NCBI RefSeq assembly: GCF_004341885.1 | Contig: NZ_SLVX01000024.1 | Coordinates: 1 to 64,000 of the forward strand | Length of the DNA stretch: 64,000 bases | From: Shinella granuli | GTDB taxonomy: Bacteria > Pseudomonadota > Alphaproteobacteria > Rhizobiales > Rhizobiaceae | Reading direction: 5' to 3' | Shown here: piece after piece, positions 1-64,000 of the stretch | How positions within the stretch are numbered: the stretch's first letter is position 1 | Layout of the letters: each line of letters starts with the position of its first letter | Translations under genes and position numbers: made by a program | The notes under the pieces: model-generated | Seen by the model: only the letters and a program-made list of their open reading frames with translations | Database searches by the model: none | What the model was told of the DNA's origin: nothing

Positions 1-212
1 TCCGACGCCGCCACCAGCGCAGCCGCATCCTCCACCACCGTCACCCCGGCCGTACGGTAGGCATCGTCCGATATGCCCGAACCCTCCCCGGCGCCTGCCT
101 CAACAAGGCATGCGTAACCGAGTTTCTGGAGTTGTGCCGCACTCTCAGGCGTCAGCGCAACGCGCAACTCTCCAATGGCCAGCTCCTTGAGAGCCCCAAC
201 CTTCTGTCCCAT
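1..212 (-). CDS. pntA: NAD(P) transhydrogenase subunit alpha, N-terminal part (cut by window edge)
   Basis: The first 70 codons of a minus-strand gene that runs off the left edge. The translation begins MGQKVGALKELAIG and continues with ELRVALTPESAAQLQKLGY and VEAGAGEGSGISDDAY. This is the conserved start of proton-translocating transhydrogenase alpha (PntA/alanine dehydrogenase fold), which binds NAD(H) and works with PntB in the membrane. The ATG at 212 follows a GGAAGGA ribosome site. Alanine dehydrogenase shares this domain, but the E-x-RVA-x-TPE pattern favours PntA. Bases 213-474 upstream hold no gene I can support; they presumably carry the pntA promoter. Confidence 0.8.
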   Translation of the reverse strand, partial: MGQKVGALKELAIGELRVALTPESAAQLQKLGYACLVEAGAGEGSGISDDAYRTAGVTVVEDAAALVAAS

Positions 213-474
213 TTCCTTCCCGGCAAAGCCGGCCCTCTTATGTGGCATATGTTGCGAAAACCGCCGAGAGGTGAGCGGCGCAGCTGGGATGGACCCCGAA
301 ATGCGGCGCTCGGACCGGCGAATTCAATCCAGATGTTCAGCGGCCGCGCGTGCTGGACCCTTCCGGTGGAACGGTGGTCGCCCGCATTGCTTCGGCCCTG
401 TGTTCTCCGACAAGTCCGGACGCAAGGTCACGCAAGCTGCTCTTGCGTCCGAAATTGCGTTAAAACAAAGAGTT

Positions 475-514
475 AGAGTGTTTTCGCGCTTCGAAGAAAG
501 GCGGAAATGCTCTA
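475..514. repeat. Imperfect palindrome of the common rhizobial intergenic type, overlapping a stop codon
   Basis: Arms AGAGTGTTTTCGC and GCGGAAATGCTCT pair at 10 of 13 positions, better in RNA with G-U pairs, around a TTCGAAGAAAG loop. Similar AGAGC-TTTCCG-TTCGAA palindromes are, from memory, very common between genes in Rhizobiaceae. The right arm covers the TAG stop of the transporter ATPase gene ending at 512, so in the transcript it would form a 3'-end hairpin and may act as terminator or stabiliser. Confidence 0.5.
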
Positions 515-1312
515 GTGCGCGACCAGAATGCCCTTGGCCTCAAAGATGTCGCGAATCTTGCGGACATAGCCGTGATAATCCTTGTTCTCATGTATCCTGC
601 TCCACTGGCGGGGGCGGGGCATGTCGATATTGAGGTCGAGGTCGACGCGGCCCGGACGGGGCGACATCACCAGCACGCGGTCCGCGAGAAACACCGCCTC
701 GTCAATGCCGTGGGTGATGAACAGCACGGTGTTGCCAAGCCGCATCCACATGGACTGGAGATCCATGATCATCTGTTCGCGCGTCAGCGCATCGAGCGCG
801 CCGAACGGCTCGTCCATCAGCAGGAGGCCGGGCTCCTGGATCAGCGCACGGCAGATCGCCACGCGCTGGCGCATGCCGCCGGAAAGCTCGGAGGGATATT
901 TGTTGCCGAACCCTTCGAGCCCGACCTGGGCCAGCAGTTCCTCCGCACGGCCCCGGTATCTGGCAACATCCAGCCTTTTGATCTCGATGGGCAGCAGGAT
1001 GTTTTCGAGCACGGTGCGCCAGTAAAGCAGGAGATCGGACTGGAAGACGACGCCGATCTTGGGATGCGGCTTGCTGATGGCCTCCCCATCGATGGCGATC
1101 GTGCCGGTCGAGGCTCCGATCAGGCCGGCAAGCAGCGACAGAAGCGTGCTCTTGCCGCAACCGCTCGGCCCGACCACGGCGACAAATGTGCCGGGCTCGA
1201 ACTTGAGGTCGATCTTGTCGAGCGCCACGACATCTTCGTCTTCGCGCGTCTTGTAGATCTTCGAGAGCCGGGAGATGTCGACCGCCGCACCCGTCTGGAC
1301 AATGGCATTCAT
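512..1312 (-). CDS. ABC transporter ATP-binding protein, nitrate/sulfonate/taurine (SsuB/TauB) type
   Basis: 266 residues, typical for the SsuB/TauB/ThiZ family. Walker A GPSGCGKST lies near residue 50, the signature LSGGMRQRV near 140 and Walker B LLLMDEPFGALDA just after, followed by the H-loop FITHGIDEA. It should energise the permease at 1358-2185. It is the last gene of the importer operon, 45 bases after the permease. The family imports small anionic or heterocyclic solutes; the substrate cannot be read from the ATPase. Confidence 0.93.
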   Translation of the reverse strand: MNAIVQTGAAVDISRLSKIYKTREDEDVVALDKIDLKFEPGTFVAVVGPSGCGKSTLLSLLAGLIGASTGTIAIDGEAISKPHPKIGVVFQSDLLLYWRTVLENILLPIEIKRLDVARYRGRAEELLAQVGLEGFGNKYPSELSGGMRQRVAICRALIQEPGLLLMDEPFGALDALTREQMIMDLQSMWMRLGNTVLFITHGIDEAVFLADRVLVMSPRPGRVDLDLNIDMPRPRQWSRIHENKDYHGYVRKIRDIFEAKGILVAH

Positions 1313-1357
1313 GGAATTACCTCACCTGAATCTTTCGATGTTTGAGCGGCCGCCGGC

Positions 1358-2185
1358 CTATTTGGTGTCGCGCTTGTAGGTGACGCGGCTCTCGACGAAG
1401 TCGATGACGAAATAGAGCATGACACCAAGCCCGGAGATGGCGACGACGGTCGCGAAATTCAGCGTGGTGTCGAACAGGGAGTTGGCCTGGAGCTGCAGGT
1501 AGCCAAGCCCGCGTTCGGCAGCGACGTATTCGCCGATGACCGCACCGATGACGGCGAGCGACACCGCCACTTTGAACCCCCCGAATATGTTGGGAAGCGC
1601 CGCCGGCAGGCGCACCTTGAAGAAGGTCTGCCATTCGCTGGCCCCCATGGAGCGAACGAGGTTGACGAGGTTCTTGTCCAGCGCCTGGAGACCGACGACG
1701 GTCGAGATGACGATGGGAAAGAACGAAATCAAAAAGGCGAGCGTGATCTTCGGCGCCCAGCCATAGCCCAGATAGAGCACCAGCAGCGGCGCCAGCGCCA
1801 CCTTCGGCACGGTCTGCAGCGCGACGAGGATCGGATAGATGGCACGCTCGAACGCACGCGAGTAGAATATCGCGAGCGCCAGGGGTATGCCGACCAGCAC
1901 GCCCATCGCAAATCCGGAAACGACCTCGAACAGGGTGACGTAGGCATGGGTGGCGAGCAGGGGAAGCTCGTTGACGATCCGCGTGGCGATCGCCACCGGT
2001 GTCGGCAGGACGAATTCCGAAAGCCCGGAAAGCGGAACCAGGACCTGCCAGGCCGCAAGCAACACGGTCGCGAGAATGACCGCCGAATAGCGTTCGAGCC
2101 ATGGTCCTCGCGATTTCTTCCTGCGCATGGCCTTGTCCTGCTTTGACTGCGCGCGATCGGCGCCTAATACATTCGTGCTCGCCAC
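1358..2185 (-). CDS. ABC transporter permease, SsuC/TauC type
   Basis: 275 residues with about six membrane segments and the BPD_transp_1 EAA loop (VRSMGASEWQTFFKVRLPAALPNIFGG) that contacts the ATPase. The start is GTG at 2185, seven bases after the stop of the binding-protein gene and behind a GAGGTTAC ribosome site. It forms the inner-membrane channel of the importer encoded at 512-3188. Confidence 0.9.
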   Translation of the reverse strand: MASTNVLGADRAQSKQDKAMRRKKSRGPWLERYSAVILATVLLAAWQVLVPLSGLSEFVLPTPVAIATRIVNELPLLATHAYVTLFEVVSGFAMGVLVGIPLALAIFYSRAFERAIYPILVALQTVPKVALAPLLVLYLGYGWAPKITLAFLISFFPIVISTVVGLQALDKNLVNLVRSMGASEWQTFFKVRLPAALPNIFGGFKVAVSLAVIGAVIGEYVAAERGLGYLQLQANSLFDTTLNFATVVAISGLGVMLYFVIDFVESRVTYKRDTK

Positions 2186-2192
2186 CGTAACC

Positions 2193-3188
2193 TCACTGAG
2201 TCAGAAAGTCGTTCGTATAGAAGGTCGAAGCCGGCTTGGGATCGCCGATGTCCTCGGCGCTGCCGACCAGTTTGAGCGCATCGACGATCGCCTTCTCCTC
2301 GATCCAGCCGAGGGGCTTGCCGTCAGCGGGCGCGTGGAGCGATGCCGACGTCGCCTCGATCTGCTGCTGGACGACCTTGTCCGAGGGACCGGCCTGCCAG
2401 ACCGCCTTGAGCGCTGCGGTCGCGGCCGCCGGATCGGACCGCGTCATCTCGATCGCCTTGGCATTGGCGGCAAGGAAGCTCTTCAGCGCCGCCCCCCTCT
2501 TGGCAATGCCATCGTCGCTCGCCACCACCGCCATGCCGGGAATGGCGAGGCCATATTCGGTCATGTCGAGCGTCGGGAACGTCTGGCCGGTCCTGTCTTC
2601 GAGAACGGGCAGGTCATTGGTCCTGTAGACGCTGACCACGTCGACCTGGCCCTGCAGGAACTGCGGAACCCGCGACTGGGAGTCCATCTGGATCTTCGAG
2701 ACCTTGCTGCAATCCACCTGGTTGATTTCGCAGAAGGCATCGAGATAGGACGTGCCGGTCTCGCCGACCGCATGGGCAATGGTCTTGCCTTCCAGGTCCT
2801 TCGGCGTCGTCACCGCCTTGTCGGCATGCGAGATCAGGGCAATCGGCGTTTCCGGCTGGTAGAGCGCTATGATCTTGACCGGCATTCCCTTCTGAATGGC
2901 GGAAATGGCGAAGATCCCGGGCAGGATGACGGCGTCTTCCTGGCCCTGGATGAGCGAGCCGAGCGCCGCCTGCGAGCCGGCGCCCTCGCCGAGCTTGAGG
3001 GCGACGCCGGCATCCTTGTAGACGCCCTTCTGTTCACCGAGATAAAAGAAACCGTATTCGCCCTTCAACTTCCAGCTGAAACGGACCTTGACCTCCTCGG
3101 CCATGGCGCCCTGGCTCGCCACAAGCGTGGCGACGGCGGTTGTCGCGACGAGTGCGGCACCGCGAATGACACGTGTAATGTGCAACAT
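2193..3188 (-). CDS. ABC transporter substrate-binding protein, NMT1/SsuA-like
   Basis: 331 residues. An upstream in-frame ATG at 3224 exists, but GGGAGGAG directly precedes the ATG at 3188, which also gives a clean signal peptide ending in ...SQGAMAEE. The mature part shows VRFSWKLKGEYGFFYLGEQKGVY and GSQAALGSLIQGQEDAV, the NMT1/THI5-like fold used for pyrimidine, sulfonate and similar ligands. It is the first gene of its operon and lies downstream of operator A (3292-3310). Its place in a regulon of ring-opening amidohydrolases suggests an N-heterocycle or cyclic amide ligand; that is inference. Confidence 0.88.
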   Translation of the reverse strand: MLHITRVIRGAALVATTAVATLVASQGAMAEEVKVRFSWKLKGEYGFFYLGEQKGVYKDAGVALKLGEGAGSQAALGSLIQGQEDAVILPGIFAISAIQKGMPVKIIALYQPETPIALISHADKAVTTPKDLEGKTIAHAVGETGTSYLDAFCEINQVDCSKVSKIQMDSQSRVPQFLQGQVDVVSVYRTNDLPVLEDRTGQTFPTLDMTEYGLAIPGMAVVASDDGIAKRGAALKSFLAANAKAIEMTRSDPAAATAALKAVWQAGPSDKVVQQQIEATSASLHAPADGKPLGWIEEKAIVDALKLVGSAEDIGDPKPASTFYTNDFLTQ

Positions 3189-3291
3189 TTCACTCCTCCC
3201 TAGCGGACGCCCGCTGGCGTCCAATTGGCTTCATGCCTCATGTCTTCCCCAAGGATCGAACCGGGGCCTCCTACCCCATCAGCTCAATTCT

Positions 3292-3327
3292 TGATCTCAT
3301 AGTGTGATCACATTTAAGGATTGTCAA
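3292..3327 (-). promoter_or_regulatory. Promoter with GntR-type operator A for the importer operon
   Basis: On the minus strand a -35 TTGACA (3327-3322) is followed after 17 bases by CACTAT (3304-3299). The palindrome TGATCTCATAGTGTGATCA (3292-3310) covers the -10 element, so a bound repressor would block polymerase. The predicted leader to the ATG at 3188 is about 100 bases. Matching palindromes lie at 5860, 12782 and 16978. The rest of the 333-base gap 3189-3521 shows nothing else I can support. Confidence 0.7.
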
Positions 3328-3521
3328 GGGGAGAATCTGCGAGAAATTGCGCGGCATTCCTGCCGATCGACATGCCCGGGCCGGTGGCCCCGTGCATCAT
3401 CCAATGTTCGGGAATCTCTTGTAAATTTCACGCGCGCCACGCCGCACAATCGCCCGTTGCCGGGCAGGATTGCGCGGGTGTCGGCCCTTTCCGGCAGGGC
3501 ACGATGAGGCCACTTATCGCC

Positions 3522-4520
3522 TCACCTTGTCGAGGCAAAAATACTCGGCAACGCGTTTTCAATGGCCGCGCGGCTCAGGTCCCTGGCGATGAACACCAGC
3601 CAGCCGCCCGAGGTGCCTTCCGGCCAGCGCGGCAGGTATTCCGGCGGGTAGACGACATGCTGGACCCCGTGGATGACGACGGGGCGGGGATCACCCGCCA
3701 CGGACAGCAGACCCTTGACCCGCAGGATGGACTGGCCCCGGCTGGCGAGCAGCAATTCCAGCCAGTCGACGAAGGCCGGCCAGTCCACGGGGTCGTCGAT
3801 ATCGACGACGAAGGTCTCGACGCCGGCGCTGTGCCGGCCGCGGAGCGGGACATCGGAAATGTCGAGATGGCGCGGCCGCCGATCTCCGGCCTTTTCGAAG
3901 ATCTCGCCGGCGCCCGGCATCTCCGCCTTGCTGGAGACGAGCTGGCCGACCGTCGGATTGATCGTGGCGATGTCGTTGCGAAGCGCGTCCAGCCGCCAGG
4001 GCTCGGCAAGATCGGACTTGGTCACGACCACGCAGTCGGCCAGCGCCACCTGCTGGACGGCTTCGGCGAACCGGGCGAGCGTTCCCGCGCCCCCTATGCC
4101 ATCGACCGTGGAGACGATCGTGCCGGCGCGATAGCCGCGTCTCAGCCGCAGGTCGCTCATCACCGCCTGCATGATCGGGGCAGGGTCGGCAAGCCCCGTC
4201 GTCTCGACGACAACGCGGCGAAACGGCGCCACCGCCCCGCGCCGCACCATTTCCAGCATATCCGCAAGCGTCGAAACCAGATCGTCCCGCACCGCGCAGC
4301 ACAAACAGCCCGAGGACAGCAGCACGGCGTCTTCGGACACTTCGCGGACCAGCAGATGGTCGAGGCCGACCTCGCCGAACTCGTTGATGACGACAGCGGT
4401 GTCGGCGAAGTCCGGTTCGCCGAGCAGGTGGCGCAGGAAGGTTGTCTTGCCGCTGCCGAGAAAGCCGGTCAGGACATGGACGGGAATGCGATCATCCGAA
4501 ACGGAAGCGCCGGGCTGCAC
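3522..4520 (-). CDS. G3E-family (CobW/COG0523) GTPase, putative metallochaperone
   Basis: 332 residues. P-loop GFLGSGKTTFLRHLL lies near the N-terminus, the metal-binding CxCC motif as SGCLCC, a VVETTGLADP switch region and the guanine-specificity motif TKSD; a CobW C-terminal domain follows. COG0523 proteins deliver Zn, Co or other metals to target enzymes. The GTG start at 4520 is two bases after the RidA stop, so it is coupled to RidA and GntR. Several neighbours are metal-dependent amidohydrolases, so a role in metallating them is plausible; that is inference from position. Confidence 0.85.
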   Translation of the reverse strand: MQPGASVSDDRIPVHVLTGFLGSGKTTFLRHLLGEPDFADTAVVINEFGEVGLDHLLVREVSEDAVLLSSGCLCCAVRDDLVSTLADMLEMVRRGAVAPFRRVVVETTGLADPAPIMQAVMSDLRLRRGYRAGTIVSTVDGIGGAGTLARFAEAVQQVALADCVVVTKSDLAEPWRLDALRNDIATINPTVGQLVSSKAEMPGAGEIFEKAGDRRPRHLDISDVPLRGRHSAGVETFVVDIDDPVDWPAFVDWLELLLASRGQSILRVKGLLSVAGDPRPVVIHGVQHVVYPPEYLPRWPEGTSGGWLVFIARDLSRAAIENALPSIFASTR

Positions 4521-4522
4521 GG

Positions 4523-4990
4523 TCAGCGGACCTCGAAGATCGCGTCGATCTCGACCGGCACGTTTCGTGGCAGCGAATAGCAGCCGACAGCCGCACGGGC
4601 ATGGCGCCCCGCTTCGCCGAAAATCTCGACCATCAGATCGGACGCGCCATTGATGACCTTCGGGTGGTCCTTGAAATCCGGCTCGGCATTGACGAAACCG
4701 CCCAGCCGGATCACGCCGACGACGCGGTCGAGATCACCGTCCAGCGCCTCCTTGAGCTGGGCGAGGATGTTGACGGCGCACAGGCGCGCCGCCGCCTGCC
4801 CCTCCTCGACCGAGAAGTCGGAGCCGAGCTTGCCGGTGAACTTGTCCTTGCCGCCCTCGGCGGGCACCTGGCCGGAAACATAGACCTGGCTGCCATGGCG
4901 GCGCGCCGGCACATAATTGGCCAGTGGAGCCGTCGTCGTCGGCAGCACGATGCCCAGGCTCGCCAGTTTGTCGTCGATATTCCCCGCCAC
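4523..4990 (-). CDS. RidA/YjgF/UK114-family protein
   Basis: 155 residues. The GTG at 4990 is preceded by GGGGAGG at a normal distance. The RidA fold shows in VYVSGQVPAEGG, a VVGVIRLGGFVN strand and the C-terminal VPVEIDAIFEV. The family deaminates reactive enamine/imine intermediates; the RutC branch acts in pyrimidine catabolism. It lies between the GntR regulator and the G3E GTPase. Together with the deaminases and hydantoinase in the regulon it suggests clean-up of an imine or enamine released from an N-heterocycle. Confidence 0.88.
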   Translation of the reverse strand: MAGNIDDKLASLGIVLPTTTAPLANYVPARRHGSQVYVSGQVPAEGGKDKFTGKLGSDFSVEEGQAAARLCAVNILAQLKEALDGDLDRVVGVIRLGGFVNAEPDFKDHPKVINGASDLMVEIFGEAGRHARAAVGCYSLPRNVPVEIDAIFEVR

Positions 4991-5013
4991 GATGGTTCCT
5001 CCCCTGGGAAATG

Positions 5014-5775
5014 TCAGTAGTCGAATTGCAGTTCCGGCCCGTGGGCGAAAGGCAGTTCCAGCCCCTGCGGGCCGGCCACGCTGAGCAGAGCCTTGCAGGT
5101 GGTGCGGATGTCGTGGACGATGCCCTTCTTGGCCGCCGAGGCGTTCTTCTCCTTGAGAGCCGCAAGGATATCCTTGTGGTCCGAAGCGTTCCACGGCATC
5201 GAGGGTATCAAAAGCGACATGTACATGGTCGGGCCGAACTGCAGCCATAGCGATTCGATCAGCGGCATCAGCACTTCGCTGTCCGCCGCATCGTACAGCG
5301 TGAAATGGAACTTCTGGTTGGACGACAGGCAGTTCAGGATGTCGCGCTTTTCGATGGCGGTCAGAAGCTGCTTGTTTATCGCCGCCAGTTCCTCCACCAA
5401 TTCGGGACCTGCCTTCTTGACGGCAAGTTCGGTCGCCATGCCTTCCAGCATCTCGCGAATCGTGAACAGCTCGCTCAATTTATCCGGCCGCAGCCTCGGC
5501 ACGCGGACCGAGCCGCCCTTGGTTTCCTCCAGCGCGTTGGCGGCGACGAGGCGGCTGAGCACCTCGCGCACCGGCATCGGGCTGGTGCCGAGCCCGACGG
5601 CCAGCTTGCGCAGGCTCATCACCTGCCCCGGCAGAAAGGCGCCGACCATAAGCCCGCGCCGCATGTAGCGAAGGACATGTTCATGGACATGGCCGCGCGC
5701 CGGCTTTTCCGCAGCGCCGCCGTTGACCTCGTTTTCCGGCTTCTTGATCGGCATCCTGTCTTCAGACTCCGTCAT
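5014..5775 (-). CDS. GntR-family transcriptional regulator, FCD (FadR/VanR) subgroup
   Basis: 253 residues. The N-terminal winged helix (about 30-100) contains MSLRKLAVGLGTSPMPVREVL; the FCD ligand domain (about 105-240) has the His set expected for metal and effector binding (NQKFHFTLY, NASDHKDIL, KKGIVHDI). It is first in an operon with RidA and the GTPase, and divergent from the amidohydrolase at 5982. It is the natural candidate to bind the 19-bp TGATC...GATCA palindromes found at four promoters nearby. FCD regulators are usually repressors released by a pathway intermediate. Confidence 0.92.
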   Translation of the reverse strand: MTESEDRMPIKKPENEVNGGAAEKPARGHVHEHVLRYMRRGLMVGAFLPGQVMSLRKLAVGLGTSPMPVREVLSRLVAANALEETKGGSVRVPRLRPDKLSELFTIREMLEGMATELAVKKAGPELVEELAAINKQLLTAIEKRDILNCLSSNQKFHFTLYDAADSEVLMPLIESLWLQFGPTMYMSLLIPSMPWNASDHKDILAALKEKNASAAKKGIVHDIRTTCKALLSVAGPQGLELPFAHGPELQFDY

Positions 5776-5841
5776 CTTGTCTCAAATCCGCGATCCGCCA
5801 AAAGGCCTATCCCACCATGCCCCGCCCGTCGGCCTCAGGGG

Positions 5842-5878
5842 TTGACAGGTCGGGATTTGTGATCTCACATTGTGATCA
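5842..5878 (+). promoter_or_regulatory. Promoter with GntR-type operator B, between gntR and the amidohydrolase gene
   Basis: Plus-strand -35 TTGACA (5842-5847), 17-base spacer and TCACAT (5865-5870). The palindrome TGATCTCACATTGTGATCA (5860-5878) covers the -10. The leader to the ATG at 5982 is about 100 bases, as in operator A. Its place in the gntR divergent gap suggests it also autoregulates gntR. Confidence 0.7.
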
Positions 5879-5981
5879 ATAAACGACTTTTCACAAAACG
5901 GCAACCTTTAACTGTGCTGCCGGTCCGCGCCCGAGATCCGAAAGGGAAAGTCGTCCCGCGATCCCCTGGGGAGAATGAGAT

Positions 5982-7355
5982 ATGGCTGCAATCGTTTCCG
6001 ACCAGTCTGCCCTGCGTGCGCAACTCGACAGCGCCGCCCGTCTCGGCCGATACGTGCTGCGGAATGTGCGCCTCTGCGCGGCGACCACGAGAACGGACGC
6101 CGCAAACGCCGCAGGCACCGAGTTCTTCCTGGCGGATGCAAGTGTAGAGAAGGGCAGAATATTGGCAATAACGCCTGCCTCTCCTTGCCACGCCGCGGCA
6201 AGCGACCCGGACCTGCCTGCCATCGATGCCGGCGGCCGCGTCGTGATCCCGTCCTTCGTCGACTGCCACACGCATCTCGACAAGGGCCACATCCTGCCGC
6301 GCACACCCGCGGCGGACGGCACGTTCGACGGGGCGTTGGCAGCAACGCGGTGCGACCGCACGGCCAGGTGGTCCGCCGGCGACCTCGGCAGACGCATCGA
6401 TTTCGCCCTTCGCTCGGCCTTTCACTACGGCACATCCGCCATCCGCACGCATCTCGATTCGCAGCCGCCGCAGGACGGGATCTCCTGGCCCCTGTTCCTC
6501 GAACTCCGGCAGCATTGGCGCGGGCGGATCGCCCTGCAGGCCTCGTGCCTGTTTCCCATCGACATGGCGCGGGACGACGCATTCCTGCGCGCCATTGCAA
6601 GGCGGGTCGCCGATGCCGGAGGCGTGCTCGGCGCGGTCGCCTATCCGCTGCCCGATATCGACCACCTGCTCGACAGGATGTTCCGGGCAGCCGCTGATCA
6701 CGGGCTGGATCTCGACTTCCATGCCGACGAGAGCGCCGACCCGGCCGCCGATGTGCTGCGCCGCATCGCCGACACGGCATTGCGCGTGTCTTTCGCAGGC
6801 AAGATACTGGTCGGGCACTGCTGCTCCCTGGCGATGCAGGCACCCCCGGTTGTCGACGCGACGCTCGACAAGGTCGCGGCGGCCGGCATCACCGTCGTCT
6901 CCTTGCCGGCCTGCAATCTCTACCTGCAGGATCGCAGCAGGCAGGGCATGACGCCGCGCTGGCGTGGCGTCACCCTGCTGCACGAAATGAAGCGGCGCGG
7001 GATACCCGTCGCGCTCGCCTCGGACAACACACGCGACCCGTTCAATTCCTACGGGGACCTCGACATGCTCGACACGTTCCGCCTCGGCACGCGCGCCCTT
7101 CATCTCGACCATCCCCACGGCGACTGGATCAAGGCGGTTTCCACGACACCGGCGCAGATCATGCGCCTGGACGGCCATGGCGTCATCGCAACGGGGCAAC
7201 CGGCCGACCTGATCATTTTCGAGGGGCGTTCCTGGTCGGAGATCCTCTCGCGGGCGGAGAGCGACCGCATCGTCATGCGAATGGGTTCGCCGATTTCCGC
7301 CCCCCTGCCCGTTTACGCGGAACTCGATGCGCTGGAAGGGCTGGCGCCGGCGTGA
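5982..7355 (+). CDS. Amidohydrolase-superfamily protein, cytosine-deaminase (CodA) like
   Basis: 457 residues. Metal-site motifs of the cytosine deaminase branch occur in order: FVDCHTHLDKGH, a mid-barrel HADES, GHCCSLA and the catalytic-Asp motif ASDNTRDPF. The C-terminal strand carries GQPADLIIFEG. Cytosine/creatinine/isoguanine deaminases hydrolyse an exocyclic amino group on a ring. It is a single gene behind operator B, ending at a shared terminator. Deamination of a cyclic amidine would give the cyclic ureide type that the hydantoinase-like enzyme at 9365 could open. The exact substrate is unknown. Confidence 0.85.
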   Translation: MAAIVSDQSALRAQLDSAARLGRYVLRNVRLCAATTRTDAANAAGTEFFLADASVEKGRILAITPASPCHAAASDPDLPAIDAGGRVVIPSFVDCHTHLDKGHILPRTPAADGTFDGALAATRCDRTARWSAGDLGRRIDFALRSAFHYGTSAIRTHLDSQPPQDGISWPLFLELRQHWRGRIALQASCLFPIDMARDDAFLRAIARRVADAGGVLGAVAYPLPDIDHLLDRMFRAAADHGLDLDFHADESADPAADVLRRIADTALRVSFAGKILVGHCCSLAMQAPPVVDATLDKVAAAGITVVSLPACNLYLQDRSRQGMTPRWRGVTLLHEMKRRGIPVALASDNTRDPFNSYGDLDMLDTFRLGTRALHLDHPHGDWIKAVSTTPAQIMRLDGHGVIATGQPADLIIFEGRSWSEILSRAESDRIVMRMGSPISAPLPVYAELDALEGLAPA

Positions 7356-7417
7356 CGGCATCAGGCGCGGCGATGGACCGTCCGTCCGTCGCCGTCATGC
7401 AAGTCGCCGCACCAACA

Positions 7418-7446
7418 GAAAACCCCGCCCTTGTCGGGCGGAGTTC
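7418..7446. terminator. Bidirectional rho-independent-like terminator between convergent operons
   Basis: A strong GC stem (CCCCGCCC pairing with GGGCGGAG around TTGTC) is flanked by AAAA on the left and TTCTTT on the right. It can terminate both the plus-strand amidohydrolase ending at 7355 and the minus-strand operon ending at 7497. Confidence 0.75.
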
Positions 7447-7496
7447 TTTGGCGGTCCCGGCGCCGGGCGCTGCCCGGTCCGGCTGTCTCGGCACGA

Positions 7497-8486
7497 TCAG
7501 GCCGTTGCGCCGACCTGATAGAGCTCCACCTTCGTGCCGTCGGGATCGGCGATGTAGATCGTCAGACCATAGGGACCGTCGTGAAGGTCGGTATAGTAGC
7601 GGACGCCGGCTTTCTTCAGCTTCGCATCCATGGCGCGCACATCGTTGACCTCGAAGGCGATATGGTCGAGCTGGCGGTGCCCGCTCGCCTTGCCGTGGAT
7701 GAGGGCGATCCCCTGATGGAAGGCGGTGAACGGCCGGCCGTCGGCGAGCGGCTTGGCCGGACGGATCGTGAAACCCAGCAGGTTGGCGTAGAAATCGACC
7801 GAGGTGTCGATATCGTCGACCATGATCAACTGGTGGCCGTAGTTCGTCACGCGCGGCTCGACCTGCTCGCCGATCCAGTCGAGCACTTCGGAAGAAGGAG
7901 CGATCTCGCAGAAATACTGCTTCCACACCTGCTTGGCCGTCGCCTCCCAGTCGGCATTCACCCCCGAGATGCAGTCATCGACGGCGATGACGTCGAGGTC
8001 GCGCAGATAGGCTTCGCGGATGGAGGTTTCGACGCAGGCATTGGTGGTCGCTCCCGTGACGAAGAGATGCTGCGTGCCCAGCATCTTCAGCATCATCTCG
8101 AGGCGCGTCTCGTAGAACGCGCCGAAGCGATGCTTGCGGATGACGAAGGCCGGATCGAAATCCGCAAGGTCCTTCAACTCGTCGATGATCTGCTCGTCCC
8201 AGCTTCCGGCGAGCGCGGAAACCTGCTTGCGGCGCGCGGTATGGCCGAGCAGTTTCTTCCTGGCGCGGTTGTGGTCGACCGCGAAATGCTCCTGCATCGT
8301 CCAGATCACCGGAATGCCCGTGTCCTGGCAGCGCTTGATGAGCTTGGCCAGCGGCGGCACGATGGATGACAGCCGCCTGGTGTCGACGCCCGAAATGCCG
8401 AGCGTTCCCTTCTCGTGGATGAAGGCGTTCTGCAGGTCGATGACCAGAAGCGCCGACTTGCGATAGTCGAGAGTTTCAAGACCCAT
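7497..8486 (-). CDS. Isochorismatase-family cysteine hydrolase fused to a VOC (glyoxalase-fold) domain
   Basis: 329 residues, about 110 more than a normal isochorismatase-fold amidase. Residues 1-205 carry the triad Asp17 (LLVIDLQN), Lys118 (VIRKHRFG) and Cys151 (TTNACVETS), as in N-carbamoylsarcosine amidase, biuret hydrolase and RutB. Residues 215-325 form a VOC domain with candidate metal ligands in GHQLIMV, LDHIAFEV and KVELYQV. The start ATG at 8486 overlaps the tautomerase stop by one base (TGATG). The first domain probably hydrolyses a carbamoyl or acyl amide made by the upstream hydantoinase; the VOC partner may act on the next intermediate. Confidence 0.88.
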   Translation of the reverse strand: MGLETLDYRKSALLVIDLQNAFIHEKGTLGISGVDTRRLSSIVPPLAKLIKRCQDTGIPVIWTMQEHFAVDHNRARKKLLGHTARRKQVSALAGSWDEQIIDELKDLADFDPAFVIRKHRFGAFYETRLEMMLKMLGTQHLFVTGATTNACVETSIREAYLRDLDVIAVDDCISGVNADWEATAKQVWKQYFCEIAPSSEVLDWIGEQVEPRVTNYGHQLIMVDDIDTSVDFYANLLGFTIRPAKPLADGRPFTAFHQGIALIHGKASGHRQLDHIAFEVNDVRAMDAKLKKAGVRYYTDLHDGPYGLTIYIADPDGTKVELYQVGATA

Positions 8487-8683
8487 CACTTGTGCTCCAC
8501 CATGTCGATGCCGAGCACGCCGCCGCGGCCCCAGCTGTCCTTGGGGGTCTCGTGGATCACCACGTGCAGGTGATCGGGCTTGCAGGCGGCCTCCTCGACC
8601 ATGGCCTTGGTTATGGCCTTCACGAGGTTGCGCTTCTGCTCGACGGTGCGCCCCTCCCACATTTCGACGACGACGAATGGCAT
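8486..8683 (-). CDS. 4-oxalocrotonate tautomerase (4-OT) family protein
   Basis: 65 residues including Met. After Met removal, Pro1 is the catalytic base as in all 4-OT proteins (PFVVVEMWEGR). Arg11 is kept, but the position of Arg39 of the classical enzyme is His and Phe50 is Trp (SWGRGG). A shorter start than the open frame is chosen because Pro must follow Met; GGAGAGGAG precedes it. It sits between the gene at 8685 and the isochorismatase-VOC fusion with one-base spacing. A keto-enol or enamine tautomerisation step is likely, with a substrate unlike 4-oxalocrotonate. Confidence 0.88.
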   Translation of the reverse strand: MPFVVVEMWEGRTVEQKRNLVKAITKAMVEEAACKPDHLHVVIHETPKDSWGRGGVLGIDMVEHK

Positions 8684-8684
8684 T

Positions 8685-9368
8685 CTATGTCTCCTCTCCT
8701 TCAGCAGGCGTTGCGCCAGAGGCCCAGACGGGCACGGCGGACGCAAAGCCCGAAACCAGATCGTTGTTTGCCCGGTCGGCGCCGGAGAGCAGCCATAGCG
8801 GGCGGTTCGAATAGTTCACCAGGACCTGCTCTTCCATGCAGGCCCGGTTGGCCGGATGCGCGGGATCGCGCACGAAGCGGCTCGTCGCCGGCATCAGCCG
8901 GATCACGTAAAGCGGTTCGGCGTCTTCAAGGCCGCAAAGCATCTCGGGCCCCATCGCCTCCAGCGGGACGGCCCGGGGCACCGGATCGTCGCCGGCGACG
9001 GGCACGAGCACCACGGCGCCGGCAAGCGGCGCGACCGGCCAGTACCGGCCTTCCCGGCGCGCATCCAGAAACGCACGGTATAGACCGGCCTCGGCGAACA
9101 GCTCGCTGTCCCAGAGGATGATGTCGGTCCCGAGGACGCGCCGCGCCGCATCGAGGACAGGGGCGCTTTCGCACAGTTCGAGGAATGCCCACGGATCGGT
9201 CAAGGCGATGCCGTGGCCCCAAGGGTTGTGGATCCCCGACAGCCTCTCCTGGCGGATCGACGCCTTGCGGCCGACGATCCGGGCGACGGCCTCGCGCACC
9301 GACAGTCGCGCCGGTGTCAACGGGATCCGGCCGGCCAGGTCGAGGTGATCGGGGATCGCCATGGTCAT
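8685..9368 (-). CDS. Protein of unknown function, weakly phytanoyl-CoA-dioxygenase-like
   Basis: 227 residues from the ATG at 9368, which overlaps the hydantoinase stop (ATGA). I do not firmly recognise the family. The segments LSGIHNPWGHG, VLDAARRVLGTDIILWDSELF, REGRYWPVAPLAG and NYSNRPLW recall PhyH-type dioxygenases. The usual iron ligands (HxD and a distal His followed by Arg) are not evident, so it may be a degenerate, non-iron or unrelated relative. Its position inside the fully coupled operon implies a role in the same pathway. Confidence 0.6.
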   Translation of the reverse strand: MTMAIPDHLDLAGRIPLTPARLSVREAVARIVGRKASIRQERLSGIHNPWGHGIALTDPWAFLELCESAPVLDAARRVLGTDIILWDSELFAEAGLYRAFLDARREGRYWPVAPLAGAVVLVPVAGDDPVPRAVPLEAMGPEMLCGLEDAEPLYVIRLMPATSRFVRDPAHPANRACMEEQVLVNYSNRPLWLLSGADRANNDLVSGFASAVPVWASGATPAEGEET

Positions 9369-10711
9369 GCCGGCACGGTCACGCAACGGCCGCGGCCGTA
9401 GTGCCGCGCGTCGACGGCGCCGTTCTCATAGACGACCTCCCCGCGCGCGACCGTCATCACCGGCCAGCCCTTCAGTGTCCAGCCCTCGTAGATGCAGGTG
9501 CCCTTGCCCGTGTGCTCGACCGTGCGCTCCTCATCAAGGTCGACCAGAACGAGGTCCGCGTCGAAGCCGACGTCGATATGGCCCTTGCGCGGCCAGAGAC
9601 CGAAGCGGCGCGCCGGATTGAACGAATTGAGCTCGACCAGACGGCTGAGCGGCAGCCCGCGCTGGTGCACGCCGAAGTGCAGCATCAGCGACAGCTCCCA
9701 GGGGAAGCTGACGACGCCGGGGAACTCCGTCCAGAGGTCCTCGAGCTTCTTGGGCAGGAACGGCACGTGATCGGTGCCCAGGCCGTAGACCGAGCCGTTG
9801 AGCATACCGGCCCACAGGCCTTCCAGCTCGTTGCGGTCGCGCAGCGGCGGCGAGATCTTGGCGCGCATGTCGAGATCGTCGTCATAGCAGGTGCGCGTCA
9901 GGTAGTGCGGGCAGGTTTCCACCGTGACATGAATGCCGCGGGCCTGCGCCTCGGCGGCGAGGACCGGCCCCATGCCGACCGATGTGTGCACGAGATGCAG
10001 CGAACAACCGGTCTTCTCGGCCAGGAAGATCATGCGCCGGATCGTTTCGACCTCGCAGAAGGCCGGGCGCGATTCCGTATAGGCACCGAGGTCCTGGCGC
10101 CCGGTCGCGGCGATCTCCTTCTTGATCCACGAGGCGATCTGGGTGTTCTCGCAATGGACGTTGATCACCGCGCCGGGGATCTTCGACAGGATGCGCATGG
10201 CGGCGTAGACCCAGCCGTCGGTCGCCGGAACGATGCCGATCGGGTTGTCGGGCTCGTAGCCGAAATAGCACTTGAAGGACTTCACGCCGGTCTTGGCGAC
10301 GATTTCGGGGATTTCGGCGATATGCTCCTCGCGCTGGATGCCGAAGTGGAAACCGAAATCGATGACCGCATTCTCCTCCCCGAGCGCCTTGCGCTCCTCG
10401 TAGAACGGCAGGTAGGATTCCTTCAGATTGCGGATATAGAGCAGTGCCGTGGTCACGCCTCCGGACGCGGCGGCGGCCGTCTCGGTCCGCATGTCCTCCG
10501 GGAACGGAAACTTCACGCCGAGATGGCAATGCGGATCGATCAGGCCCGGCATCAGGACGCGGCCCTCGGCGTCGATGATGCGGGTGGCGTCCGGCAGGAC
10601 CTCGTCCGCGCCGGTCAGCACGATCTTGCCGTCCTTGACGGCGACCCCGCCGAAATACTCGCCGTCGTGGCGAACCACGCGCGCGTTCTTGATGACCAGA
10701 TCCACCTTCAT
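9365..10711 (-). CDS. Dihydropyrimidinase/hydantoinase/dihydroorotase-family amidohydrolase
   Basis: 448 residues. The binuclear site is visible: HxH as DPHCHLG, carboxylated Lys in SFKCYFGY, His in NVHCEN, His in HLVHTS and Asp in GTDHVP. These enzymes open cyclic amides such as dihydropyrimidines, hydantoins and allantoin to carbamoyl acids. The ATG at 10711 overlaps the stop of the DpaA-like gene, and its own stop overlaps the next ATG. It would make the carbamoyl product on which the isochorismatase-type hydrolase at 7497 could act. Confidence 0.9.
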   Translation of the reverse strand: MKVDLVIKNARVVRHDGEYFGGVAVKDGKIVLTGADEVLPDATRIIDAEGRVLMPGLIDPHCHLGVKFPFPEDMRTETAAAASGGVTTALLYIRNLKESYLPFYEERKALGEENAVIDFGFHFGIQREEHIAEIPEIVAKTGVKSFKCYFGYEPDNPIGIVPATDGWVYAAMRILSKIPGAVINVHCENTQIASWIKKEIAATGRQDLGAYTESRPAFCEVETIRRMIFLAEKTGCSLHLVHTSVGMGPVLAAEAQARGIHVTVETCPHYLTRTCYDDDLDMRAKISPPLRDRNELEGLWAGMLNGSVYGLGTDHVPFLPKKLEDLWTEFPGVVSFPWELSLMLHFGVHQRGLPLSRLVELNSFNPARRFGLWPRKGHIDVGFDADLVLVDLDEERTVEHTGKGTCIYEGWTLKGWPVMTVARGEVVYENGAVDARHYGRGRCVTVPA

Positions 10712-11598
10712 TGCCCTTGCTCCAATATGCCTTCAATACGCCTGCTGATGCCGGTCCACTGGCTGCGTCCCACGGTGATCGGCGCCCGCGCGCCCATGCC
10801 CCGGGCCCAGACCGCCTTCAGCCCGAGTTCACCGGCCGCTTCGCGGTCGATCGTGCCCGGCGGGGCCGCCACATCCACCAGAAGCGCATGCTTGGGCAGC
10901 ATTTCGAGCTGCTCGCGCTCCATCAGGCGCTTCGGCACGCTTCCGATCACGATGTCCATCCTGGGCAGGAATTCGGGCAACTCCTCCAATGTCAGCGACT
11001 GCGCGCCGGCCGCATAGGCAGCGGCACGCTGCACCGGGTTTCGCGCCGCGACATGGACATGGGCGCCGAGCGCCACCAGCGTGCTGGTCAGCAACGAGCC
11101 GATGGTGCCCTGTCCCACGAGCATGACGTTCGACTTGTGGATCGTGATCTGCGTGTTCTCGATGATCACCTTCAGCACGCCCTCGACAATTGCCGGGCCG
11201 CGCAGCAGCATCAGATCGACGTCCCACTCATATTCATGCAGCGTGATGCCGAGCGCCTCGCAATGCCCTTTCAGATTGGCGTCGGCCCAGCCGAGGATGA
11301 TGTGGCCCGGCGTGTTCATGCCCGCGAGCATGTCGCGTGTCGGAATGATCTTCTCGGGGCACTTCGGCGCAAACAGCGCGCCCTCCGCCGTGATGCCGGG
11401 GATCGGGAAGAGGGCGATATCCGCCCCCTTGAGCGCATCGGCCGCATCCCTGGCATGGTAGACGCCTTCGATGCCCTCGTCCGGCCAGGGGAAACCATAG
11501 GCGCGCACGGTCGCGCCGGCGCGCAGGGCGCAGCGGGCGATTTCCTGCTCGCGGGCATCCCCCGCAACGACCGCGATCACTGTGTTCTTCCAGCTCAT
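10708..11598 (-). CDS. Dipicolinate synthase subunit A (DpaA/SpoVFA)-like dehydrogenase
   Basis: 296 residues. The N-terminal IAVVAGDAREQEIARCALR and YGFPWPDEGIEGVY match the DpaA N-terminal domain; ITIHKSNVMLVGQGTIGSLL and LVALGAHVHVAARNP are its NAD(P)-binding Rossmann part; VDVAAPPGTIDREAAGELG and ARGMGARAPITVGRSQW match the C-terminal end. In spore formers DpaA with DpaB makes dipicolinate from a dihydroxy-tetrahydrodipicolinate. No DpaB is present here and the host type does not sporulate, so an analogous oxidation of a cyclic imino acid is more likely. The ATG at 11598 overlaps the upstream stop. Confidence 0.8.
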   Translation of the reverse strand: MSWKNTVIAVVAGDAREQEIARCALRAGATVRAYGFPWPDEGIEGVYHARDAADALKGADIALFPIPGITAEGALFAPKCPEKIIPTRDMLAGMNTPGHIILGWADANLKGHCEALGITLHEYEWDVDLMLLRGPAIVEGVLKVIIENTQITIHKSNVMLVGQGTIGSLLTSTLVALGAHVHVAARNPVQRAAAYAAGAQSLTLEELPEFLPRMDIVIGSVPKRLMEREQLEMLPKHALLVDVAAPPGTIDREAAGELGLKAVWARGMGARAPITVGRSQWTGISRRIEGILEQGQ

Positions 11599-12683
11599 TT
11601 CGCCCTCACCTTCTCGATCACCTGATCCTTGCTCATCCCCGCAATGCCCATCGCCTCGGCGGTGCGGCCGCCCTCGCGATAATTGGCGCCGACCGCGATC
11701 TGCGCCAGGCTGTAGAGGGAATGGGCCACCGGCGTCTCGACGCCGGCGATCCGCGCGAATTCGAGGAACGGCAGGAGGCCGTGGCCGAAATCCTCCTTGT
11801 AATAGCGGTATTCCAGGGAATCGGGGCCCTTGATGCGCTTGTTGGCTTCGCCCCCGGCGATCGCCGCCCGGTAGTCGCTGGTGTCGACCACATCGGCCTC
11901 GACCGTGCCGAGAAGCTTCATCTCCTCGATCAGGTTCGGCAGGTCGTGCCCGAAGGCCTTGGCGACCGCCAGCCGTTCTTCGTCGAGCTGCTTCATGACG
12001 CGGGCGACGCCGGGCGTCATCGCATCGACATAGAAGGTGAAGTTGCCGCCCGTCGCCTCGACCCATGCGGCCGCCAGCACCGCGCCCGGCGGATGCAGGA
12101 CCATGTTGACGTTGGAAAGATCCGAAGCGATGACATCGGCGACGGGATCGAGGCCCGGGAAGAGCTTTCCGGCGATCTCCAGAACCTCCGCCCCGCCCTT
12201 CAGGGCCGCCGCCTTGAGCCGCTTGGCACGGCCGGAAACGGTCACGCCGTCCGGCCGATACTTGCGCGCCACATAGGTCAGCGTCGAGAACTCGACCACG
12301 GCCGGCGCCGGACGCCCGCTGCGCGAGAAGGTTTGCGCAAACTCCAAAGCGCCGCCGGTATGGCCCGGATTGAGGACGACGGGGCTGGACGAAGGCCAGC
12401 CTGCGGCGGCGAGCGCGGCGGCGATCGGCGAATGCGAGAAGGTCGGCAGGGCCACCACCGCGACATCGACGCCCGCGATTGCCGCCTTGAGGTCGGTGGT
12501 GATCAGCGCCGGCCTGGCAATGCCCTCGCCGAGCTTGCCTTCATGGGCGACGCCGCCTAGTTTGATATGCGGCTCGAGCGTTTCCGCCGATCTCGCCCAG
12601 AAATGCACGTCGTGCCCGGCCTGGACCAACTCCGCGACCGAGGCTGCCCCGCCCGCACCCGCGCCTAGTACTGCTACTTTCAT
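11595..12683 (-). CDS. NAD/NADP octopine/nopaline (opine) dehydrogenase family protein
   Basis: 362 residues. The N-terminal Rossmann motif is VAVLGAGAGGAASVAELVQAG; the opine dehydrogenase C-terminal domain includes the conserved SDLSNVNMVLHPPG. The family oxidises or forms secondary amino acids from a keto acid and an amino acid. It is the first gene of the six-gene operon, about 100 bases downstream of operator C. It may split an opine-like N-carboxyalkyl substrate or reduce an imine; the direction is unknown. Confidence 0.88.
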   Translation of the reverse strand: MKVAVLGAGAGGAASVAELVQAGHDVHFWARSAETLEPHIKLGGVAHEGKLGEGIARPALITTDLKAAIAGVDVAVVALPTFSHSPIAAALAAAGWPSSSPVVLNPGHTGGALEFAQTFSRSGRPAPAVVEFSTLTYVARKYRPDGVTVSGRAKRLKAAALKGGAEVLEIAGKLFPGLDPVADVIASDLSNVNMVLHPPGAVLAAAWVEATGGNFTFYVDAMTPGVARVMKQLDEERLAVAKAFGHDLPNLIEEMKLLGTVEADVVDTSDYRAAIAGGEANKRIKGPDSLEYRYYKEDFGHGLLPFLEFARIAGVETPVAHSLYSLAQIAVGANYREGGRTAEAMGIAGMSKDQVIEKVRAK

Positions 12684-12781
12684 TGTCTCCTCCGGGGGAC
12701 GGTGCGGCTGGAAGACCGCCCGACCCTATTGCTGAAACAGGTCTCATGTTCCGGTTCCAGCGGGTTGCTCCTCAACAACTT

Positions 12782-12816
12782 TGATCACACTTTATGATCA
12801 CAAATAGAATTGTCAA
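12782..12816 (-). promoter_or_regulatory. Promoter with GntR-type operator C for the six-gene operon
   Basis: Minus-strand -35 TTGACA (12816-12811) and TAAAGT (12794-12789) with 16 bases between. The palindrome TGATCACACTTTATGATCA (12782-12800) overlaps the -10 and is identical over 19 bases to the one at 16978. The remainder of the 314-base gap 12684-12997 shows no further gene or clear hairpin. Confidence 0.7.
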
Positions 12817-12997
12817 GCGGGAGAACCGCCGCAGCAAGGCCGACGCGGCTTTCCCCTTCGGCCGGCGCTCGCCGTGCCTTTCTCCAGATCGTCCGACTGC
12901 CCGGGAAGGGCTGCTCCGCCGGCACCGGCCGGTCTCTCAAGCAGCCCTTCGAACGCAGTTCGTCCGACCGTCGAACGCCGGTCAGGGATGACCCGCC

Positions 12998-14437
12998 TCA
13001 GTTTCCTTCGTCGTACAGCGTCGTGGTCGTCTCGACATTCCCTTGGTGAAGCCCGGCCCGCACCACAGCGGCGGCCGCAAGTTCCCGGGCCTTGCTGCGG
13101 ATCGCCGCCTCGTCGACGCCCTGCACCTTGCCATCGGCATAGAGTGCCTTGCCGTCCACCCAGGTCTGCGCGATCGATGCGGTCGATGCGGAGAAGACCA
13201 GCGCCTGCAGCGGATCGTAGAACGGCGTCCACTCGATATGGTCGAGGTCGAAGAGAATGAAATCCGCCTTCTTGCCCACTTCGAGCGAGCCGATTTCGTC
13301 ATCCCACATCAGCGCGCGCGCGCCCTCGATGGTGGCGGCGCGCAGCGCTTCGCGCGCGGTAAAGACATCGGGTTTCAACCGCGCATCCTTGAACATGCCC
13401 GCCACGACCAGCATCTGCCGCATGAGGTTCATGTTGCCCGCCGCCGACACGCCATCGGTTCCGAGCCCGACCTTGACGCCGGCCTTGACCATTTCGGGAT
13501 ACTTGCCGATGGACGTCGCGCCCTTGCCGAGCTTGAAGGACGAGCACGGGCAGAAGGCGACGCTCGCACCCCGCTCCGCCAGCAGCCTGACCTCGTCGTC
13601 CGAAACCGCCGCGCCATGGGCGATGACGAGATTCTTGCGGATGCCGCCGGCCTGGTCGACCCGGGTGATCGGCCAGCAGCCATACTTGCTCTCGCAGACC
13701 TTGGCCTCCTCGATCGAGGTCGCCAGATGGTAGGTCGTGCCGACGCCCAGCTTCTCGGCCAGCGCGACGGCGCCGACATGCAGTTCGAGGCTGCAAGGCT
13801 CCTTGCCCTCGATGTTCACCCAGCAGCGGGCGCGGCCGTCGAGCGTGTTGTTGTAGCGCGTGACGCACTCCTCCAGCACCTTCAGCGCCGTCTGCGCGTC
13901 CGGGAAGAAATGATGCTCGGCCATTTCCTCGGTCCAGCCGCGCGGCAACTCGGCCGGCCGGTTGTCGGCGGCGTGGCGGCCGGTGATGCCGCGGATGCCG
14001 GTCTTTTCCATCGCCCGGATGACGATGCCGGGATCGTATTGCGAGCCCATGTCGAGGAAGCAGGTCGTGCCGCACCGGAGCATCTCGGTGATGCCGAGCA
14101 GCGCGCCCCAATATTCGTCCTCCTCCGTGATGAAGGCGTAGAAGGGTTTGGCCCAGTGGAAGACCCAGGCGCGCGTGTTGAGGTTGTCGGGGAAGACCGC
14201 ACGCGACAGGGTTTCCGACAGATGGACGTGGCTGTCGACGAAGCCCGGGCACATGCCCAGCATCCTGCCATCGATCACCTTGTCGAAAGCCCTGCCCTGG
14301 TGGCGCGCCTTCACCTCGTCCGCCGCGCCGATGTCTGCGATGCGGTCGTTCTCGATCACCACGCTGGCGTTGCGCAGCACCGTGTCGTTCTTGTCGACCG
14401 TGAAAGCGAAGTTCAGATTTTCAATCAGCGTGCGCAT
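12998..14437 (-). CDS. Amidohydrolase-superfamily deaminase/dechlorinase-like protein (TrzA/AtzB/SAH-deaminase branch)
   Basis: 479 residues. Mononuclear metal-site motifs are VDSHVHLSE (HxH), GTTYHLATS, VIAHGAAV and GTDGVSAAGN. The C-terminal part has GSLEVGKKADFILFDLD. The branch includes SAH/MTA deaminase, guanine deaminase and triazine hydrolases, which remove a leaving group from a ring carbon. GGTGGAGC precedes the ATG. It is the last of three genes behind operator D, 112 bases after the M24 gene. It is the third ring-acting amidohydrolase of the regulon. Confidence 0.87.
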   Translation of the reverse strand: MRTLIENLNFAFTVDKNDTVLRNASVVIENDRIADIGAADEVKARHQGRAFDKVIDGRMLGMCPGFVDSHVHLSETLSRAVFPDNLNTRAWVFHWAKPFYAFITEEDEYWGALLGITEMLRCGTTCFLDMGSQYDPGIVIRAMEKTGIRGITGRHAADNRPAELPRGWTEEMAEHHFFPDAQTALKVLEECVTRYNNTLDGRARCWVNIEGKEPCSLELHVGAVALAEKLGVGTTYHLATSIEEAKVCESKYGCWPITRVDQAGGIRKNLVIAHGAAVSDDEVRLLAERGASVAFCPCSSFKLGKGATSIGKYPEMVKAGVKVGLGTDGVSAAGNMNLMRQMLVVAGMFKDARLKPDVFTAREALRAATIEGARALMWDDEIGSLEVGKKADFILFDLDHIEWTPFYDPLQALVFSASTASIAQTWVDGKALYADGKVQGVDEAAIRSKARELAAAAVVRAGLHQGNVETTTTLYDEGN

Positions 14438-14549
14438 GCGGCTCCACCCAATGCTCTACCAAGATTCCGTCCCGATCGCCCGCCGTGCGAGACGGCGGGC
14501 GGAATGCGCGGCTGCCAGACAGGAGACCGGCCAGCCGCCGTTCGTGCCT

Positions 14550-15722
14550 TCAGGCGACCGCCTGCGCCTTCATGCCCCGTTTGGCCGTGCCGCAGACGAT
14601 GAGCTTGTCGGTGTCGGTGTAATCGGACAGGAGTTCCGATCCGTTCGACGTCACGAGCAACATGTCCTTGTTCTGCATGCCAAAGCCGTAGCCGGTGTTG
14701 TAGCAGAGCGGCTCGAAGCCGAGGACCATGTTTTCCTCCAGCGGCGCATCGCTGCCCGGCTTGCCGAGCACCGGCGTGAGGCCGAGATAGGGATCCTCAT
14801 GGAGATGAAGGCCGATGCCGTGGCCGACGAAGGAGATCGGCGGCAGGTCGAGCTTGGCGAGCTTGGCGATGAACGCGTCGTAGATCGCGCGGCAGCTCGC
14901 GCCCGGCTTCACCTTCTCCATGATCTCGTACTTGCACTCAACCAGATGGGCCCAGATCTTGTCGGCCATGGGCGGCGCCTCACCGACGATGGCCGTCCGG
15001 CACACGCCGGCCTGGTAGCCGTCGATGACGGAGAAGATCTCGACGCGGCAGACATCCCCGCGCTTGAGGATCCGGTCGGACGGGCCGACATTCGGCAGCA
15101 CGCTGCGCTCGCCGGTGGCGACGATGAGGAGCTTGAAATGCTCCGCGCCAAGCGAATAGACGTTGCGGGTCAGGTGGCCGGCAATGTCCATTTCGCTGTC
15201 GCCCGCATCCACTTCCGCCAGCGCATCGGCAATGGCCTGGTCGGCGATGCGCGAGAGCCTGCTTAGCAGCGCGATCTCCTCGACCGTCTTGATCTGGCGC
15301 AGCCGCGCGAGGATCGGTTCGGCGTGCTCGAACCGGGCGCCGGGCATCGCTGCGATCAGCCGGGCGAAATCGCCCGCGGGCAGATAGTCCATCTCGATGC
15401 CGATGCGCGCCTTCGCAAGGCCGAGACCGGAGAGCTGGTCCGCCAGGACCAGCATCGGATCGTCGGAAAACTCCGCCCAGATGCGCGACGGCACGTCGGG
15501 CAGGCGCCGCTTGATCGTCGACGCTTCCATGTCGACGCCGAAGATGGCGCTGCGTCCATCCGCCGTGACGATCGTCATCGCGTGGCGATGGCGGATCAGC
15601 GGCTGCGACGGTACCACGAAGCCCGTCGTATAGGCGAAGTTCTCAGGCGACGAGCAAATGATGGCATCGAGCCCATGCTCCGCCATGGCCCTGACCTGTT
15701 TTGCAACGATTTCTGCCCGCAT
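14550..15722 (-). CDS. M24/creatinase-like hydrolase (Xaa-Pro peptidase fold, metal ligands mostly absent)
   Basis: 390 residues from the ATG at 15722, behind GGAGAGAGGAAAG; an ATG at 15740 is possible. It has a creatinase N-terminal domain and an M24 pita-bread domain. The two metal-binding Asp positions of aminopeptidases are changed: CRVEIFSVIDGYQAGVCRT has Glu and Gly where Asp is usual. The catalytic-type His (VGHGIGLHLHEDP) and one Glu (GFEPLCY) remain. This is the pattern of creatinase, a metal-free C-N hydrolase, rather than a peptidase. In this operon it likely cleaves an amidine, urea or amide bond in a pathway intermediate. Confidence 0.85.
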   Translation of the reverse strand: MRAEIVAKQVRAMAEHGLDAIICSSPENFAYTTGFVVPSQPLIRHRHAMTIVTADGRSAIFGVDMEASTIKRRLPDVPSRIWAEFSDDPMLVLADQLSGLGLAKARIGIEMDYLPAGDFARLIAAMPGARFEHAEPILARLRQIKTVEEIALLSRLSRIADQAIADALAEVDAGDSEMDIAGHLTRNVYSLGAEHFKLLIVATGERSVLPNVGPSDRILKRGDVCRVEIFSVIDGYQAGVCRTAIVGEAPPMADKIWAHLVECKYEIMEKVKPGASCRAIYDAFIAKLAKLDLPPISFVGHGIGLHLHEDPYLGLTPVLGKPGSDAPLEENMVLGFEPLCYNTGYGFGMQNKDMLLVTSNGSELLSDYTDTDKLIVCGTAKRGMKAQAVA

Positions 15723-15758
15723 GTTCTTTCCTCTCTCCATGAATTTCCTGGCGGACGC

Positions 15759-16916
15759 TCAGTCGCGAACGCGGTATTTTTCCACCTTGGCAAGGTCGAC
15801 ATCGATGCCCATGCCAGGCCCCGCCGGCACGACGATCGCGCCGTCGACGAACTGCATCGGCTCGACCAGGAGGTCGTCCTTGTAATAGATGCCGCCGACC
15901 TGGCCGTGCTGCGCTTCGGCCGGAGTCGATACGGGAATGACACAGGACAGGGTCACCGCCGGCGACGCCGCGGCGAGCTGGACATTGGCGAGGTTGCCGA
16001 TGCCGGTCTCGATCGATCCGTTGACGTTGCAGATGATGCCTGCGGCCCGGCAGACCGCGCCCACCTCCATCGCCTTGTAGAGGCCGCCCGCCTTTGTCGT
16101 GTAGATCGAGACGATCTGGATGCCGCCATTCTGGACGATCTGGATCGAATCATGGGCATTCCAGGCCGATTCGTCGGCCATGACCGGCGCGTCGATCCGA
16201 CGTCCGACCTCGGCGATCCGCTCGATGCCCATCACCGGCTGCTCGACATATTTGAGCCCGTTCTTCTCCATCTTGCGCACGGTCTGCACGGCTTCGCCCG
16301 GCGTCTTGTAGCCCTCGTTGGCGTCGACGCAGATCTCGACGGCATCGCCGGCGACTTCCCGCACGGCATCGACCATGGCGACATCGCGCAGCGGATCGAC
16401 GCCGATCTTAACCTTGATCGTCCTGACGCCTTCCTCGACCAGCTTGGCGACCTCGGCGCGCGCCTCCTCGATGGAGATCAGGCCGATGGAATGGGTGACC
16501 GGCACCCGGCCGCGCGCCTTGCCGCCGAGCAGGGTGTGCACGGGAACGTTCAGCCAGCGACCGGCAAGATCATAGGCGGCGAACTCGACCGCAGCCTTCG
16601 AATAGGGATAGCCGCGGATGATCGCATCCATCCGGGCATGCAGTTCTGCGAAATTGCCGAGTTCGAGCCCGATGACGGAAGGCGCGAGATAGGTGTCGAT
16701 GACCGCGCGGGTGATCATGGCGGATTCGCCGAAATAGCGGCCGAATTCCCCGCCCCAATCCTTGAGCGCCGGCGCCTCGCCCCAGCCGACCCGGCCGTCG
16801 CTGTCGGTCATCTTGACCAGGACATAACGGCCGATGACCTCGGTCAGGCCCGCCCATTTGTGCTCGCGCCGCGTGGGCAATTGGACAATCAATGTTTCGA
16901 TGGACTTGATCGTTGG
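15759..16916 (-). CDS. Enolase-superfamily protein, muconate-lactonizing (MLE) subgroup-like
   Basis: 385 residues from a GTG at 16916, spaced correctly from AGGAGAGG. Active-site signatures are KxK in TIKVKIGVD, Asp in CVDANEGY, Glu in YVEQPV, Asp in VMADESAW and Lys in YTTKAGGL. This Lys/Lys arrangement is the MLE subgroup, which includes cycloisomerases, racemases/epimerases (N-succinylamino acid racemase, dipeptide epimerase) and o-succinylbenzoate synthase. It is the first gene of the operator D operon. Epimerisation of an N-acyl or N-carbamoyl amino acid would fit the neighbours; that is inference. Confidence 0.87.
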   Translation of the reverse strand, partial: PTIKSIETLIVQLPTRREHKWAGLTEVIGRYVLVKMTDSDGRVGWGEAPALKDWGGEFGRYFGESAMITRAVIDTYLAPSVIGLELGNFAELHARMDAIIRGYPYSKAAVEFAAYDLAGRWLNVPVHTLLGGKARGRVPVTHSIGLISIEEARAEVAKLVEEGVRTIKVKIGVDPLRDVAMVDAVREVAGDAVEICVDANEGYKTPGEAVQTVRKMEKNGLKYVEQPVMGIERIAEVGRRIDAPVMADESAWNAHDSIQIVQNGGIQIVSIYTTKAGGLYKAMEVGAVCRAAGIICNVNGSIETGIGNLANVQLAAASPAVTLSCVIPVSTPAEAQHGQVGGIYYKDDLLVEPMQFVDGAIVVPAGPGMGIDVDLAKVEKYRVRD

Positions 16917-16964
16917 CACTGGCTCCACCTCTCCTTGCCGTCGCAGGCGTCTCGTTGTAAAATG

Positions 16965-17012
16965 CGATCATCTATTGTGATCACACTTTATGATCATGAT
17001 TTTGAATGTCAA
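16965..17012 (-). promoter_or_regulatory. Promoter with two overlapping GntR-type operators (D) for the 16916-12998 operon
   Basis: Minus-strand -35 TTGACA (17012-17007), 16 bases, TAAAGT (16990-16985). One palindrome is TGATCACACTTTATGATCA (16978-16996). A second, weaker one, CGATCATCTATTGTGATCA (16965-16983), shares its last six bases with the first. The double site may give tighter control. The plus-strand gene at 17058 begins 46 bases away and could be read from the same region. Confidence 0.7.
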
Positions 17013-17057
17013 GGATCGCCGGCGCGATTTTTTTACGGCCGATGATGGGAGGGAAAC

Positions 17058-17381
17058 ATGATTGTCGAAGCGACCAACTACTTCGCAAAGGAGGGCTTGG
17101 CCGACGCGGTGCTCAAGCAGCGCCGCCAGGCAAGCGACATCAGGCACAGGCTCGGGCTTGCGCCAGGACTGATCCTCCTGAAACTGGAAGGAGACGGCCC
17201 GGATGTGCGCTGGGAGTGCAGGTTCGCTTCAAGAGAGGCTTACGAGGCCGACCGGGCGGCCAGGGCGGCCTCCCCGGACTTCGAGGAGGCCCGCAGGGCC
17301 ATGCATCGCCTGCTGGTGAAATTCGAACGACATGTCAGCATGGAAGCCGACGCGGGCGGCCACACGTTCCAGAGTGGTTGA
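17058..17381 (+). CDS. Small hypothetical protein, possibly dimeric alpha/beta-barrel (ABM-like)
   Basis: 107 residues behind a good GGGAGGGAAAC ribosome site. No family was recognised. The order strand (MIVEATNYF), helix (EGLADAVLKQRRQASDI), two strands (LILLKLEGDG, VRWECRF) and helix (SREAYEADRAARAASPDF) resembles the ferredoxin-like fold of antibiotic-biosynthesis-monooxygenase or stress-barrel proteins. It is divergent from the operator D operon, which suggests co-regulation. Confidence 0.65.
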   Translation: MIVEATNYFAKEGLADAVLKQRRQASDIRHRLGLAPGLILLKLEGDGPDVRWECRFASREAYEADRAARAASPDFEEARRAMHRLLVKFERHVSMEADAGGHTFQSG

Positions 17382-17437
17382 TATCCCGGCCTTTGCGCCG
17401 GAGGGACGGCGGTCAATCGGCGAGGCGGAATGCCGCG

Positions 17438-18211
17438 TCATGCATGAGCGGGAACGGCCCCGAGGATCACGGGCGCGATCAGGGAAACGCCGGACAGCAA
17501 GAGCAGCACGAAGGCTGCGAAGCGGAGCGTGCGTGCCGAAAGCGCCGGGGGCCAGCGGCGCGCCAGATAGGTCGAAACCAGGACGGCCGGCAGACCGGCA
17601 AGCGCCCAGACAAGCGCGTGATGCTGCCAGTCGCCATTTGCCCCGACGAGGCCGAGACGGAAGACCGAGTTGAGCGCGAAGATCGCCACGAGCGTCTCGC
17701 GGACGACCCGATGCGGCAGGGGCTGGCGGTAGAACTGGAAGACCAGCGGCGGCCCCGCGGTGGAGAAGAGCCCGCCCATCAGGCCGCCAAGCGCACCGAA
17801 GAACAGGAAGGCAGGCCCGCCCGACTGCTGCGCCAGCGGCGACGGCCGCCGGATCAGCTGGAGGCTCGACACGATGATGGCGAACCCGAGAATGAGGCGC
17901 AGCGCCGACAGCGACGAGGCCGCCAGAAGCGTCAGCACCCCGTAGCCGGCGGCGACCATGGGCAGGGCGCCGGCAAGCGACAGAAGGAACGGTTTCACGG
18001 CGATATCCCGCCAGCCGCGCGCCAGCACCATCATGGCATTGGCAAGTGTCAACAAGCTGACGACGATGGCGGCTTCCGGCAGCGGGACAAGGTCCGTCAG
18101 CGCCAGGGCGCCCATCAGCAACAGGCCGAAGGCGAAACCCGTCAGGGTCTGCACATAGGCCGCCACGAAGGCGAGCGCGGCGAAGACGGCAAGTTCGCTC
18201 GTGCCGATCAT
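17438..18211 (-). CDS. TauE/SafE-family sulfite/organic anion exporter
   Basis: 257 residues with about eight hydrophobic membrane segments. Repeated features of the family are AYVQTLTGFAFGLLLMGA near the N-terminus and GGLMGGLFSTAGPPLVFQFY in the second half. Members export sulfite, sulfoacetate, sulfolactate or other small anions across the inner membrane. The ATG at 18211 overlaps the stop of the enolase-superfamily gene (ATGA), and it is the last gene of the LacI-controlled operon. The placement suggests export of an anionic end product of the pathway. Confidence 0.85.
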   Translation of the reverse strand: MIGTSELAVFAALAFVAAYVQTLTGFAFGLLLMGALALTDLVPLPEAAIVVSLLTLANAMMVLARGWRDIAVKPFLLSLAGALPMVAAGYGVLTLLAASSLSALRLILGFAIIVSSLQLIRRPSPLAQQSGGPAFLFFGALGGLMGGLFSTAGPPLVFQFYRQPLPHRVVRETLVAIFALNSVFRLGLVGANGDWQHHALVWALAGLPAVLVSTYLARRWPPALSARTLRFAAFVLLLLSGVSLIAPVILGAVPAHA

Positions 18212-19377
18212 GCCGCGGGGCCGGACGCCAGGAAGAGGGTACGGAAGGGTTCGAGCCGATCGAGATCCGGCACCGTTCCGAGGCCCGGCTCTTGCGGCAG
18301 CACGACGACGCCCTCCTCCACCACGGGCCATGCGGGCGCGACCGCGTCGCGCAGCGGATTCGGATTGACGTCGATTTCGAGCAGCCCGTCCCCGCCGGCT
18401 GCCGCCAGGATATGGGCCGAGGCGGCAAGGCCGATGCCGGCGCCGAGGAAATGTGGGCAGTAGCGCCGGCCTGCGGCGATTGCGGCCCGGGCCACCGCGC
18501 GGCATCCTGTCGGTCCACCCCATTTTGCCGCATCAGGCTGGATGACGGAGAGGTGGCCGGCGCCGATCGCCGACCGGAAGGCCCGCAAACCGGCAAGGTT
18601 CTCCCCTCCGGCCAGCGGCGTTGCGGTCAGCCGCGCAAGCTCGCCCCAAACGGCCGGCCCGGCATCCACACGCACCGGCTCCTCCACCCAGCCGAGCCCG
18701 AGATCGGCGGTCGCCAACAGGAAGTCCCGCGCCGCTTCCGGGGAAAACGCCTGGTTGGCGTCCGCATGCAGCGTTTCCCCGGGCTGCAGGCTCCCGGCGA
18801 GCGCACGGATCAGCGCCAGGTCGCGATCGAAGTCGAAACCGACCTTGACCTTGAAGTCGCGGTAGCCGGCCGCACGGGATTTCGCCACGACCGTTTCGGC
18901 GTCGCGGATATGGATACCGCTGGCATAGGCGCGCACCGCGCCCGCCGCATCGGGCGACAACGCCGCGGCAAGCGGCACGCCGCGGTGGCGGGCAGCGAGG
19001 TCCCAATAGGCCATGTCGAAGCCGGCGATCACCTGCGCATAGGCGCCTACCTCCCCGGTCTGCAGCACGAGTATGTGCGTTGCCGCTGTCAATTCCTTCC
19101 AAAGATCCGCCGGATCGGGCAACGGCCTGTCGAGGATGCGCGGCGCGATATCCGAGACGAGCAGGCGTGCGCGATGCTCCGCGCCACACGCCGGCCAGTT
19201 GCACCAGATCTCCCCCCAGCCGACCAGGCCCGCATCATCCTCCAGCCGCACCAGCACGGCCGGCCGGTCCCTCATCGTGCCGAAGGACGTCGAGACAGGT
19301 TTTTCGAGCGGCACGCGGAAGACATGCGCCTCGACGGACCTGATCACAGGGGAACGGGTGGACCCTGCCTTGCTCAT
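18208..19377 (-). CDS. Mandelate racemase/enolase-superfamily enzyme, probable sugar-acid dehydratase
   Basis: 389 residues from the ATG at 19377; an open frame extends to 19434 but would overlap the SDR gene. Motifs are KxK in DFKVKVGFD, Asp in LHADANQAF, Glu in WVEEPV, Glu in AGGENLAG, Lys in IQPDAAKWGG and a His in YCPHFLGAG. Most such enzymes dehydrate aldonic or aldaric acids. In the operon it lies after an SDR and an aldehyde dehydrogenase and before TauE, so it could dehydrate an oxidised (sulfo)sugar acid. Confidence 0.85.
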   Translation of the reverse strand: MSKAGSTRSPVIRSVEAHVFRVPLEKPVSTSFGTMRDRPAVLVRLEDDAGLVGWGEIWCNWPACGAEHRARLLVSDIAPRILDRPLPDPADLWKELTAATHILVLQTGEVGAYAQVIAGFDMAYWDLAARHRGVPLAAALSPDAAGAVRAYASGIHIRDAETVVAKSRAAGYRDFKVKVGFDFDRDLALIRALAGSLQPGETLHADANQAFSPEAARDFLLATADLGLGWVEEPVRVDAGPAVWGELARLTATPLAGGENLAGLRAFRSAIGAGHLSVIQPDAAKWGGPTGCRAVARAAIAAGRRYCPHFLGAGIGLAASAHILAAAGGDGLLEIDVNPNPLRDAVAPAWPVVEEGVVVLPQEPGLGTVPDLDRLEPFRTLFLASGPAA

Positions 19378-19384
19378 GGCATCC

Positions 19385-20128
19385 TCATCCCGCAAGGAAG
19401 CCGCCGTCGACGGCATAGACCGTTCCGGTGGCATAGCGTGCAGCCGGCATGGTGAGAAAGACGACCGCGCCCGCCACCTCCTCCGGCTGGCCCCAGCGCT
19501 TCAGCGCCGTGCGCGCGGCGATCCGGTCGCGATGCGCGATATCCTTGCGCCCTTCGCTGTTGATCGCCGTCTCGATATAGCCGGGCGCGACGGCGTTGAC
19601 CCGGATCCCCTCCTCCGCCCAGGCAAGCGCGAGGGCCTTGGTCAGCATCACGACGCCGCCCTTGCTGGCGCAATAGGCCGGAAGGCGGGGCAAGGCGGCG
19701 AAGGCGTTCATGGAGGCGATGTTGACGATCGAGCCGCGGCTTGCGGCAAGATGCGGGCGAAAGGCCGTGGAGGTTCGGAAGGTGCCAGTCAGGTTGACGT
19801 CGAGCACGCGCTGGAAGGTCTCTATCCGGAACTCCTCGTCGCGGGCGAGGATGCCCGCGCAATTGACGAGCGCATCGACCCGCTCGAAGCGGGCGGCGAA
19901 CGCCGCCACGGCCTCGTCGGAGGTAACGTCCAGGACGTCGAGATCGACGGCCGGAAGGCGCGCCAGAGCGGAGCGGTCGAGCGCGGCGCGGTCGTGGCCG
20001 GTCGCCACGACCTTCGCACCACGGGCGTGGAACAGTGCGGCAATCGCCGAGCCGATATCGCCCGCACCGCCGACAACGACGACCTGGAAACCGGGCGGAA
20101 AGGCGAAAGGATCCGTCATCTCGCCCAT
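19385..20128 (-). CDS. Short-chain dehydrogenase/reductase (SDR)
   Basis: 247 residues. The cofactor motif is VVVGGAGDIGSAIA, with NCAG and the catalytic Ser (IVNIASMNAF) and YxxxK (PAYCASKGG). The ATG at 20128 overlaps the aldehyde dehydrogenase stop (TGATG); an internal ATG nine codons-bases later (20119) is an alternative start. Classical SDRs of about 250 residues oxidise sugars or hydroxy acids with NAD(P). It may be the first oxidation step of a sugar, such as the sulfoquinovose dehydrogenase type of sulfo-ED pathways; this is not proven. Confidence 0.87.
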   Translation of the reverse strand: MGEMTDPFAFPPGFQVVVVGGAGDIGSAIAALFHARGAKVVATGHDRAALDRSALARLPAVDLDVLDVTSDEAVAAFAARFERVDALVNCAGILARDEEFRIETFQRVLDVNLTGTFRTSTAFRPHLAASRGSIVNIASMNAFAALPRLPAYCASKGGVVMLTKALALAWAEEGIRVNAVAPGYIETAINSEGRKDIAHRDRIAARTALKRWGQPEEVAGAVVFLTMPAARYATGTVYAVDGGFLAG

Positions 20129-21606
20129 CAGATGCCTGCCACGGCGACATATTTCAGTTCGAGGAAACCCTCGATGCCGTAGGAGGAGCCTTCCCGCCCC
20201 ATGCCCGACTGCTTGACGCCGCCGAACGGTGCCATCTCGTTGGCCAGCATGCCGGTGTTGACGCCGACCATGCCCGCCTCCAGCGCTTCGGCGACCCGCC
20301 AGACGCGACCGAGGTCACGCGCGTAGAAATAGGAGGCGAGACCGAACTCGCTGTCGTTCGCCATGGCGATGACCTCGTCCTCGTCGCGGAAGGTGATGAT
20401 GGGAGCGAGCGGCGCGAAGGTCTCCTCCTTCGCCACTTTCATGTCCTGCGTGATGCCGCTCATGACGGTCGGCTCGAAGAAGGTGCCGCCAAGCGCGCTG
20501 CGCTTGCCGCCGACGAGAATCCTGCCGCCCTTGGCGAGCGCGTCGCCGACATGCTCCTCCATCTTGGCGACGGCCCTGTCGTCGATCAGCGGCCCCTGGC
20601 CGACGCCCGCCTCCGTGCCGCGGCCGAGCGTGATCGCCGAGACCTTTTCCAGGAGCCTGGCTGTGAACGCCTCCGCGACGGTCTCCTGAACATAGATGCG
20701 GTTCGCGCACACGCAGGTCTGGCCGGCATTGCGGAACTTGGAGATCATCGCGCCCTCGACCGCCGCGTCGATGTCGGCGTCGTCGAACACGATGAAGGGC
20801 GCATTGCCGCCAAGCTCGAGCGACAGGCGCTTGATGCCGTCCGCCGCCTCCTTCATCAGCCAGCGCCCGACGCCGGTCGAACCCGTGAAGGTGATCTTCG
20901 CGACCTTCGGATTGTGGCAGAACTCCATGCCGATCGGCCGTGCCTCGCCGGTGACGACCGAGAACACGCCCGCCGGCACGCCCGCACGCTCCGCCAGAAC
21001 GGCTAGCGCGAAGGCCGAGAGCGGCGTCTGGGCCGCTGGCTTCAAGATCATGGAGCATCCGGCGGCAAGGGCAGGCCCTGCCTTCCGCGTGATCATCCCG
21101 TTCGGGAAGTTCCAGGGCGTGATGGCCGCGCAGACGCCCACGGGCTGCTTGAGCACCATGATGCGCTGGTTGCGGTTCGGGCCGGGAATGATGTCGCCGT
21201 CGATGCGCTTGGCCTCTTCCCCGAACCATTCGAGATAGGCGGCATTGGAGATGATCTCGCCCCTCGCCTCGCCGAGGGGCTTGCCCTGCTCGGCGGTGAG
21301 GATCTGGGCGAGGTCGTCCGCATTCTCGACGATGAGCTCGTACCAGCGCCGCAGGACGGCGGCCCGCTCCTTGGCGGACCGCCGTGCCCATTCGACCTGC
21401 GCGAGGGCCGCCGCGTCGATCGCCTGGCGAACCACCTCCACGCCGAGATCCGGAACACGGGCGATGACCGATCCGTCGAATGGATCCGTGACCGTGATGG
21501 TCCTGCCGTCCACCGCGCCCAGCCAGCGGCCGGCCACATAGGCCTTATCGGTCAAGAGGGACCGGTCCTTCAGGGCCGGCACCGGCTGCGTCGATCGATC
21601 GTCCAT
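20128..21606 (-). CDS. NAD(P)-dependent aldehyde dehydrogenase, succinate-semialdehyde dehydrogenase (GabD)-like
   Basis: 492 residues from the ATG at 21606, which follows GGAAGGA; a TTG at 21624 is less likely. Catalytic Glu occurs in SLELGGNAPFIVFDDAD and Cys in NAGQTCVCANRIYV; NAD(P)-binding ITPWNFPNGMI is present. GabD-type enzymes also serve as sulfolactaldehyde dehydrogenases in sulfosugar pathways, turning the three-carbon aldehyde from an aldolase into an acid. The adjacent aldolase and a TauE exporter support that type of role. Confidence 0.88.
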   Translation of the reverse strand: MDDRSTQPVPALKDRSLLTDKAYVAGRWLGAVDGRTITVTDPFDGSVIARVPDLGVEVVRQAIDAAALAQVEWARRSAKERAAVLRRWYELIVENADDLAQILTAEQGKPLGEARGEIISNAAYLEWFGEEAKRIDGDIIPGPNRNQRIMVLKQPVGVCAAITPWNFPNGMITRKAGPALAAGCSMILKPAAQTPLSAFALAVLAERAGVPAGVFSVVTGEARPIGMEFCHNPKVAKITFTGSTGVGRWLMKEAADGIKRLSLELGGNAPFIVFDDADIDAAVEGAMISKFRNAGQTCVCANRIYVQETVAEAFTARLLEKVSAITLGRGTEAGVGQGPLIDDRAVAKMEEHVGDALAKGGRILVGGKRSALGGTFFEPTVMSGITQDMKVAKEETFAPLAPIITFRDEDEVIAMANDSEFGLASYFYARDLGRVWRVAEALEAGMVGVNTGMLANEMAPFGGVKQSGMGREGSSYGIEGFLELKYVAVAGI

Positions 21607-21633
21607 GGTCGTTCCTTCCGTCAATGGCCCGTG

Positions 21634-22680
21634 TCAGGCAGCGGCATAGCTCTTGGCGAAGTCGCCTTCATTGTGGATCTCCTGGAAGGCGGGCGCCTGC
21701 GGGGTCCAGCGCGGGGCCTTGGCTGCGGTGAGCGCGCTCAGGCGCTCCACCACGGCCACGCCTTCCTCCGCAAGAGCCCTGGCGACGGCAGCGGTATCCG
21801 GGAAATGCGAGCGGATCGCATTGAGCCAGATGGTGCGGCCCGCCAGGAAACCGCCGGCGCCGGCGGCATAGGCATAGTCGAGCACGCATTCGAACTTTTC
21901 CGTCGCCGCGCCACCCGACAGCAGCACCCACGGAATGCCCGCATCGGCGCAGATCTTGCCGATCGCATCGAATTCCCGCTGGGCGGCAAGGGCAGCCGCG
22001 CTGCCGTCGCGCGGCGGCAGGCTGTTCGCGGCAAGCGGGCTTTCGAGTTTCAGGAGATCGACGCCGTATTCGGGCTTTGCGAATTCACGCACGCTCTCGA
22101 TCACGAGTTCCGGCAGCTTGGTCGGCGATTCGACATAATCCGCCGTATGGCCCGCGGTGCCGAGGAACGGGAACACGAGCAGTTCGAGCACATAGGCAAT
22201 GTCGTGGCGACGGCAATCCTCGCCGATCTTGCGCACGAACGCCTTCTGGTGCTCCAGAACCTCGGCCGAGGCGTCCGGCCGATACCAGGCAAGCACCTTG
22301 ACCGCATCGCCGCCGAGACGGCGGATCTTCTCGACGCTCCAATCGGCGATGACCTTGGACTTACGGCCGCCCTCGGTCTCCTCCGTGCGGTGATCCTCCA
22401 GGGTGACGATCAGGCCGCAGTCCGGCGGCAGCACGTCGATAGCGGCGGGAATGGCATAGTTCGGATCGAACAGCATGGAGCTGCAATGCGGGGCGAGATT
22501 CTCGACGAGAAGGCGCTTTGCGGTGATCATGTCGGAGAAGGCGACGTCCGACTTGTCGATGCCGCGCGCCGCCGCGAGCGCTTCGAAGAGCGGCGGACGC
22601 TGGTCGAGCGCCACCATGCAGAAGTGGCCGTCCTTGTTGGCGAGACGGGCAAGGCCGCGGGTTTTTCCAAGTGTAAGCAT
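21634..22680 (-). CDS. LacD/YihT-type class I aldolase (tagatose-bisphosphate or sulfofructose-phosphate aldolase family)
   Basis: 348 residues from the ATG at 22680, behind AAAGGAAACG. The N-terminal MVALDQRPPLFE and the C-terminal IPWVLLSGGA and GAGGFLAGRTIW are family hallmarks; the Schiff-base Lys is expected in VDLLKLESPL. These enzymes cleave tagatose-1,6-bisphosphate (LacD) or sulfofructose-1-phosphate (YihT) to dihydroxyacetone phosphate and a three-carbon aldehyde. It follows the PfkB kinase by eleven bases, the usual kinase-aldolase pair. Confidence 0.83.
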   Translation of the reverse strand: MLTLGKTRGLARLANKDGHFCMVALDQRPPLFEALAAARGIDKSDVAFSDMITAKRLLVENLAPHCSSMLFDPNYAIPAAIDVLPPDCGLIVTLEDHRTEETEGGRKSKVIADWSVEKIRRLGGDAVKVLAWYRPDASAEVLEHQKAFVRKIGEDCRRHDIAYVLELLVFPFLGTAGHTADYVESPTKLPELVIESVREFAKPEYGVDLLKLESPLAANSLPPRDGSAAALAAQREFDAIGKICADAGIPWVLLSGGAATEKFECVLDYAYAAGAGGFLAGRTIWLNAIRSHFPDTAAVARALAEEGVAVVERLSALTAAKAPRWTPQAPAFQEIHNEGDFAKSYAAA

Positions 22681-22691
22681 GACGTTTCCTT

Positions 22692-23603
22692 TCAGGATGA
22701 TTTCAGATCGTCGAGGGAGGGAATGGCGGCACGGCCGCCGGGCCGTGTGCATTTCAGGGCGGCGACCGCGCTGGCAAAGCCAAGTGCATCGGCAATGCCG
22801 AGGTTCGCCCCGATCGCGAAGGCATAGGCGCCGTGGAAGACATCGCCGGCGGCCGTGGTGTCGACGGCATGGACGGCCGGGGCCGGCATGTCGTGCCTGC
22901 CGGAACCGTCCTGCCAGACGAGGCCGTCGCCACCTCGGGTGACCGCGACCATCCGGCAGCCGAAGCCCGCCGCCAGCGTCAGCGCCGCATCCAGGTCCTC
23001 TCCGCCGAAGCCGCGCAGGCCGGGCTCGGAGAAGACGGCGTGGTCGGTCAACGGAAGCAGGCGTTCGAAGATATCGGCGTCGGCGACGTCACCGTCGAGA
23101 ACCGTCGGGATGCCGCGGCGCCGCGCCGCGGTGAAAAGCGCCTCCGCGCCCTCCGGCCAGCGCGGATCCGCCAGCACGCAATCGGCAGAAAAGCTAGCAA
23201 GCGGAAGCCAGGCGGGATCGGCCGGATAGCGGCCGCGGAAATTGACGATCTGCCGCTCGCCGCGCGCATCGACGATGACGCCCGAGACGGACGATGCCCC
23301 GCCCTCGAAGAGCCGGAACTGGCCGATGTCGACACCTTCGGCCGCAAAGGCCTCCGCCATGAGGCGGCCTGCATCGTCGTCGCCCGCCCTGCCCCAGAAC
23401 GAAGCCCGGCCACCAAGCCTTGCGACGGTCACCGCGGCATTCGCCGCCATGCCGCCCGGTTCGGTCAGGTGCTCGCCCGCGCGGATCTTCTCGCTGCCGC
23501 CGGAAAACGGTGTTTCGACCCGCCAGATGCGATCGAGCGCGGAGAGCCCGAGGCAGATGATCGATGGTGCAGCCCCCTCGGGTATGATCGGCGGGCGGAT
23601 CAT
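22692..23603 (-). CDS. PfkB-family sugar kinase, sulfofructose kinase (YihV)-like
   Basis: 303 residues. The PfkB signatures are present: a Gly-rich EPGGMAANAAVTVARLGG segment and the C-terminal VDTTAAGDVFHGAYAFA with catalytic Asp. Several stretches are very close to E. coli YihV as I remember it: LADPRWPEGAEALF, TVLDGDVADADI, LTDHAVFSEPGLRG and AALKCTRPGGRAAIP. The ATG overlaps the ATPase stop (ATGA). It should phosphorylate a ketose before aldol cleavage. Sulfofructose, tagatose-6-phosphate and related sugars are all possible. Confidence 0.83.
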   Translation of the reverse strand: MIRPPIIPEGAAPSIICLGLSALDRIWRVETPFSGGSEKIRAGEHLTEPGGMAANAAVTVARLGGRASFWGRAGDDDAGRLMAEAFAAEGVDIGQFRLFEGGASSVSGVIVDARGERQIVNFRGRYPADPAWLPLASFSADCVLADPRWPEGAEALFTAARRRGIPTVLDGDVADADIFERLLPLTDHAVFSEPGLRGFGGEDLDAALTLAAGFGCRMVAVTRGGDGLVWQDGSGRHDMPAPAVHAVDTTAAGDVFHGAYAFAIGANLGIADALGFASAVAALKCTRPGGRAAIPSLDDLKSS

Positions 23604-24676
23604 CGGATGGCCTTTCCATCCGCGCTGTCGAAGAGATGCGCCTTGCCGACCTGCGCGGCGAAGGCCAGCCCGTCGCCGACCTTCGGCCTCAGTTCGGGGT
23701 TGACGCGGGCAACGGTCCGTACGCCCGCAAGATCGAAATGCGTGAGCGTGTCGGAGCCAAGCGGCTCGACGAGGTCGATCGTAACGAGCAGCGCGCCGGC
23801 GACGTCGTCGGCAGGAACGAGATGTTCCGGCCGGATGCCGAGCACCGCCTTGCTCCTGCCGCCGAGCGCGGCCTTCAACCCGTCCGGCACAGGCGCGGCA
23901 AGATGCGGCGCGCCTTCGAACACGAAGCCGTCGCCCGAGCGCCGGATGTCGAAGAAGTTCATCGCCGGGGAGCCGATGAAGCCGGCGACGAACTGGTTCG
24001 CGGGCGTCTCGTAGACGTCTTCCGGCCGGCCGAACTGCTGGATCTCGCCGCCTTTCAGGACCACGATGCGATCCGCCATCGTCATCGCCTCCACCTGGTC
24101 GTGGGTGACGAAGATCATGGTGGTCTTCAGCTCCTGCGACAGCGCCTTGATCTCGGTGCGCACCTGGCCGCGCAGCTTGGCGTCGAGGTTGGAGAGCGGC
24201 TCGTCGAACAGGAAGACCTTCGGGTCGCGGACGATCGCCCGCCCCATGGCGACACGCTGGCGCTGGCCCCCGGACAGCGCCTTCGGCTTGCGCTCCAGGA
24301 AGGGCTCGATATGCAGCAGGCCGGCGGCACGGCGCACGCGCTGGTCGATCTCCGCCTTGCTCATGCCGCGCAGCTCGAGCGCGAAGGCCATGTTGTCGTA
24401 GACGGTCATGTGCGGATAGAGCGCATAGTCCTGGAAGACCATGGCGATGTCGCGCTTGGAGGCCGGCACGTCGTTGACCTTCGTCTCGCCGATGAAAAGC
24501 TCGCCCGAGGTGGACGGTTCGAGACCGGCGATGATGCGCAGGAGCGTGGACTTGCCGCAGCCGGACGGACCGACGAAGACGACGAACTCCTCGTCGGCGA
24601 TCTCCAGGTCGAGGCCGGGGATGATGGTGAGCTCGCCGAACTTCTTGGCGATGTTCCTGATCGTGATCGAGGCCAT
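23600..24676 (-). CDS. Sugar ABC transporter ATP-binding protein, MalK/UgpC type
   Basis: 358 residues from the ATG at 24676. Walker A is GPSGCGKST, the signature LSGGQRQRVAMGRAI and Walker B FLFDEPLSNLDAKLR, followed by a C-terminal TOBE/MalK regulatory domain (LGIRPEHLVPADD). It is the common ATPase type that serves MalFG-like permeases, here at 25685-27395. The gene lies between the alcohol dehydrogenase and the kinase, so transport and catabolism are co-transcribed. Confidence 0.92.
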   Translation of the reverse strand: MASITIRNIAKKFGELTIIPGLDLEIADEEFVVFVGPSGCGKSTLLRIIAGLEPSTSGELFIGETKVNDVPASKRDIAMVFQDYALYPHMTVYDNMAFALELRGMSKAEIDQRVRRAAGLLHIEPFLERKPKALSGGQRQRVAMGRAIVRDPKVFLFDEPLSNLDAKLRGQVRTEIKALSQELKTTMIFVTHDQVEAMTMADRIVVLKGGEIQQFGRPEDVYETPANQFVAGFIGSPAMNFFDIRRSGDGFVFEGAPHLAAPVPDGLKAALGGRSKAVLGIRPEHLVPADDVAGALLVTIDLVEPLGSDTLTHFDLAGVRTVARVNPELRPKVGDGLAFAAQVGKAHLFDSADGKAIR

Positions 24677-24680
24677 GGTG

Positions 24681-25688
24681 TCACCCAAACGAAAGGACGG
24701 GCTTGATGAGCTTGCCTTCGGCGAAGCGGGCGAAATTCTCCGGCAGGTCGTCGAGACCGAAGGCGGCGTCGACGAGCCGGCGATAGCGCTCCTTGTTGGC
24801 GCGCAGCAGTTCGACATTCGGCGCGAAGTCGCCGACCGGGAAATAGAAGGTGCGGATCATGTAGAAGTCCTTGCGGCGGAAGATCTTGCCTTCCTCGATG
24901 GTCCAGGGCGCGGCGTTCTCCCCGACCAGCATCAGGGCCCCGCGCGGCAGGACCAGCTCTATGCCGAGATTGCGCGCCACATGCGCGCCGGAGCATTCGA
25001 AGATCAGCTTGAAACGCTTGTCGCGCGCGCCGACGGGATGGGCCTTCGCCCCGAAGGAAACGGCGATCGCCAGCCGCTCCTCGTTCGGATCGCTGACATG
25101 GATGTCCTCATAGCCAAGGCTCGATAGCGCCAGCACCACGCCGAGCCCGACCGGGCCTGCACCGGTCACGAGGACCGGCACAGACCCTTCGGGAGGAACG
25201 AGTGGCATGGCGAAGCGAACGGCGTGTGCGGACGTCCCGATCGTGTCGAGCAGCAGCGGGGCGAGGTCGTCCTCGATATCATCGGGGACGGGCAACAGGC
25301 AGTTTTCCGGAACTGGCACATATTCGGCATAGCCGCCCGGCCGGTTCCAGCCGATCAGGCTCGATACTTCCAGGCACATCTGCGTATCGCCCGCACGGCA
25401 GGCATCGCAATGGCCGCAATGCACCGGGATGTAGACCGCGCAGCGCTGTCCGTGGCGCGGATGGCCCGGCTGTTCGACCACGCCGAAAATCTCGTGGCCG
25501 GCGGTGAACTCAGCCCCCTTGTACCAGAGCTTGAAGTCCGAGCCGCAGAGCGCGGTGCGCAGCACCTTGACCAGCACCTCGCCCTGCCCGACGGGCGGCA
25601 GGTCCCGGGTTTCGATGGTGATCCTGCGGTCGCCGTGGAAGACGGAGGCGCGCATGCGGGCATTCTTTCTGTCTGTCATCCTGATCAT
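24681..25688 (-). CDS. Zinc-dependent alcohol (polyol) dehydrogenase, MDR superfamily
   Basis: 335 residues if started at the ATG at 25688 that overlaps the permease stop; ATGs at 25679 and 25655 are alternatives. Catalytic zinc ligands are in LCGSDFKLW and AGHEIFG, the structural-zinc lobe is CGHCDACRAGDTQMC and the nucleotide fold is LVTGAGPVGLGVVLAL. Such enzymes oxidise polyols or sugar acids to keto sugars (sorbitol, threonine, L-idonate or galactitol type). It could feed a ketose to the kinase. Confidence 0.85.
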   Translation of the reverse strand: MIRMTDRKNARMRASVFHGDRRITIETRDLPPVGQGEVLVKVLRTALCGSDFKLWYKGAEFTAGHEIFGVVEQPGHPRHGQRCAVYIPVHCGHCDACRAGDTQMCLEVSSLIGWNRPGGYAEYVPVPENCLLPVPDDIEDDLAPLLLDTIGTSAHAVRFAMPLVPPEGSVPVLVTGAGPVGLGVVLALSSLGYEDIHVSDPNEERLAIAVSFGAKAHPVGARDKRFKLIFECSGAHVARNLGIELVLPRGALMLVGENAAPWTIEEGKIFRRKDFYMIRTFYFPVGDFAPNVELLRANKERYRRLVDAAFGLDDLPENFARFAEGKLIKPVLSFG

Positions 25689-26509
25689 CCCTTGACGGCA
25701 CCGAGGGTTAGCCCTGCGACGAGCCAACGCTGGACGAGGATCGCGAGCGCGAGCGGCGGCAGCGCGATGAGCGTGGCGGCTGCCATCAGCGAGCCCCACT
25801 GGGTGGAACCTTCGCCGACGAAGTTGAAGGCGGCGGCAATCAGCGTCTTCGTGTCGGAGTTCGACAGGATCAGCGAGAAGAGGAAGAAGTTCCACGAGAA
25901 GACGAAGGCGAGGATCGACGCGACCGCGACGCCCGAGCCGACGAGCGGCAGGGCGATCCGCCAGAGAATGCGGGTCACCGAGCAGCCGTCCATCTGCGCC
26001 GCCTCGAAGACGCTGCGCGGAATGTTGTCGAAGAAGGGAAGCAGCACCCAGATGACGATCGGCATGGTGATCACCGCATGGCTGAGGATCAGCGCCGTGT
26101 AAGAGCCGATCAGCCCGACCTCGCGGAACATGATGTACCAGGGCAGCAGGAACAGCGTGCCCGGCGCCATCCGCGCGGCAAGCGTCAGGACGGCCGGCCA
26201 GGTGATGCGCGACCAGGAGACGGCGAAGGCGGCCGGGATGCCGAAGGCGAGGCCAAGCAGCGTCGATCCGATGGTCACCACGAAGCTGTTGACCGCATAG
26301 GACAGGAACGGCGTCGTCTGCCACAGCGTGACGTAGTTCTCGAAGGTCGGCTGGAAGAACAGCGTCGGCGGATAGGCCGTCACCTCGAAGGACGGCTTGA
26401 AGGAGGAAAGCACCATCCAGACGGTCGGCGCCAGGATAAGGATGCCCGCGACGGTCAGTTGCAGCGTGTTCAGCCAGTGGACCCAGCGGGGGCTCGAATG
26501 GTCGTTCAT
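25685..26509 (-). CDS. Carbohydrate ABC transporter permease, MalG/LacG type
   Basis: 274 residues, six membrane segments, and the coupling-loop motif EAAQMDGCSVTRILWRIALP. It pairs with the permease at 26520 (ten-base spacing) and should use the ATPase at 23600. Confidence 0.9.
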   Translation of the reverse strand: MNDHSSPRWVHWLNTLQLTVAGILILAPTVWMVLSSFKPSFEVTAYPPTLFFQPTFENYVTLWQTTPFLSYAVNSFVVTIGSTLLGLAFGIPAAFAVSWSRITWPAVLTLAARMAPGTLFLLPWYIMFREVGLIGSYTALILSHAVITMPIVIWVLLPFFDNIPRSVFEAAQMDGCSVTRILWRIALPLVGSGVAVASILAFVFSWNFFLFSLILSNSDTKTLIAAAFNFVGEGSTQWGSLMAAATLIALPPLALAILVQRWLVAGLTLGAVKG

Positions 26510-26519
26510 CGTCGTCTCC

Positions 26520-27395
26520 TTACCAGGCGACCGCGTTGCGCAGGCGGTTGAGCACGAGCACGGCGGCCAGCACGATGGCCGAGAGCGTGATCATGAGCGC
26601 GCTGGCATAGCCGATGTTGAAGAACTCGAAACCGACCCGGAACCCGTAGATGTTGAGCGTGTTCGAGGCATTGCCCGGCCCGCCCTGGGTGGTGATGTAG
26701 ATAATGTCGAAGAAGCGCAGCAGATCGACGCTCCGCAGCACGGCGGCCGTGACGATGGTCGGCAGCAGCAGCGGCAGGGTGATGCGCCGGAAGATGCGGA
26801 ACGGAGAAGCGCCGTCGATCTGGGCGGCCTCGTAGACGCTGGGCGGCAGGGACTGCAGCCCGCCGAGAACGATCAGCGCGACATAGGGCGCCCATTGCCA
26901 GGTATCGATCAGGGCGATGGTCGGGATCACCCAGGTCGGAGAGGCCAGCCATTCGGAGGCCGGAAGGCCGAGCGACACCAGGATGTAGTTGGCCGCGCCC
27001 AAGGAGGGGTCGAGAATGACGAGCCACATCATGCCGGCCACCACGGGCGGCATCATGAAGGGCGAGATCAGAAGCGAACGCAAGAGGCCGGACAACCGCT
27101 TGGAATGAAACAGCAGCATGGCGAGATAGATGCCGGCGACGAGCTGCAGGACCATGGACAGGGCGTAGAGCGCGAAGGTGACGTAGAGGCCGTTCCAGAA
27201 CTCGCCGTCGGCAACGAGCGCCGCATAGTTGGCGCCGCCTGCAAAGCTCGCCTCCCCCGTCGACGAGAACGCGTGGAAGCCGAGCCAGATCGTGTAGACC
27301 ACCGGAAAGGCGATCATGGCGACGGTGAAGAGGACCGCCGGTGCGGAGAGCGCGGCAAGCTGCCGTCCCTGGCTGTTGGTCGAGCCTGGAGTCAT
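26520..27395 (-). CDS. Carbohydrate ABC transporter permease, MalF/LacF type
   Basis: 291 residues with six membrane segments and the coupling motif EAAQIDGASPFRIFRRITLP. It follows the binding-protein gene by 69 bases, a gap containing a perfect 8-bp hairpin (27431-27456). Confidence 0.9.
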   Translation of the reverse strand: MTPGSTNSQGRQLAALSAPAVLFTVAMIAFPVVYTIWLGFHAFSSTGEASFAGGANYAALVADGEFWNGLYVTFALYALSMVLQLVAGIYLAMLLFHSKRLSGLLRSLLISPFMMPPVVAGMMWLVILDPSLGAANYILVSLGLPASEWLASPTWVIPTIALIDTWQWAPYVALIVLGGLQSLPPSVYEAAQIDGASPFRIFRRITLPLLLPTIVTAAVLRSVDLLRFFDIIYITTQGGPGNASNTLNIYGFRVGFEFFNIGYASALMITLSAIVLAAVLVLNRLRNAVAW

Positions 27396-27430
27396 TGTCC
27401 GGTCCTTCCAGTGGGCGATTGCGTCGGATA

Positions 27431-27456
27431 CCGGGTCCCGCCGAAGCAGGACCCGG
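27431..27456 (-). other. Intercistronic hairpin between binding-protein and permease genes
   Basis: CCGGGTCC (27431-27438) and GGACCCGG (27449-27456) form a perfect 8-bp stem with a ten-base loop. In ABC importer operons such hairpins often protect the binding-protein message and reduce read-through to the permeases, which gives more binding protein than channel. No U-run follows, so it is unlikely to be a full terminator. Confidence 0.5.
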
Positions 27457-27464
27457 CAGATGCG

Positions 27465-28757
27465 CTACTTGCGGGCGATCAGGCCGTCGAGCGCGCTGTC
27501 GGCGGCGGCGCATGCCTCCTCGACCGACCGCTGCCCGAGAAGCACGTCCTGCACGGCCTGGCCGATATAGTCCCGCGATTCCGGATTGGCGATGATGGGG
27601 TAGCCGACTTCGGAAGACCCGTCGGACGCCAGCACGCCGAGCGCCGCCTGCCAGCTCGCCCGCACGGGCGCCTCGGCGATCCAGGCCTTGTACTCCTCCT
27701 CGGCGGCGACGGAGGCGCGCGGCGAGGCGACACCCTGAAGCGCCAGGCGCTTCTGCATTTCCGGGCTGGAGGCCCACTGCACGAAGTACCAGGCCGCATC
27801 CTTCCTGGCGCTGCGGCTGGAAATCGCAAGGCCCCAGCCGATCGCCGTCGGGACAGTTCCCGCCTCGCCGGCCGGCAGCGGAATCACATCCGTGTCGTTC
27901 AGACGCTCGCCGCCCTCCATGATGGTGCGCAGTTCGTTGGAGGATTCGAAGGCCATCGCCGCCCGGCCGCTGCGATAGAGCGCGGAGATCTGGTAGAAGC
28001 TGTAGTTCGCCGCGCCGGGCGGCCCGTATTCGCGCATCAGGTCGCCGTACCAGGCGATGGCCTTCTGGCCCGCCGGCGCGCAGAGGGCCGACTTGCCGTC
28101 GACGATGTAGGTGCCGCCCATATTGTGCAGGACGTTGCTGAACGTATAGGCGATCGCCGGCTTCAGGCCGCGCGAGGCGAAGGGCGTGACGCCGGCGTCG
28201 CACTCCTTGATCTTTTCGGCCGCGGCCCGCACGTCGTCGAGCGAAGCCGGCTTGGCAAGGCCGCATTTCTCGAAGATATCCGTCCGGTAGTAGAGCAGCG
28301 GGCCTTCGAGGTTGAGCGGGATGCTGGTCAGCTTGCCATCGAATGTCGCAGCCTTTACGAGAGCGGGGCTCACACCTGCGAAATCGTATTCCGGAGCCAC
28401 GGAGCCCTGCGTATAGGCCGAAAGGTCGGCATACCAGCCGGAGGCCGCGAACTGCTGCCCTTCGCGGGAGGCGAGGGTCATGAACACATCGATCTCGTCG
28501 CTGCCGGAATTGAGCACGGTGACGAGGCGCTGGCGCATCTGCTGCTCCTGGTAGGAGTCGACCCGCAGGTTGATCCCGGTCAGCGCGGTGAATTCATCCT
28601 TGTAGGACAAGACCGCCTGGGACCAGGGATTGTTGTTGGCCAGGAATGAAACCGTTTCACCTTCATGCGCCTTCCAGTCGAAGGCGAAGGCGGAGGTCGC
28701 CGTCCCGGCCAGGAGCACGGACAGGACAACAGCAGGGATAGAACGATTTTTCAGCAT
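27465..28757 (-). CDS. Sugar ABC transporter substrate-binding protein, family 1
   Basis: 430 residues from the ATG at 28757, preceded by GGAGGAAGAT; an in-frame GTG at 28769 is too close to that site. Signal peptide MLKNRSIPAVVLSVLLAG...SAFAF. The mature protein has the extracellular-solute-binding layout with TALTGINLRVDSYQEQQMRQRL and GRAAMAFESSNELRTIM. It is the first gene of the operon, directly downstream of LacI operator 1. It binds a sugar or sugar derivative that I cannot identify from sequence. Confidence 0.9.
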   Translation of the reverse strand: MLKNRSIPAVVLSVLLAGTATSAFAFDWKAHEGETVSFLANNNPWSQAVLSYKDEFTALTGINLRVDSYQEQQMRQRLVTVLNSGSDEIDVFMTLASREGQQFAASGWYADLSAYTQGSVAPEYDFAGVSPALVKAATFDGKLTSIPLNLEGPLLYYRTDIFEKCGLAKPASLDDVRAAAEKIKECDAGVTPFASRGLKPAIAYTFSNVLHNMGGTYIVDGKSALCAPAGQKAIAWYGDLMREYGPPGAANYSFYQISALYRSGRAAMAFESSNELRTIMEGGERLNDTDVIPLPAGEAGTVPTAIGWGLAISSRSARKDAAWYFVQWASSPEMQKRLALQGVASPRASVAAEEEYKAWIAEAPVRASWQAALGVLASDGSSEVGYPIIANPESRDYIGQAVQDVLLGQRSVEEACAAADSALDGLIARK

Positions 28758-28818
28758 ATCTTCCTCCACAAGGCCGCTTTCAGCGGCAGATCGAGCGCTT
28801 CTCCCGAGCGCAATCTCT

Positions 28819-28834
28819 ATGTAACCGGTTACAT
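28819..28834. promoter_or_regulatory. LacI-family operator 1 with overlapping promoter of the sugar operon
   Basis: Perfect 16-bp palindrome ATGTAACCGGTTACAT with the central CG of LacI-family sites. On the minus strand TTGACA (28859-28854) lies just upstream and TAATAT/TATGTA at its edge could be the -10. A bound repressor would cover the start of transcription of the operon beginning at 28757. Confidence 0.75.
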
Positions 28835-28937
28835 ATTATGTTGCAGGCGTCGCTGTCAACACTCAGTCTTCATGAAATTAATGCTGCATTGCAAGGCTAT
28901 TTCCGTTTGACATTCACGAGCTGATCGTCACACAACA

Positions 28938-28951
28938 ATGTAACGTTACAT
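28938..28951. promoter_or_regulatory. LacI-family operator 2, next to the lacI start codon
   Basis: Perfect 14-bp palindrome ATGTAACGTTACAT, the same half-sites as operator 1 but without the two central bases, 15 bases before the ATG at 28967. It suggests autoregulation, and DNA looping with operator 1, whose centre lies about 118 bases away. Confidence 0.7.
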
Positions 28952-28966
28952 GATCCAGGCGGTTGC

Positions 28967-29995
28967 ATGACCAGTGAGAAGGAAAAGACAGGCATCCGGG
29001 CGGTCGCGAAGCTTTCGGGCGTCTCGACGGCAACGGTCTCGCGCGCCCTCAACAATCCTCAGAGCGTGAGCGAAGACCTGCGCGCCCGCATTCAGCGGGT
29101 GATAGACGAGACCGGCTACGTGCCGCACGGCATGGCACGGGCTTTGTCCAGCAACAGGACGCGCACGATCGGCGCCATCATCCCCACCATCGACAATGCC
29201 ATGTTCGCCCGCGGGATCGAGTCGCTGCAGAAATTCCTCTCCTCGCGCGGCTACATGCTCATTCTCTCGACGAACGGCTACGATATCGATGTGGAGCTGG
29301 AGCAGGCACGCAACCTGATCAGCCGTGGCGTCGACGGGCTCATCCTGCGCGGCGACTGTCACCACCAGGCGCTGCGTGACCTGCTGGCGGCCCGCGACGT
29401 GCCCTTCATCAATGTCGGCATCTACAATCCGAGCCAGCCGCATCCGAGCATCGGCGTCGACAACGAGGCGGCCGCGCACCGCGCCATGATGCATCTCATC
29501 GAGATCGGCCACCGCCGCATCGGCGTAGTCAGCGCGCTCCAGCGCAACAACGACCGCGCCAGCGCGCGAATAAGGGGGTTCCGCCGTGCCCTTGCCGAAC
29601 ACGGGCTGGACCTGCCGGAAGCGTGGCATGTCGAGGTGCGCTACACGCTGGACGATGCGCGGGAAGCCGCGCGGCAGATCCTCATGGCTCCGAGTGTCCC
29701 GACGGCCATCGCCTGCGGCAATGACGTGCTCGCCTATGGCGTCATGCTGGAAGCGGAGCGCAGGGGCCTGAAGATTCCCGCCGACCTTTCGGTCGTCGGC
29801 TTCGACGACCTCGAATGGAGCCGCCACCTGCGCCCCGCCTTGACGACGCTCCACGTTCCGACGGACCTGACCTGGAAGGGCGCCGGCGAGTATATCCTCG
29901 CCCGCCTCGACGGCCACAAGGTTCCCACGCACTACGAGGTGGATTACGCGCTCGTCGTGCGCGAATCGACCGCCCCGCCGGCGAGCACCCCGTAG
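28967..29995 (+). CDS. LacI-family transcriptional regulator
   Basis: 342 residues. The N-terminal helix-turn-helix reads GIRAVAKLSGVSTATVSRALN with the following hinge helix; the periplasmic-binding-like effector domain spans about residues 65-335 (TIGAIIPTIDNAMFARGIE, SVVGFDDLEWSRHLRPALTT). It is divergent from the 28757-17438 operon and flanked by two matching palindromes. It probably represses the operon until the sugar or an intermediate is present. Confidence 0.93.
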   Translation: MTSEKEKTGIRAVAKLSGVSTATVSRALNNPQSVSEDLRARIQRVIDETGYVPHGMARALSSNRTRTIGAIIPTIDNAMFARGIESLQKFLSSRGYMLILSTNGYDIDVELEQARNLISRGVDGLILRGDCHHQALRDLLAARDVPFINVGIYNPSQPHPSIGVDNEAAAHRAMMHLIEIGHRRIGVVSALQRNNDRASARIRGFRRALAEHGLDLPEAWHVEVRYTLDDAREAARQILMAPSVPTAIACGNDVLAYGVMLEAERRGLKIPADLSVVGFDDLEWSRHLRPALTTLHVPTDLTWKGAGEYILARLDGHKVPTHYEVDYALVVRESTAPPASTP

Positions 29996-30035
29996 CGATA
30001 CGCCAAAGGGTGATCGAGCCCGGCCCGCGCGCCGG

Positions 30036-30167
30036 TCATGGTTGCAGATGGATGACCGACAGCGCGACAAGGCCGGCCAGCGGCGACGGTTCCGGCGAAA
30101 AGGCGTCGTAGGCGCAGGGCGCCGCAAGCACGGCGCCCATCAGCAGGCAAGCGAGGATATGTTTCAT
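30036..30167 (-). CDS. Small putative secreted peptide (43 aa)
   Basis: Begins MKHILACLLMGAVLAAPC, a short signal-peptide-like stretch, and continues AYDAFSPEPSPLAGLVALS. A strong GGGAGGGCGCG ribosome site precedes the ATG, and the gene starts 18 bases after the ohr stop, so it is probably co-transcribed. The Cys follows Pro, so it is not a standard lipobox. I do not recognise it. Confidence 0.5.
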   Translation of the reverse strand: MKHILACLLMGAVLAAPCAYDAFSPEPSPLAGLVALSVIHLQP

Positions 30168-30185
30168 CGCGCCCTCCCGTGCCCG

Positions 30186-30602
30186 TCAGGCCAGCGCCAG
30201 GACGACATCGATATTGCCGCGCGTCGCCTTGGAATAGGGGCAGATCTGGTGTGCCTCGTCCACAAGCGCGCGTGCAAGCGCAGGCTCGAGGCCGGGCAGG
30301 CCGATGTTCAGGCGGGCCTGAAGAAAGTAGGCGTCGCCCGCCGTGCCGAGGTCCACTTCCGCAACGACGACGGTTTCCGCCGGCAGCCGGATCTTGCGCC
30401 CGGCGGCGGCGCGGCCGAGCGCTCCGATGAAGCAGGCGGACCAGCCGGCGGCGAAGAGCTGTTCGGGATTGGTGCCGGCCCTGCCGCTGCCCGGCGGCGA
30501 AAGGCGGACGTCGAGCTGCGCGTCGTCGCTGCGGGCGGCGCCTTCGCGGCCGCCGGTGGTACGGGTCCTGCCGGTATAGAGAACCTTCTCGATCCTGCTC
30601 AT
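30186..30602 (-). CDS. ohr: Organic hydroperoxide resistance protein, Ohr/OsmC family
   Basis: 138 residues from the ATG at 30602. The peroxidatic Cys is in AAGWSACFIGALG and the resolving Cys in AHQICPYSKATRGNIDV, both conserved in Ohr. It reduces organic hydroperoxides in the cytoplasm. No OhrR-type MarR regulator is adjacent. The upstream gap 30603-30734 contains a sequence shared with the promoter region near 34025. Confidence 0.88.
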   Translation of the reverse strand: MSRIEKVLYTGRTRTTGGREGAARSDDAQLDVRLSPPGSGRAGTNPEQLFAAGWSACFIGALGRAAAGRKIRLPAETVVVAEVDLGTAGDAYFLQARLNIGLPGLEPALARALVDEAHQICPYSKATRGNIDVVLALA

Positions 30603-30734
30603 GGGATGCTCCTTGGTTTGGTCGCCTTCTGCGACGCTGTTGACCGGAGCGTTCTGACGGGCCCACGTATCCGGCATGTTTCCGGAACGCGCGAAAATGT
30701 ATCGAAACGTAGCCGCCCCGACGTCGCTGTGCTT

Positions 30735-32048
30735 TCAGGGCAGCACGATCTCGGCGGCAAACCCGCCGCCTGGGCGGTTGGAGAGCCGGACCGTCCCGCC
30801 GAGCGCGGCGGCGAGCTGCTGGGCGATGGCAAGGCCGAGACCCGTGCCGCCGGTTTCCCGGTTGCGCGACTGCTCCAGCCGGAAGAAGGGCTGCATGGCG
30901 GCCTCAAGCTTCTCCGCCGGTATGCCCGGCCCGCGATCGAGCACGGCGATGATGGTCTCGCCCCCGCCTCCCCGCCGAACGCCGATTTCGGCGCTGCCGG
31001 CATATTTCAAGGCATTGTCGACGAGATTGGCCAGGATGCGGCGGAGCGCATGGGGCTTCGTCGCGACCGTGCCGGACACCATGCCGACAACCTGAACGGC
31101 CTTGCCGGTATCCTGGTAGTCGTAGGCGATGCTGTCGATGAAGGAGGACAGGTCAATGCGCGAGGCCTTCTCGCCATTGCCATGGGCGCTGCGGGCATAG
31201 GCGATGCCGTCCTGCACCAGCCGTTCGATTTCCGAAAGGTCGTGCACCAGCTTGTCTCGCTCGGGCGTATCGTCCGCCATGTCGGCGCGCAGGCGCATGC
31301 GCGTGATCGGCGTCTGCAGATCGTGGGAGATGGCGGCAAGAATCTGTACCCGCTCTTCCAGATAGTGCACGATGCGCTCGCGCATGGCGTTGAAGGCCGT
31401 CGCCGCATGGGTGACCTCGCTCGGCCCGCCCTCGTCGAGCGGTAGGCCCGGCCGGTTGGGATCGAGCGCGTTGGCGGCGGCGGCGAGCGTTTCCAGCGGC
31501 CGCACCGCCAGCCGGACCGCATACCAGGCGCAGAGCAGAAGCAACGCCATCTGCACGACGAAGACATAGGGCAGCCAGTCCGCCACCGGCATGACGCCGC
31601 GCGGCGTGATGTCGATCGTCAACGGGCTTCCGTCGCTGAGCGCCAGATGCGCCTGCAAGCGCGGCACGTCGCCGGGAACGGATTCGACGCGCAGGGGGAA
31701 CCGGTGGCCGACCGCCTCCTCGATCCGCGCCACGATCTCGGCACTGAGCCGCGAGGTTTCCGGCACGCCGGGCAGGCCCTCCCCCAGCACGAACCGGTAG
31801 TTGCCGCGGCCGAGGCGATCGACGAGGCCGGCCCGCTCGCCCGCCGGCAGCCGGTCCAGGACCGCGATCGATGTCGCCACGTCGTTTTCCAGCGTGCCCA
31901 GCATCACCGCCTTCGCGGACATGTAGCGCTCCAGATAGAGCACGCTGAAGGACAGGCCGTAGGCAACGGCCAGACCGACGAAGAGGATGAGGAATATCCG
32001 GGCGCGCAGGGTGCCCGGCAGCAGGCGGGAGAGACCCGCCGAACTCAT
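30735..32048 (-). CDS. Sensor histidine kinase, EnvZ/HAMP type
   Basis: 437 residues. Membrane segment near 17-40, a periplasmic domain of about 125 residues, a second membrane segment (WLPYVFVVQMALLLLCAW), a HAMP domain, the phospho-acceptor His in AAISHDLQTPITRMRL and a catalytic domain ending GTGLGLAIAQQLAAALGG. The ATG at 32048 overlaps the stop of the response regulator gene (ATGA), so the pair is coupled. The signal is unknown. Confidence 0.92.
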   Translation of the reverse strand: MSSAGLSRLLPGTLRARIFLILFVGLAVAYGLSFSVLYLERYMSAKAVMLGTLENDVATSIAVLDRLPAGERAGLVDRLGRGNYRFVLGEGLPGVPETSRLSAEIVARIEEAVGHRFPLRVESVPGDVPRLQAHLALSDGSPLTIDITPRGVMPVADWLPYVFVVQMALLLLCAWYAVRLAVRPLETLAAAANALDPNRPGLPLDEGGPSEVTHAATAFNAMRERIVHYLEERVQILAAISHDLQTPITRMRLRADMADDTPERDKLVHDLSEIERLVQDGIAYARSAHGNGEKASRIDLSSFIDSIAYDYQDTGKAVQVVGMVSGTVATKPHALRRILANLVDNALKYAGSAEIGVRRGGGGETIIAVLDRGPGIPAEKLEAAMQPFFRLEQSRNRETGGTGLGLAIAQQLAAALGGTVRLSNRPGGGFAAEIVLP

Positions 32049-32785
32049 GGCCGTGGCTCCGAGATTGCGATGGGAACCGAGAAGACGTATCCTTCGCTGC
32101 GCACCGTCTTGATATAGGTGGGCTCGCGCGCGTCGTCGCCCAGCCGCTGGCGCAGCCGGCTGACGAGAAGATCGATGGAGCGGTCGAAGAATTCCGCGTC
32201 GCGCCCCTGCGTGAGATTCAGCAACTGGTCGCGATTGAGCACGCGCTGGGGATGATCGATGAAGACGCGCAGGAGGCGGTATTCCGCGCCGCTGAGCGCG
32301 ATCTCCGTACCGTCCCGGTCGAGGAGATGGCGGCCGACGGTATCGAGCCGCCAATCGCCGAAGCTCAGGACCTGGCCGGCCTCGCTGATCTGCAGGTTCG
32401 GAGGCAGCATGCGCGTGCGCCGAAGCACGGCCTTGATGCGGGCGAGCAATTCGCGCGCCGCGAAGGGTTTCGCGAGATAATCGTCGGCCCCCATTTCGAG
32501 CCCGATGATGCGGTCCATCTCGTCGCTGCGGGCCGTCAGCATCAGGATCGGCGTCGCCTTGTGCTTTCCCGCCCGCAGCTCCCGGCAGAGCACGAGCCCG
32601 TCGTCGCCCGGCATCATCACATCGAGCACGATGAGATCGACGGCATTGGCTTCGAGAAAGGCGCGCATCTGGCGGCCATCGGCGGCGATGGTCGTCCTGA
32701 GCCCGTTCTTCTTCAGGTAGGACGACAGCAATTCGCGGATCTCACGGTCGTCGTCGACGATCAGGATATGGTCGATATGCTCCAT
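32045..32785 (-). CDS. OmpR-family response regulator
   Basis: 246 residues from the ATG at 32785. The receiver domain has acidic pocket VDDD, phospho-acceptor Asp in LIVLDVMMPGDDG and Lys in LAKPFAARE; the C-terminal winged helix includes RVLNRDQLLNLTQGRDAEF and TYIKTVRSEGYVF. It is partner of the kinase at 30735. Likely targets are the adjacent exported hydrolase and DipZ genes and perhaps ohr. Confidence 0.93.
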   Translation of the reverse strand: MEHIDHILIVDDDREIRELLSSYLKKNGLRTTIAADGRQMRAFLEANAVDLIVLDVMMPGDDGLVLCRELRAGKHKATPILMLTARSDEMDRIIGLEMGADDYLAKPFAARELLARIKAVLRRTRMLPPNLQISEAGQVLSFGDWRLDTVGRHLLDRDGTEIALSGAEYRLLRVFIDHPQRVLNRDQLLNLTQGRDAEFFDRSIDLLVSRLRQRLGDDAREPTYIKTVRSEGYVFSVPIAISEPRP

Positions 32786-32868
32786 GGGAACTTCCGAAAT
32801 CTGTGCGCCAGCCTCACATGTAGACCGTGCGCCGCTGGCCGCGAAGGGGAGAAATGCGGCAACGCGCC

Positions 32869-33912
32869 TTAAATCCGCGCAACGTCGAGCACGGCCCTGG
32901 CGAAATCCTCCGGCGCCTCCTGCGGCAGGTTGTGGCCGATGCCGCCGCCAATCGTACGATGCTCGTATGGCCCGACGAACTTCTTCGCGTAGACGGCAGG
33001 ATCGGGATGCGGCGCGCCGTTGGCATCGCCCTCCAGCGTGATCGTCGGGAGGGCGATGGAAGGCGCCTCCGCGAGACGGCGCTCGTAGGCGTCGTATTGC
33101 GCCTCCCCCTTCGCAAGGTCCAGGCGCCATCGATAATTGTGGATGGTGATCGCGACATGATCGGGATTGTCGAAGGCCGCCGCCGAACGCTGGAAGGTCG
33201 CGTCGTCGAACATCCAGGTCGGCGACGCCGTGCGCCAGATCAGCCTTGCGAAATCGGCCGTGTGCGCTTCATAGCCGGCGCGGCCCCGCTCGGTCGCAAA
33301 ATAGAACTGATACCACCAGGCGAGCTCCGCCGCGGGCATGAGCGGTTCGCGGTTGACCGCCTGGCTGCCGATCAGATAGCCGCTCACCGAAACCATGGCC
33401 TCGCAGCGCTCCGGCCAGAGCGCGGCCATGATGTTGACGGTGCGCGCGCCCCAGTCACAGCCGGCGACGATCGCCTTTTCGATGCCGAGGGCATCCATCA
33501 GCGCGATCATGTCGGCGGCGAACGCGGATTGCTGGCCGTTGCGCGGCGTCTCCTGCGACAGGAAGCGCGTGGTGCCATAGCCGCGCAGATAGGGCACGAT
33601 GACCCGGTAGCCGGCCGCCGCAAGTATGGGCGCGACATCGACATAGGTGTGGATGTCATAGGGCCAGCCGTGCACCAGGAGCACCGCCCGGCCGCCGGAC
33701 GGGCCGAGCTCGGCATAACCGATATCGAGCACGCCGGCCCTTGTCTGTCTCAGCGCCGGGAAAGATGCGATCGCCCCGCCCCTGGCGACAGAGGATGACG
33801 CGGCGGACGACTGTGCGTTCGCAACGGCCGCCAGGCCGAACTCGGCGGCGGCGAGGGTCATGGCGGCAAGGCCGAAGAAACGGCGGCGCTCGGGATTGAT
33901 CGTGTCGGGCAT
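32869..33912 (-). CDS. Tat-exported alpha/beta hydrolase, epoxide-hydrolase-like
   Basis: 347 residues from the ATG at 33912 behind GGAGAAAG. The twin-arginine signal RRRFFGLAAMTLAAAEFGLA predicts export of a folded protein. The hydrolase domain has LLVHGWPYD (oxyanion region), nucleophile elbow AGCDWGART with Asp as in epoxide hydrolases or haloalkane dehalogenases, and the catalytic His in GGIGHNLP. It lies 83 bases upstream of the two-component system on the same strand. Confidence 0.85.
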   Translation of the reverse strand: MPDTINPERRRFFGLAAMTLAAAEFGLAAVANAQSSAASSSVARGGAIASFPALRQTRAGVLDIGYAELGPSGGRAVLLVHGWPYDIHTYVDVAPILAAAGYRVIVPYLRGYGTTRFLSQETPRNGQQSAFAADMIALMDALGIEKAIVAGCDWGARTVNIMAALWPERCEAMVSVSGYLIGSQAVNREPLMPAAELAWWYQFYFATERGRAGYEAHTADFARLIWRTASPTWMFDDATFQRSAAAFDNPDHVAITIHNYRWRLDLAKGEAQYDAYERRLAEAPSIALPTITLEGDANGAPHPDPAVYAKKFVGPYEHRTIGGGIGHNLPQEAPEDFARAVLDVARI

Positions 33913-34318
33913 GGGCTTTCTCCTGCTGGAATGAACATGGCGGGAAAAAAGCCGGCGGCATGTATCCCGACTGTGTCTCCTGCGGCATCTTTCTGCATGC
34001 GGATGTAACATCCGGCCGTCCGGATACGTTCTGATACAATTCCGTCCCGGAGCATTTTCGGTGAGGTCCACTCGCCGAACGGTTCATCTCTTTGTTCCTT
34101 CAATAAAATATCTGCGCCCGTTTGCCGGAATTGCTCCAGCCGCCTGCCGGGCACGGCGGCACTCGTCGCACATCCCCGGCAACCGGCGCCGCCCTACACT
34201 TCGGTACAAATCCCCCCGGTCCCGGACACATGCGGGATACGTCCTGCTGGCGATATCGCCCTGCCGGCCGTGCTGCGTCGCCGCCCGGTAACCGGACACC
34301 CGTTCAAAGGAAACGACG
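33913..34318. other. Divergent intergenic region with short repeated motifs
   Basis: This 406-base gap separates the Tat hydrolase (minus) from dipZ (plus). It holds GGATGTAACATCC, a small palindrome near 34007, and TACGTTCTGATACAATTCCG at 34025-34044. The latter matches 16 of 20 bases of the minus-strand sequence TACGTTTCGATACATTTTCG at 30711-30692, upstream of ohr. A shorter copy, GATACGTCCTG, lies near 34236. These could be binding sites for the adjacent OmpR-family regulator. No gene is supported here. Confidence 0.35.
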
Positions 34319-36070
34319 ATGACGCTTCTGATCATTGCCTATCTGGCGGGCGCACTGACCATCCTCAGCCCGTGCATCCTGCCCATCCTTCCCTTCGTCT
34401 TCGCTCGCGCGGGGCAGCCGTTCGTGTCGAGCACGCTGCCGATGCTAGCCGGCATGGCGGCAACCTTCACGCTGGTCGCGACGCTGGCCGCGGTCGGCGG
34501 CAACTGGGCGATCCATGCCAACGAATATGGCCGCATCGCCGCGATCGGGCTCCTCGCCATCTTCGGCGCCAGCCTGCTCTCCCCCCGCATCGCGAGCATT
34601 GCCGCCCGCCCGATCGTCGACATCGGCAACAGGCTGATGAACGCCTCGGGACGCACCGGCTCGGCCCCGGCAGCCGCCCGCTCGCTGCTGCTCGGCATCG
34701 CGACCGGGCTTCTGTGGGCGCCCTGCGCCGGCCCCGTCCTCGGCATCGTACTGACCGGCGCGGCGCTCAAGGGGGCCAATCTCGAAACGACGGCGCTCCT
34801 GCTCGCCTACGCCGCCGGCGCCGCGACCTCGCTTGGCCTGGCCCTTGCGGCCGGCGGCAAGGTCTTCGCCGGCATGAAGAAGTCCCTCGGCATCGGCGAG
34901 CGGGTTCGCCAGGGGCTCGGCGTTGCGGTCCTGGCGGGCGTCGCGGCCATCGCACTCGGCCTCGATACGGGCCTGCTGGCGCGGCTTTCCTATGCCGGCA
35001 CCGCATCCTTCGAGCAGGCCGTGCTCGACCGGCTGCGCCCAACACCCCGAAGCGGGGCCGTCACCGTCGCATCCGCGGACAAGACCCAGGCCTTCCAAAG
35101 CGGCTTGCCGATCGAAGGGGCGGCCCCCTCGCTCGATGGCGCCGTCACATGGCTGAACTCGCCGCCGCTTACCACAGGGCAACTGCGCGGCAAGGTCGTC
35201 CTCGTCGATTTCTGGACCTATTCCTGCATCAACTGCATCCGCACCGTACCCTATGTCCGCGCCTGGGCGGAGAAGTACCGGGATCAGGGCCTTGTCGTCG
35301 TCGGCGTGCACGCACCGGAATTCGCCTTCGAGAAGAAGATCGGCAACGTCAGGAAGGCGGCCAGCGACCTGCGCATCACCTACCCGGTCGCGATCGACAA
35401 CGACTATGCCATCTGGCGCGCCTTCCAGAACAGCTACTGGCCGGCCCATTACCTGATCGATGCCGACGGACAGGTCCGCTACCACCATTTCGGCGAAGGC
35501 AACACCGCCGAGACCGAGCAGGCGATCCGCGATCTCCTGCGCGAGGCCGGCGGCAGGATGGCCGAAACCACGCTGGTGAACCCGGACGCGAAGGGCGCCG
35601 AGGCGGGTCCCGACCTCCGGAACATCCGCTCCGGCGAAACCTATCTCGGCTATCAGCGCGCAACGAACTTCGCCTCGCCGGAGGGCGTCGCTGCCGACAC
35701 CACGCAGACCTACACCATCGCCAGCCCCACCCTCAACCGCTGGGGCCTCTCCGGACGCTGGACCATCCACGCCGAGCAGGCGACGCTCGATCAGCCGGAC
35801 GGCCGCATCGCCTACCGCTTCAGCGCACGCGACTTGCATCTCGTCCTCGGGCCTGCCGTCGACGGCAAGCCTGTCCGCTTCGAAGTGACGATCGACGGCA
35901 AGGCGCCGGGCGCCGATCACGGCGCCGATATCGACGCGGCCGGCCGCGGCACGGTCTCCGGAACCAAGCTCTACCAGCTCGTCCGCCAGGCGGGCGCAGT
36001 GAAGGAGCGCACGTTCGAGATCCGGTTCCTCGACCCCGGCGTCGAAGCCTACGCCTTCACCTTCGGCTGA
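34319..36070 (+). CDS. DipZ-type cytochrome c biogenesis/thiol-redox protein (CcdA + TlpA-like + C-terminal domain)
   Basis: 583 residues, starting behind AAAGGAAACGACG. Residues 1-230 are CcdA/DsbD-like with six membrane segments and the redox Cys residues in LSPCILPI and WAPCAGPVLG. Residues 270-400 are a TlpA/ResA-like thioredoxin domain with CINC (YSCINCIRTVPY). Residues 430-583 are the beta-rich DipZ C-terminal domain. It moves electrons from cytoplasmic thioredoxin to periplasmic thiols. The neighbours are exported hydrolases and a two-component system. Confidence 0.88.
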   Translation: MTLLIIAYLAGALTILSPCILPILPFVFARAGQPFVSSTLPMLAGMAATFTLVATLAAVGGNWAIHANEYGRIAAIGLLAIFGASLLSPRIASIAARPIVDIGNRLMNASGRTGSAPAAARSLLLGIATGLLWAPCAGPVLGIVLTGAALKGANLETTALLLAYAAGAATSLGLALAAGGKVFAGMKKSLGIGERVRQGLGVAVLAGVAAIALGLDTGLLARLSYAGTASFEQAVLDRLRPTPRSGAVTVASADKTQAFQSGLPIEGAAPSLDGAVTWLNSPPLTTGQLRGKVVLVDFWTYSCINCIRTVPYVRAWAEKYRDQGLVVVGVHAPEFAFEKKIGNVRKAASDLRITYPVAIDNDYAIWRAFQNSYWPAHYLIDADGQVRYHHFGEGNTAETEQAIRDLLREAGGRMAETTLVNPDAKGAEAGPDLRNIRSGETYLGYQRATNFASPEGVAADTTQTYTIASPTLNRWGLSGRWTIHAEQATLDQPDGRIAYRFSARDLHLVLGPAVDGKPVRFEVTIDGKAPGADHGADIDAAGRGTVSGTKLYQLVRQAGAVKERTFEIRFLDPGVEAYAFTFG

Positions 36071-36106
36071 ACCTTCCCTCCCAAACCTGAACCACAGGAG
36101 AAAAGC

Positions 36107-36862
36107 ATGAAACAGACCCTTTCCACCCTCGCCCTCGCCCTTGCCGCCAGCGTCATCGCCTTTGCCGCGCAGGCCGCCGACGTGAAGAACATCGTCATTG
36201 TCCACGGCGCGCTTGCCGATGGCTCCGGCTGGCGCCGGGTCACCGACATTCTCGTGGGCCGCGGCTTCAACGTCACGATCGTGCAGCAGCCGATCACCTC
36301 GCTTGCCGACGACATCGCGGCCACCGGGCGGGTGCTGGCGCTCCAGGACGGGCCGACCCTGCTCGTCGGCCACAGCTATGGCGGCATCGTCATCACGGAG
36401 GCGGGCCACGATGAGAAGGTCGCCGGCCTCGTCTATGTCGCCGCCTTCCAGCCGGACAGGGGCGAAAGCCTTCTCGGCCTCGCAAGCTCGAAACCGGCGA
36501 GCGCCATGAACATTCGCGAGACCAGGGACGGCAGGTTCCTCTATATCGACCCCGCGACCTTCCCGAACGATTTCGCGGCCGACCTGCCGAAGGACGAGGC
36601 AGCCTTCCTCGCCAGGTCCCAGGTCTTTGCCGCCAAGGAGGCCTTTGCCGCGAAGGTCGGCGATCCGGCATGGAGAACCAGGAAGAGCTGGGCGATCGTC
36701 GCCACGGCGGATCGCTCGATCCATCCGGACCTCGAACGCGACATGGCCAGACGCGCCGGCAGCGATATTACCGAGATCGACGCCAGCCACGCGGTGTTCG
36801 CCTCACAGCCCGAAAAGGTCGCCGAGGTGCTCGAACGCGCGGCAAAGGCCCTCTCCCGTTAA
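36107..36862 (+). CDS. Exported alpha/beta hydrolase
   Basis: 251 residues with a Sec signal peptide (MKQTLSTLALALAASVIAFAAQAAD). The fold shows VIVHGALADGSGWR, a Ser nucleophile in LVGHSYGGIVIT and a catalytic His in IDASHAVFASQP near the C-terminus. Similar proteins are annotated as esterases of the salicylate/methylesterase-like type. It lies 36 bases after dipZ and is probably co-transcribed. Confidence 0.87.
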   Translation: MKQTLSTLALALAASVIAFAAQAADVKNIVIVHGALADGSGWRRVTDILVGRGFNVTIVQQPITSLADDIAATGRVLALQDGPTLLVGHSYGGIVITEAGHDEKVAGLVYVAAFQPDRGESLLGLASSKPASAMNIRETRDGRFLYIDPATFPNDFAADLPKDEAAFLARSQVFAAKEAFAAKVGDPAWRTRKSWAIVATADRSIHPDLERDMARRAGSDITEIDASHAVFASQPEKVAEVLERAAKALSR

Positions 36863-37131
36863 ACACGCAGCAGCCGCCGTTTAAGGCTATCACGGCAAAG
36901 GCCGCCACCAATCTGGAGGGAGCGGCGGCGGCCTGTCTTGCCGGACGAAAGCCGCCGGATTGAGCTTGCCGCAGACCGGCCTGATTGGCGGGATCGTCAT
37001 TCTCTGCGATAGGTTCGATCCTGAAGCCGGCCTTGCGGGCCGCCAACTCGCGGGAAAGCGAATCCAGGCCACGCCATGGAACCTTTCCACGTCTTCAACG
37101 TTCGGTGCAGTTGGCTCTTGAGGGGAAAAAC

Positions 37132-39102
37132 ATGCATGGGGAAGAGGCATCGGCGCTTATCGGCGAGGACCGGTACAGGCTGCTGGTGGACGCGATTACC
37201 GATTATGCCATCTACATGCTGGACCGGCAGGGCAATATCGTCAGCTGGAATGCCGGGGCGAGCCGCTTCAAGGGATATGAGGCGAAGGAGGTAATCGGGA
37301 CGCATTTCTCCCGCTTCTATCGTTCCGTCGATCGCGACAAAGGCCTTCCCTCGCTCGCCTTGAAACATGCGGCAGAGGAAGGCCGGTTTGAAGGCGAAGG
37401 CTGGCGGGTGCGCAAGGACGGGTCCGAATTTTGGGCCCATGTCATCGTTGATCCCATCCGCGACAACGATGGCAACCTCATCGCCTTTGCCAAGATCACC
37501 CGCGATCTGACCGAAAGGAAGCAGGCGGAGGAGCAGCTTCGCAAATCGGAGCAGCAGTTCCGTCTTCTCGTGCAGGGCGTCACCGACTATGCGATCTACA
37601 TGATGGACGCGGAGGGCCGCGTTTCGAGCTGGAATTCCGGCGCGGAGCGCATCAAGGGCTACCGGCCTTGCGAGATCATCGGCATGCACTTCTCCCACTT
37701 CTTTCCCGAGCAGGACAGGCTTGCCGGCATTCCGGAACAGGCGCTGGAAACCGCCCGCCGGGACGGCCGCTACGAGTCGGAAGGCTGGCGGCTGCGAAAA
37801 GACGGTACACGCTTCTGGGCCAATGCCATCATCGACGCCATCCGCGGCGGCGACGGCTCGCTGATCGGCTTTGCGAAGGTCACGCGCGACATAACGGAAA
37901 AACGCGATGCGCAGCAGGCGCTCGAACGGGCAAGGGAAGAGCTTTTCCAGGCGCAGAAGATGGAGGCGCTCGGCCAGTTGACCGGCGGCGTCGCCCATGA
38001 CTTCAACAACCTCCTGATGGCCGTCCAGGCGAGTCTCGACCTACTGCAGCGGCGCATCTCGCCCAGCCCGGAGGCACAATCCCTGATCGACAACGCCCTG
38101 CAGGCGACGCGTCGCGGGGCATCGCTCACCCAGCGGCTGCTGGCATTTTCCCGGCGTCAGGATCTGGATTTCGCGTCCGTCGATCTCTGGATGCTCATCC
38201 GTGGCATGACAGACATGCTGCAGCGTTCCATCGGCCCGGCCGTCGTCGTCGAAACGCATTTCCCCCTGAACCTGCCTTCGGTACGGACTGACCCCAACCA
38301 GATGGTGAGCGCTCTCCTCAATCTGGCGATCAACGCGCGGGACGCGATGCCGGAAGGCGGCCGTCTTGTCATTGGCGCGCGGCTTGAAGCCGATGCCGCC
38401 GCAATGCATCCCGACCTGCAGGAAGGAGCCTATCTCTGCCTCTATATCCAGGATGAGGGACACGGCATGGATCCCGACACGCTGAGAAACGCAGCATCGC
38501 CTTTCTTCACGACAAAGGGCATCGGCAAAGGGACGGGCCTTGGCCTTTCCATGGTGCAGGGATTGATGGCGCAGTCCGGCGGAAAGCTCGTGCTCCACTC
38601 CACACCCGGCGCGGGGACGACCGCGGAGCTGTGGCTCCCGGTCCTCGAAGACGGTGCAAAGGCCGTCGGATCGGCAAGGCAGGAGGGGCCATCCGAGCCG
38701 CCGCTTCCGGAAAAGGTCCACTCGCTGTCCGTCCTTGCCGTGGACGACGATCCGCTCGTGCTGATGAACACCGTCATGATGCTGGAAGACATGGGCCACA
38801 CCGTCTGCGAGGCGGGCTCCGGCACCAAGGCCCTGGCATTTCTGGCCGAGCGCAGCATCGATCTCATCGTCACCGATCAGGCCATGCCGCACATGACCGG
38901 CTCCCAGCTTGCCGATATCGTCCGCGAGCGCTGGCCGGGCATCCCGATCATTCTCGCCACAGGCTATTCGCAACTGCCGCCGGAAGCGCGCGCGGATCTG
39001 CTTCGTCTGTCCAAGCCATTCAGCGAACGCCAGCTCGAGGATGTCATACGTCGAGCCATGTCCGGCGACGGCCCGCAACCGCGCCCTTCGTACGATAGAT
39101 GA
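37132..39102 (+). CDS. Hybrid histidine kinase (PAS-PAS-HisKA-HATPase-REC), soluble
   Basis: 656 residues from the ATG at 37132, preceded by GAGGGGAAAAAC; an in-frame ATG at 36985 lacks such a site. Two PAS domains (about 17-130 and 140-265) are near copies of each other: both carry ITDYAIYM/VTDYAIYM and SWNAGASRFKGY/SWNSGAERIKGY. The kinase core has GGVAHDFNNLLMAVQ and GTGLGLSMVQGL, and the receiver has Asp in LIVTDQAMPH and a late Lys. No membrane segment. PAS domains of this kind often sense light or redox with flavin, but I cannot see a flavin Cys motif. Confidence 0.9.
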   Translation: MHGEEASALIGEDRYRLLVDAITDYAIYMLDRQGNIVSWNAGASRFKGYEAKEVIGTHFSRFYRSVDRDKGLPSLALKHAAEEGRFEGEGWRVRKDGSEFWAHVIVDPIRDNDGNLIAFAKITRDLTERKQAEEQLRKSEQQFRLLVQGVTDYAIYMMDAEGRVSSWNSGAERIKGYRPCEIIGMHFSHFFPEQDRLAGIPEQALETARRDGRYESEGWRLRKDGTRFWANAIIDAIRGGDGSLIGFAKVTRDITEKRDAQQALERAREELFQAQKMEALGQLTGGVAHDFNNLLMAVQASLDLLQRRISPSPEAQSLIDNALQATRRGASLTQRLLAFSRRQDLDFASVDLWMLIRGMTDMLQRSIGPAVVVETHFPLNLPSVRTDPNQMVSALLNLAINARDAMPEGGRLVIGARLEADAAAMHPDLQEGAYLCLYIQDEGHGMDPDTLRNAASPFFTTKGIGKGTGLGLSMVQGLMAQSGGKLVLHSTPGAGTTAELWLPVLEDGAKAVGSARQEGPSEPPLPEKVHSLSVLAVDDDPLVLMNTVMMLEDMGHTVCEAGSGTKALAFLAERSIDLIVTDQAMPHMTGSQLADIVRERWPGIPIILATGYSQLPPEARADLLRLSKPFSERQLEDVIRRAMSGDGPQPRPSYDR

Positions 39103-39180
39103 CCGATCTCGTCCGGCTTGACGAAAAACCGGGACATGCCCCATCCTTCCGGCTAAGGTCGACCGACGCATTGGGGGGAA

Positions 39181-40719
39181 GTGGGGTTGCGCGGGCTGAA
39201 CATCCATTTCACCTTGGCAAGGGCGGCCGCGATGATCATCATCGCAATGTTCGTCTCGCTGCTCCTCATGCTCGCCCTGTGGCTTACCACAAGCTACCGG
39301 GATGCCGTCCGCCGCACCGAGGAGCGAGCCATCGCGGCCTCCAAGATCGTTGCAAGCAACGTGTCCCTGCTCGATTCCCTGGCACGCCAGGCCTTGCAGC
39401 GTATCGATGAGACGCTTGGCGAAAACCTCGTGCCGGCCTCCGTCGAGGTGCGCAACATCGACGAGGCGGTGGCAGATCTGCCTGGTCAGGTGAAGGCCTA
39501 TGTGGTCGACGATACGGGTCTGACCCTCTATTCGACCGACCCCATGGTGAAGCCGATCAGCATCGTCGACCGGCCCTATTTCTCGGAGCTGGCGAAGGGA
39601 GCGAAACAGCACATTTCCAGCCTCCTGATCAGCCGCCTCAACGGTGAGCAGATTTTTGCCTTCAGCCGCAGGCTGGAGCGAAACGGGCGCTTCGCTGGCG
39701 CCGCCGTCGTTTCCTTCGAGGTCAAGGTCCTCGCCGATGTCTGGGAAGCCGTCGATCTCGGCCCGAACTCCACCGTCAGCTTCGCCCGGTCCGATGGCCA
39801 GCTCGTCGCGCGCTATCCGCTCGCGGACGGACCGCTCGACATGAGCAAATACGTGCTGTTCACGGATTACCTGCCCAAGGCCCCGGACGGCACCTACGAC
39901 GCCATCTCGCCCGTCGATGGCGCCCACCGGATCGTCGCCTATCGAACCGTCGACGGCACCGGGCTCATCGCACTAGCTTCCGCCGACCACGATTTCGGCA
40001 TCCAGCGTTTCTGGCGGGATGTGACGGTGGCGATCTCGGTGCTGATCCTGGCAAGCGTCAGCCTTCTTGCCGCGGGCCAGTGGATCCGCCACCTGCGGCA
40101 ACGCGACGCCGCGCAGTCCCAGTTGCTGAAAAATGCGCTTGCGGACAATCAGCTGCTTCTTCGCGAGATCCACCACCGCGTCAAGAACAACCTGCAGGCC
40201 GTTCAGAGCATCATCCAGCTCCAGCGCCTGCCGGCGGACGTCCAGCAATCGCTGGCCGATCGCATCTCCTCCATGGTTGCCGTACACGAGCAGATCTACC
40301 GGCATGACGAATTCTCCCGCCTCTGCGCACGCGACCTTGTGGCCTCCGTCGTGGAGAAGCTGGTAAACGCCTATGGCGCGTCCGTCGCCGTGGACTACGA
40401 CATCGACGAGCTTGCCATTTCGACCGACAATGCGACCCCGCTCGCCCTGCTGACGAGCGAACTTCTGACCAACATCCTGAAATATGCCTTTGCGGACGGC
40501 CGCGAGGGCAGGATTTCCATCGCGCTCAAGGCGATCGGGGAACGCCGGGCCCGGCTCACCGTGCGCGACAACGGTGTCGGCTTTGATCCGCAAACGATGC
40601 GGCAGGGCATGGGGAGCCGCCTGATCCGGGGTGTCGTCAACCAGTTGAACGGCACGCACACCTTCGACGGAAGCAATGGAACCACATTTACCGCCGAACT
40701 CGATATCGTGGAGCCGTAA
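39181..40719 (+). CDS. Membrane sensor histidine kinase, HisKA_2 type with Cache-like sensor
   Basis: 512 residues from a GTG at 39181 behind GGGGGGAA. Membrane segment about 15-42, a periplasmic dCache-like domain (VDDTGLTLYSTDPMVKPI, VDRPYFSELAKG), a second membrane segment near 280-300, then the HisKA_2 phospho-acceptor region LLREIHHRVKNNLQAVQS and an HATPase domain ending GSRLIRGVVNQLNG. HisKA_2 kinases often act in general stress or light signalling in alphaproteobacteria. It is 78 bases after the hybrid kinase; no response regulator follows. Confidence 0.88.
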   Translation: MGLRGLNIHFTLARAAAMIIIAMFVSLLLMLALWLTTSYRDAVRRTEERAIAASKIVASNVSLLDSLARQALQRIDETLGENLVPASVEVRNIDEAVADLPGQVKAYVVDDTGLTLYSTDPMVKPISIVDRPYFSELAKGAKQHISSLLISRLNGEQIFAFSRRLERNGRFAGAAVVSFEVKVLADVWEAVDLGPNSTVSFARSDGQLVARYPLADGPLDMSKYVLFTDYLPKAPDGTYDAISPVDGAHRIVAYRTVDGTGLIALASADHDFGIQRFWRDVTVAISVLILASVSLLAAGQWIRHLRQRDAAQSQLLKNALADNQLLLREIHHRVKNNLQAVQSIIQLQRLPADVQQSLADRISSMVAVHEQIYRHDEFSRLCARDLVASVVEKLVNAYGASVAVDYDIDELAISTDNATPLALLTSELLTNILKYAFADGREGRISIALKAIGERRARLTVRDNGVGFDPQTMRQGMGSRLIRGVVNQLNGTHTFDGSNGTTFTAELDIVEP

Positions 40720-40879
40720 GTACGCCGCAGGCCAGAGCGGGGGCTCAGGCAGGCGATCCCTTGACGGCAAAGCGCCACGGCGTTCGGCGGAAGACCCTTC
40801 GAGGCCTCGCACCATGCGAATTCATCTGCAAATCTGGACGGTTGCCCAAAATTCTGAACCGTCGAGGATCCGGGCAGCT

Positions 40880-42247
40880 TTACGGCCGGTACGGGCTTTG
40901 GCTCCGGAAGGTTGAAGCCGGATGGCTCGCGGGAAGGCGGTCGCCTGCGCCGAAGAGGCGGTCGCGCAGGCTGGATCCGCCGTAGGATGTCTTGTAGCGG
41001 CCGCGCTCCTGCAGGACCGGCACGACGAGATCGACGAAGTCCTCATAGCATTCGGGCGTCACGGTGCGGGCCAGGTTGAAGCCGTCGATCTCGCCGTCGT
41101 CGATCCAGCTTTCCAGCTCGTCGGCGATCGCCTCCGGCGTGCCGACGAGGAGCGGATAGCGCCCGCCGAGGGCCAGTTCGCCGAGGAGCTGCCTTTTGGT
41201 CCACTGCTTCTTCTTCGCAAGTTCGGTCGCCGACTGGATGGCATTCGACGTGCCGTATTCGATCGGATCGTCGAGGCCGTAGCGGGAGAAGTCGATGCCC
41301 GTGCTCGCCGAGAAATGCGCCAGCCCCGCTTCCGGGCTCGCATAGCCGAGATAGTCGCGATGTTTTTCGCGCGCCTCCTCGTCGGTCCGGCCGGGAATGA
41401 TGGAAATGCCGATGAAGATCTTGATGTCCTCCGGCGCGCGGCCGGCGGCAACGGCTTCCGCCCGCAGCGTGCGCGCGGTCGAAAGGGCGGCCTGCCTGTC
41501 CACCGCGGTCACGAAGACGCATTCGGCATGGCGCGCGGCGAAGCGGCGGCCGCGGCCCGACGTGCCCGCCTGGTAGAGGACCGGGGTGCGTTGCCGGGAG
41601 GGTTCTGCAAGGTGGTAGCCCTCGACGCGGTAGAACGGGCCGTCATGCCGGATCGCCCTGACCCTGGCGGGGTCGGCATAGACACGCGCCGCCTTGTCCC
41701 CGCGCACGGCATCGTCGTCCCAGCTTCCCTCCCAGAGCTTGTAGAGGACGTCGAGATAGTCTTCCGCACGGTCATAGCGCGTATCGTGCGCCGTCAGCGC
41801 ATCCTGCCCGATGGCGCGCGCCGCGCTGTCGAGATAGCCGGTCACGATGTTCCAGCCGATGCGGCCGTCCGTCAGGTGGTCGAGCGTCGAGATGCGGCGC
41901 GCGAACGTATAGGGCGGCTCGGCATTGGCGTTGACGGTGAGGCCGAAACCGAGATTTTCCGTGACCGCCGCCATGGCCGAAACGAGCATGAGCGGATCGT
42001 TGACCGGAAGCTGGATGGATTCCGTCAGCGTCAGGTCGACCGAGCGCTGGTAGACATCATACACGCCGATGATGTCGGCGATGAAGATGCCGTCGAAGAG
42101 ACCGCGCTCCAGCGTCTTCGCCAGCGACGTCCAGTAGGCGAGCGTCTTGTAGTCGACCGACCTGTCGCGCGGATGCGCCCAGAGGCCGTGATTGATGTGG
42201 CCGACGCTGTTCATGTTGAATGCGTTCAGGAGGATCTGCTTTTTCAT
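40880..42247 (-). CDS. FMN-dependent monooxygenase, NtaA/SnaA/DszA family
   Basis: 455 residues, normal for this luciferase-like subfamily. N-terminal KKQILLNAFNMNSVGHINHG, FMN-site WNIVTGYLDSAARAIG and VLYQAGTSGRGRRFAARHAE are typical. Members oxidise nitrilotriacetate, dibenzothiophene sulfone or dialkyl sulfones with reduced flavin from a separate reductase, which is not in this window. It is the last gene of a sulfur-scavenging operon starting at 48201. Confidence 0.9.
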   Translation of the reverse strand: MKKQILLNAFNMNSVGHINHGLWAHPRDRSVDYKTLAYWTSLAKTLERGLFDGIFIADIIGVYDVYQRSVDLTLTESIQLPVNDPLMLVSAMAAVTENLGFGLTVNANAEPPYTFARRISTLDHLTDGRIGWNIVTGYLDSAARAIGQDALTAHDTRYDRAEDYLDVLYKLWEGSWDDDAVRGDKAARVYADPARVRAIRHDGPFYRVEGYHLAEPSRQRTPVLYQAGTSGRGRRFAARHAECVFVTAVDRQAALSTARTLRAEAVAAGRAPEDIKIFIGISIIPGRTDEEAREKHRDYLGYASPEAGLAHFSASTGIDFSRYGLDDPIEYGTSNAIQSATELAKKKQWTKRQLLGELALGGRYPLLVGTPEAIADELESWIDDGEIDGFNLARTVTPECYEDFVDLVVPVLQERGRYKTSYGGSSLRDRLFGAGDRLPASHPASTFRSQSPYRP

Positions 42248-42256
42248 GTCGGTCCG

Positions 42257-43477
42257 TCAGATGGCGCCGTGCCGCGGCGGGCGCTTGCCGTTGAGATGGA
42301 AATTGCCGACCGCCTGGTATTTCCAGCGGACGGGATCGTGGAGCGTATGCGTGCGAACGTTGCGCCAATAGCGGTCCAGGTTGTCCTCGCTTTGCGTCGA
42401 GGACGTGCCGGAAAGCTCGAACAGCTTGTCGGCCGCAAGCAGGCCTGCCTTGGTCGTCAGGATTCGCGCCTGCGCAACGGCGATCGACGCGCGCGCCACG
42501 CTGTCCTCGTCCGGCACACGCTGCGCCGCGTCGACGAGGGCGCCCGCGCGGTCGACCAGCGCTTCCGCCGCGCGCAGCCGCACCCGGACATGGCCGACCT
42601 GGTGCAGCGTCAACGGGTCCTCGGAGGCCTTCTCCACGCCGGAATCGAGCCAGGGCCGCGCCCTCGCCCGCACGTAGCGCAAGGTTTCCTCGAAGGCGCC
42701 GAGACCGATGCCGAGGTCGATCGCCGCATGCATGATCTGCGCGTGCGGCCCGATCGTCGTCGGCCGGTCGAACGAGGCCTTGAAGGGCACCACCCATTCC
42801 GGCTCGACGCGCACGCGGCTGAACGTGACGGAGCCGCTTCCGGTCACGCGCTGGCCGAAGCCGTCCCAGTCGTCGATGACCGTCACGCCCGGGGCATTGC
42901 GCGGGACGAAAGCAAGATAGGTGACGTCCGAGCCTGCGTCGTCCGCCACCACGAGGGTCGGGATCCAGTGCGCATAGATGGCGCCGGTGCAGTAGAATTT
43001 CTCGCCCTCGACATACCAGCCCGCGGGATCGCGCACGAGCCTCGTGCGCCGCTTGAAATCCCGCGTGCCGATTTCCGCCAGCGCATTGCCGAGGCGGTCG
43101 CCGGCAAGCACCCGGTCGAAGAAGAAGCGCTTCTGCGTCTCCGAACCGCCGACCCGCAGCACTTCCAACGCATAGAAATGGTTCTGCGGAATCTGGGCGA
43201 GCGAGCCGTCCGCGGCGGCGATGGTGGCGATGACGCGGGCGAGCGTGACCGTCGAGATTTCCGCGCCGCCATAGGCCCGCGGTATGGTCGCGCCCCACAG
43301 GCCGCTTGCGGTGTAGCGTTCGAGTTCGTCCCAGGGCAGGCGCCGCTCGGCATCGCGCAAGACGGCATCGCGCGCGAAATCGGCAGCGAGTTGCCGTGCC
43401 GTTTCGAGCGCATGCGCATCATCCCGGATGAGCACGGGGCGTGGCTTGGCGGATGCCTGGAAGGCCGTCGAGATCAT
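42257..43477 (-). CDS. Acyl-CoA-dehydrogenase-fold monooxygenase, SfnB/DszC-like (paralogue 1)
   Basis: 406 residues. The flavin acyl-CoA dehydrogenase fold shows in LPWDELERYTASGLWGATIP, IPQNHFYALEVLRVGG and WRNVRTHTLHDPVRWKYQ. SfnB and DszC relatives use reduced FMN to oxidise sulfones or thiophenes for sulfur acquisition. It is closely related to the gene at 43490, and both sit with a methionine-type importer. Confidence 0.87.
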   Translation of the reverse strand: MISTAFQASAKPRPVLIRDDAHALETARQLAADFARDAVLRDAERRLPWDELERYTASGLWGATIPRAYGGAEISTVTLARVIATIAAADGSLAQIPQNHFYALEVLRVGGSETQKRFFFDRVLAGDRLGNALAEIGTRDFKRRTRLVRDPAGWYVEGEKFYCTGAIYAHWIPTLVVADDAGSDVTYLAFVPRNAPGVTVIDDWDGFGQRVTGSGSVTFSRVRVEPEWVVPFKASFDRPTTIGPHAQIMHAAIDLGIGLGAFEETLRYVRARARPWLDSGVEKASEDPLTLHQVGHVRVRLRAAEALVDRAGALVDAAQRVPDEDSVARASIAVAQARILTTKAGLLAADKLFELSGTSSTQSEDNLDRYWRNVRTHTLHDPVRWKYQAVGNFHLNGKRPPRHGAI

Positions 43478-43489
43478 GGCGTCCCCCTC

Positions 43490-44737
43490 TCAGTTCCATT
43501 GATGGCGGGCCGGATAGGCGCCGTTGAGGTAGTAGTTGCCGAGCAGGTGATATTTCCATCGCACCGGATCGTGCAGCGTGTGGACCCGCGCATTGCGCCA
43601 GTGCCTGTCGAGGGCATGAGCGGCGCGCGTGGCGCTCGATCCGGCGAGATCGAAGAGTTTTTCGCTCGCTTCGAGCGCGATCTCGGTGGTCAGGATCTTC
43701 GCCTCCGCGACGGCGACGGACGCCCTGGCGCTCGTCTGCGCCGTCACCGGCACGGCGTTCAGCTCATCGAGCACGGCGGCGGCGTGATGGAGAAGCGCCT
43801 GCGCCGCCTGGTACTCGGTTTCGAGATGGCCGATCTCGTGGATGATCGTCGGATCGTCGGATGCCCGTTCGAGGCCGGAATCCATCCACGGCCGCGCGCG
43901 GTCGCGCACGAAGGCCGTCGCGTCGTCGATCGCCGCGCGCGCAATGCCGGAATCGATCGCGGCCTGGATGATCTGCGAGATCGGCCCCCACAGGCCCGGC
44001 TTGTCCGCGGCCTGCCAGACCGGCAGCACCTGGATCGGCTCGACCGGCACGGCGTCGAACTCGACCGTGCCGCTCGCCGTCGTGCGCTGCCCGAAGGAGG
44101 ACCAGTCGTCGATCACCGTGACGCCCGGCGCATCGTAGCGCGCCCAGACCTGCACCGCGCGCCCCTCGTCGTCGAGGGCGCGCGTCGGGATCCAGTGCGC
44201 GAACAGCGCGCCCGTCGAATAAAAACGCCGGCCTGTGAGGCGCAGGCCGTCGGCGGTCGCGGTGATGCGCGTCGTCACGTGGTTGATCATGTTGCGTCCG
44301 CGCTCGGGGCCGGCATTGCCGATGCGCTCGCCCCGCAGGATATCGGCGTAGAAGCGCGTCTTCTGCTCTTGCGAGCCGAGATCGCGCAGCAGGGCAAGGA
44401 CGCCGAAATGGTTCTGCGGGATCTGCCCGGCCGAGGGGTCGGCGGCACAGAGGATTTCGAACACCTTCACCAGCGTGACGAAGGAAAGCTCGGGCCCACC
44501 ATACGCCTTCGGCACGGTGATGGCGCCGAGGCCGCTTGCGCTGTAGGCCTCGATCTCGTCCCAGGGCAGCAGCCTTTCCCGGTCCCGCTGTGCGGCCTGC
44601 GGGCGCAGGACGTCGGCAAGCGCCGTCGCAGCCGCGATCGCTTCCGCATCGGTGGCGATGCGCCGGGCGGATACGGTCGCAGCCGGCCGCCGCGCTGCAT
44701 CGGATCCTCTTCCGGTCGCCTTTTCGGTCTTGCTCAT
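43490..44737 (-). CDS. Acyl-CoA-dehydrogenase-fold monooxygenase, SfnB/DszC-like (paralogue 2)
   Basis: 415 residues from the ATG at 44737. It shares with its neighbour LLPWDEIEAYSASGLGAITVP, GQIPQNHFGVLALLRDLG and WRNARVHTLHDPVRWKYH. The two may handle different substrates or sequential steps, or form a mixed oligomer. Twenty bases separate it from the permease gene upstream. Confidence 0.87.
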   Translation of the reverse strand: MSKTEKATGRGSDAARRPAATVSARRIATDAEAIAAATALADVLRPQAAQRDRERLLPWDEIEAYSASGLGAITVPKAYGGPELSFVTLVKVFEILCAADPSAGQIPQNHFGVLALLRDLGSQEQKTRFYADILRGERIGNAGPERGRNMINHVTTRITATADGLRLTGRRFYSTGALFAHWIPTRALDDEGRAVQVWARYDAPGVTVIDDWSSFGQRTTASGTVEFDAVPVEPIQVLPVWQAADKPGLWGPISQIIQAAIDSGIARAAIDDATAFVRDRARPWMDSGLERASDDPTIIHEIGHLETEYQAAQALLHHAAAVLDELNAVPVTAQTSARASVAVAEAKILTTEIALEASEKLFDLAGSSATRAAHALDRHWRNARVHTLHDPVRWKYHLLGNYYLNGAYPARHQWN

Positions 44738-44757
44738 TTTCGTCTCGTTTCTGCCTG

Positions 44758-45411
44758 TCAACGGTTGCGCAGCCGGCGCACGGTATAGTCGCCGGCAAAC
44801 TGCACCAGCGTGACCATGGCGATGAGCACGATGATGACCGCGATCATGACGGTCGTGTCGAAACGCTGGTAGCCGTAGCGGATCGCCATGTCGCCGAGGC
44901 CGCCCGCCCCGACGGCGCCGGCCATGGCGGAAGCGCCGATCATCGTGACGACGGTGATCGTGAAGCCGCCGACGATGCCGGGAAACGCCTCGGGCAGCAG
45001 CACGTGGCGCACGATATGCCATTTGCGGCAGCCCATCGCCTGCGCCGCCTCGATGAGGCCCTTGTCCACCTCGCGAAGGCTGACTTCCGCGATGCGGGCG
45101 AAGAAGGGCGTCGCGCTGATCGACAGCGGAACGATCGCCGCCCACACGCCGATCGTCGTTCCGGTCAGGAACCGCGTGAACGGCAGGAGCGCCACCAGCA
45201 GCACGATGAAGGGCGTCGCGCGAAAGCCGTTGACGACGGCAGCGACCGCGCGGTTCAATCGCGGCGCCTCGAAGAAGCCGCCGGGCGCCGAGACGACGAG
45301 GAAGACGGCGATGGGAATGCCGATGACGAGCGCGATCAGCGCCGAAATGCCGACCATCTGCACCGTGTCGAGAAAGGCCAGCCAGAGGCGGTTATACATC
45401 GCTGGCGACAT
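44758..45411 (-). CDS. Methionine-type ABC transporter permease (MetI family)
   Basis: 217 residues, the standard MetI length, from the ATG at 45411 that overlaps the ATPase gene by 20 bases. Five membrane segments and the coupling loop [20 protein letters not shown]. With the ATPase at 45392 and two binding proteins it forms a methionine/organosulfur uptake system. Confidence 0.92.
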
Positions 45412-46525
45412 GACCGAGAATCCTTGCGCTACCGACATGGCCCTTGAGGGCTTCAAGATTGCTTTCCGAAACGCCGCGCGCCGCGACGAGCAGGGTGCCC
45501 TGGGCGTGCCCCTGGATGCGGTCGATCGTGCCGTGAAGCAGCCGGACCGATGTTCCGAGAGCCGAAGCGAGGCACGAGAGATCCGGCCCGGCACTTTCGC
45601 CGCCGGTATAATGCAGTTCGAGAACGGCCTCGCCGCCGGCAACGGGCTGCGGCTGCAGGCGCGCCGCGATGTCCTCCGGCAGGTCGCGGCTCAACGGTCG
45701 CAGGAGCGCGCGCGTCGCATCGTGCTTCGGCGCGCCGAAGACCTGCCAGACGGGACCTTCCTCGGCGATGCGCCCCTGTTCGAGAACCAGCACGTTCTCG
45801 CAGATTTCCCGGATCACGCTCATCTCGTGCGTGATGAGGATGATCGTGAGGCCGAGGCTGCGGTTGATATCCTTCAGGAGCTTCAGGATCGAGAGCGTCG
45901 TCTCGGGATCGAGCGCGGAGGTCGCCTCGTCGCACAGCAGGATTTCCGGCTTGTGCACGAGGGCGCGCGCGATGCCGACCCTCTGCTTCTGCCCGCCCGA
46001 CAGGCGCGAGGGATAGACGTTGTGTTTGCCTTCGAGGCCGACCAGCGCCAGGACTTCGTCGACCCGTTCGGCGATCTGCTTCTTCGGTACGCCGGCGACG
46101 ACGAGCGGCAGCGCCACGTTCTCCCGCACCGTCTTGGCCGAGAGCAGGTTGAAGTGCTGGAAGATCATGCCGAGGCGGCGACGCAGTTCCACGAGCGCAT
46201 CCTCATCGAACCGGCCGATGTCCTGCCCGTCCACGAGAACGCGGCCGGAGGTCGGGGTTTCCAGCCGGTTGATCGTGCGCAGCAGGCTCGACTTGCCGGC
46301 GCCGCTGCGGCCGATGATGCCGTAGACGCGACCCGCCGGGATTTCGAGATCGATATCCTCCAGCGCATTCACCGCGCCGGCCGCGGATCGATAGATCTTG
46401 CCGAGCTTTTCGAACCGGACGGAACCAGCCCCGGCGGCAGAAGCCACCCGGGTTGCCGTCGCCACCTTTTCCGTGGCCGCGCCGTGCACCGGTACGGCCG
46501 TCGTCTCCACGGTCAATGCAGCCAT
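45392..46525 (-). CDS. Methionine-type ABC transporter ATP-binding protein (MetN family)
   Basis: 377 residues. Walker A is GRSGAGKSS, the signature [16 protein letters not shown] and Walker [15 protein letters not shown]; the C-terminal 90 residues form the NIL regulatory domain of MetN, which in E. coli binds methionine for trans-inhibition. An N-terminal extension of about 35 Ala-rich residues is unusual. The start overlaps the preceding metQ-like stop by 13 bases. Confidence 0.9.
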
Positions 46526-47316
46526 GACAGTGTGTAGAGCTTGTCGTTGCCGTTATAGGCGTCGTGGATGACCTTCCGGACGGTCTCCGAATTCTGGTAG
46601 AGTTCGACCAGCTTCTTCAGCGCCGGGTCATCCTTGCGGTCCTCCTTGACGGTGAAGATGATCGAGAACCGGCGGTCGTCGATACCCGAATAGATGAGGC
46701 CCGAGCCAGGATCGAAGAGGCCGGATGCGGCGATGAAGTGGGGGTAGCCGAGCGCCAGGTCCACGTCCGCCGTGATGCGTGCGAGCTGCGGCCCCTCGAC
46801 CTCGGTGAATTCGAGGTTACGGGGGTTTTCGACGATGTCGTCCAGCGTGCCGGTGAAGCCGACGCCGTCGCGCAGCTTGATCAGGCCGGCCTTTTCGAGA
46901 AGCAGCAAACCGCGTCCCTGGTTGACCGGATCGTTGGCGATCGCCACCTTGCCGCCTTCCGGAATCGCGTCGAAGCTCTTGTGCTTCAACGAGTAGAGGC
47001 CGATGTTCGCCAGAATGCCCGGACCGATGTCGGTCAGCTTGTAGCCGCGGTCGGCGATGGCATTGTCGAGGAATGGCCGGTGCTGGAAATAGTTGGCGTC
47101 GATATCGCCGGCATCGAGCGCCACGTTCGGCGTCGTCCAGTCGGTGAACTCCACGGCCTCTACCTCGATGCCCGCTTCCTTGGCCTCCGGTATGAGCGCG
47201 GTGATGGAATCCGCATAGGCGCCCGGCACCACGCCGATCCTGATCGTGTCGGCCTCTGCCGCCGTTGCGGAAGACAGCGCCAGCGCCGTCACGAATCCGA
47301 GAGTATGCAGTCTCAT
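46513..47316 (-). CDS. MetQ/NlpA-family substrate-binding protein 1
   Basis: 267 residues. The signal peptide [22 protein letters not shown] lacks a lipobox Cys, so it should be soluble in the periplasm, unlike E. coli MetQ. Family motifs are [35 protein letters not shown] and [11 protein letters not shown]. About half of its residues match the second binding protein at 47362 by eye. Confidence 0.9.
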
Positions 47317-47361
47317 GTAGTCGCTTCCCCGTATCGGTTGTTCTGATTGCCTTGCCGCCGG

Positions 47362-48201
47362 TCAGTTGACCTGCGCACCTTCCGTCCAGGGAAGGCTGTA
47401 GAGCTTGTCGTTGTCGGCGAAGGACTTGTGGATCTGGGCCTTCACCGCGTCGGAGGCCTGGTAGATCTCGACGAAACGCTTGACGAGCGGCGCATCCGCA
47501 TTGTCCTCGCGCGCCACGAAGCGGATCGCGAAATAGATGTCGTCGATTCCGGTATAGAGCAGCGCCTGGCCGGCGATGTCCGGAAGTCCGGCATTCACGT
47601 AGTGCGCCGGATACCCCTGGGCGAGATCGACGTCTTCGAGCGCGCGGACGAGCTGCGGCCCTTCGATCTCCACGAATTCCAGCTTGCGGGGGTTTTCGGC
47701 GACATCGTCCAGCGTGCCGCGGGCGCCGACACCCTCGCGCAGCTTGATCAGGCCGGCCCGCTCGATGAGCTGGAGGCCGCGCCCCTGATTGACCGGGTCG
47801 TTCGCCACACCGACGCGCGCGCCTTCCGGCAGGGCATCGAAGCTCTTGTACTTCGAGGAATAGAGGCCGAGGTTCGGCAGGAGGCCGACGGCGACGCTCT
47901 TCAGCTTGAAGCCGGTCTCGGCAACCGCATTGTCGAGAAAAGCCTGATGCTGGAAGTAGTTGACGTCGAGATCGCCGGCATTCAGCGCCACATTCGGCGT
48001 CGCCCAGTCGGTGAATTCGATGACCTTCACGTCAAGCCCCTGCTCGCGTGCCTCGGCCGCCGCCACTTCGACGGAATCGGCAAGAGAACCGGGCGTCACA
48101 CCAATGGTCAGCGTCTGCGCAAGTGCGAACGTGGTGGTCAGCGAGAGCGCGACCGCCGCCTTGCCCAGAAGATCGATCTTTCTCGTCAGCCAGTTTGCCA
48201 T
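47362..48201 (-). CDS. MetQ/NlpA-family substrate-binding protein 2
   Basis: 279 residues from the ATG at 48201 (GAGGTAAAGACA upstream). Signal peptide through ...TTTFALAQT without lipobox. Motifs TLTIGVTPGSLADSVE, EFTDWATPNVALNAGDLDVN and FQHQAFLDNAV parallel those of protein 1, so the two arose by duplication. It is the first gene of the operon. A second binding protein widens or splits the substrate range of one MetNI channel. Confidence 0.9.
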   Translation of the reverse strand: MANWLTRKIDLLGKAAVALSLTTTFALAQTLTIGVTPGSLADSVEVAAAEAREQGLDVKVIEFTDWATPNVALNAGDLDVNYFQHQAFLDNAVAETGFKLKSVAVGLLPNLGLYSSKYKSFDALPEGARVGVANDPVNQGRGLQLIERAGLIKLREGVGARGTLDDVAENPRKLEFVEIEGPQLVRALEDVDLAQGYPAHYVNAGLPDIAGQALLYTGIDDIYFAIRFVAREDNADAPLVKRFVEIYQASDAVKAQIHKSFADNDKLYSLPWTEGAQVN

Positions 48202-48525
48202 TGTCTTTACCTCGTGGATCATGTCTGCGGCCGGCAAGGCACCCGACCCGCGGCTCATTCAACGGAATGAACGATAGTTGATAAAATCAATCGAAAAAGT
48301 ATTCTTTTTTCAATCTTGCGCACGCGCGCGAAAATTCGTTCCGCCGCGGCAGCGTCTTCCTGAGCCCGTTGGACATGAATGAGCATGCCGGAGTGCGATG
48401 GGTGCGAACTGGCGGAACCGCGTTGCCTGAACAGTCATCCCGACGGGGCAGGCGATGTCTTGAAGGGCAATTTTTTACTTGCGGATCTTGAACCCGAAAA
48501 CCGCAAAAACCAAATCGAATTCCGT

Positions 48526-48609
48526 CAGCCGCTGACGTCAGGGCTGACCGTGCTGGAAGCGCCGTCTTTCGGCGCTCCGTATCCATGTTGCTTCAAGGAG
48601 GATATGGCT
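48526..48609 (+). ncRNA. ROSE-type RNA thermometer upstream of hsp20
   Basis: Three stacked elements precede the start codon: stem CAGCC (48526-48530)/GGGCTG (48541-48546); stem GGAAGCGCCG (48555-48564)/CGGCGCTCC (48570-48578) with a TCTTT loop; and TTGCT (48588-48592) facing AAGGAGG (48595-48601). The U(U/C)GCU-to-Shine-Dalgarno pairing is the hallmark of ROSE elements in rhizobial small heat-shock genes. At low temperature it should hide the ribosome site. Two CTTGAA boxes (48459, 48487) upstream could be part of a heat-shock sigma promoter. Nothing else is evident in 48202-48525. Confidence 0.75.
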
Positions 48610-49086
48610 ATGGCAACATCTTACGACTACGCACCACTGTTCCGCTCGAGCATCGGGTTTGACCGGATCTTCAATCTCCTGGAAAACGCACAACGCGCAC
48701 GCTCGATCAGCGACTGGCCGCCCTATGACATCGTCAAGACCGGCGATGACAGCTACCGCATCTCGATCGCTGTCGCGGGCTTCGCGCGGGACGACCTCGA
48801 CATCACGTTCCAGTCCAATCTCCTGACGGTGACCGGCAAGAAGCAGGAGGCGCCTGCCGATGGCTATCTCCATCGCGGCATCGGCGCCAGGCCCTTCGAA
48901 CATCGCTTCGAACTTGCCGACCACGTCAGGGTGAATGGAGCAGACCTGAACAACGGCCTCCTGTCGATCGATCTCGTTCGCGAAATCCCCGAGGAGATGA
49001 AGCCGCGGAAAATCTCCATCGAGAGCGCACCGGCTCTCGAACAATCGGCGACCTCCGCGCAGATCGAAGCGCAGAAGGCCGCGTAA
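48610..49086 (+). CDS. Small heat-shock protein, Hsp20/IbpA family
   Basis: 158 residues from the ATG at 48610, eight bases after AGGAGG; the ATG at 48604 is too close. N-terminal YDYAPLFRSSIGFDRIFNLL is typical of rhizobial IbpA-like proteins. The alpha-crystallin domain (about 30-130) has YRISIAVAGFARDDLDITFQ and GIGARPFEHRFELADHVRV, with the C-terminal IxI-like PRKISIE. It is a cytoplasmic holdase chaperone controlled by the thermometer upstream. Confidence 0.92.
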   Translation: MATSYDYAPLFRSSIGFDRIFNLLENAQRARSISDWPPYDIVKTGDDSYRISIAVAGFARDDLDITFQSNLLTVTGKKQEAPADGYLHRGIGARPFEHRFELADHVRVNGADLNNGLLSIDLVREIPEEMKPRKISIESAPALEQSATSAQIEAQKAA

Positions 49087-49155
49087 GACAAACGCCATCG
49101 AGAAGGGGCGCCGTCGCAACGGCGCCCGTCGACATTCCGGGTTGGGAAGGAGAGC

Positions 49156-49458
49156 ATGATGAAACCCGATATGTTCAAAGAACCCGTATCCATTCTTGTC
49201 GGCCTTGGCTTTCCGACGGAGGTCCGTTCCGTCATGGACGCCTATCGCCACCTCGTCGAATGGCCCGCAGCATGGAGAGATGCCGCGTATTCGATTGCCC
49301 TCAACGCCTGCAACGCCGCGCTGCGCGGTGAGATCGACGCGGAAACCGCACGCGGACTGTTCGCGGCCTACGCCGAAAAGCATGATCTGCTTGCGCCGGA
49401 CACCCACCTGATCACAGCATCAGGATCGCGGCGCGACCGGGATCCGCACGTTTGCTGA
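49156..49458 (+). CDS. DUF982-family small protein
   Basis: 100 residues behind GGAAGGAGAGC. The segment EPVSILVGLGFPTEVRSVMDAYRHLVEWP and the following CNAALRGEIDAETARGLFAAYAEKH match DUF982 proteins, which as far as I recall are frequent in rhizobia and have no known role. It follows hsp20 by 69 bases. Confidence 0.8.
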   Translation: MMKPDMFKEPVSILVGLGFPTEVRSVMDAYRHLVEWPAAWRDAAYSIALNACNAALRGEIDAETARGLFAAYAEKHDLLAPDTHLITASGSRRDRDPHVC

Positions 49459-49467
49459 GGTGCGCCG

Positions 49468-49749
49468 ATGATGGACAACATGGCGAAGCAGGCCGTCCAA
49501 GACGTGATGACCATGGGACCCGCCGTTCTGATGCCGCAGAACATCCGGTTTCGGCGCCCCATCGACGTCGTGGATTCGCCCGCCCTCTCCGCTCCCGACA
49601 AGCGAACGATCCTCGCGGCCTGGGCGTCCGACTATTACGCCGTCGATTCGAAACCGGCACTGCGTCAGATACCGGGAACTCCCGAGGCCGTTTCGATCGA
49701 TGACGTGCAGTCTGCACTGCAAGAGCTCGATCGCCGCTACGATCTCTGA
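49468..49749 (+). CDS. Small hypothetical protein
   Basis: 93 residues starting MMDNMAKQAVQDVMTM, nine bases after the DUF982 gene. It is charged, without membrane segment or known motif; RRPIDVVDSPALSAPDKRTI and SIDDVQSALQELDRRYD are its most structured-looking parts. It is probably co-transcribed with the DUF982 gene. Confidence 0.65.
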   Translation: MMDNMAKQAVQDVMTMGPAVLMPQNIRFRRPIDVVDSPALSAPDKRTILAAWASDYYAVDSKPALRQIPGTPEAVSIDDVQSALQELDRRYDL

Positions 49750-49781
49750 CCGTCGGCCAATCAGGCGGCCTGCTTTGTTAC

Positions 49782-49828
49782 CTTGGCAAGCCGCGTGATG
49801 GCGACCGGGTCGACAATCGCTTGCCAAG
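49782..49828. repeat. 10-bp perfect inverted repeat upstream of coxC-like gene
   Basis: CTTGGCAAGC (49782-49791) and GCTTGCCAAG (49819-49828) are exact inverted copies with 27 bases between. The repeat may be a regulator binding site or an RNA hairpin in the leader of the MHYT-LytTR gene. Its role is unknown. Confidence 0.45.
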
Positions 49829-49905
49829 CTCTCGAGGAGGGATGTACCCTCGCTTGCACAAGGAGAAAGCCGGCCCGGGGAGGAACGGGTACGGTTGGCA
49901 CGGCG

Positions 49906-51096
49906 ATGTTCGAGGAACACGATCCGTATCTCGTCGCACTTTCGGTGCTGGTGGCGATACTGGGAGGTTATACTGGCTTCGGCCTTGCGGCGCGGATCCG
50001 CAGCTCGGTTCATACCGGCCGGCGGCTGCTTCTTTCCGGAGCGGCCGGTTTTCTGGCGGTCGGCATCTGGACGATGCATTTCGTCGGCATGATGGCGGCG
50101 CCCCTGCCGCAGGATGCGGCCTATCTCGTGCTGCCGACGCTCGTCTCCTTCCTCATCTGCGCCCTTGTCGTCGGCATCTCGCTCTATTTCGTCAGCATCG
50201 GCGGTCCCTCGCGCATGCGCGTGCTCTGGGCGGCGCTGCTGCTCGGCTTCGGCATCGCCTCCATGCACTATGTCGGCATCCATGGGCTGGCGGGGCCTTT
50301 CACCATCCGCCATGATTATCCGATGGTGGCGCTGTCGCTGCTGATCGCCATCGGGGCGGCCTATGGGGGCCTGCGCATCTATATCGCGCGCCATGGCGGC
50401 CTGCGGCTGGCGCTCAGCGCCGTCGCCTTCGGCATCGCGGTGTCCGGCATGCATTATACCGCCATGTACGGCATGCATTTCGAACCCGGCCCCACCGGCG
50501 GGCATGCCATGGCCATGGATGGGCTCGCCGCCTCGCAGCAGGTCCTGTCGCTGGTCGTGGCGCTGCTCTGTTTCCTGGTCGCCGGCGGTTTCCTGCTTCT
50601 CCTCGTGCCGGAAGCGCATCTCAAGGCGGAGGCCGAGCGGCCCGATCCGTCCTTTTCCGCCGCCCGGGCGAACAGGGCGGCCCCACTGGCCGGCCTCGGC
50701 CAGTCGGCCCGGCCATTGGTCACCAAGGTGCCCGTCGACGGGGCGGACGGCATCCGGTTCATCGATGCGGCCGATATCCGCAGCGTCCGCGCCGATGCGC
50801 ATTATACGCTCGTCCATGACGGGCAGCGCGAGCGCATGTGCGCCTGGTCGATCTCGGAGATGGAAACGCAGCTCTGTCCCGAGACGTTCCTGCGCGTCCA
50901 TCGCAGCCATATCGTCGCGGTTCCGCATATCGTGCTGATGCGCAAGGAAGGGGATGGCGCGGTCGTCGAGCTTGGCGGGCCCGTCCCGCACCTCGTTCCG
51001 GTGAGCCGGACGAAGATCTCCGAACTGAAGGCGCGGCTGGGCCTCAGCCGGCGCGACGGGCCGCACCGGGACGACGCCATAGGTCAAAGTGCCTGA
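49906..51096 (+). CDS. coxC: MHYT-domain membrane sensor with LytTR DNA-binding domain (CoxC-like)
   Basis: 396 residues from the ATG at 49906. Six or seven membrane helices contain three MHYT-type repeats (MHFVGM, MHYVGI, MHYTAM), thought to bind copper and sense a diatomic gas or redox change. The C-terminal 100 residues (RFIDAADIRSVRADAHYTLV, ETFLRVHRSHIVAVPHIVLM) are a LytTR domain. CoxC and CoxH of Oligotropha have this combination, and coxC precedes coxM there as here. It is the likely one-component regulator of the cluster. The start lacks a strong ribosome site. Confidence 0.82.
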   Translation: MFEEHDPYLVALSVLVAILGGYTGFGLAARIRSSVHTGRRLLLSGAAGFLAVGIWTMHFVGMMAAPLPQDAAYLVLPTLVSFLICALVVGISLYFVSIGGPSRMRVLWAALLLGFGIASMHYVGIHGLAGPFTIRHDYPMVALSLLIAIGAAYGGLRIYIARHGGLRLALSAVAFGIAVSGMHYTAMYGMHFEPGPTGGHAMAMDGLAASQQVLSLVVALLCFLVAGGFLLLLVPEAHLKAEAERPDPSFSAARANRAAPLAGLGQSARPLVTKVPVDGADGIRFIDAADIRSVRADAHYTLVHDGQRERMCAWSISEMETQLCPETFLRVHRSHIVAVPHIVLMRKEGDGAVVELGGPVPHLVPVSRTKISELKARLGLSRRDGPHRDDAIGQSA

Positions 51097-51101
51097 CGCA
51101 A

Positions 51102-51129
51102 TTCGTGCGGGCGAAACCGCCTTTCGTGC
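51102..51129 (+). promoter_or_regulatory. Candidate LytTR operator: two direct repeats upstream of coxM
   Basis: ATTCGTGCG (51101-51109) and TTTCGTGCA (51122-51130) share seven of nine bases and repeat with a 21-base period. LytTR regulators characteristically bind 9-bp direct repeats separated by 12 bp. The next 100 bases contain a perfect palindrome, CCGGTATATACCGG (51202-51215), next to the coxM ribosome site. The coxC gene immediately upstream encodes a LytTR protein. Confidence 0.45.
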
Positions 51130-51224
51130 AGAAATCCGGCGCTGGTGCCGGAAAGCCGGCCGTCTCCTTGCCTGTCCGCTTCCCAGGGAAAATGCTGATC
51201 CCCGGTATATACCGGAGGAGACCC

Positions 51225-52088
51225 ATGATACCCGGCCCATTCCAGTTCCATCGGCCGCAATCGGTTGCCGATGCGGTGAAACTGCTCTCCACCCTCGGGG
51301 ATGAGGCGCGGCCGCTTGCCGGCGGCCACAGCCTCGTTCCCATGATGAAGCTGCGCCTCGCCACGCCCGAGCATCTCATCGACCTGCACGGCATCGGATC
51401 GCTGAAGGGCATCCGCCGCGAGGGCGACACGCTCGTCATCGGCGCCATGACCACCCAGCATGAGCTGGTGGCCTCGCCGGAGATCGCGGCGCTCGTGCCG
51501 ATCGTCAAGGAAACCTCGCTGCAGATCGCCGATCCGCAGGTGCGCTATCGCGGCACGCTCGGCGGCAACGTCGCCAATGGCGATCCGGGCAACGACATGC
51601 CGGGGCTGATGATGGCGCTCGGCGCACGCTACCGGCTGGAAGGGCCGGACGGCGCACGCGACGTCGATGCCGTCGATTTCTACCAGGGCGCCTATTTCAC
51701 CGCGCTCGAACCCGGCGAACTCCTGACCGAGATCGCCATCCCGGTCCCGCCCTCCGGCCACGGCTACGCCTATGAAAAGCTGAAGCGCAAGATCGGCGAC
51801 TATGCGACGGCCGCCGCCGCGGTGGTGCTGACGCTCTCCGCCGGCAAGGTGGCGACCTGTCGCATCGGCCTCACCAACCTGTCCGAGACGCCGCTTCTCG
51901 CCGAGGACGCCGCCGCCTGCGTGATCGGCACGACGCTCGACGAGGCAACGCTGGCCAAGGCCGCCGATCTTGCCCGCGCCGTCATGCAGCCGGCCGCCGA
52001 CGGGCGCGGCCCGGCCGAATACCGCACGCATGTCGGCGGCATCATGGTCATGCGGGCGCTGAAGCGCGCTGCTGCAAAAGCAGTATAG
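51225..52088 (+). CDS. coxM: Aerobic carbon monoxide dehydrogenase, medium (FAD) subunit
   Basis: 287 residues, close to the 288 of Oligotropha CoxM, behind GGAGGAG. FAD-binding motifs are AGGHSLVP near residue 32 and TLGGNVANGDPG near 110. It accepts electrons from the CoxS iron-sulfur clusters and passes them to quinone. It is the first structural gene, ten bases before coxS. Confidence 0.93.
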   Translation: MIPGPFQFHRPQSVADAVKLLSTLGDEARPLAGGHSLVPMMKLRLATPEHLIDLHGIGSLKGIRREGDTLVIGAMTTQHELVASPEIAALVPIVKETSLQIADPQVRYRGTLGGNVANGDPGNDMPGLMMALGARYRLEGPDGARDVDAVDFYQGAYFTALEPGELLTEIAIPVPPSGHGYAYEKLKRKIGDYATAAAAVVLTLSAGKVATCRIGLTNLSETPLLAEDAAACVIGTTLDEATLAKAADLARAVMQPAADGRGPAEYRTHVGGIMVMRALKRAAAKAV

Positions 52089-52097
52089 GAGGAAACG

Positions 52098-52598
52098 ATG
52101 GCAAAGACCCATGTGACGATGCGGGTGAACGGCAGCGAGGTCGAGGGCCTTGTCGAGCCGCGCACGCTGCTCGTGCATTTCATCCGCGAAAATCTCGCCC
52201 TGACCGGCACCCATATCGGCTGCGAGACCACCCATTGCGGCGCCTGCACCGTCGATCTCGACGGCATGTCGGTGAAAAGCTGCACCGTCTTCGCCGTGCA
52301 GGCCGAAGGTTCCGAGATCACCACCATCGAAGGCATCGCCAATGCGGATGGCACGCTCTCGGCCCTCCAGGAGGGTTTCCGCCAGATGCACGGGCTGCAA
52401 TGCGGCTTCTGTACGCCCGGCATGATCGTGCGCGCCCACCGCCTGCTGAAGGAAAATCCGACCCCGAGCGAAGAGGAGATCCGCTTCGGCATCGCCGGCA
52501 ATCTCTGTCGCTGCACCGGCTACCAGAACATCGTCAAGGCGATCCAGTACGCTGCCGCCAAGATCAACGGCACGGAGTTCAGGGAGGCTGCGGAATGA
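52098..52598 (+). CDS. coxS: Aerobic carbon monoxide dehydrogenase, small (2Fe-2S) subunit
   Basis: 166 residues. The N-terminal plant-type cluster has [16 protein letters not shown]; the C-terminal cluster uses CGFCTPGM and CRCTGY. This is the usual two-cluster subunit of molybdenum hydroxylases. Its stop overlaps the coxL start (ATGA). Confidence 0.94.
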
Positions 52599-55012
52599 AC
52601 GACATGACCATCACGCGCGCCGAGCGCGAGGCCAAACTCGAAGGCATGGGCTGCAAGCGCAAGCGCGTCGAGGATATCCGGTTTACCCAGGGCAAGGGCA
52701 ACTATGTCGACGACGTGAAGCTGCCCGGCATGCTGCACGGCGATTTCGTGCGCTCGCCGCATCCCCACGCCCGCATCAAGTCCATCGACAAGGAGAAGGC
52801 GCTGAAGGTGCCGGGCGTGCTCGCCGTGCTGACGGCGGAGGACCTGAAGGGCGTCAACCTCGCCTGGATGCCGACGCTGGCCGGCGACGTGCAGATGGTG
52901 CTGGCGGACGGCAAGGTGCTGTTCCAGAACCAGGAAGTGGCCTTCGTCGTCGCCACCGACCGTTATGCGGCCGATGACGGCATCAATGCCGTCGAGGTGG
53001 AGTACGAGGCCCTGCCTGTCCTCGTCGATCCGTTCCACGCCATGGACGCGGATGCGCCGGTGCTGCGCGAGGACCTGGAAGGCAAGACGGAAGGCGCCCA
53101 CGGCCCGCGAAAACACCACAACCACATCTTCGAATGGACCGTCGGCGACCGGGACCTGACGGATGCCGCCTTCCGCAAGGCGGAGGTGACGATCAAGGAG
53201 ATGATCTCCTATCACCGCACCCATCCCTCGCCGCTGGAGACCTGCCAGTGCCTGTGCTCCTTCGACAAGGTGAAGGGCGAACTGACGATCTACGGCACCT
53301 TCCAGGCGCCGCATGTCATCCGCACGGTGGTCGCGCTGATCGCCAAGATTCCCGAGCACAAGATCCATGTGATCGCACCGGATATCGGCGGCGGCTTCGG
53401 CAACAAGGTCGGTGCCTATCCGGGTTATATCTGCGCCGCCGTCGCCTCGATCGTCACCGGGCGGCCGGTGAAATGGGTCGAGGACCGCATCGAGAATCTA
53501 TGCGCCACCTCGTTTGCCCGCGACTACCACATGACGACCGAGATCGCCGCGACGAAGGAGGGCAAGGTCACGGGCCTCCGCGTCCATGTGCTCGCCGACC
53601 ACGGCGCCTTCGATGCCTGCGCCGACCCGTCGAAATGGCCGGCCGGCTTCTTCAACATCGTCACCGGATCCTATGATTTCCCCACCGCCCATCTCGCGGT
53701 CGACGGCGTCTATACCAACAAGGCGCCGGGCGGCGTCGCCTATCGCTGCTCCTTCCGGGTGACGGAGGCGGCCTATTGCATCGAGCGGGCGATGGATATC
53801 CTTGCGCAGAAGCTCGGCATGGACCCGGCCGAATTGCGGCTGAAGAATTTCATCCGCCAGGAGCAGTTCCCCTATCACTCGGCGCTCGGCTGGGAATACG
53901 ATTCCGGCGACTACCACACCGCCATGAAGAAGATGATGGACACTGTGGATTATGCCGGCCTGCGCCGCGAGCAGGCGGAAAAGCGCGCGGCCTTCCGGCG
54001 CGGCGAGACCCGTGAGATCATGGGCCTCGGCATTTCCTTCTTCACCGAGATCGTCGGCGCCGGCCCCTCGAAGAACTGCGACATCCTCGGCATCGCCATG
54101 TTCGACAGCTGCGAGATTCGCCTCCACCCGACCGGCGCCGGCATCGCCCGCATGGGCACGAAAAGCCAGGGCCAGGGCCACGAGACGACCTGGGCGCAGA
54201 TCATCGCCACGGAGATCGGCATTCCCGCCGACGACATCATGGTCGAGGAAGGCAACACCGATACCGCGCCCTACGGGCTCGGCACCTACGGCTCACGCTC
54301 CACGCCCGTCGCGGGTGCGGCGATCGCCATGGCGGCGCGCAAGGTGAAGGCCAAGGCGCAGATGATCGCCGCCTACCGGCTGGAGGTGCACGAGGACGAC
54401 CTCGAATGGGATATCGACGGTTTTCGCGTGAAGGGCCTGCCGGAAAAATTCCTCGGCATGAAGGATATCTGCTGGATCGCCTACAATGCGCCGCCGCCCG
54501 GCATGGAACCGGGCCTTGAGGCGGTGAGCTATTACGACCCGCCGAACATGACCTATCCCTTCGGCGCCTATCTCTGCGTCATGGATATCGACGTCGATAC
54601 CGGCGTCTACAAGGTGCGCCGCTTCTATGCGCTCGACGATTGCGGCACGCGCATCAACCCGATGATCATCGAGGGGCAGGTGCATGGCGGGCTGACGGAA
54701 GCCTTTGCCATCGCCATGGGCCAGGAGATTCGCTACGACGAGAACGGCAATGTGGTGACAGGCTCCTTCATGGATTTCTTCCTGCCGACGGCGGTGGAAA
54801 CGCCCCATTGGGAGACGGATTTCACCGTCACGCCCTCGCCGCATCACCCGATCGGCGCCAAGGGTGTCGGCGAAAGCCCGAATGTCGGCGGCGTGCCGGC
54901 CTTCTCCAATGCCGTCAACGACGCCTTCTCGTTCCTGGGATCGACGCATATCCAGATGCCGCACGATTTCTGGCGCAACTGGCAGGCGGCGAAGGCCCTT
55001 GGCGCGGTGTAG
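52595..55012 (+). CDS. coxL: Form I aerobic carbon monoxide dehydrogenase, large (Mo-Cu) subunit
   Basis: 805 residues, against 809 in Oligotropha. The active-site loop is AYRCSFR (residues 382-388); Cys385 corresponds to the Cys that carries the Cu-S-Mo centre. Form II relatives have AYRGAGR instead, so this is a true CO-oxidising type. Other molybdopterin-cytosine-dinucleotide motifs are [20 protein letters not shown] and the Glu-containing [13 protein letters not shown]. It oxidises CO to CO2 and sends electrons through CoxS and CoxM. The start is chosen at the ATGA overlap rather than further upstream inside coxS. Confidence 0.95.
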
Positions 55013-55034
55013 GATTGGTTCGATGCGCAGGTTT

Positions 55035-55186
55035 CGCCCCTCATCCCGCTGCCGCGACCTTCTCCCCGCAAGCGGGGAGAAGGGGCAGGAGGCTTGGCCT
55101 TCCTTCATCTTGTTTAGGGAAAACGGTGCATCGTTCTCCTTCTCCCCGCTTGCGGGGAGAAGGTGCCGGCAGGCGGATGAGGGGCG
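55035..55186. repeat. RIME-like composite palindromic element between coxL and coxD
   Basis: A 152-base element with near-identical terminal inverted repeats of about 49 bases starting CGCCCCTCATCC. Each arm ends in a 26-base palindrome, CTTCTCCCCGC/GCGGGGAGAAG with two central bases (55058-55083 and 55138-55163). The two-palindrome plan matches rhizobial intergenic mosaic elements. It interrupts an otherwise tightly packed operon, so the transcript would carry two strong hairpins between coxL and coxD. Confidence 0.8.
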
Positions 55187-55219
55187 GCCCTCCCGCCATG
55201 CGACGGATGGGGCCACGAC

Positions 55220-56098
55220 ATGAACACGCTCTCCCGCCCCGAAATCGGCGAGCGTTTGGCGAGCGCCGGCTACATCGCCGACCGCGACCTGTCGGTCGCC
55301 CTCTCGCTGATGCAGATGCTCTCCCGCCCCCTGCTGCTGGAAGGTGAGGCCGGCGTCGGCAAGACGGCGGTCGCCTATGCCATCGCAGCGGTCCACGAGA
55401 CGGAACTGATCCGGCTGCAATGCTACGAGGGGCTGGACCAGTCGGCCGCACTCTACGAGTGGAACTACCAGCGCCAGCTGCTGGCCATACAGGCCCGGCA
55501 GGGGCAGGATGCCGGCGGGGTCGAGGACGAGGTCTTCTCCGAAAAATACCTGATGGAGCGCCCGCTGCTCGCCGCCATCCGCCAGCAGAAGGCGCCGGTG
55601 CTGCTGATCGACGAGATCGACCGGGCCGACGAGGAGTTCGAAGCCTTCCTCTTGGAACTGCTCTCCGATTTCCAGGTCTCCATTCCCGAACTCGGCACGA
55701 TCACCGCGGTGACGATCCCGCATGTCGTGCTGACCTCGAACGGCACGCGCGAGCTTTCCGACGCGCTCCGGCGACGCTGCCTCTATCACCATATCGACTA
55801 TCCGGATGTCGAGCGCGAGGCGCGCATCATCCTCGCCCGCATCGAAGGGGCCGGCGCGGTGCTCGCCCTGCAGATCGCCCGCATGGTCGAGGGCATTCGC
55901 AAGGAGGAGCTGCGCAAGGTCCCGGGCGTCGCCGAAACGCTGGACTGGGCGGCGGTGCTCGTCGGCCTCGATATCGCCGACCTGAAGGACGATCCCGAAG
56001 CCGTGCACGAGACGCTCGCCTGCCTGTTGAAGACCCGCGAGGACAAGGCGCGCTTCCGCCGCGAGGTCACCGAGCGCCTTTTGGGGAGGGTGGCATGA
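55220..56098 (+). CDS. coxD: MoxR-type AAA+ ATPase for CO dehydrogenase maturation
   Basis: 292 residues (Oligotropha CoxD is about 295). Walker A GEAGVGKTA near residue 38, Walker B VLLIDEIDRADEEFE, and sensor motif LTSNGTRELSDALRRRCLY. CoxD is the chaperone needed to insert sulfur and copper into the Mo centre. It overlaps coxE by four bases (ATGA). Confidence 0.93.
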   Translation: MNTLSRPEIGERLASAGYIADRDLSVALSLMQMLSRPLLLEGEAGVGKTAVAYAIAAVHETELIRLQCYEGLDQSAALYEWNYQRQLLAIQARQGQDAGGVEDEVFSEKYLMERPLLAAIRQQKAPVLLIDEIDRADEEFEAFLLELLSDFQVSIPELGTITAVTIPHVVLTSNGTRELSDALRRRCLYHHIDYPDVEREARIILARIEGAGAVLALQIARMVEGIRKEELRKVPGVAETLDWAAVLVGLDIADLKDDPEAVHETLACLLKTREDKARFRREVTERLLGRVA

Positions 56099-57279
56099 GC
56101 TGTTGCGGCGCCCCCCTGACCCCGGAGGAATCGAGCGCGGTCGCCCGCCTCGTCGCGGAAAAACTGTCGGCCTTCCTGAAGACGCTGCGCGACAATGGCT
56201 TTTCCGTCGGGCTCGGCGAGGGCCGGGATGCCGCGGCGCTGATGGCCGCCGGCTATGCGGAAAAGCCCGGCCTGCTGCGCTCCGCCTTAAAGCATCTGTT
56301 TTCCGCCCGCCGCAGCGAATGGGAGCGGTTCGACGGCATTTTCGATGCCTTCTGGCTGGGAAAGCGCGTGCGCAGCCGGAGCGCGGTTTCGGGAAATGCC
56401 GGCCCCGGGCTGAAAGCGCTGGAGGGCGGCGGGGCGAAGGGCGGCGCGGTGTCGGATCAGGTCCCCGCCGACGGCGGAGAGGGCGCGGGCGGCGGCGAAG
56501 GACGGATGGAGGGCGCCTCCGCGGTCGAGGCACTTTCCGGCATCGACTTCAGGAAACTGTCCGATCCGGCGGACATGGCGCGGGCGCATGACATCGCCGC
56601 CGATCTCGCGCGGGCGATGCGCACGCGGCTCACCCGCCGCGATCTTGCCCGCCGGCGCGGCTATCGCATCGATCTGCGCCGCACGATCCACGGCAATATC
56701 GGCCATGGCGGCGTGCCGCTGGATCTCGTCCGGCGCCGGCGCAAGGAAAAGCCGCTGCGCCTCGTCATGCTGCTCGACGCCTCCGGCTCGATGACGCCCT
56801 ATACCGGCCTCTTCCTGCGCTTCATGCATGGCGTGCTCGACGCCTTTCGCGAGTCGGAAGCCTTCCTCTTCCACACCCGGCTCGCCCATGTCTCCGACGC
56901 CATGAAGGAGCGCGACGCGCAACGCGCCCTCGACCGGCTTTCGATGATGGCGAAGGGCACTGGCGGCGGCACGCGGATCGGCGAATGCCTCGCCACCTTC
57001 AACCGCTGGCATGCCGCCCGCGTCATCCATTCGCGCACCTGCGTGATGATCGTCTCGGACGGTTACGAGACGGGCGATTCCGCGCTGCTGGCTCGGGAGA
57101 TGGCGGCGCTGCGCCGCCGCTGCCGGCGCATTGCCTGGCTGAACCCGATGATGGGCTGGGACGGATATGCGCCGGAGGCCGCCGGCATCCGCGCCGCCCT
57201 GCCGTTCGTCGATCTGCATGCGCCGGCCAATACGCTCGAAAGCCTTGCGGCGCTCGAACCCTATCTTGCGAAACTCTGA
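56095..57279 (+). CDS. coxE: VWA-domain protein, partner of CoxD
   Basis: 394 residues from the ATG at 56095. A Gly-rich linker (about 105-155) separates an N-terminal domain from the C-terminal von Willebrand A domain, which has the MIDAS motif DASGSM in LVMLLDASGSMTPYTG and TGGGTRIGECL. MoxR ATPases work with such VWA proteins; in the cox system CoxE is needed for copper insertion into CoxL. Confidence 0.92.
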   Translation: MSCCGAPLTPEESSAVARLVAEKLSAFLKTLRDNGFSVGLGEGRDAAALMAAGYAEKPGLLRSALKHLFSARRSEWERFDGIFDAFWLGKRVRSRSAVSGNAGPGLKALEGGGAKGGAVSDQVPADGGEGAGGGEGRMEGASAVEALSGIDFRKLSDPADMARAHDIAADLARAMRTRLTRRDLARRRGYRIDLRRTIHGNIGHGGVPLDLVRRRRKEKPLRLVMLLDASGSMTPYTGLFLRFMHGVLDAFRESEAFLFHTRLAHVSDAMKERDAQRALDRLSMMAKGTGGGTRIGECLATFNRWHAARVIHSRTCVMIVSDGYETGDSALLAREMAALRRRCRRIAWLNPMMGWDGYAPEAAGIRAALPFVDLHAPANTLESLAALEPYLAKL

Positions 57280-57290
57280 GGGAGGTCGCG

Positions 57291-58121
57291 ATGAACGCCC
57301 ATGTCGATGTGATGGATCTCGCCAACCGCCTCAAATCCGCCGAGGAAGCCTTCGTGCTCGCCACCGTCGTGCGCACCGTCTCGGTGACGGCGGCCAAGGC
57401 CGGCGCCAAGGCGGTGATCCGCCCGGACGGCACGATCGTCGCCGGCTGGATCGGCGGCGGCTGCGCCCGCGGCGCGGTGCTGCGCGCCGCCCGCCAGGCG
57501 CTCATCGACGGCAAGGCGCGGTTGATCTCGGTGCAGCCGAAAGAGCTTCTGGCCGAACGCGGTGTGGCGGCCGGCGAGTTGCGCGAGGGCATCCAGTTCT
57601 CCGCCAACATGTGCCCCAGCAAGGGCACGATGGACATCTTCATCGAGCCGGTGCTGCCGCGCCCCGCGCTCGTCGTCTTCGGGGCGAGCCCCGTCGCCAT
57701 GGCGGTGGTGGAACAGGCCGCCCTGCTCGGCTTCCACATCACGCTCGCCGCGCCCGCCGCCGACCGCGCCGAGCCGCCCATGGTGGATATCGTGGTGGAC
57801 GGATTTTCCATCGCCGAGCCGCCGGCCGGCAAGATTTTCGCGCTGGTCGCCACCCAGGGCAGCGGCGACCTCGCCGCACTCCAGGCGGCGCTCGCCCTTG
57901 AGGCCGAATATTACGGTTTCGTCGGAAGCGGGCGGAAGATGGCGGCGCTCAAGGCCGATCTGTCCCGTGCGGGCATCCCGGCCGAGCGGCTCGACCGGAT
58001 CAAGGGACCGGCGGGCCTCGACCTCGGCGCCATCACGCCGGAGGAGATCGCGCTCTCCATCCTCGCCGAAATCCTCGTCATCCGCCGCCGCGACCAGCGC
58101 GGCGACGCCACCACACCCTGA
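57291..58121 (+). CDS. coxF: XdhC/CoxF-family cofactor-maturation protein
   Basis: 276 residues behind GGGAGGTCGCG. N-terminal VLATVVRTVSVTAAKAGAKA and IGGGCARGAVLRAARQAL, and a C-terminal Rossmann part (PALVVFGASPVAMAVVEQA, YYGFVGSGRKMAALKADL), match XdhC/CoxI/CoxF proteins that bind and sulfurate the molybdenum cofactor. Eleven bases separate it from coxE. Confidence 0.92.
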   Translation: MNAHVDVMDLANRLKSAEEAFVLATVVRTVSVTAAKAGAKAVIRPDGTIVAGWIGGGCARGAVLRAARQALIDGKARLISVQPKELLAERGVAAGELREGIQFSANMCPSKGTMDIFIEPVLPRPALVVFGASPVAMAVVEQAALLGFHITLAAPAADRAEPPMVDIVVDGFSIAEPPAGKIFALVATQGSGDLAALQAALALEAEYYGFVGSGRKMAALKADLSRAGIPAERLDRIKGPAGLDLGAITPEEIALSILAEILVIRRRDQRGDATTP

Positions 58122-58133
58122 AAGGACCATCTC

Positions 58134-58598
58134 ATGGACATGAACGGCAGCGAACGGATCGAAGCCCCCGTGCAAACCGTCTGGCAGGCGCTGAACGACC
58201 CGGACATCCTGCGCCAATGCATTCCCGGCTGCGAGACGCTGGAAAAGACCTCCGATACCGAAATGACGGCGACCGTCGCGCTGAAGGTCGGCCCGGTGAA
58301 GGCCCGTTTCCAGGGCACGGTCCAGCTCCTCAACCTCAACCCGCCGCATTCCTACACGATCAGCGGCGAAGGCAAGGGCGGCATGGTCGGCTTCGCCAAG
58401 GGCGGCGCGGATGTGGCGCTTGCCGAGGACGGACCGGACGCGACCCTTCTCACCTATGTCGTCAAGGCGGAGGTCGGCGGCAAGATCGCCCAGCTCGGCA
58501 GCCGGCTGATCGACTCCACGGCGAAAAAACTGGCGGCACAGTTCTTTGCCGATTTCACGCAGAAGGTCGCGAGAGCGCAGGAAGCGGTTGCGGGTTGA
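58134..58598 (+). CDS. coxG: CoxG-family (SRPBCC fold) protein of the CO dehydrogenase cluster
   Basis: 154 residues. MNGSERIEAPVQTVWQALND, IPGCETLEKTSDTEMTATVALKVGPVKARF (in two parts of the first strands) and IAQLGSRLIDSTAKKLAAQF are diagnostic of CoxG. It belongs to the START/Bet v1-like fold and has been linked to membrane anchoring of CO dehydrogenase. It is the last gene of the cluster; no coxH, coxI or coxK follows. Confidence 0.92.
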   Translation: MDMNGSERIEAPVQTVWQALNDPDILRQCIPGCETLEKTSDTEMTATVALKVGPVKARFQGTVQLLNLNPPHSYTISGEGKGGMVGFAKGGADVALAEDGPDATLLTYVVKAEVGGKIAQLGSRLIDSTAKKLAAQFFADFTQKVARAQEAVAG

Positions 58599-58781
58599 AC
58601 CTACCGCCGCAAACCGACAGAAGAGACCGCATCCAGCAGACCGGATAAACGCTCCGGAGTTTCAAAATAATCCGCAATCTTCGCCCAGTTTGGCCTTAAC
58701 CCGATGTTGGGATGCTTGTTTTCCTGATCCGTCTCTCAAGAGCGGCCTGACTTGTAGTTGGCAAAGGATTGAAAGATCGCT

Positions 58782-60539
58782 CTACCTCTTGAACGCGAGC
58801 GGATGAAACGGTCCGGTATCCGTCTGCGCAGTCTGGAGGTTTCTGTACCGGCCGTTCTTTCGGGCGATGAGGTCGGCATGGCTTCCCTGCTCGACGATGC
58901 GGCCGTCGTCGACGACGAGGATGCGATCGGCATTGGCGATGGTGGCGAGCCGGTGCGCAATGACCAGCGTGGTGCGGCCGGCCGAGAGCTCGGCGAGCGA
59001 CTGCTGGATGGCCCGTTCCGTCTCCGTGTCGAGCGCCGAGGTCGCCTCGTCGAGGATCAGGATCGGCGGGTTCTTCAGGAAGATGCGGGCAATGGCGAGG
59101 CGTTGCTTCTGGCCGCCGGAGAGTTTTACCCCGCGCTCGCCGATGATCGTGTCGAGGCCGTCGGCGAGGCTGGCGATCACGTCATCGAGACGTGCCCGCC
59201 CGGCCGCATCCAGGATTTCGGCTTCCGTCGCGTCGAGCCGGCCATAGGCGATGTTCTCGCGGACCGTGCCCGCAAAGAGGAACACGTCCTGCTGCACGAT
59301 GCCGATATTGGAGCGCAGCGACTTCAGCGTCATGTCGCGGATGTCCACGCCGTCTATGGTGATCGCGCCCGATGCGATCTCGTAGAAACGCGGCAGCAGC
59401 GAGCAGATCGTCGTCTTGCCCGCACCCGACGGACCAACGAAGGCGATCGTCTCGCCCGCCTTGATCGCAAGGCCGAGCCCGTCGAAGATCGGCCGGTCGT
59501 TGCGGTAGCCGAAATGCACATCGCGGTATTCGATGTCGCCGCGCAGCCGGCCGGCGTCCCTTGCCCCGTCGTGGTCCCGGATATCCGGCTCGGTGTCGAG
59601 GAACTTCGTGTAGCGTGTAAAGCCGGCAATGCCCTTCGGATAGGTCTCGATGATCGAGTTGATCTTGTCGATCGGCCGGAAGAAGACGTTCACCAGCAGC
59701 AGGAAGCCGACGAAGCCGCCGGCCGAAAGCTCGCCGCGCGTCACGAACCAGGCGCCCGCCAGCATCACCACCACCTGCACGAAGCGCATGGAGAGGTAGG
59801 AGAGCGACATCGAGGCGGCCATCACCTTGTAGGCCTGAAGCTTGGTGACGAGGTAGTTGCGGTTGCTCTCGGCGAAGAGCCGGCGCTCGTGGTCCTCGTT
59901 GGCGAAGGCCTGCACGACGCGGATGCCGCCGACATTCTCCTCGATGCGGGCATTGAAATCGGCGACGCGGCCGTAGATCGCGTGCCAGGTCGAGGTCATG
60001 CGCGCGCCGTAATGGGTGGTGACGAAGGCGGTCAGCGGCACGATGATGGCGGTGATCAGCGCCAGCGGCACATGCACCCAGAGCATGAGGATGAAGGCGC
60101 CGATCAGCGTCATGACGGCGATGAAGAGGTCTTCCGGCCCATGGTGGGCGACCTCGCCGATCTCTTCGAGATCCTTGGTCAGCCGTGCCACGAGATGGCC
60201 GGTCTTCTGATTGTCGAAGAAGCCGAAGGAGAGTTTCTGCAGATGGTCGAAAGCCTTGCGGCGCATCTCCGCCTCGATGCGGATGCCGAGCATGTGGCCC
60301 CAATAGGTGACGATCACCTGCAGGCCTGCATTGACGAGGTAGATGAGGAACAGGCCGATGGCGGCAAGCCCGATGAGATCGAGCCGGCCGGTCGGCAGCA
60401 GGCGGTCGATGAAGAGCGTCACGGCGACCGGGAAGGCAAGTTCCAGCAGGCCCGCGGCGACGGCCGAGGAGAAATCCAGCGCGAACAGGGCGCGATGGGG
60501 GCGGTAGTAGGCGGCAAAACGTTTCAGGAGATCGGGCAT
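58782..60539 (-). CDS. ABC exporter, MsbA/multidrug type (TMD-NBD fusion)
   Basis: 585 residues. Six-helix transmembrane domain (about 1-310) and a nucleotide-binding domain with Walker A GPSGAGKTT, signature [16 protein letters not shown], Walker [13 protein letters not shown] and H-loop VIAHRLATI. It should act as a homodimer exporting lipids or drugs. It is convergent with coxG and 183 bases from it. The ligand is not deducible. Confidence 0.9.
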   Translation of the reverse strand: MPDLLKRFAAYYRPHRALFALDFSSAVAAGLLELAFPVAVTLFIDRLLPTGRLDLIGLAAIGLFLIYLVNAGLQVIVTYWGHMLGIRIEAEMRRKAFDHLQKLSFGFFDNQKTGHLVARLTKDLEEIGEVAHHGPEDLFIAVMTLIGAFILMLWVHVPLALITAIIVPLTAFVTTHYGARMTSTWHAIYGRVADFNARIEENVGGIRVVQAFANEDHERRLFAESNRNYLVTKLQAYKVMAASMSLSYLSMRFVQVVVMLAGAWFVTRGELSAGGFVGFLLLVNVFFRPIDKINSIIETYPKGIAGFTRYTKFLDTEPDIRDHDGARDAGRLRGDIEYRDVHFGYRNDRPIFDGLGLAIKAGETIAFVGPSGAGKTTICSLLPRFYEIASGAITIDGVDIRDMTLKSLRSNIGIVQQDVFLFAGTVRENIAYGRLDATEAEILDAAGRARLDDVIASLADGLDTIIGERGVKLSGGQKQRLAIARIFLKNPPILILDEATSALDTETERAIQQSLAELSAGRTTLVIAHRLATIANADRILVVDDGRIVEQGSHADLIARKNGRYRNLQTAQTDTGPFHPLAFKR

Positions 60540-60618
60540 CGGCGGGCAGGCTTTCGGTATCGGTTCTATCTGTTAAGACGATCGAGGTCGCCCTTTCTCC
60601 CATATTCGGCACAGCTTT

Positions 60619-60828
60619 TCACGGGCCGGGGCGCATTTTCCGCCCCCCGGGCACGACCAGGGGTGTCCCTGAGACGGGATCGTCGATGACGAGGGCGGAA
60701 AGGCCGAAGACGGTCGCGACGAGGTCTTCGGAAACGATGTCCTGCGGCCTGCCTTCCGACACGGCGGCGTAGCGGCAGGCGTGGTTGAGGTCGTGCAGCA
60801 CGGCAACGATCGTGCGACCCTTGGGGCC
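60619..60828 (-). pseudogene. Remnant of a siderophore (FepC/FecE-type) ABC ATPase gene
   Basis: A minus-strand reading frame shows GRTIVAVLHDLNHACRYA joined to VSEGRPQDIVSEDLVATVF and VIDDPVSGTPLVVPG. These are the H-loop and C-terminal end of iron-siderophore transport ATPases. The Walker A, signature and Walker B parts are absent upstream, and a short stretch between CRYA and the EG..P region that is normally present is deleted. It is a decayed 3' fragment of a lost transporter operon. Confidence 0.7.
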
Positions 60829-60888
60829 GTGCCATCCGATGAGACAGAATCCAAGGCTATGGACAGGACGGGATGGATCGCAAAGCCG

Positions 60889-61995
60889 TCAGCTTCGCCG
60901 TCTTTGCAGTTCGCCATCATGGACGACGAGCCCGAGGCCCGGTCCCGACGGCACCTTGAACATTCCGTTCTCCGGGATCGGGGGATTGGCGAAGGCGACG
61001 TGCATGCGCGTCGACGGATCGGAGAATTCCGCGGGCTTGGTGTTGTGCATCAGGGTGGCGAGCAGGTGCAGGTTCGCCGCATGGGCGATCGTCGGCTGGG
61101 TCTGGTGCGGCACGAGTTCGACGCCGTGGGCAAAGCAGATGGCGGCGCACTGCATCAGGCCGGTGATGCCCCCCATCTTGATGATGTCGGGCTGCACCAT
61201 GCGCACGCCGGCATTGATCATGTCGACGACCGCCTGCATTGTATAGGACTGTTCGGCGGCCGAGACGGTAATGTCGAGACGCTGCGCAACCTCCCCCATG
61301 GCCCGGACATTGTAGTGCTGGACCGGCTCTTCGAACCAGATATAGCCAAGCTCCTCGAGCGCGCGGCCGACACGGATGGCACCGCCGACGGAATATTGGT
61401 TGTTGGCGTCGAAGGCGAGGGAGAAGTCGTCTCCGACCAGCTTGCGCACCGCCTTGGCCTTCGCGATATCGCCGGGGATGTCATGGTCCTGCCGCGTGCG
61501 GTCGCCGTCCAAGCGGATCTTGACGGCGGCGGGACGCTCGGATTTCAGCCGCTCTTCGACCGCCCGCACGGTCTCGTCCACGGTGCGGCCGGCATTCCTT
61601 CCGACCGACGAATAGAACGGCAGCTCGGTACGCCACGCCCCGCCGAGAAGCTTGTAGATCGGAAGGTCGAAATACTTGCCCTTGATGTCCCAGAGCGCGA
61701 TGTCCAGCGCGGCAAGCGCGCCCGTCACCGCGCCTTCCGGACCGAGCTTTACATATTTGTGAAGCAGCCTGTCGCAGATGACGGCCTGGTCCAACGCGTC
61801 CAGACCGGCCAGCGAACCCGCGAAATCCCGCACGATGCCGAGCGAATGCTCGCCGCCCAGCATCGGGGAGGCTTCGCCGTAGCCGACCAGCCCGTCCTGC
61901 GTCGTCACGCGCACGATCGCCGTCCTGCGCCCCGGCGGTTCGTTCTCCACCCAGGTGACCTGAAAGGCCTGGACCGATTTGATGATGGTGCCCAC
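60889..61995 (-). CDS. Mandelate racemase/enolase-superfamily enzyme, probable sugar-acid dehydratase
   Basis: 368 residues. Metal ligands are Asp in LAFDANNQYS, Glu in WFEEPVQHY and Glu in VSAAEQSY; the acid-base residues are Lys in AVKIRLDGDR and His in VPHQTQPTIAH, the Lys/His pairing of the mandelate racemase subgroup. The product is probably a 2-keto-3-deoxy sugar acid. It is 56 bases downstream of the glycoside-hydrolase-like gene on the same strand, and only distantly similar to the enolase-superfamily genes at 15759 and 18208. Confidence 0.87.
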   Translation of the reverse strand: MGTIIKSVQAFQVTWVENEPPGRRTAIVRVTTQDGLVGYGEASPMLGGEHSLGIVRDFAGSLAGLDALDQAVICDRLLHKYVKLGPEGAVTGALAALDIALWDIKGKYFDLPIYKLLGGAWRTELPFYSSVGRNAGRTVDETVRAVEERLKSERPAAVKIRLDGDRTRQDHDIPGDIAKAKAVRKLVGDDFSLAFDANNQYSVGGAIRVGRALEELGYIWFEEPVQHYNVRAMGEVAQRLDITVSAAEQSYTMQAVVDMINAGVRMVQPDIIKMGGITGLMQCAAICFAHGVELVPHQTQPTIAHAANLHLLATLMHNTKPAEFSDPSTRMHVAFANPPIPENGMFKVPSGPGLGLVVHDGELQRRRS

Positions 61996-62051
61996 TTTTG
62001 TTCCTTCCTGTGCGTAACCGGATGGCGCCGGTTTTCAGAGCCGCGGCGCGG

Positions 62052-64000
62052 CTATCCAAGGAGCATTTCTATGGTTTCCATGGCCTCCAGCCGCGGCAGG
62101 GTGAACCGGATGCGATTGCCGTCCAGACGCGTCACGGGGATTTCGCGTTCTGCAAAGACGAGCCGGACGCGATCCCTTCTGAAGGATGACGGCACGTCGA
62201 CGGTGATTTCGAGATCGTGGAGAGGGATCAGTTCCTCGATGATGCGCCGCTGCCCGGTGTTGAAACTGCCCGGAGCGGAAAAGTTCACGAGCGAGACGAC
62301 GAGCCGGTCGCTCTTTTCCATGACGGAGAGGTCGATCAGGCCCGGCCCCTTGACGGTCGCGACATCGCGCCAGCCCTCCGCCTGTCTTACTGCGTTGGCG
62401 ATAAGCCGGAAGAGATCCCTGAAGCCGTAACGGAAGCCGATCAGGTCCGGCTGCCAGGGGAAATGGATGATGCGGCCCTTGCCGACGCGGCGGTCCACGA
62501 TCATCGGATAGTCGGTGACGTGATCGATCGTATTGAATTCCGGCACCGAAATCCCGCTTCCGACCTCCCCTTCCACCGGCGGCACGAGGGTCAGGGGCGC
62601 TGGAATGGCCGGCTGGTCGTCGGTGCGCATGAAGGTGATATCGCCGGCCACCGGCAGCAGATCCGTTCCCTCGAACCCGGCCAGCAGCGGCGACGACGGG
62701 TCGCGGATCGCGGCATAGGCCGCCCGCAGGCTTTTCCAGGTGACGCCGGTTCCCTTCGCGCCGATCAGCCTGCCGAGGAGTGTCGTCTCCCGGGGGGCGC
62801 CCATCTCGTCGAAGTCGCCGCTGCGATAGGTCGAGACGAGATGGCCACCGTTCCGGACATAGGTTTCGAGCGCCGCGCAGGCGGCATCCGACAGGCAGGC
62901 GGCGTTCGGAAGCATCACGGCCTTGTAGCGCGCCAGCATCTCCGCCGTGAGGCGGTTGCCGCTGAGGATATCGAAGGCAAGCCGCTGGTCCATCATGGCG
63001 TTGTAGGCGCCTCGGAAATGATCGAGGTAGCGGGCGGCCGGGTCCTTGTGGCCGAAATTGTCGAGGCTGTGGCGGGAATAGACAAGGGCGAGATCGGCCA
63101 CCGGCTTCGCCTCCATATAGGTTTCCCGGTTGCGGTCGAAGACGGCGAAGGTCTCGCGCAGGCCGTCCAGCCCCCGGTGGTCGAACTGTTCCTTCTGGTA
63201 GCCCGTTACATGGATCCACGGCATGACGCCCTGCGCCATGACCTGGCCGGCCCACATCCGGTTCTCCGCGACCGGGACGCGATAGAAGCGCCACCAGGGC
63301 AGGAAGTAGCTGGTCGTGATGCCGCCGCCCTTTTCGGGCGCGAGGCTGCGCATGTAGCGCGCTTCGAGGCCCGGCCAGAACATGTTCGCATAGCGCCGCT
63401 GCGCTTCCAGCACGATGCCGTCCTGGTGCGGTTCCGTATAGTCGAGGTCCCATCCGCCGACGCGGGAATGATCCCACGATTCTGCGACCTGGCTGAGGGG
63501 CATCCAGGCACAGGAAGGCCGCACGCGCATCTTCGCGGCCTGAACACGGGCGTTCCATTCCGCGATGCATTCGTAGCGCCATTCGTTGTATTGGCGCCAG
63601 ACGGGATCGTTCCAGTTCTCGTCGGGAATGGCCTTGCCGGTCTTCGCCCGGAATTTCTGCTGGCAGACGGTGCAGTGGCACTGCGGCGTGTGCCACGGGG
63701 AGAACTGGGCGGCATTCGCCCACAGGCCGTCGAAGGCGTAGCGCGTCAGGATCTCCTCGACGACCCTGATCATGAAGTCGTTGTAGTAGCCGCCGTTCGG
63801 GCAGGTGATGAAATGGCCGTGCACCTCGACCGGAGCCCCCGACTTGTCCTGGGCGAACCATTCCGGCCGCTCGGCGTAGAGGGCGCGGGAGGCCATGCTG
63901 GGGTCGATGCGCGCGATGGGCCGGATACCGCGCTTGGCGAGCGAGGCGATCATCTCCGCGGCGAGGTCCCGCTCGCCGAGGGTTTTGGCGCGGGGGTGCA
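62052..64000 (-). CDS. Glycoside-hydrolase-like protein (GHL6 + beta-galactosidase trimerisation-type domain), truncated by window edge
   Basis: At least 648 residues; the frame stays open to base 64000 (HPRAKTLGERDLAAEM before the first internal Met), so the start lies outside. The N-terminal barrel has KRGIRPIARIDPSMASRALY, ERPEWFAQDKSG, GGYYNDFMIRVVEEIL and a CHCTVC pair. The middle domain (LTAEMLARYKAVMLPNAACLSD, ETYVRNGGHLVSTYRSGDFDE) resembles the GH42 trimerisation domain. Such proteins are putative glycosidases without proven substrates. No signal peptide can be judged. Confidence 0.75.
   Translation of the reverse strand, partial: HPRAKTLGERDLAAEMIASLAKRGIRPIARIDPSMASRALYAERPEWFAQDKSGAPVEVHGHFITCPNGGYYNDFMIRVVEEILTRYAFDGLWANAAQFSPWHTPQCHCTVCQQKFRAKTGKAIPDENWNDPVWRQYNEWRYECIAEWNARVQAAKMRVRPSCAWMPLSQVAESWDHSRVGGWDLDYTEPHQDGIVLEAQRRYANMFWPGLEARYMRSLAPEKGGGITTSYFLPWWRFYRVPVAENRMWAGQVMAQGVMPWIHVTGYQKEQFDHRGLDGLRETFAVFDRNRETYMEAKPVADLALVYSRHSLDNFGHKDPAARYLDHFRGAYNAMMDQRLAFDILSGNRLTAEMLARYKAVMLPNAACLSDAACAALETYVRNGGHLVSTYRSGDFDEMGAPRETTLLGRLIGAKGTGVTWKSLRAAYAAIRDPSSPLLAGFEGTDLLPVAGDITFMRTDDQPAIPAPLTLVPPVEGEVGSGISVPEFNTIDHVTDYPMIVDRRVGKGRIIHFPWQPDLIGFRYGFRDLFRLIANAVRQAEGWRDVATVKGPGLIDLSVMEKSDRLVVSLVNFSAPGSFNTGQRRIIEELIPLHDLEITVDVPSSFRRDRVRLVFAEREIPVTRLDGNRIRFTLPRLEAMETIEMLLG

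Follow-up and report, generated by a model that had tools for sequence, protein, structure and literature searches.

A co-regulated gene cluster in Shinella with features of a catabolic pathway for a small nitrogen heterocycle

What might be broken down by the genes at one end of contig NZ_SLVX01000024.1 of Shinella granuli, where an importer, several hydrolases and an opine-type dehydrogenase lie side by side? We analysed a stretch of 64,000 nucleotides (the window), in which the cluster occupies positions 1-17381 and forms one regulon in a genome near that of Shinella strain HZN7. HZN7 carries the same cluster on plasmid pShin-03, and the regulon is plasmid-borne in the closest relatives. 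We give a probability of roughly 0.45 to the reading that the regulon serves the hydrolytic, NAD(P)-linked catabolism of a small N-heterocycle whose structure includes a ureide- or lactam-type ring as well as a cyclic amidine or guanidine, ending in an opine-type cleavage. The genes of the cluster are as follows:

1..212, minus strand: pntA (NAD(P) transhydrogenase alpha), first 70 codons, cut by the contig end
512..1312, minus strand: ABC transporter ATPase (Pfam ABC_tran)
1358..2185, minus strand: ABC transporter permease (100% identical to an annotated HZN7 ABC permease)
2193..3188, minus strand: NMT1/THI5-type solute-binding protein, SBP (PF09084, 115 bits)
3522..4520, minus strand: CobW/G3E GTPase (PF02492, PF07683)
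4523..4990, minus strand: RidA-type enamine/imine deaminase (PF14588/PF01042)
5014..5775, minus strand: GntR/FCD regulator (PF07729, PF00392)
5982..7355, plus strand: CodA-like amidohydrolase (NF005759/PRK07583, 577 bits against a cut-off of 403)
7497..8486, minus strand: isochorismatase-type amidase fused to a VOC domain (triad D17-K118-C151; VOC residues H218/H275/E321)
8486..8683, minus strand: 4-oxalocrotonate-type tautomerase (PF01361)
8685..9368, minus strand: phytanoyl-CoA-dioxygenase (PhyH)-fold ORF, matching the overall fold, without the conserved HxD iron motif
9365..10711, minus strand: hydantoinase/dihydropyrimidinase-like ring-opening enzyme, with the full metal set including the carboxylated Lys position
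10708..11598, minus strand: DpaA/DpsA-like NAD(P) dehydrogenase (PF16924, 71 bits)
11595..12683, minus strand: octopine-type dehydrogenase (PF02317, 127.6 bits against a cut-off of 30)
12998..14437, minus strand: TrzA-like (cog0402-type) amidohydrolase, HxxE glutamate replaced (T240)
14550..15722, minus strand: M24 creatinase/ectoine-hydrolase-like enzyme, metal ligands replaced
15759..16919, minus strand: enolase-superfamily enzyme, with muconate-lactonizing-subgroup residues
17058..17381, plus strand: small ORF of 107 aa, divergent from the enolase gene, without a Pfam match

The families named in the original prediction (importer, amidohydrolases, hydantoinase, isochorismatase, M24 enzyme, RidA, 4-OT tautomerase, dehydrogenases and enolase) were all found, by Pfam and, for the permease, by the HZN7 annotation, and their ORFs contain no internal stops; to that gene list we add the CobW GTPase, the VOC fusion, the PhyH-fold ORF, the small ORF and the pntA start. 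Purifying selection acts on each of the 17 genes compared (dN/dS ≤0.28), and among the 10 cluster proteins scanned only the CodA-like protein exceeds an NCBIfam cut-off. The CobW GTPase is probably a metal chaperone for the amidohydrolases. Positions 17438-22752 (TauE-like exporter, second enolase-family enzyme, SDR, aldehyde dehydrogenase and aldolase) adjoin the cluster in HZN7; they were excluded from the regulon because they are absent beside the cluster in the 6 other plasmid neighbourhoods viewed and contain no match to TGATC-N8-TGATC.

That motif is the operator common to the regulon. The co-regulation in the proposal of four co-regulated transcription units is supported by the operator statistics; gene orientation predicts six units, on four operator regions:

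3292..3309, no strand: tandem operator TGATC-N8-TGATC, 104 bp upstream of the SBP gene
5860..5877, no strand: tandem operator in the gap that separates gntR from the codA-like gene
12782..12800, no strand: tandem operator upstream of the opine-dehydrogenase operon
16966..16996, no strand: triple TGATC operator between the enolase gene and the small ORF

TGATC-N8-TGATC has 7 matches in the window against 0.28 expected, a count reached by none of 100 shuffles, and TGATCN8TGATCA is confined to four sites in the 6.59-Mb assembly, all of which belong to the cluster (6 strand hits, against 0 for the reversed control). About 17 genes appear to be jointly switched, with the GntR/FCD protein as the presumed binder of the operators. 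Of the 90 related loci scanned, 55 have the operator, and the lack of a match in the other 35, actinobacterial loci included, speaks against the preferred reading. In Pelagibacterium, an operator site lies 105 bp before an SBP homologue of 58% identity. Riboswitch control was rejected, as an Rfam scan of window positions 1-22000 at E ≤1 gave a single match, which lies under its family's cut-off.

The enzymes are not scattered in relatives. Around the TrzA-like gene, at 50 loci with full flanks, the complete set of seven other core enzymes is present at 30 and at least five of them at 39; nine loci have three or fewer, which tells against the preferred reading, as do the less constant importer, regulator and accessory genes at the same 50 loci (CodA at 19, RidA at 18, SBP at 19, GntR at 24 and CobW at 26). 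A relative of the small ORF is found at 23 of them, with its divergent placement from the enolase gene conserved. Among 397 genomes of the order, all five with the TrzA-like gene (5/5) belong to the 6 that have an opine dehydrogenase of at least 55% identity, the next best in the same genomes being at 38%. In 6 of the 7 plasmid neighbourhoods viewed, a gene annotated as a transhydrogenase comes next after that of the ABC ATPase, the exception being pAA03, which has neither importer nor transhydrogenase. Together, operators and co-occurrence in relatives support the claim that these genes form a single co-regulated catabolic set, whose substrate is probably an N-ring compound. The core is found in Pseudomonadota and Actinomycetota, and in Chloroflexota and Bacteroidota from MAGs only (no hydantoinase was found within the flanks of either Chloroflexi locus, a further point against the preferred reading); as it occurs in several phyla, its substrate is likely to be a common compound of soil and water.

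Some loci carry only part of the core, which tells against the preferred reading, and it could be asked whether two pathways share one regulator, with the enolase, M24 enzyme and opine dehydrogenase acting on an opine- or amidine-like compound and the TrzA-like, CodA-like, hydantoinase, isochorismatase and DpaA-like proteins on a heterocycle. In one genome (G665), the genes for GntR, the enolase, the M24 enzyme and the opine dehydrogenase occur with operator-like matches, and the 30 kb read contain no TrzA, hydantoinase, isochorismatase, DpaA or tautomerase gene; TrzA, DpaA and tautomerase are the sole core genes in the flanks of a Rhodoplanes locus. However, the presence of all eight core genes at 30 of the 50 full-flank loci makes such a division unlikely, as does the mixing of both groups in the gene rows, where the opine dehydrogenase stands with DpaA and the hydantoinase, and TrzA with M24 and the enolase (in all plasmids viewed except the truncated pAA03).

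The ring chemistry is best approached through the amidohydrolases. Two ring deaminases had been predicted, and this fits the CodA-like protein, whose deaminase HxDE motif is intact in 18 of 18 aligned sequences (17 of the 34 loci with any match were taken into the alignment), but not the TrzA-like one. The latter keeps its metal site (HxH, H, H, D) in 81/81 aligned sequences, 5 of 86 having been excluded for a stop inside the matched stretch, and at the position of the HxxE glutamate, which we take to be the general acid of cog0402 deaminases, it has either T (69 of these 81) or S (the other 12); 4f0r, 3hpa and 4dyk have E at the position equivalent to T240. Because the deaminase residue is missing, we assign the TrzA-like enzyme a putative role as a ring opener; that this role derives from a missing residue weakens the preferred reading. 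The hydantoinase-like protein has its binuclear site (H61, H63, K147, H186, H242 and D314) conserved in 50/50 sequences, and scores 275 bits on the allantoinase model TIGR03178 (cut-off 358) and 269 bits on the D-hydantoinase model TIGR02033 (cut-off 393).

A precedent for such a pair of ring openers is the reductive uric acid pathway, whose genes encode XdhD, YgfK, SsnA, HyuA, YgeW, YgeY and YgeX, and in which yanthine is opened in E. coli by SsnA with YgfK before HyuA acts (PMC12507026). As described there, that pathway resembles the cluster in combining a cog0402-type amidohydrolase with a hydantoinase and in opening two rings before ureido cleavage (PMC12507026). A variant reductive pyrimidine or purine (uric-acid-like) catabolism, with a reduced nucleobase as the substrate of an SsnA-like opener, a hydantoinase and ureido hydrolases, would also agree with the score of the TrzA-like protein on the SsnA model TIGR03314 (123 bits), with transhydrogenase genes that suggest a demand for NADPH, and with other loci where TrzA homologues of 67-76% identity stand in varied combinations with molybdenum hydroxylase, DHODH-, RutA- and M20-like genes (mostly judged by eye). 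Nevertheless, we consider this improbable: the SsnA cut-off is 455.5 bits, the cluster genes include no YgfK/PydA-type reductase, carbamoyltransferase or PLP lyase, and a reductive pathway of this kind would have no step for the M24 enzyme, the opine dehydrogenase or the enolase. Compared with the uric acid pathway, the cluster annotation lacks YgfK-, YgeW-, YgeY- and YgeX-type genes and adds M24, opine dehydrogenase, DpaA, enolase, tautomerase and isochorismatase genes.

The M24 enzyme has lost metal ligands of the Asp/Asp/His/Glu/Glu set of metal-dependent M24 peptidases in 67 of 70 sequences, with E228 and G239 instead, and a further ligand position is occupied by N (N351) in 56 of the 70 and by I in 13; 7 of 76 loci with a match were left out of the alignment. 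Creatinase is an M24 enzyme that lost its metal, and both creatinase and ectoine hydrolase hydrolyse amidine or guanidine substrates. The protein matches creatinase 1chm with 62 bits, a sign of family similarity alone. It shares the M24 fold with ectoine hydrolase DoeA/EutD and scores 85 bits on that family's model TIGR02993, far from the cut-off of 613, and, unlike that system, the cluster has no DoeB-type deacetylase annotated.

The amidase triad of the isochorismatase-VOC protein and its VOC residues are conserved in 43/43 sequences (E321 in 42/43). Its structure matches (RutB 67, biuret hydrolase 53 and a carbamoylsarcosine-amidase-related protein 51 bits) are too close to decide, and on the RutB model TIGR03614 it scores 76.8 bits against a cut-off of 377.95. 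The Rut pyrimidine pathway includes RidA and an isochorismatase-type amidase, as does the cluster, which in contrast has no RutA-like gene. The creatinine route comprises a deaminase, a hydantoinase and carbamoylsarcosine amidase, with creatinase for creatine; these enzyme classes and an M24 fold without metal ligands recur here. It is thus conceivable that creatinine or creatine catabolism appears here in disguise, with the 1chm and carbamoylsarcosine-amidase-related matches in its favour, the latter in a comparison that does not decide. Yet we hold this to be very improbable: no creatininase is annotated in the cluster, the TrzA-like protein lacks the deaminase glutamate, the cluster adds redox, tautomerase and enolase genes, and, to our knowledge, creatinine breakdown needs no opine dehydrogenase, DpaA, enolase, tautomerase or TrzA. 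The parallel drawn earlier with the creatinine and Rut routes finds no support in the RutB, allantoinase and D-hydantoinase cut-offs.

The proposed placing of the redox pair outside both known routes is consistent with the best solved-structure match of the opine dehydrogenase, N-(1-D-carboxyethyl)-L-norvaline dehydrogenase 1bg6 (181 bits, full-length). H197 and D298, presumably the His-Asp catalytic pair of opine dehydrogenases, are conserved in 48/48 sequences. Unlike the 1bg6 enzyme, the protein belongs to a catabolic regulon, and its substrate may be something other than an opine. The tautomerase keeps Pro1 and Arg11 (numbered after the start Met) in 55/55 sequences, and the enolase its six catalytic residues in 56/56. 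The iron triad of the phytanoyl-CoA dioxygenase superfamily is HxD...H; in the PhyH-fold ORF no HxD and one His (H47) are among the residues conserved in 97% of 29 sequences, and the same holds for those conserved in 90% of 24. This ORF has the highest dN/dS of the set, yet one that is still purifying.

Returning to the preferred reading, we build on the gene set, the conserved catalytic residues, the common operator and the conserved co-occurrence, and from these we infer the reaction steps. They are listed here in no reaction order, as gene order does not give one. The compound would be taken up by the NMT1-type ABC importer, whose binding protein gave two weak matches in a PDB sequence search, and an exocyclic amine would be removed by the CodA-like enzyme. 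Ring C-N bonds may be opened by the TrzA-like and hydantoinase-like enzymes, an amidine or guanidine hydrolysed by the presumably metal-free M24 enzyme, as in creatinase and ectoine hydrolase, and ureido or amide nitrogen removed by the isochorismatase. RidA and the tautomerase would handle enamine or keto-enol intermediates, and the DpaA-like and opine dehydrogenases would carry out NAD(P)-linked chemistry balanced by PntAB. An N-substituted amino acid could be epimerised or cyclised by the enolase-type enzyme, and the opine dehydrogenase would then split it to give a 2-oxo acid and an amino acid. A bolder version, a widespread undescribed pathway whose N-heterocyclic substrate is bicyclic or of the amidine type (pterins and the thiamine pyrimidine are examples) and is converted to an opine-like N-carboxyalkyl amino acid via the Glu-less cog0402 opener, the metal-free M24 enzyme and a catabolic opine dehydrogenase, seems to us doubtful; literature support for the pterin and thiamine-pyrimidine ideas was not found among the matches listed. 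In line with the original prediction that no described pathway has this gene set, literature searches found no counterpart, as judged by the titles. With an operator, a purifiable binding protein and gene-deletable Shinella and Aminobacter, the substrate should be directly findable. A function would also be gained for two groups of enzymes whose active sites are altered.

In some relatives, genes for the exit steps suggest glyoxylate and 2-oxo acids as products. Of 80 loci, 14 have a DadA-type gene beside TrzA and 7 have malate synthase G there (hosts include Aminobacter and Mesorhizobium L-8-3), and in such relatives the product may pass to D-amino-acid dehydrogenase and malate synthase G (glyoxylate); both genes are absent from the window and the HZN7 stretch, which counts against the preferred reading. 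In other relatives, the product may pass to 2-oxo-acid dehydrogenase-type genes: at one locus, a PDH-type E1 alpha gene (292 bits, under its cut-off of 394) follows the isochorismatase-VOC gene. Tandem opine-dehydrogenase homologues (28-40% identity) in genomes G310 and G400 were not counted, as they lie beside genes that by eye look like F420 biosynthesis. G310 also has an M24 homologue of 58% identity beside a CoxS/L/M-like hydroxylase (by eye).

The source assembly totals 6.59 Mb in 97 contigs, of which the window represents contig 24, and the 17 cluster proteins are 98–100% identical to their counterparts on plasmid pShin-03 of Shinella sp. HZN7. From the contig edge, the genes and the TGATC boxes are arranged as follows:

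212-1: start of pntA, at the contig edge
then: ABC ATPase, permease and NMT1 binding protein
next: CobW GTPase, RidA and GntR
next, on the opposite strand: CodA-like amidohydrolase
next: isochorismatase-VOC fusion, 4-OT tautomerase and an ORF without family match
next: hydantoinase-like, DpaA-like, opine dehydrogenase, TrzA-like, M24 and enolase-superfamily genes
last, divergent: small ORF
3292; 5860; 12782; 16966-16996: TGATC boxes with a 13-bp period

Adjoining the cluster, at 17438-22752, is a group encoding a second enolase-family enzyme, an SDR, an aldehyde dehydrogenase and an aldolase; among seven plasmid neighbourhoods viewed, it is common to the window and HZN7 only.

At the level of class, we read the cluster as a catabolic regulon for a nitrogen-ring compound (probability about 0.8). 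A genome collection was scanned with an alignment of the TrzA-like protein, and the best 80 of 113 relatives (62–98% identical) were kept, 50 of them in loci with full flanks, in which genes were scored as present by tblastn (E<=1e-6, >60% coverage). In these 50 loci, M24 was found in 43, the tautomerase and DpaA in 41 each, the enolase and the opine dehydrogenase in 39 each, the hydantoinase in 37 and isochorismatase-VOC in 36; all seven core partners occurred together in 30, at least five in 39 and three or fewer in 9. Accessory genes vary more (PhyH-fold ORF, 33; CobW, 26; GntR, 24; CodA and the importer's binding protein, 19 each; RidA, 18), partly because the flanks end. One genome, G665, has GntR, the enolase, M24 and the opine dehydrogenase, with the rest absent within 30 kb. 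Binning errors could lie behind the Saprospiraceae and Chloroflexi records, which are MAGs.

The tandem operator has 7 matches in the window versus 0.28 expected, as many being reached in 0 of 100 shuffles. Across the whole assembly, TGATCN8TGATCA is confined to the four cluster sites, and the reversed control gave 0 matches. The presumed binder of these sites is GntR (5014-5775). A match was present in 55 of the 90 related loci scanned (33/50 with full flanks), and the same genes are preceded by the operator in alphaproteobacteria, Variovorax JS1663, several betaproteobacterial and some gammaproteobacterial MAGs; none of the actinobacterial loci among the 90 had a match. The matches in related loci L092 (two) and L091 (one) look like chance, as do many of the 24 off-contig strand hits in a search of 13 genomes, where, by a manual count, 60 of 84 lay on the cluster's own contig. 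Two sites on other contigs fit: one in Pelagibacterium precedes a 58% binding-protein homologue, and one in Cucumibacter (L151 5290-5308, another contig) lies 65 bp before a transporter gene, 3' of which are sulfopyruvate-decarboxylase-like subunits (below their cut-offs) and a CodA-like gene. Aminobacter MSH1 has extra sites upstream of a second importer, accompanied by an SDR, and of a second binding protein, accompanied by an amidase.

Among 21 matching plasmid records, 14 have the opine dehydrogenase at >=90% identity (3 Shinella, 10 Aminobacter, 1 Phyllobacterium). Gene order is the same in six of the seven neighbourhoods viewed, with additions in Aminobacter. The seventh, Aminobacter aminovorans pAA03, lacks the enolase, M24 and importer and has a truncated TrzA; the cluster is whole on pAA01 of the same strain. 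This partial second copy is flanked on both sides by TniQ, TniB and Mu-type transposase genes (L022 9162-12517 and 27469-30824) with identical protein accessions, an arrangement resembling a composite transposon. Among close relatives, opine dehydrogenase (E<=1e-40) occurs in 3/101 genomes including the source, and both others carry all 17 genes; in the class it occurs in 5/385, four at <=40% identity. Within the order, TrzA-like genes (E<=1e-100) occur in 5/397 genomes, all among the six with opine dehydrogenase at >=55% identity, an overlap with a chance of ~7e-11 by a hand calculation that ignores relatedness.

Residues were counted with the window included, after removal of sequences that were interrupted by a stop, poorly covered or <25% identical. 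The hydantoinase-like metal ligands and lysine are kept in 50/50 (49 of 50 loci with any hit aligned), the isochorismatase triad in 43/43 (42 of 56), with VOC-domain H218 and H275 in 43/43 and E321 in 42/43, the tautomerase Pro and Arg in 55/55 (54 of 54), six enolase residues in 56/56 (55 of 58), the opine dehydrogenase His and Asp in 48/48 (47 of 50) and the CodA-like HxDE in 18/18 (17 of 34). In 81 aligned TrzA-like proteins the metal ligands are invariant and the HxxE glutamate, present in structures 4f0r, 3hpa and 4dyk, is replaced by T (69/81) or S (12/81); the predicted model (pLDDT 88) is closest to AtzA, isocytosine deaminase Vcz and AHS. The M24 enzyme can be aligned with prolidase and was read at what we take to be the prolidase metal-ligand positions: E228 and G239 occur in 67/70 sequences, with D at each position in the remaining three, and position 351 is N or I in 69/70. 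In this it resembles metal-free creatinase and ectoine hydrolase. ORF 8685-9368 has a phytanoyl-CoA-dioxygenase fold, no conserved HxD motif in aligned relatives and the highest dN/dS of the cluster (0.22-0.28).

An NCBIfam scan covering ten of the 17 cluster proteins (all but the importer, DpaA, the tautomerase, the enolase and the small ORF) placed CodA-like alone above a cut-off (PRK07583). Among the best 80 of 113 relatives, 14 loci have a DadA-type gene adjoining TrzA and 7 have malate synthase G there, the DadA-type loci being from Aminobacter, Bradyrhizobium, Mesorhizobium, Pelagibacterium and MAGs; neither gene was found in the window, HZN7 or WSC3-e stretches, and Phyllobacterium gave partial matches only. 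A PDH-type E1 alpha directly follows isochorismatase-VOC in L085, and an aldehyde dehydrogenase sits between opine dehydrogenase and DpaA in L077, both below curated cut-offs. Such neighbours, as exit genes, help to inform on function. Entry genes differ: L069 and L070 have a molybdenum hydroxylase, and L055, L056 and L063 a reductase with an oxygenase whose sequence reads as Rieske-type (it scores 85 bits against a sterol monooxygenase model with a cut-off of 600). The individual steps of the pathway are therefore inferred, and the detailed mechanism is tentative, with somewhat less than even odds.

A literature search by family-name combinations, with most subscription papers outside its scope, did not find this gene set described. 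Among the pathways compared, the nearest described logic is the reductive uric acid route, in which SsnA together with YgfK opens the yanthine ring and HyuA acts next (PMC12507026). The cluster would share with that route the principle of two ring openings but lacks its reductase, transferase and lyase genes.

The loci low in core partners include L086, L091 and L092, which with L027 (Neorhizobium EC2-8) represent another cluster type with a 67–76% TrzA-like gene. Its partners, mostly recognized by eye, come in differing combinations: molybdenum hydroxylase (L091; L086 by eye), beta-ribofuranosylaminobenzene-5'-phosphate (beta-RFAP)-synthase-family (L092, above the TIGR00144 cut-off; L086 by eye), RutA-, DHODH- and M20-like genes. 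Beta-RFAP synthase functions in methanopterin synthesis. In L032 and L033 (genomes G310 and G400, another alphaproteobacterial family), tandem octopine-dehydrogenase-like genes adjoin genes that by eye look like F420 biosynthesis. CodA-like (PRK07583) relatives of ~50% identity lie in a different cluster in L029 and L030, with an ABC importer, an FAD oxidoreductase, an NAD(P)H-dependent oxidoreductase, RidA and a creatininase-family gene.
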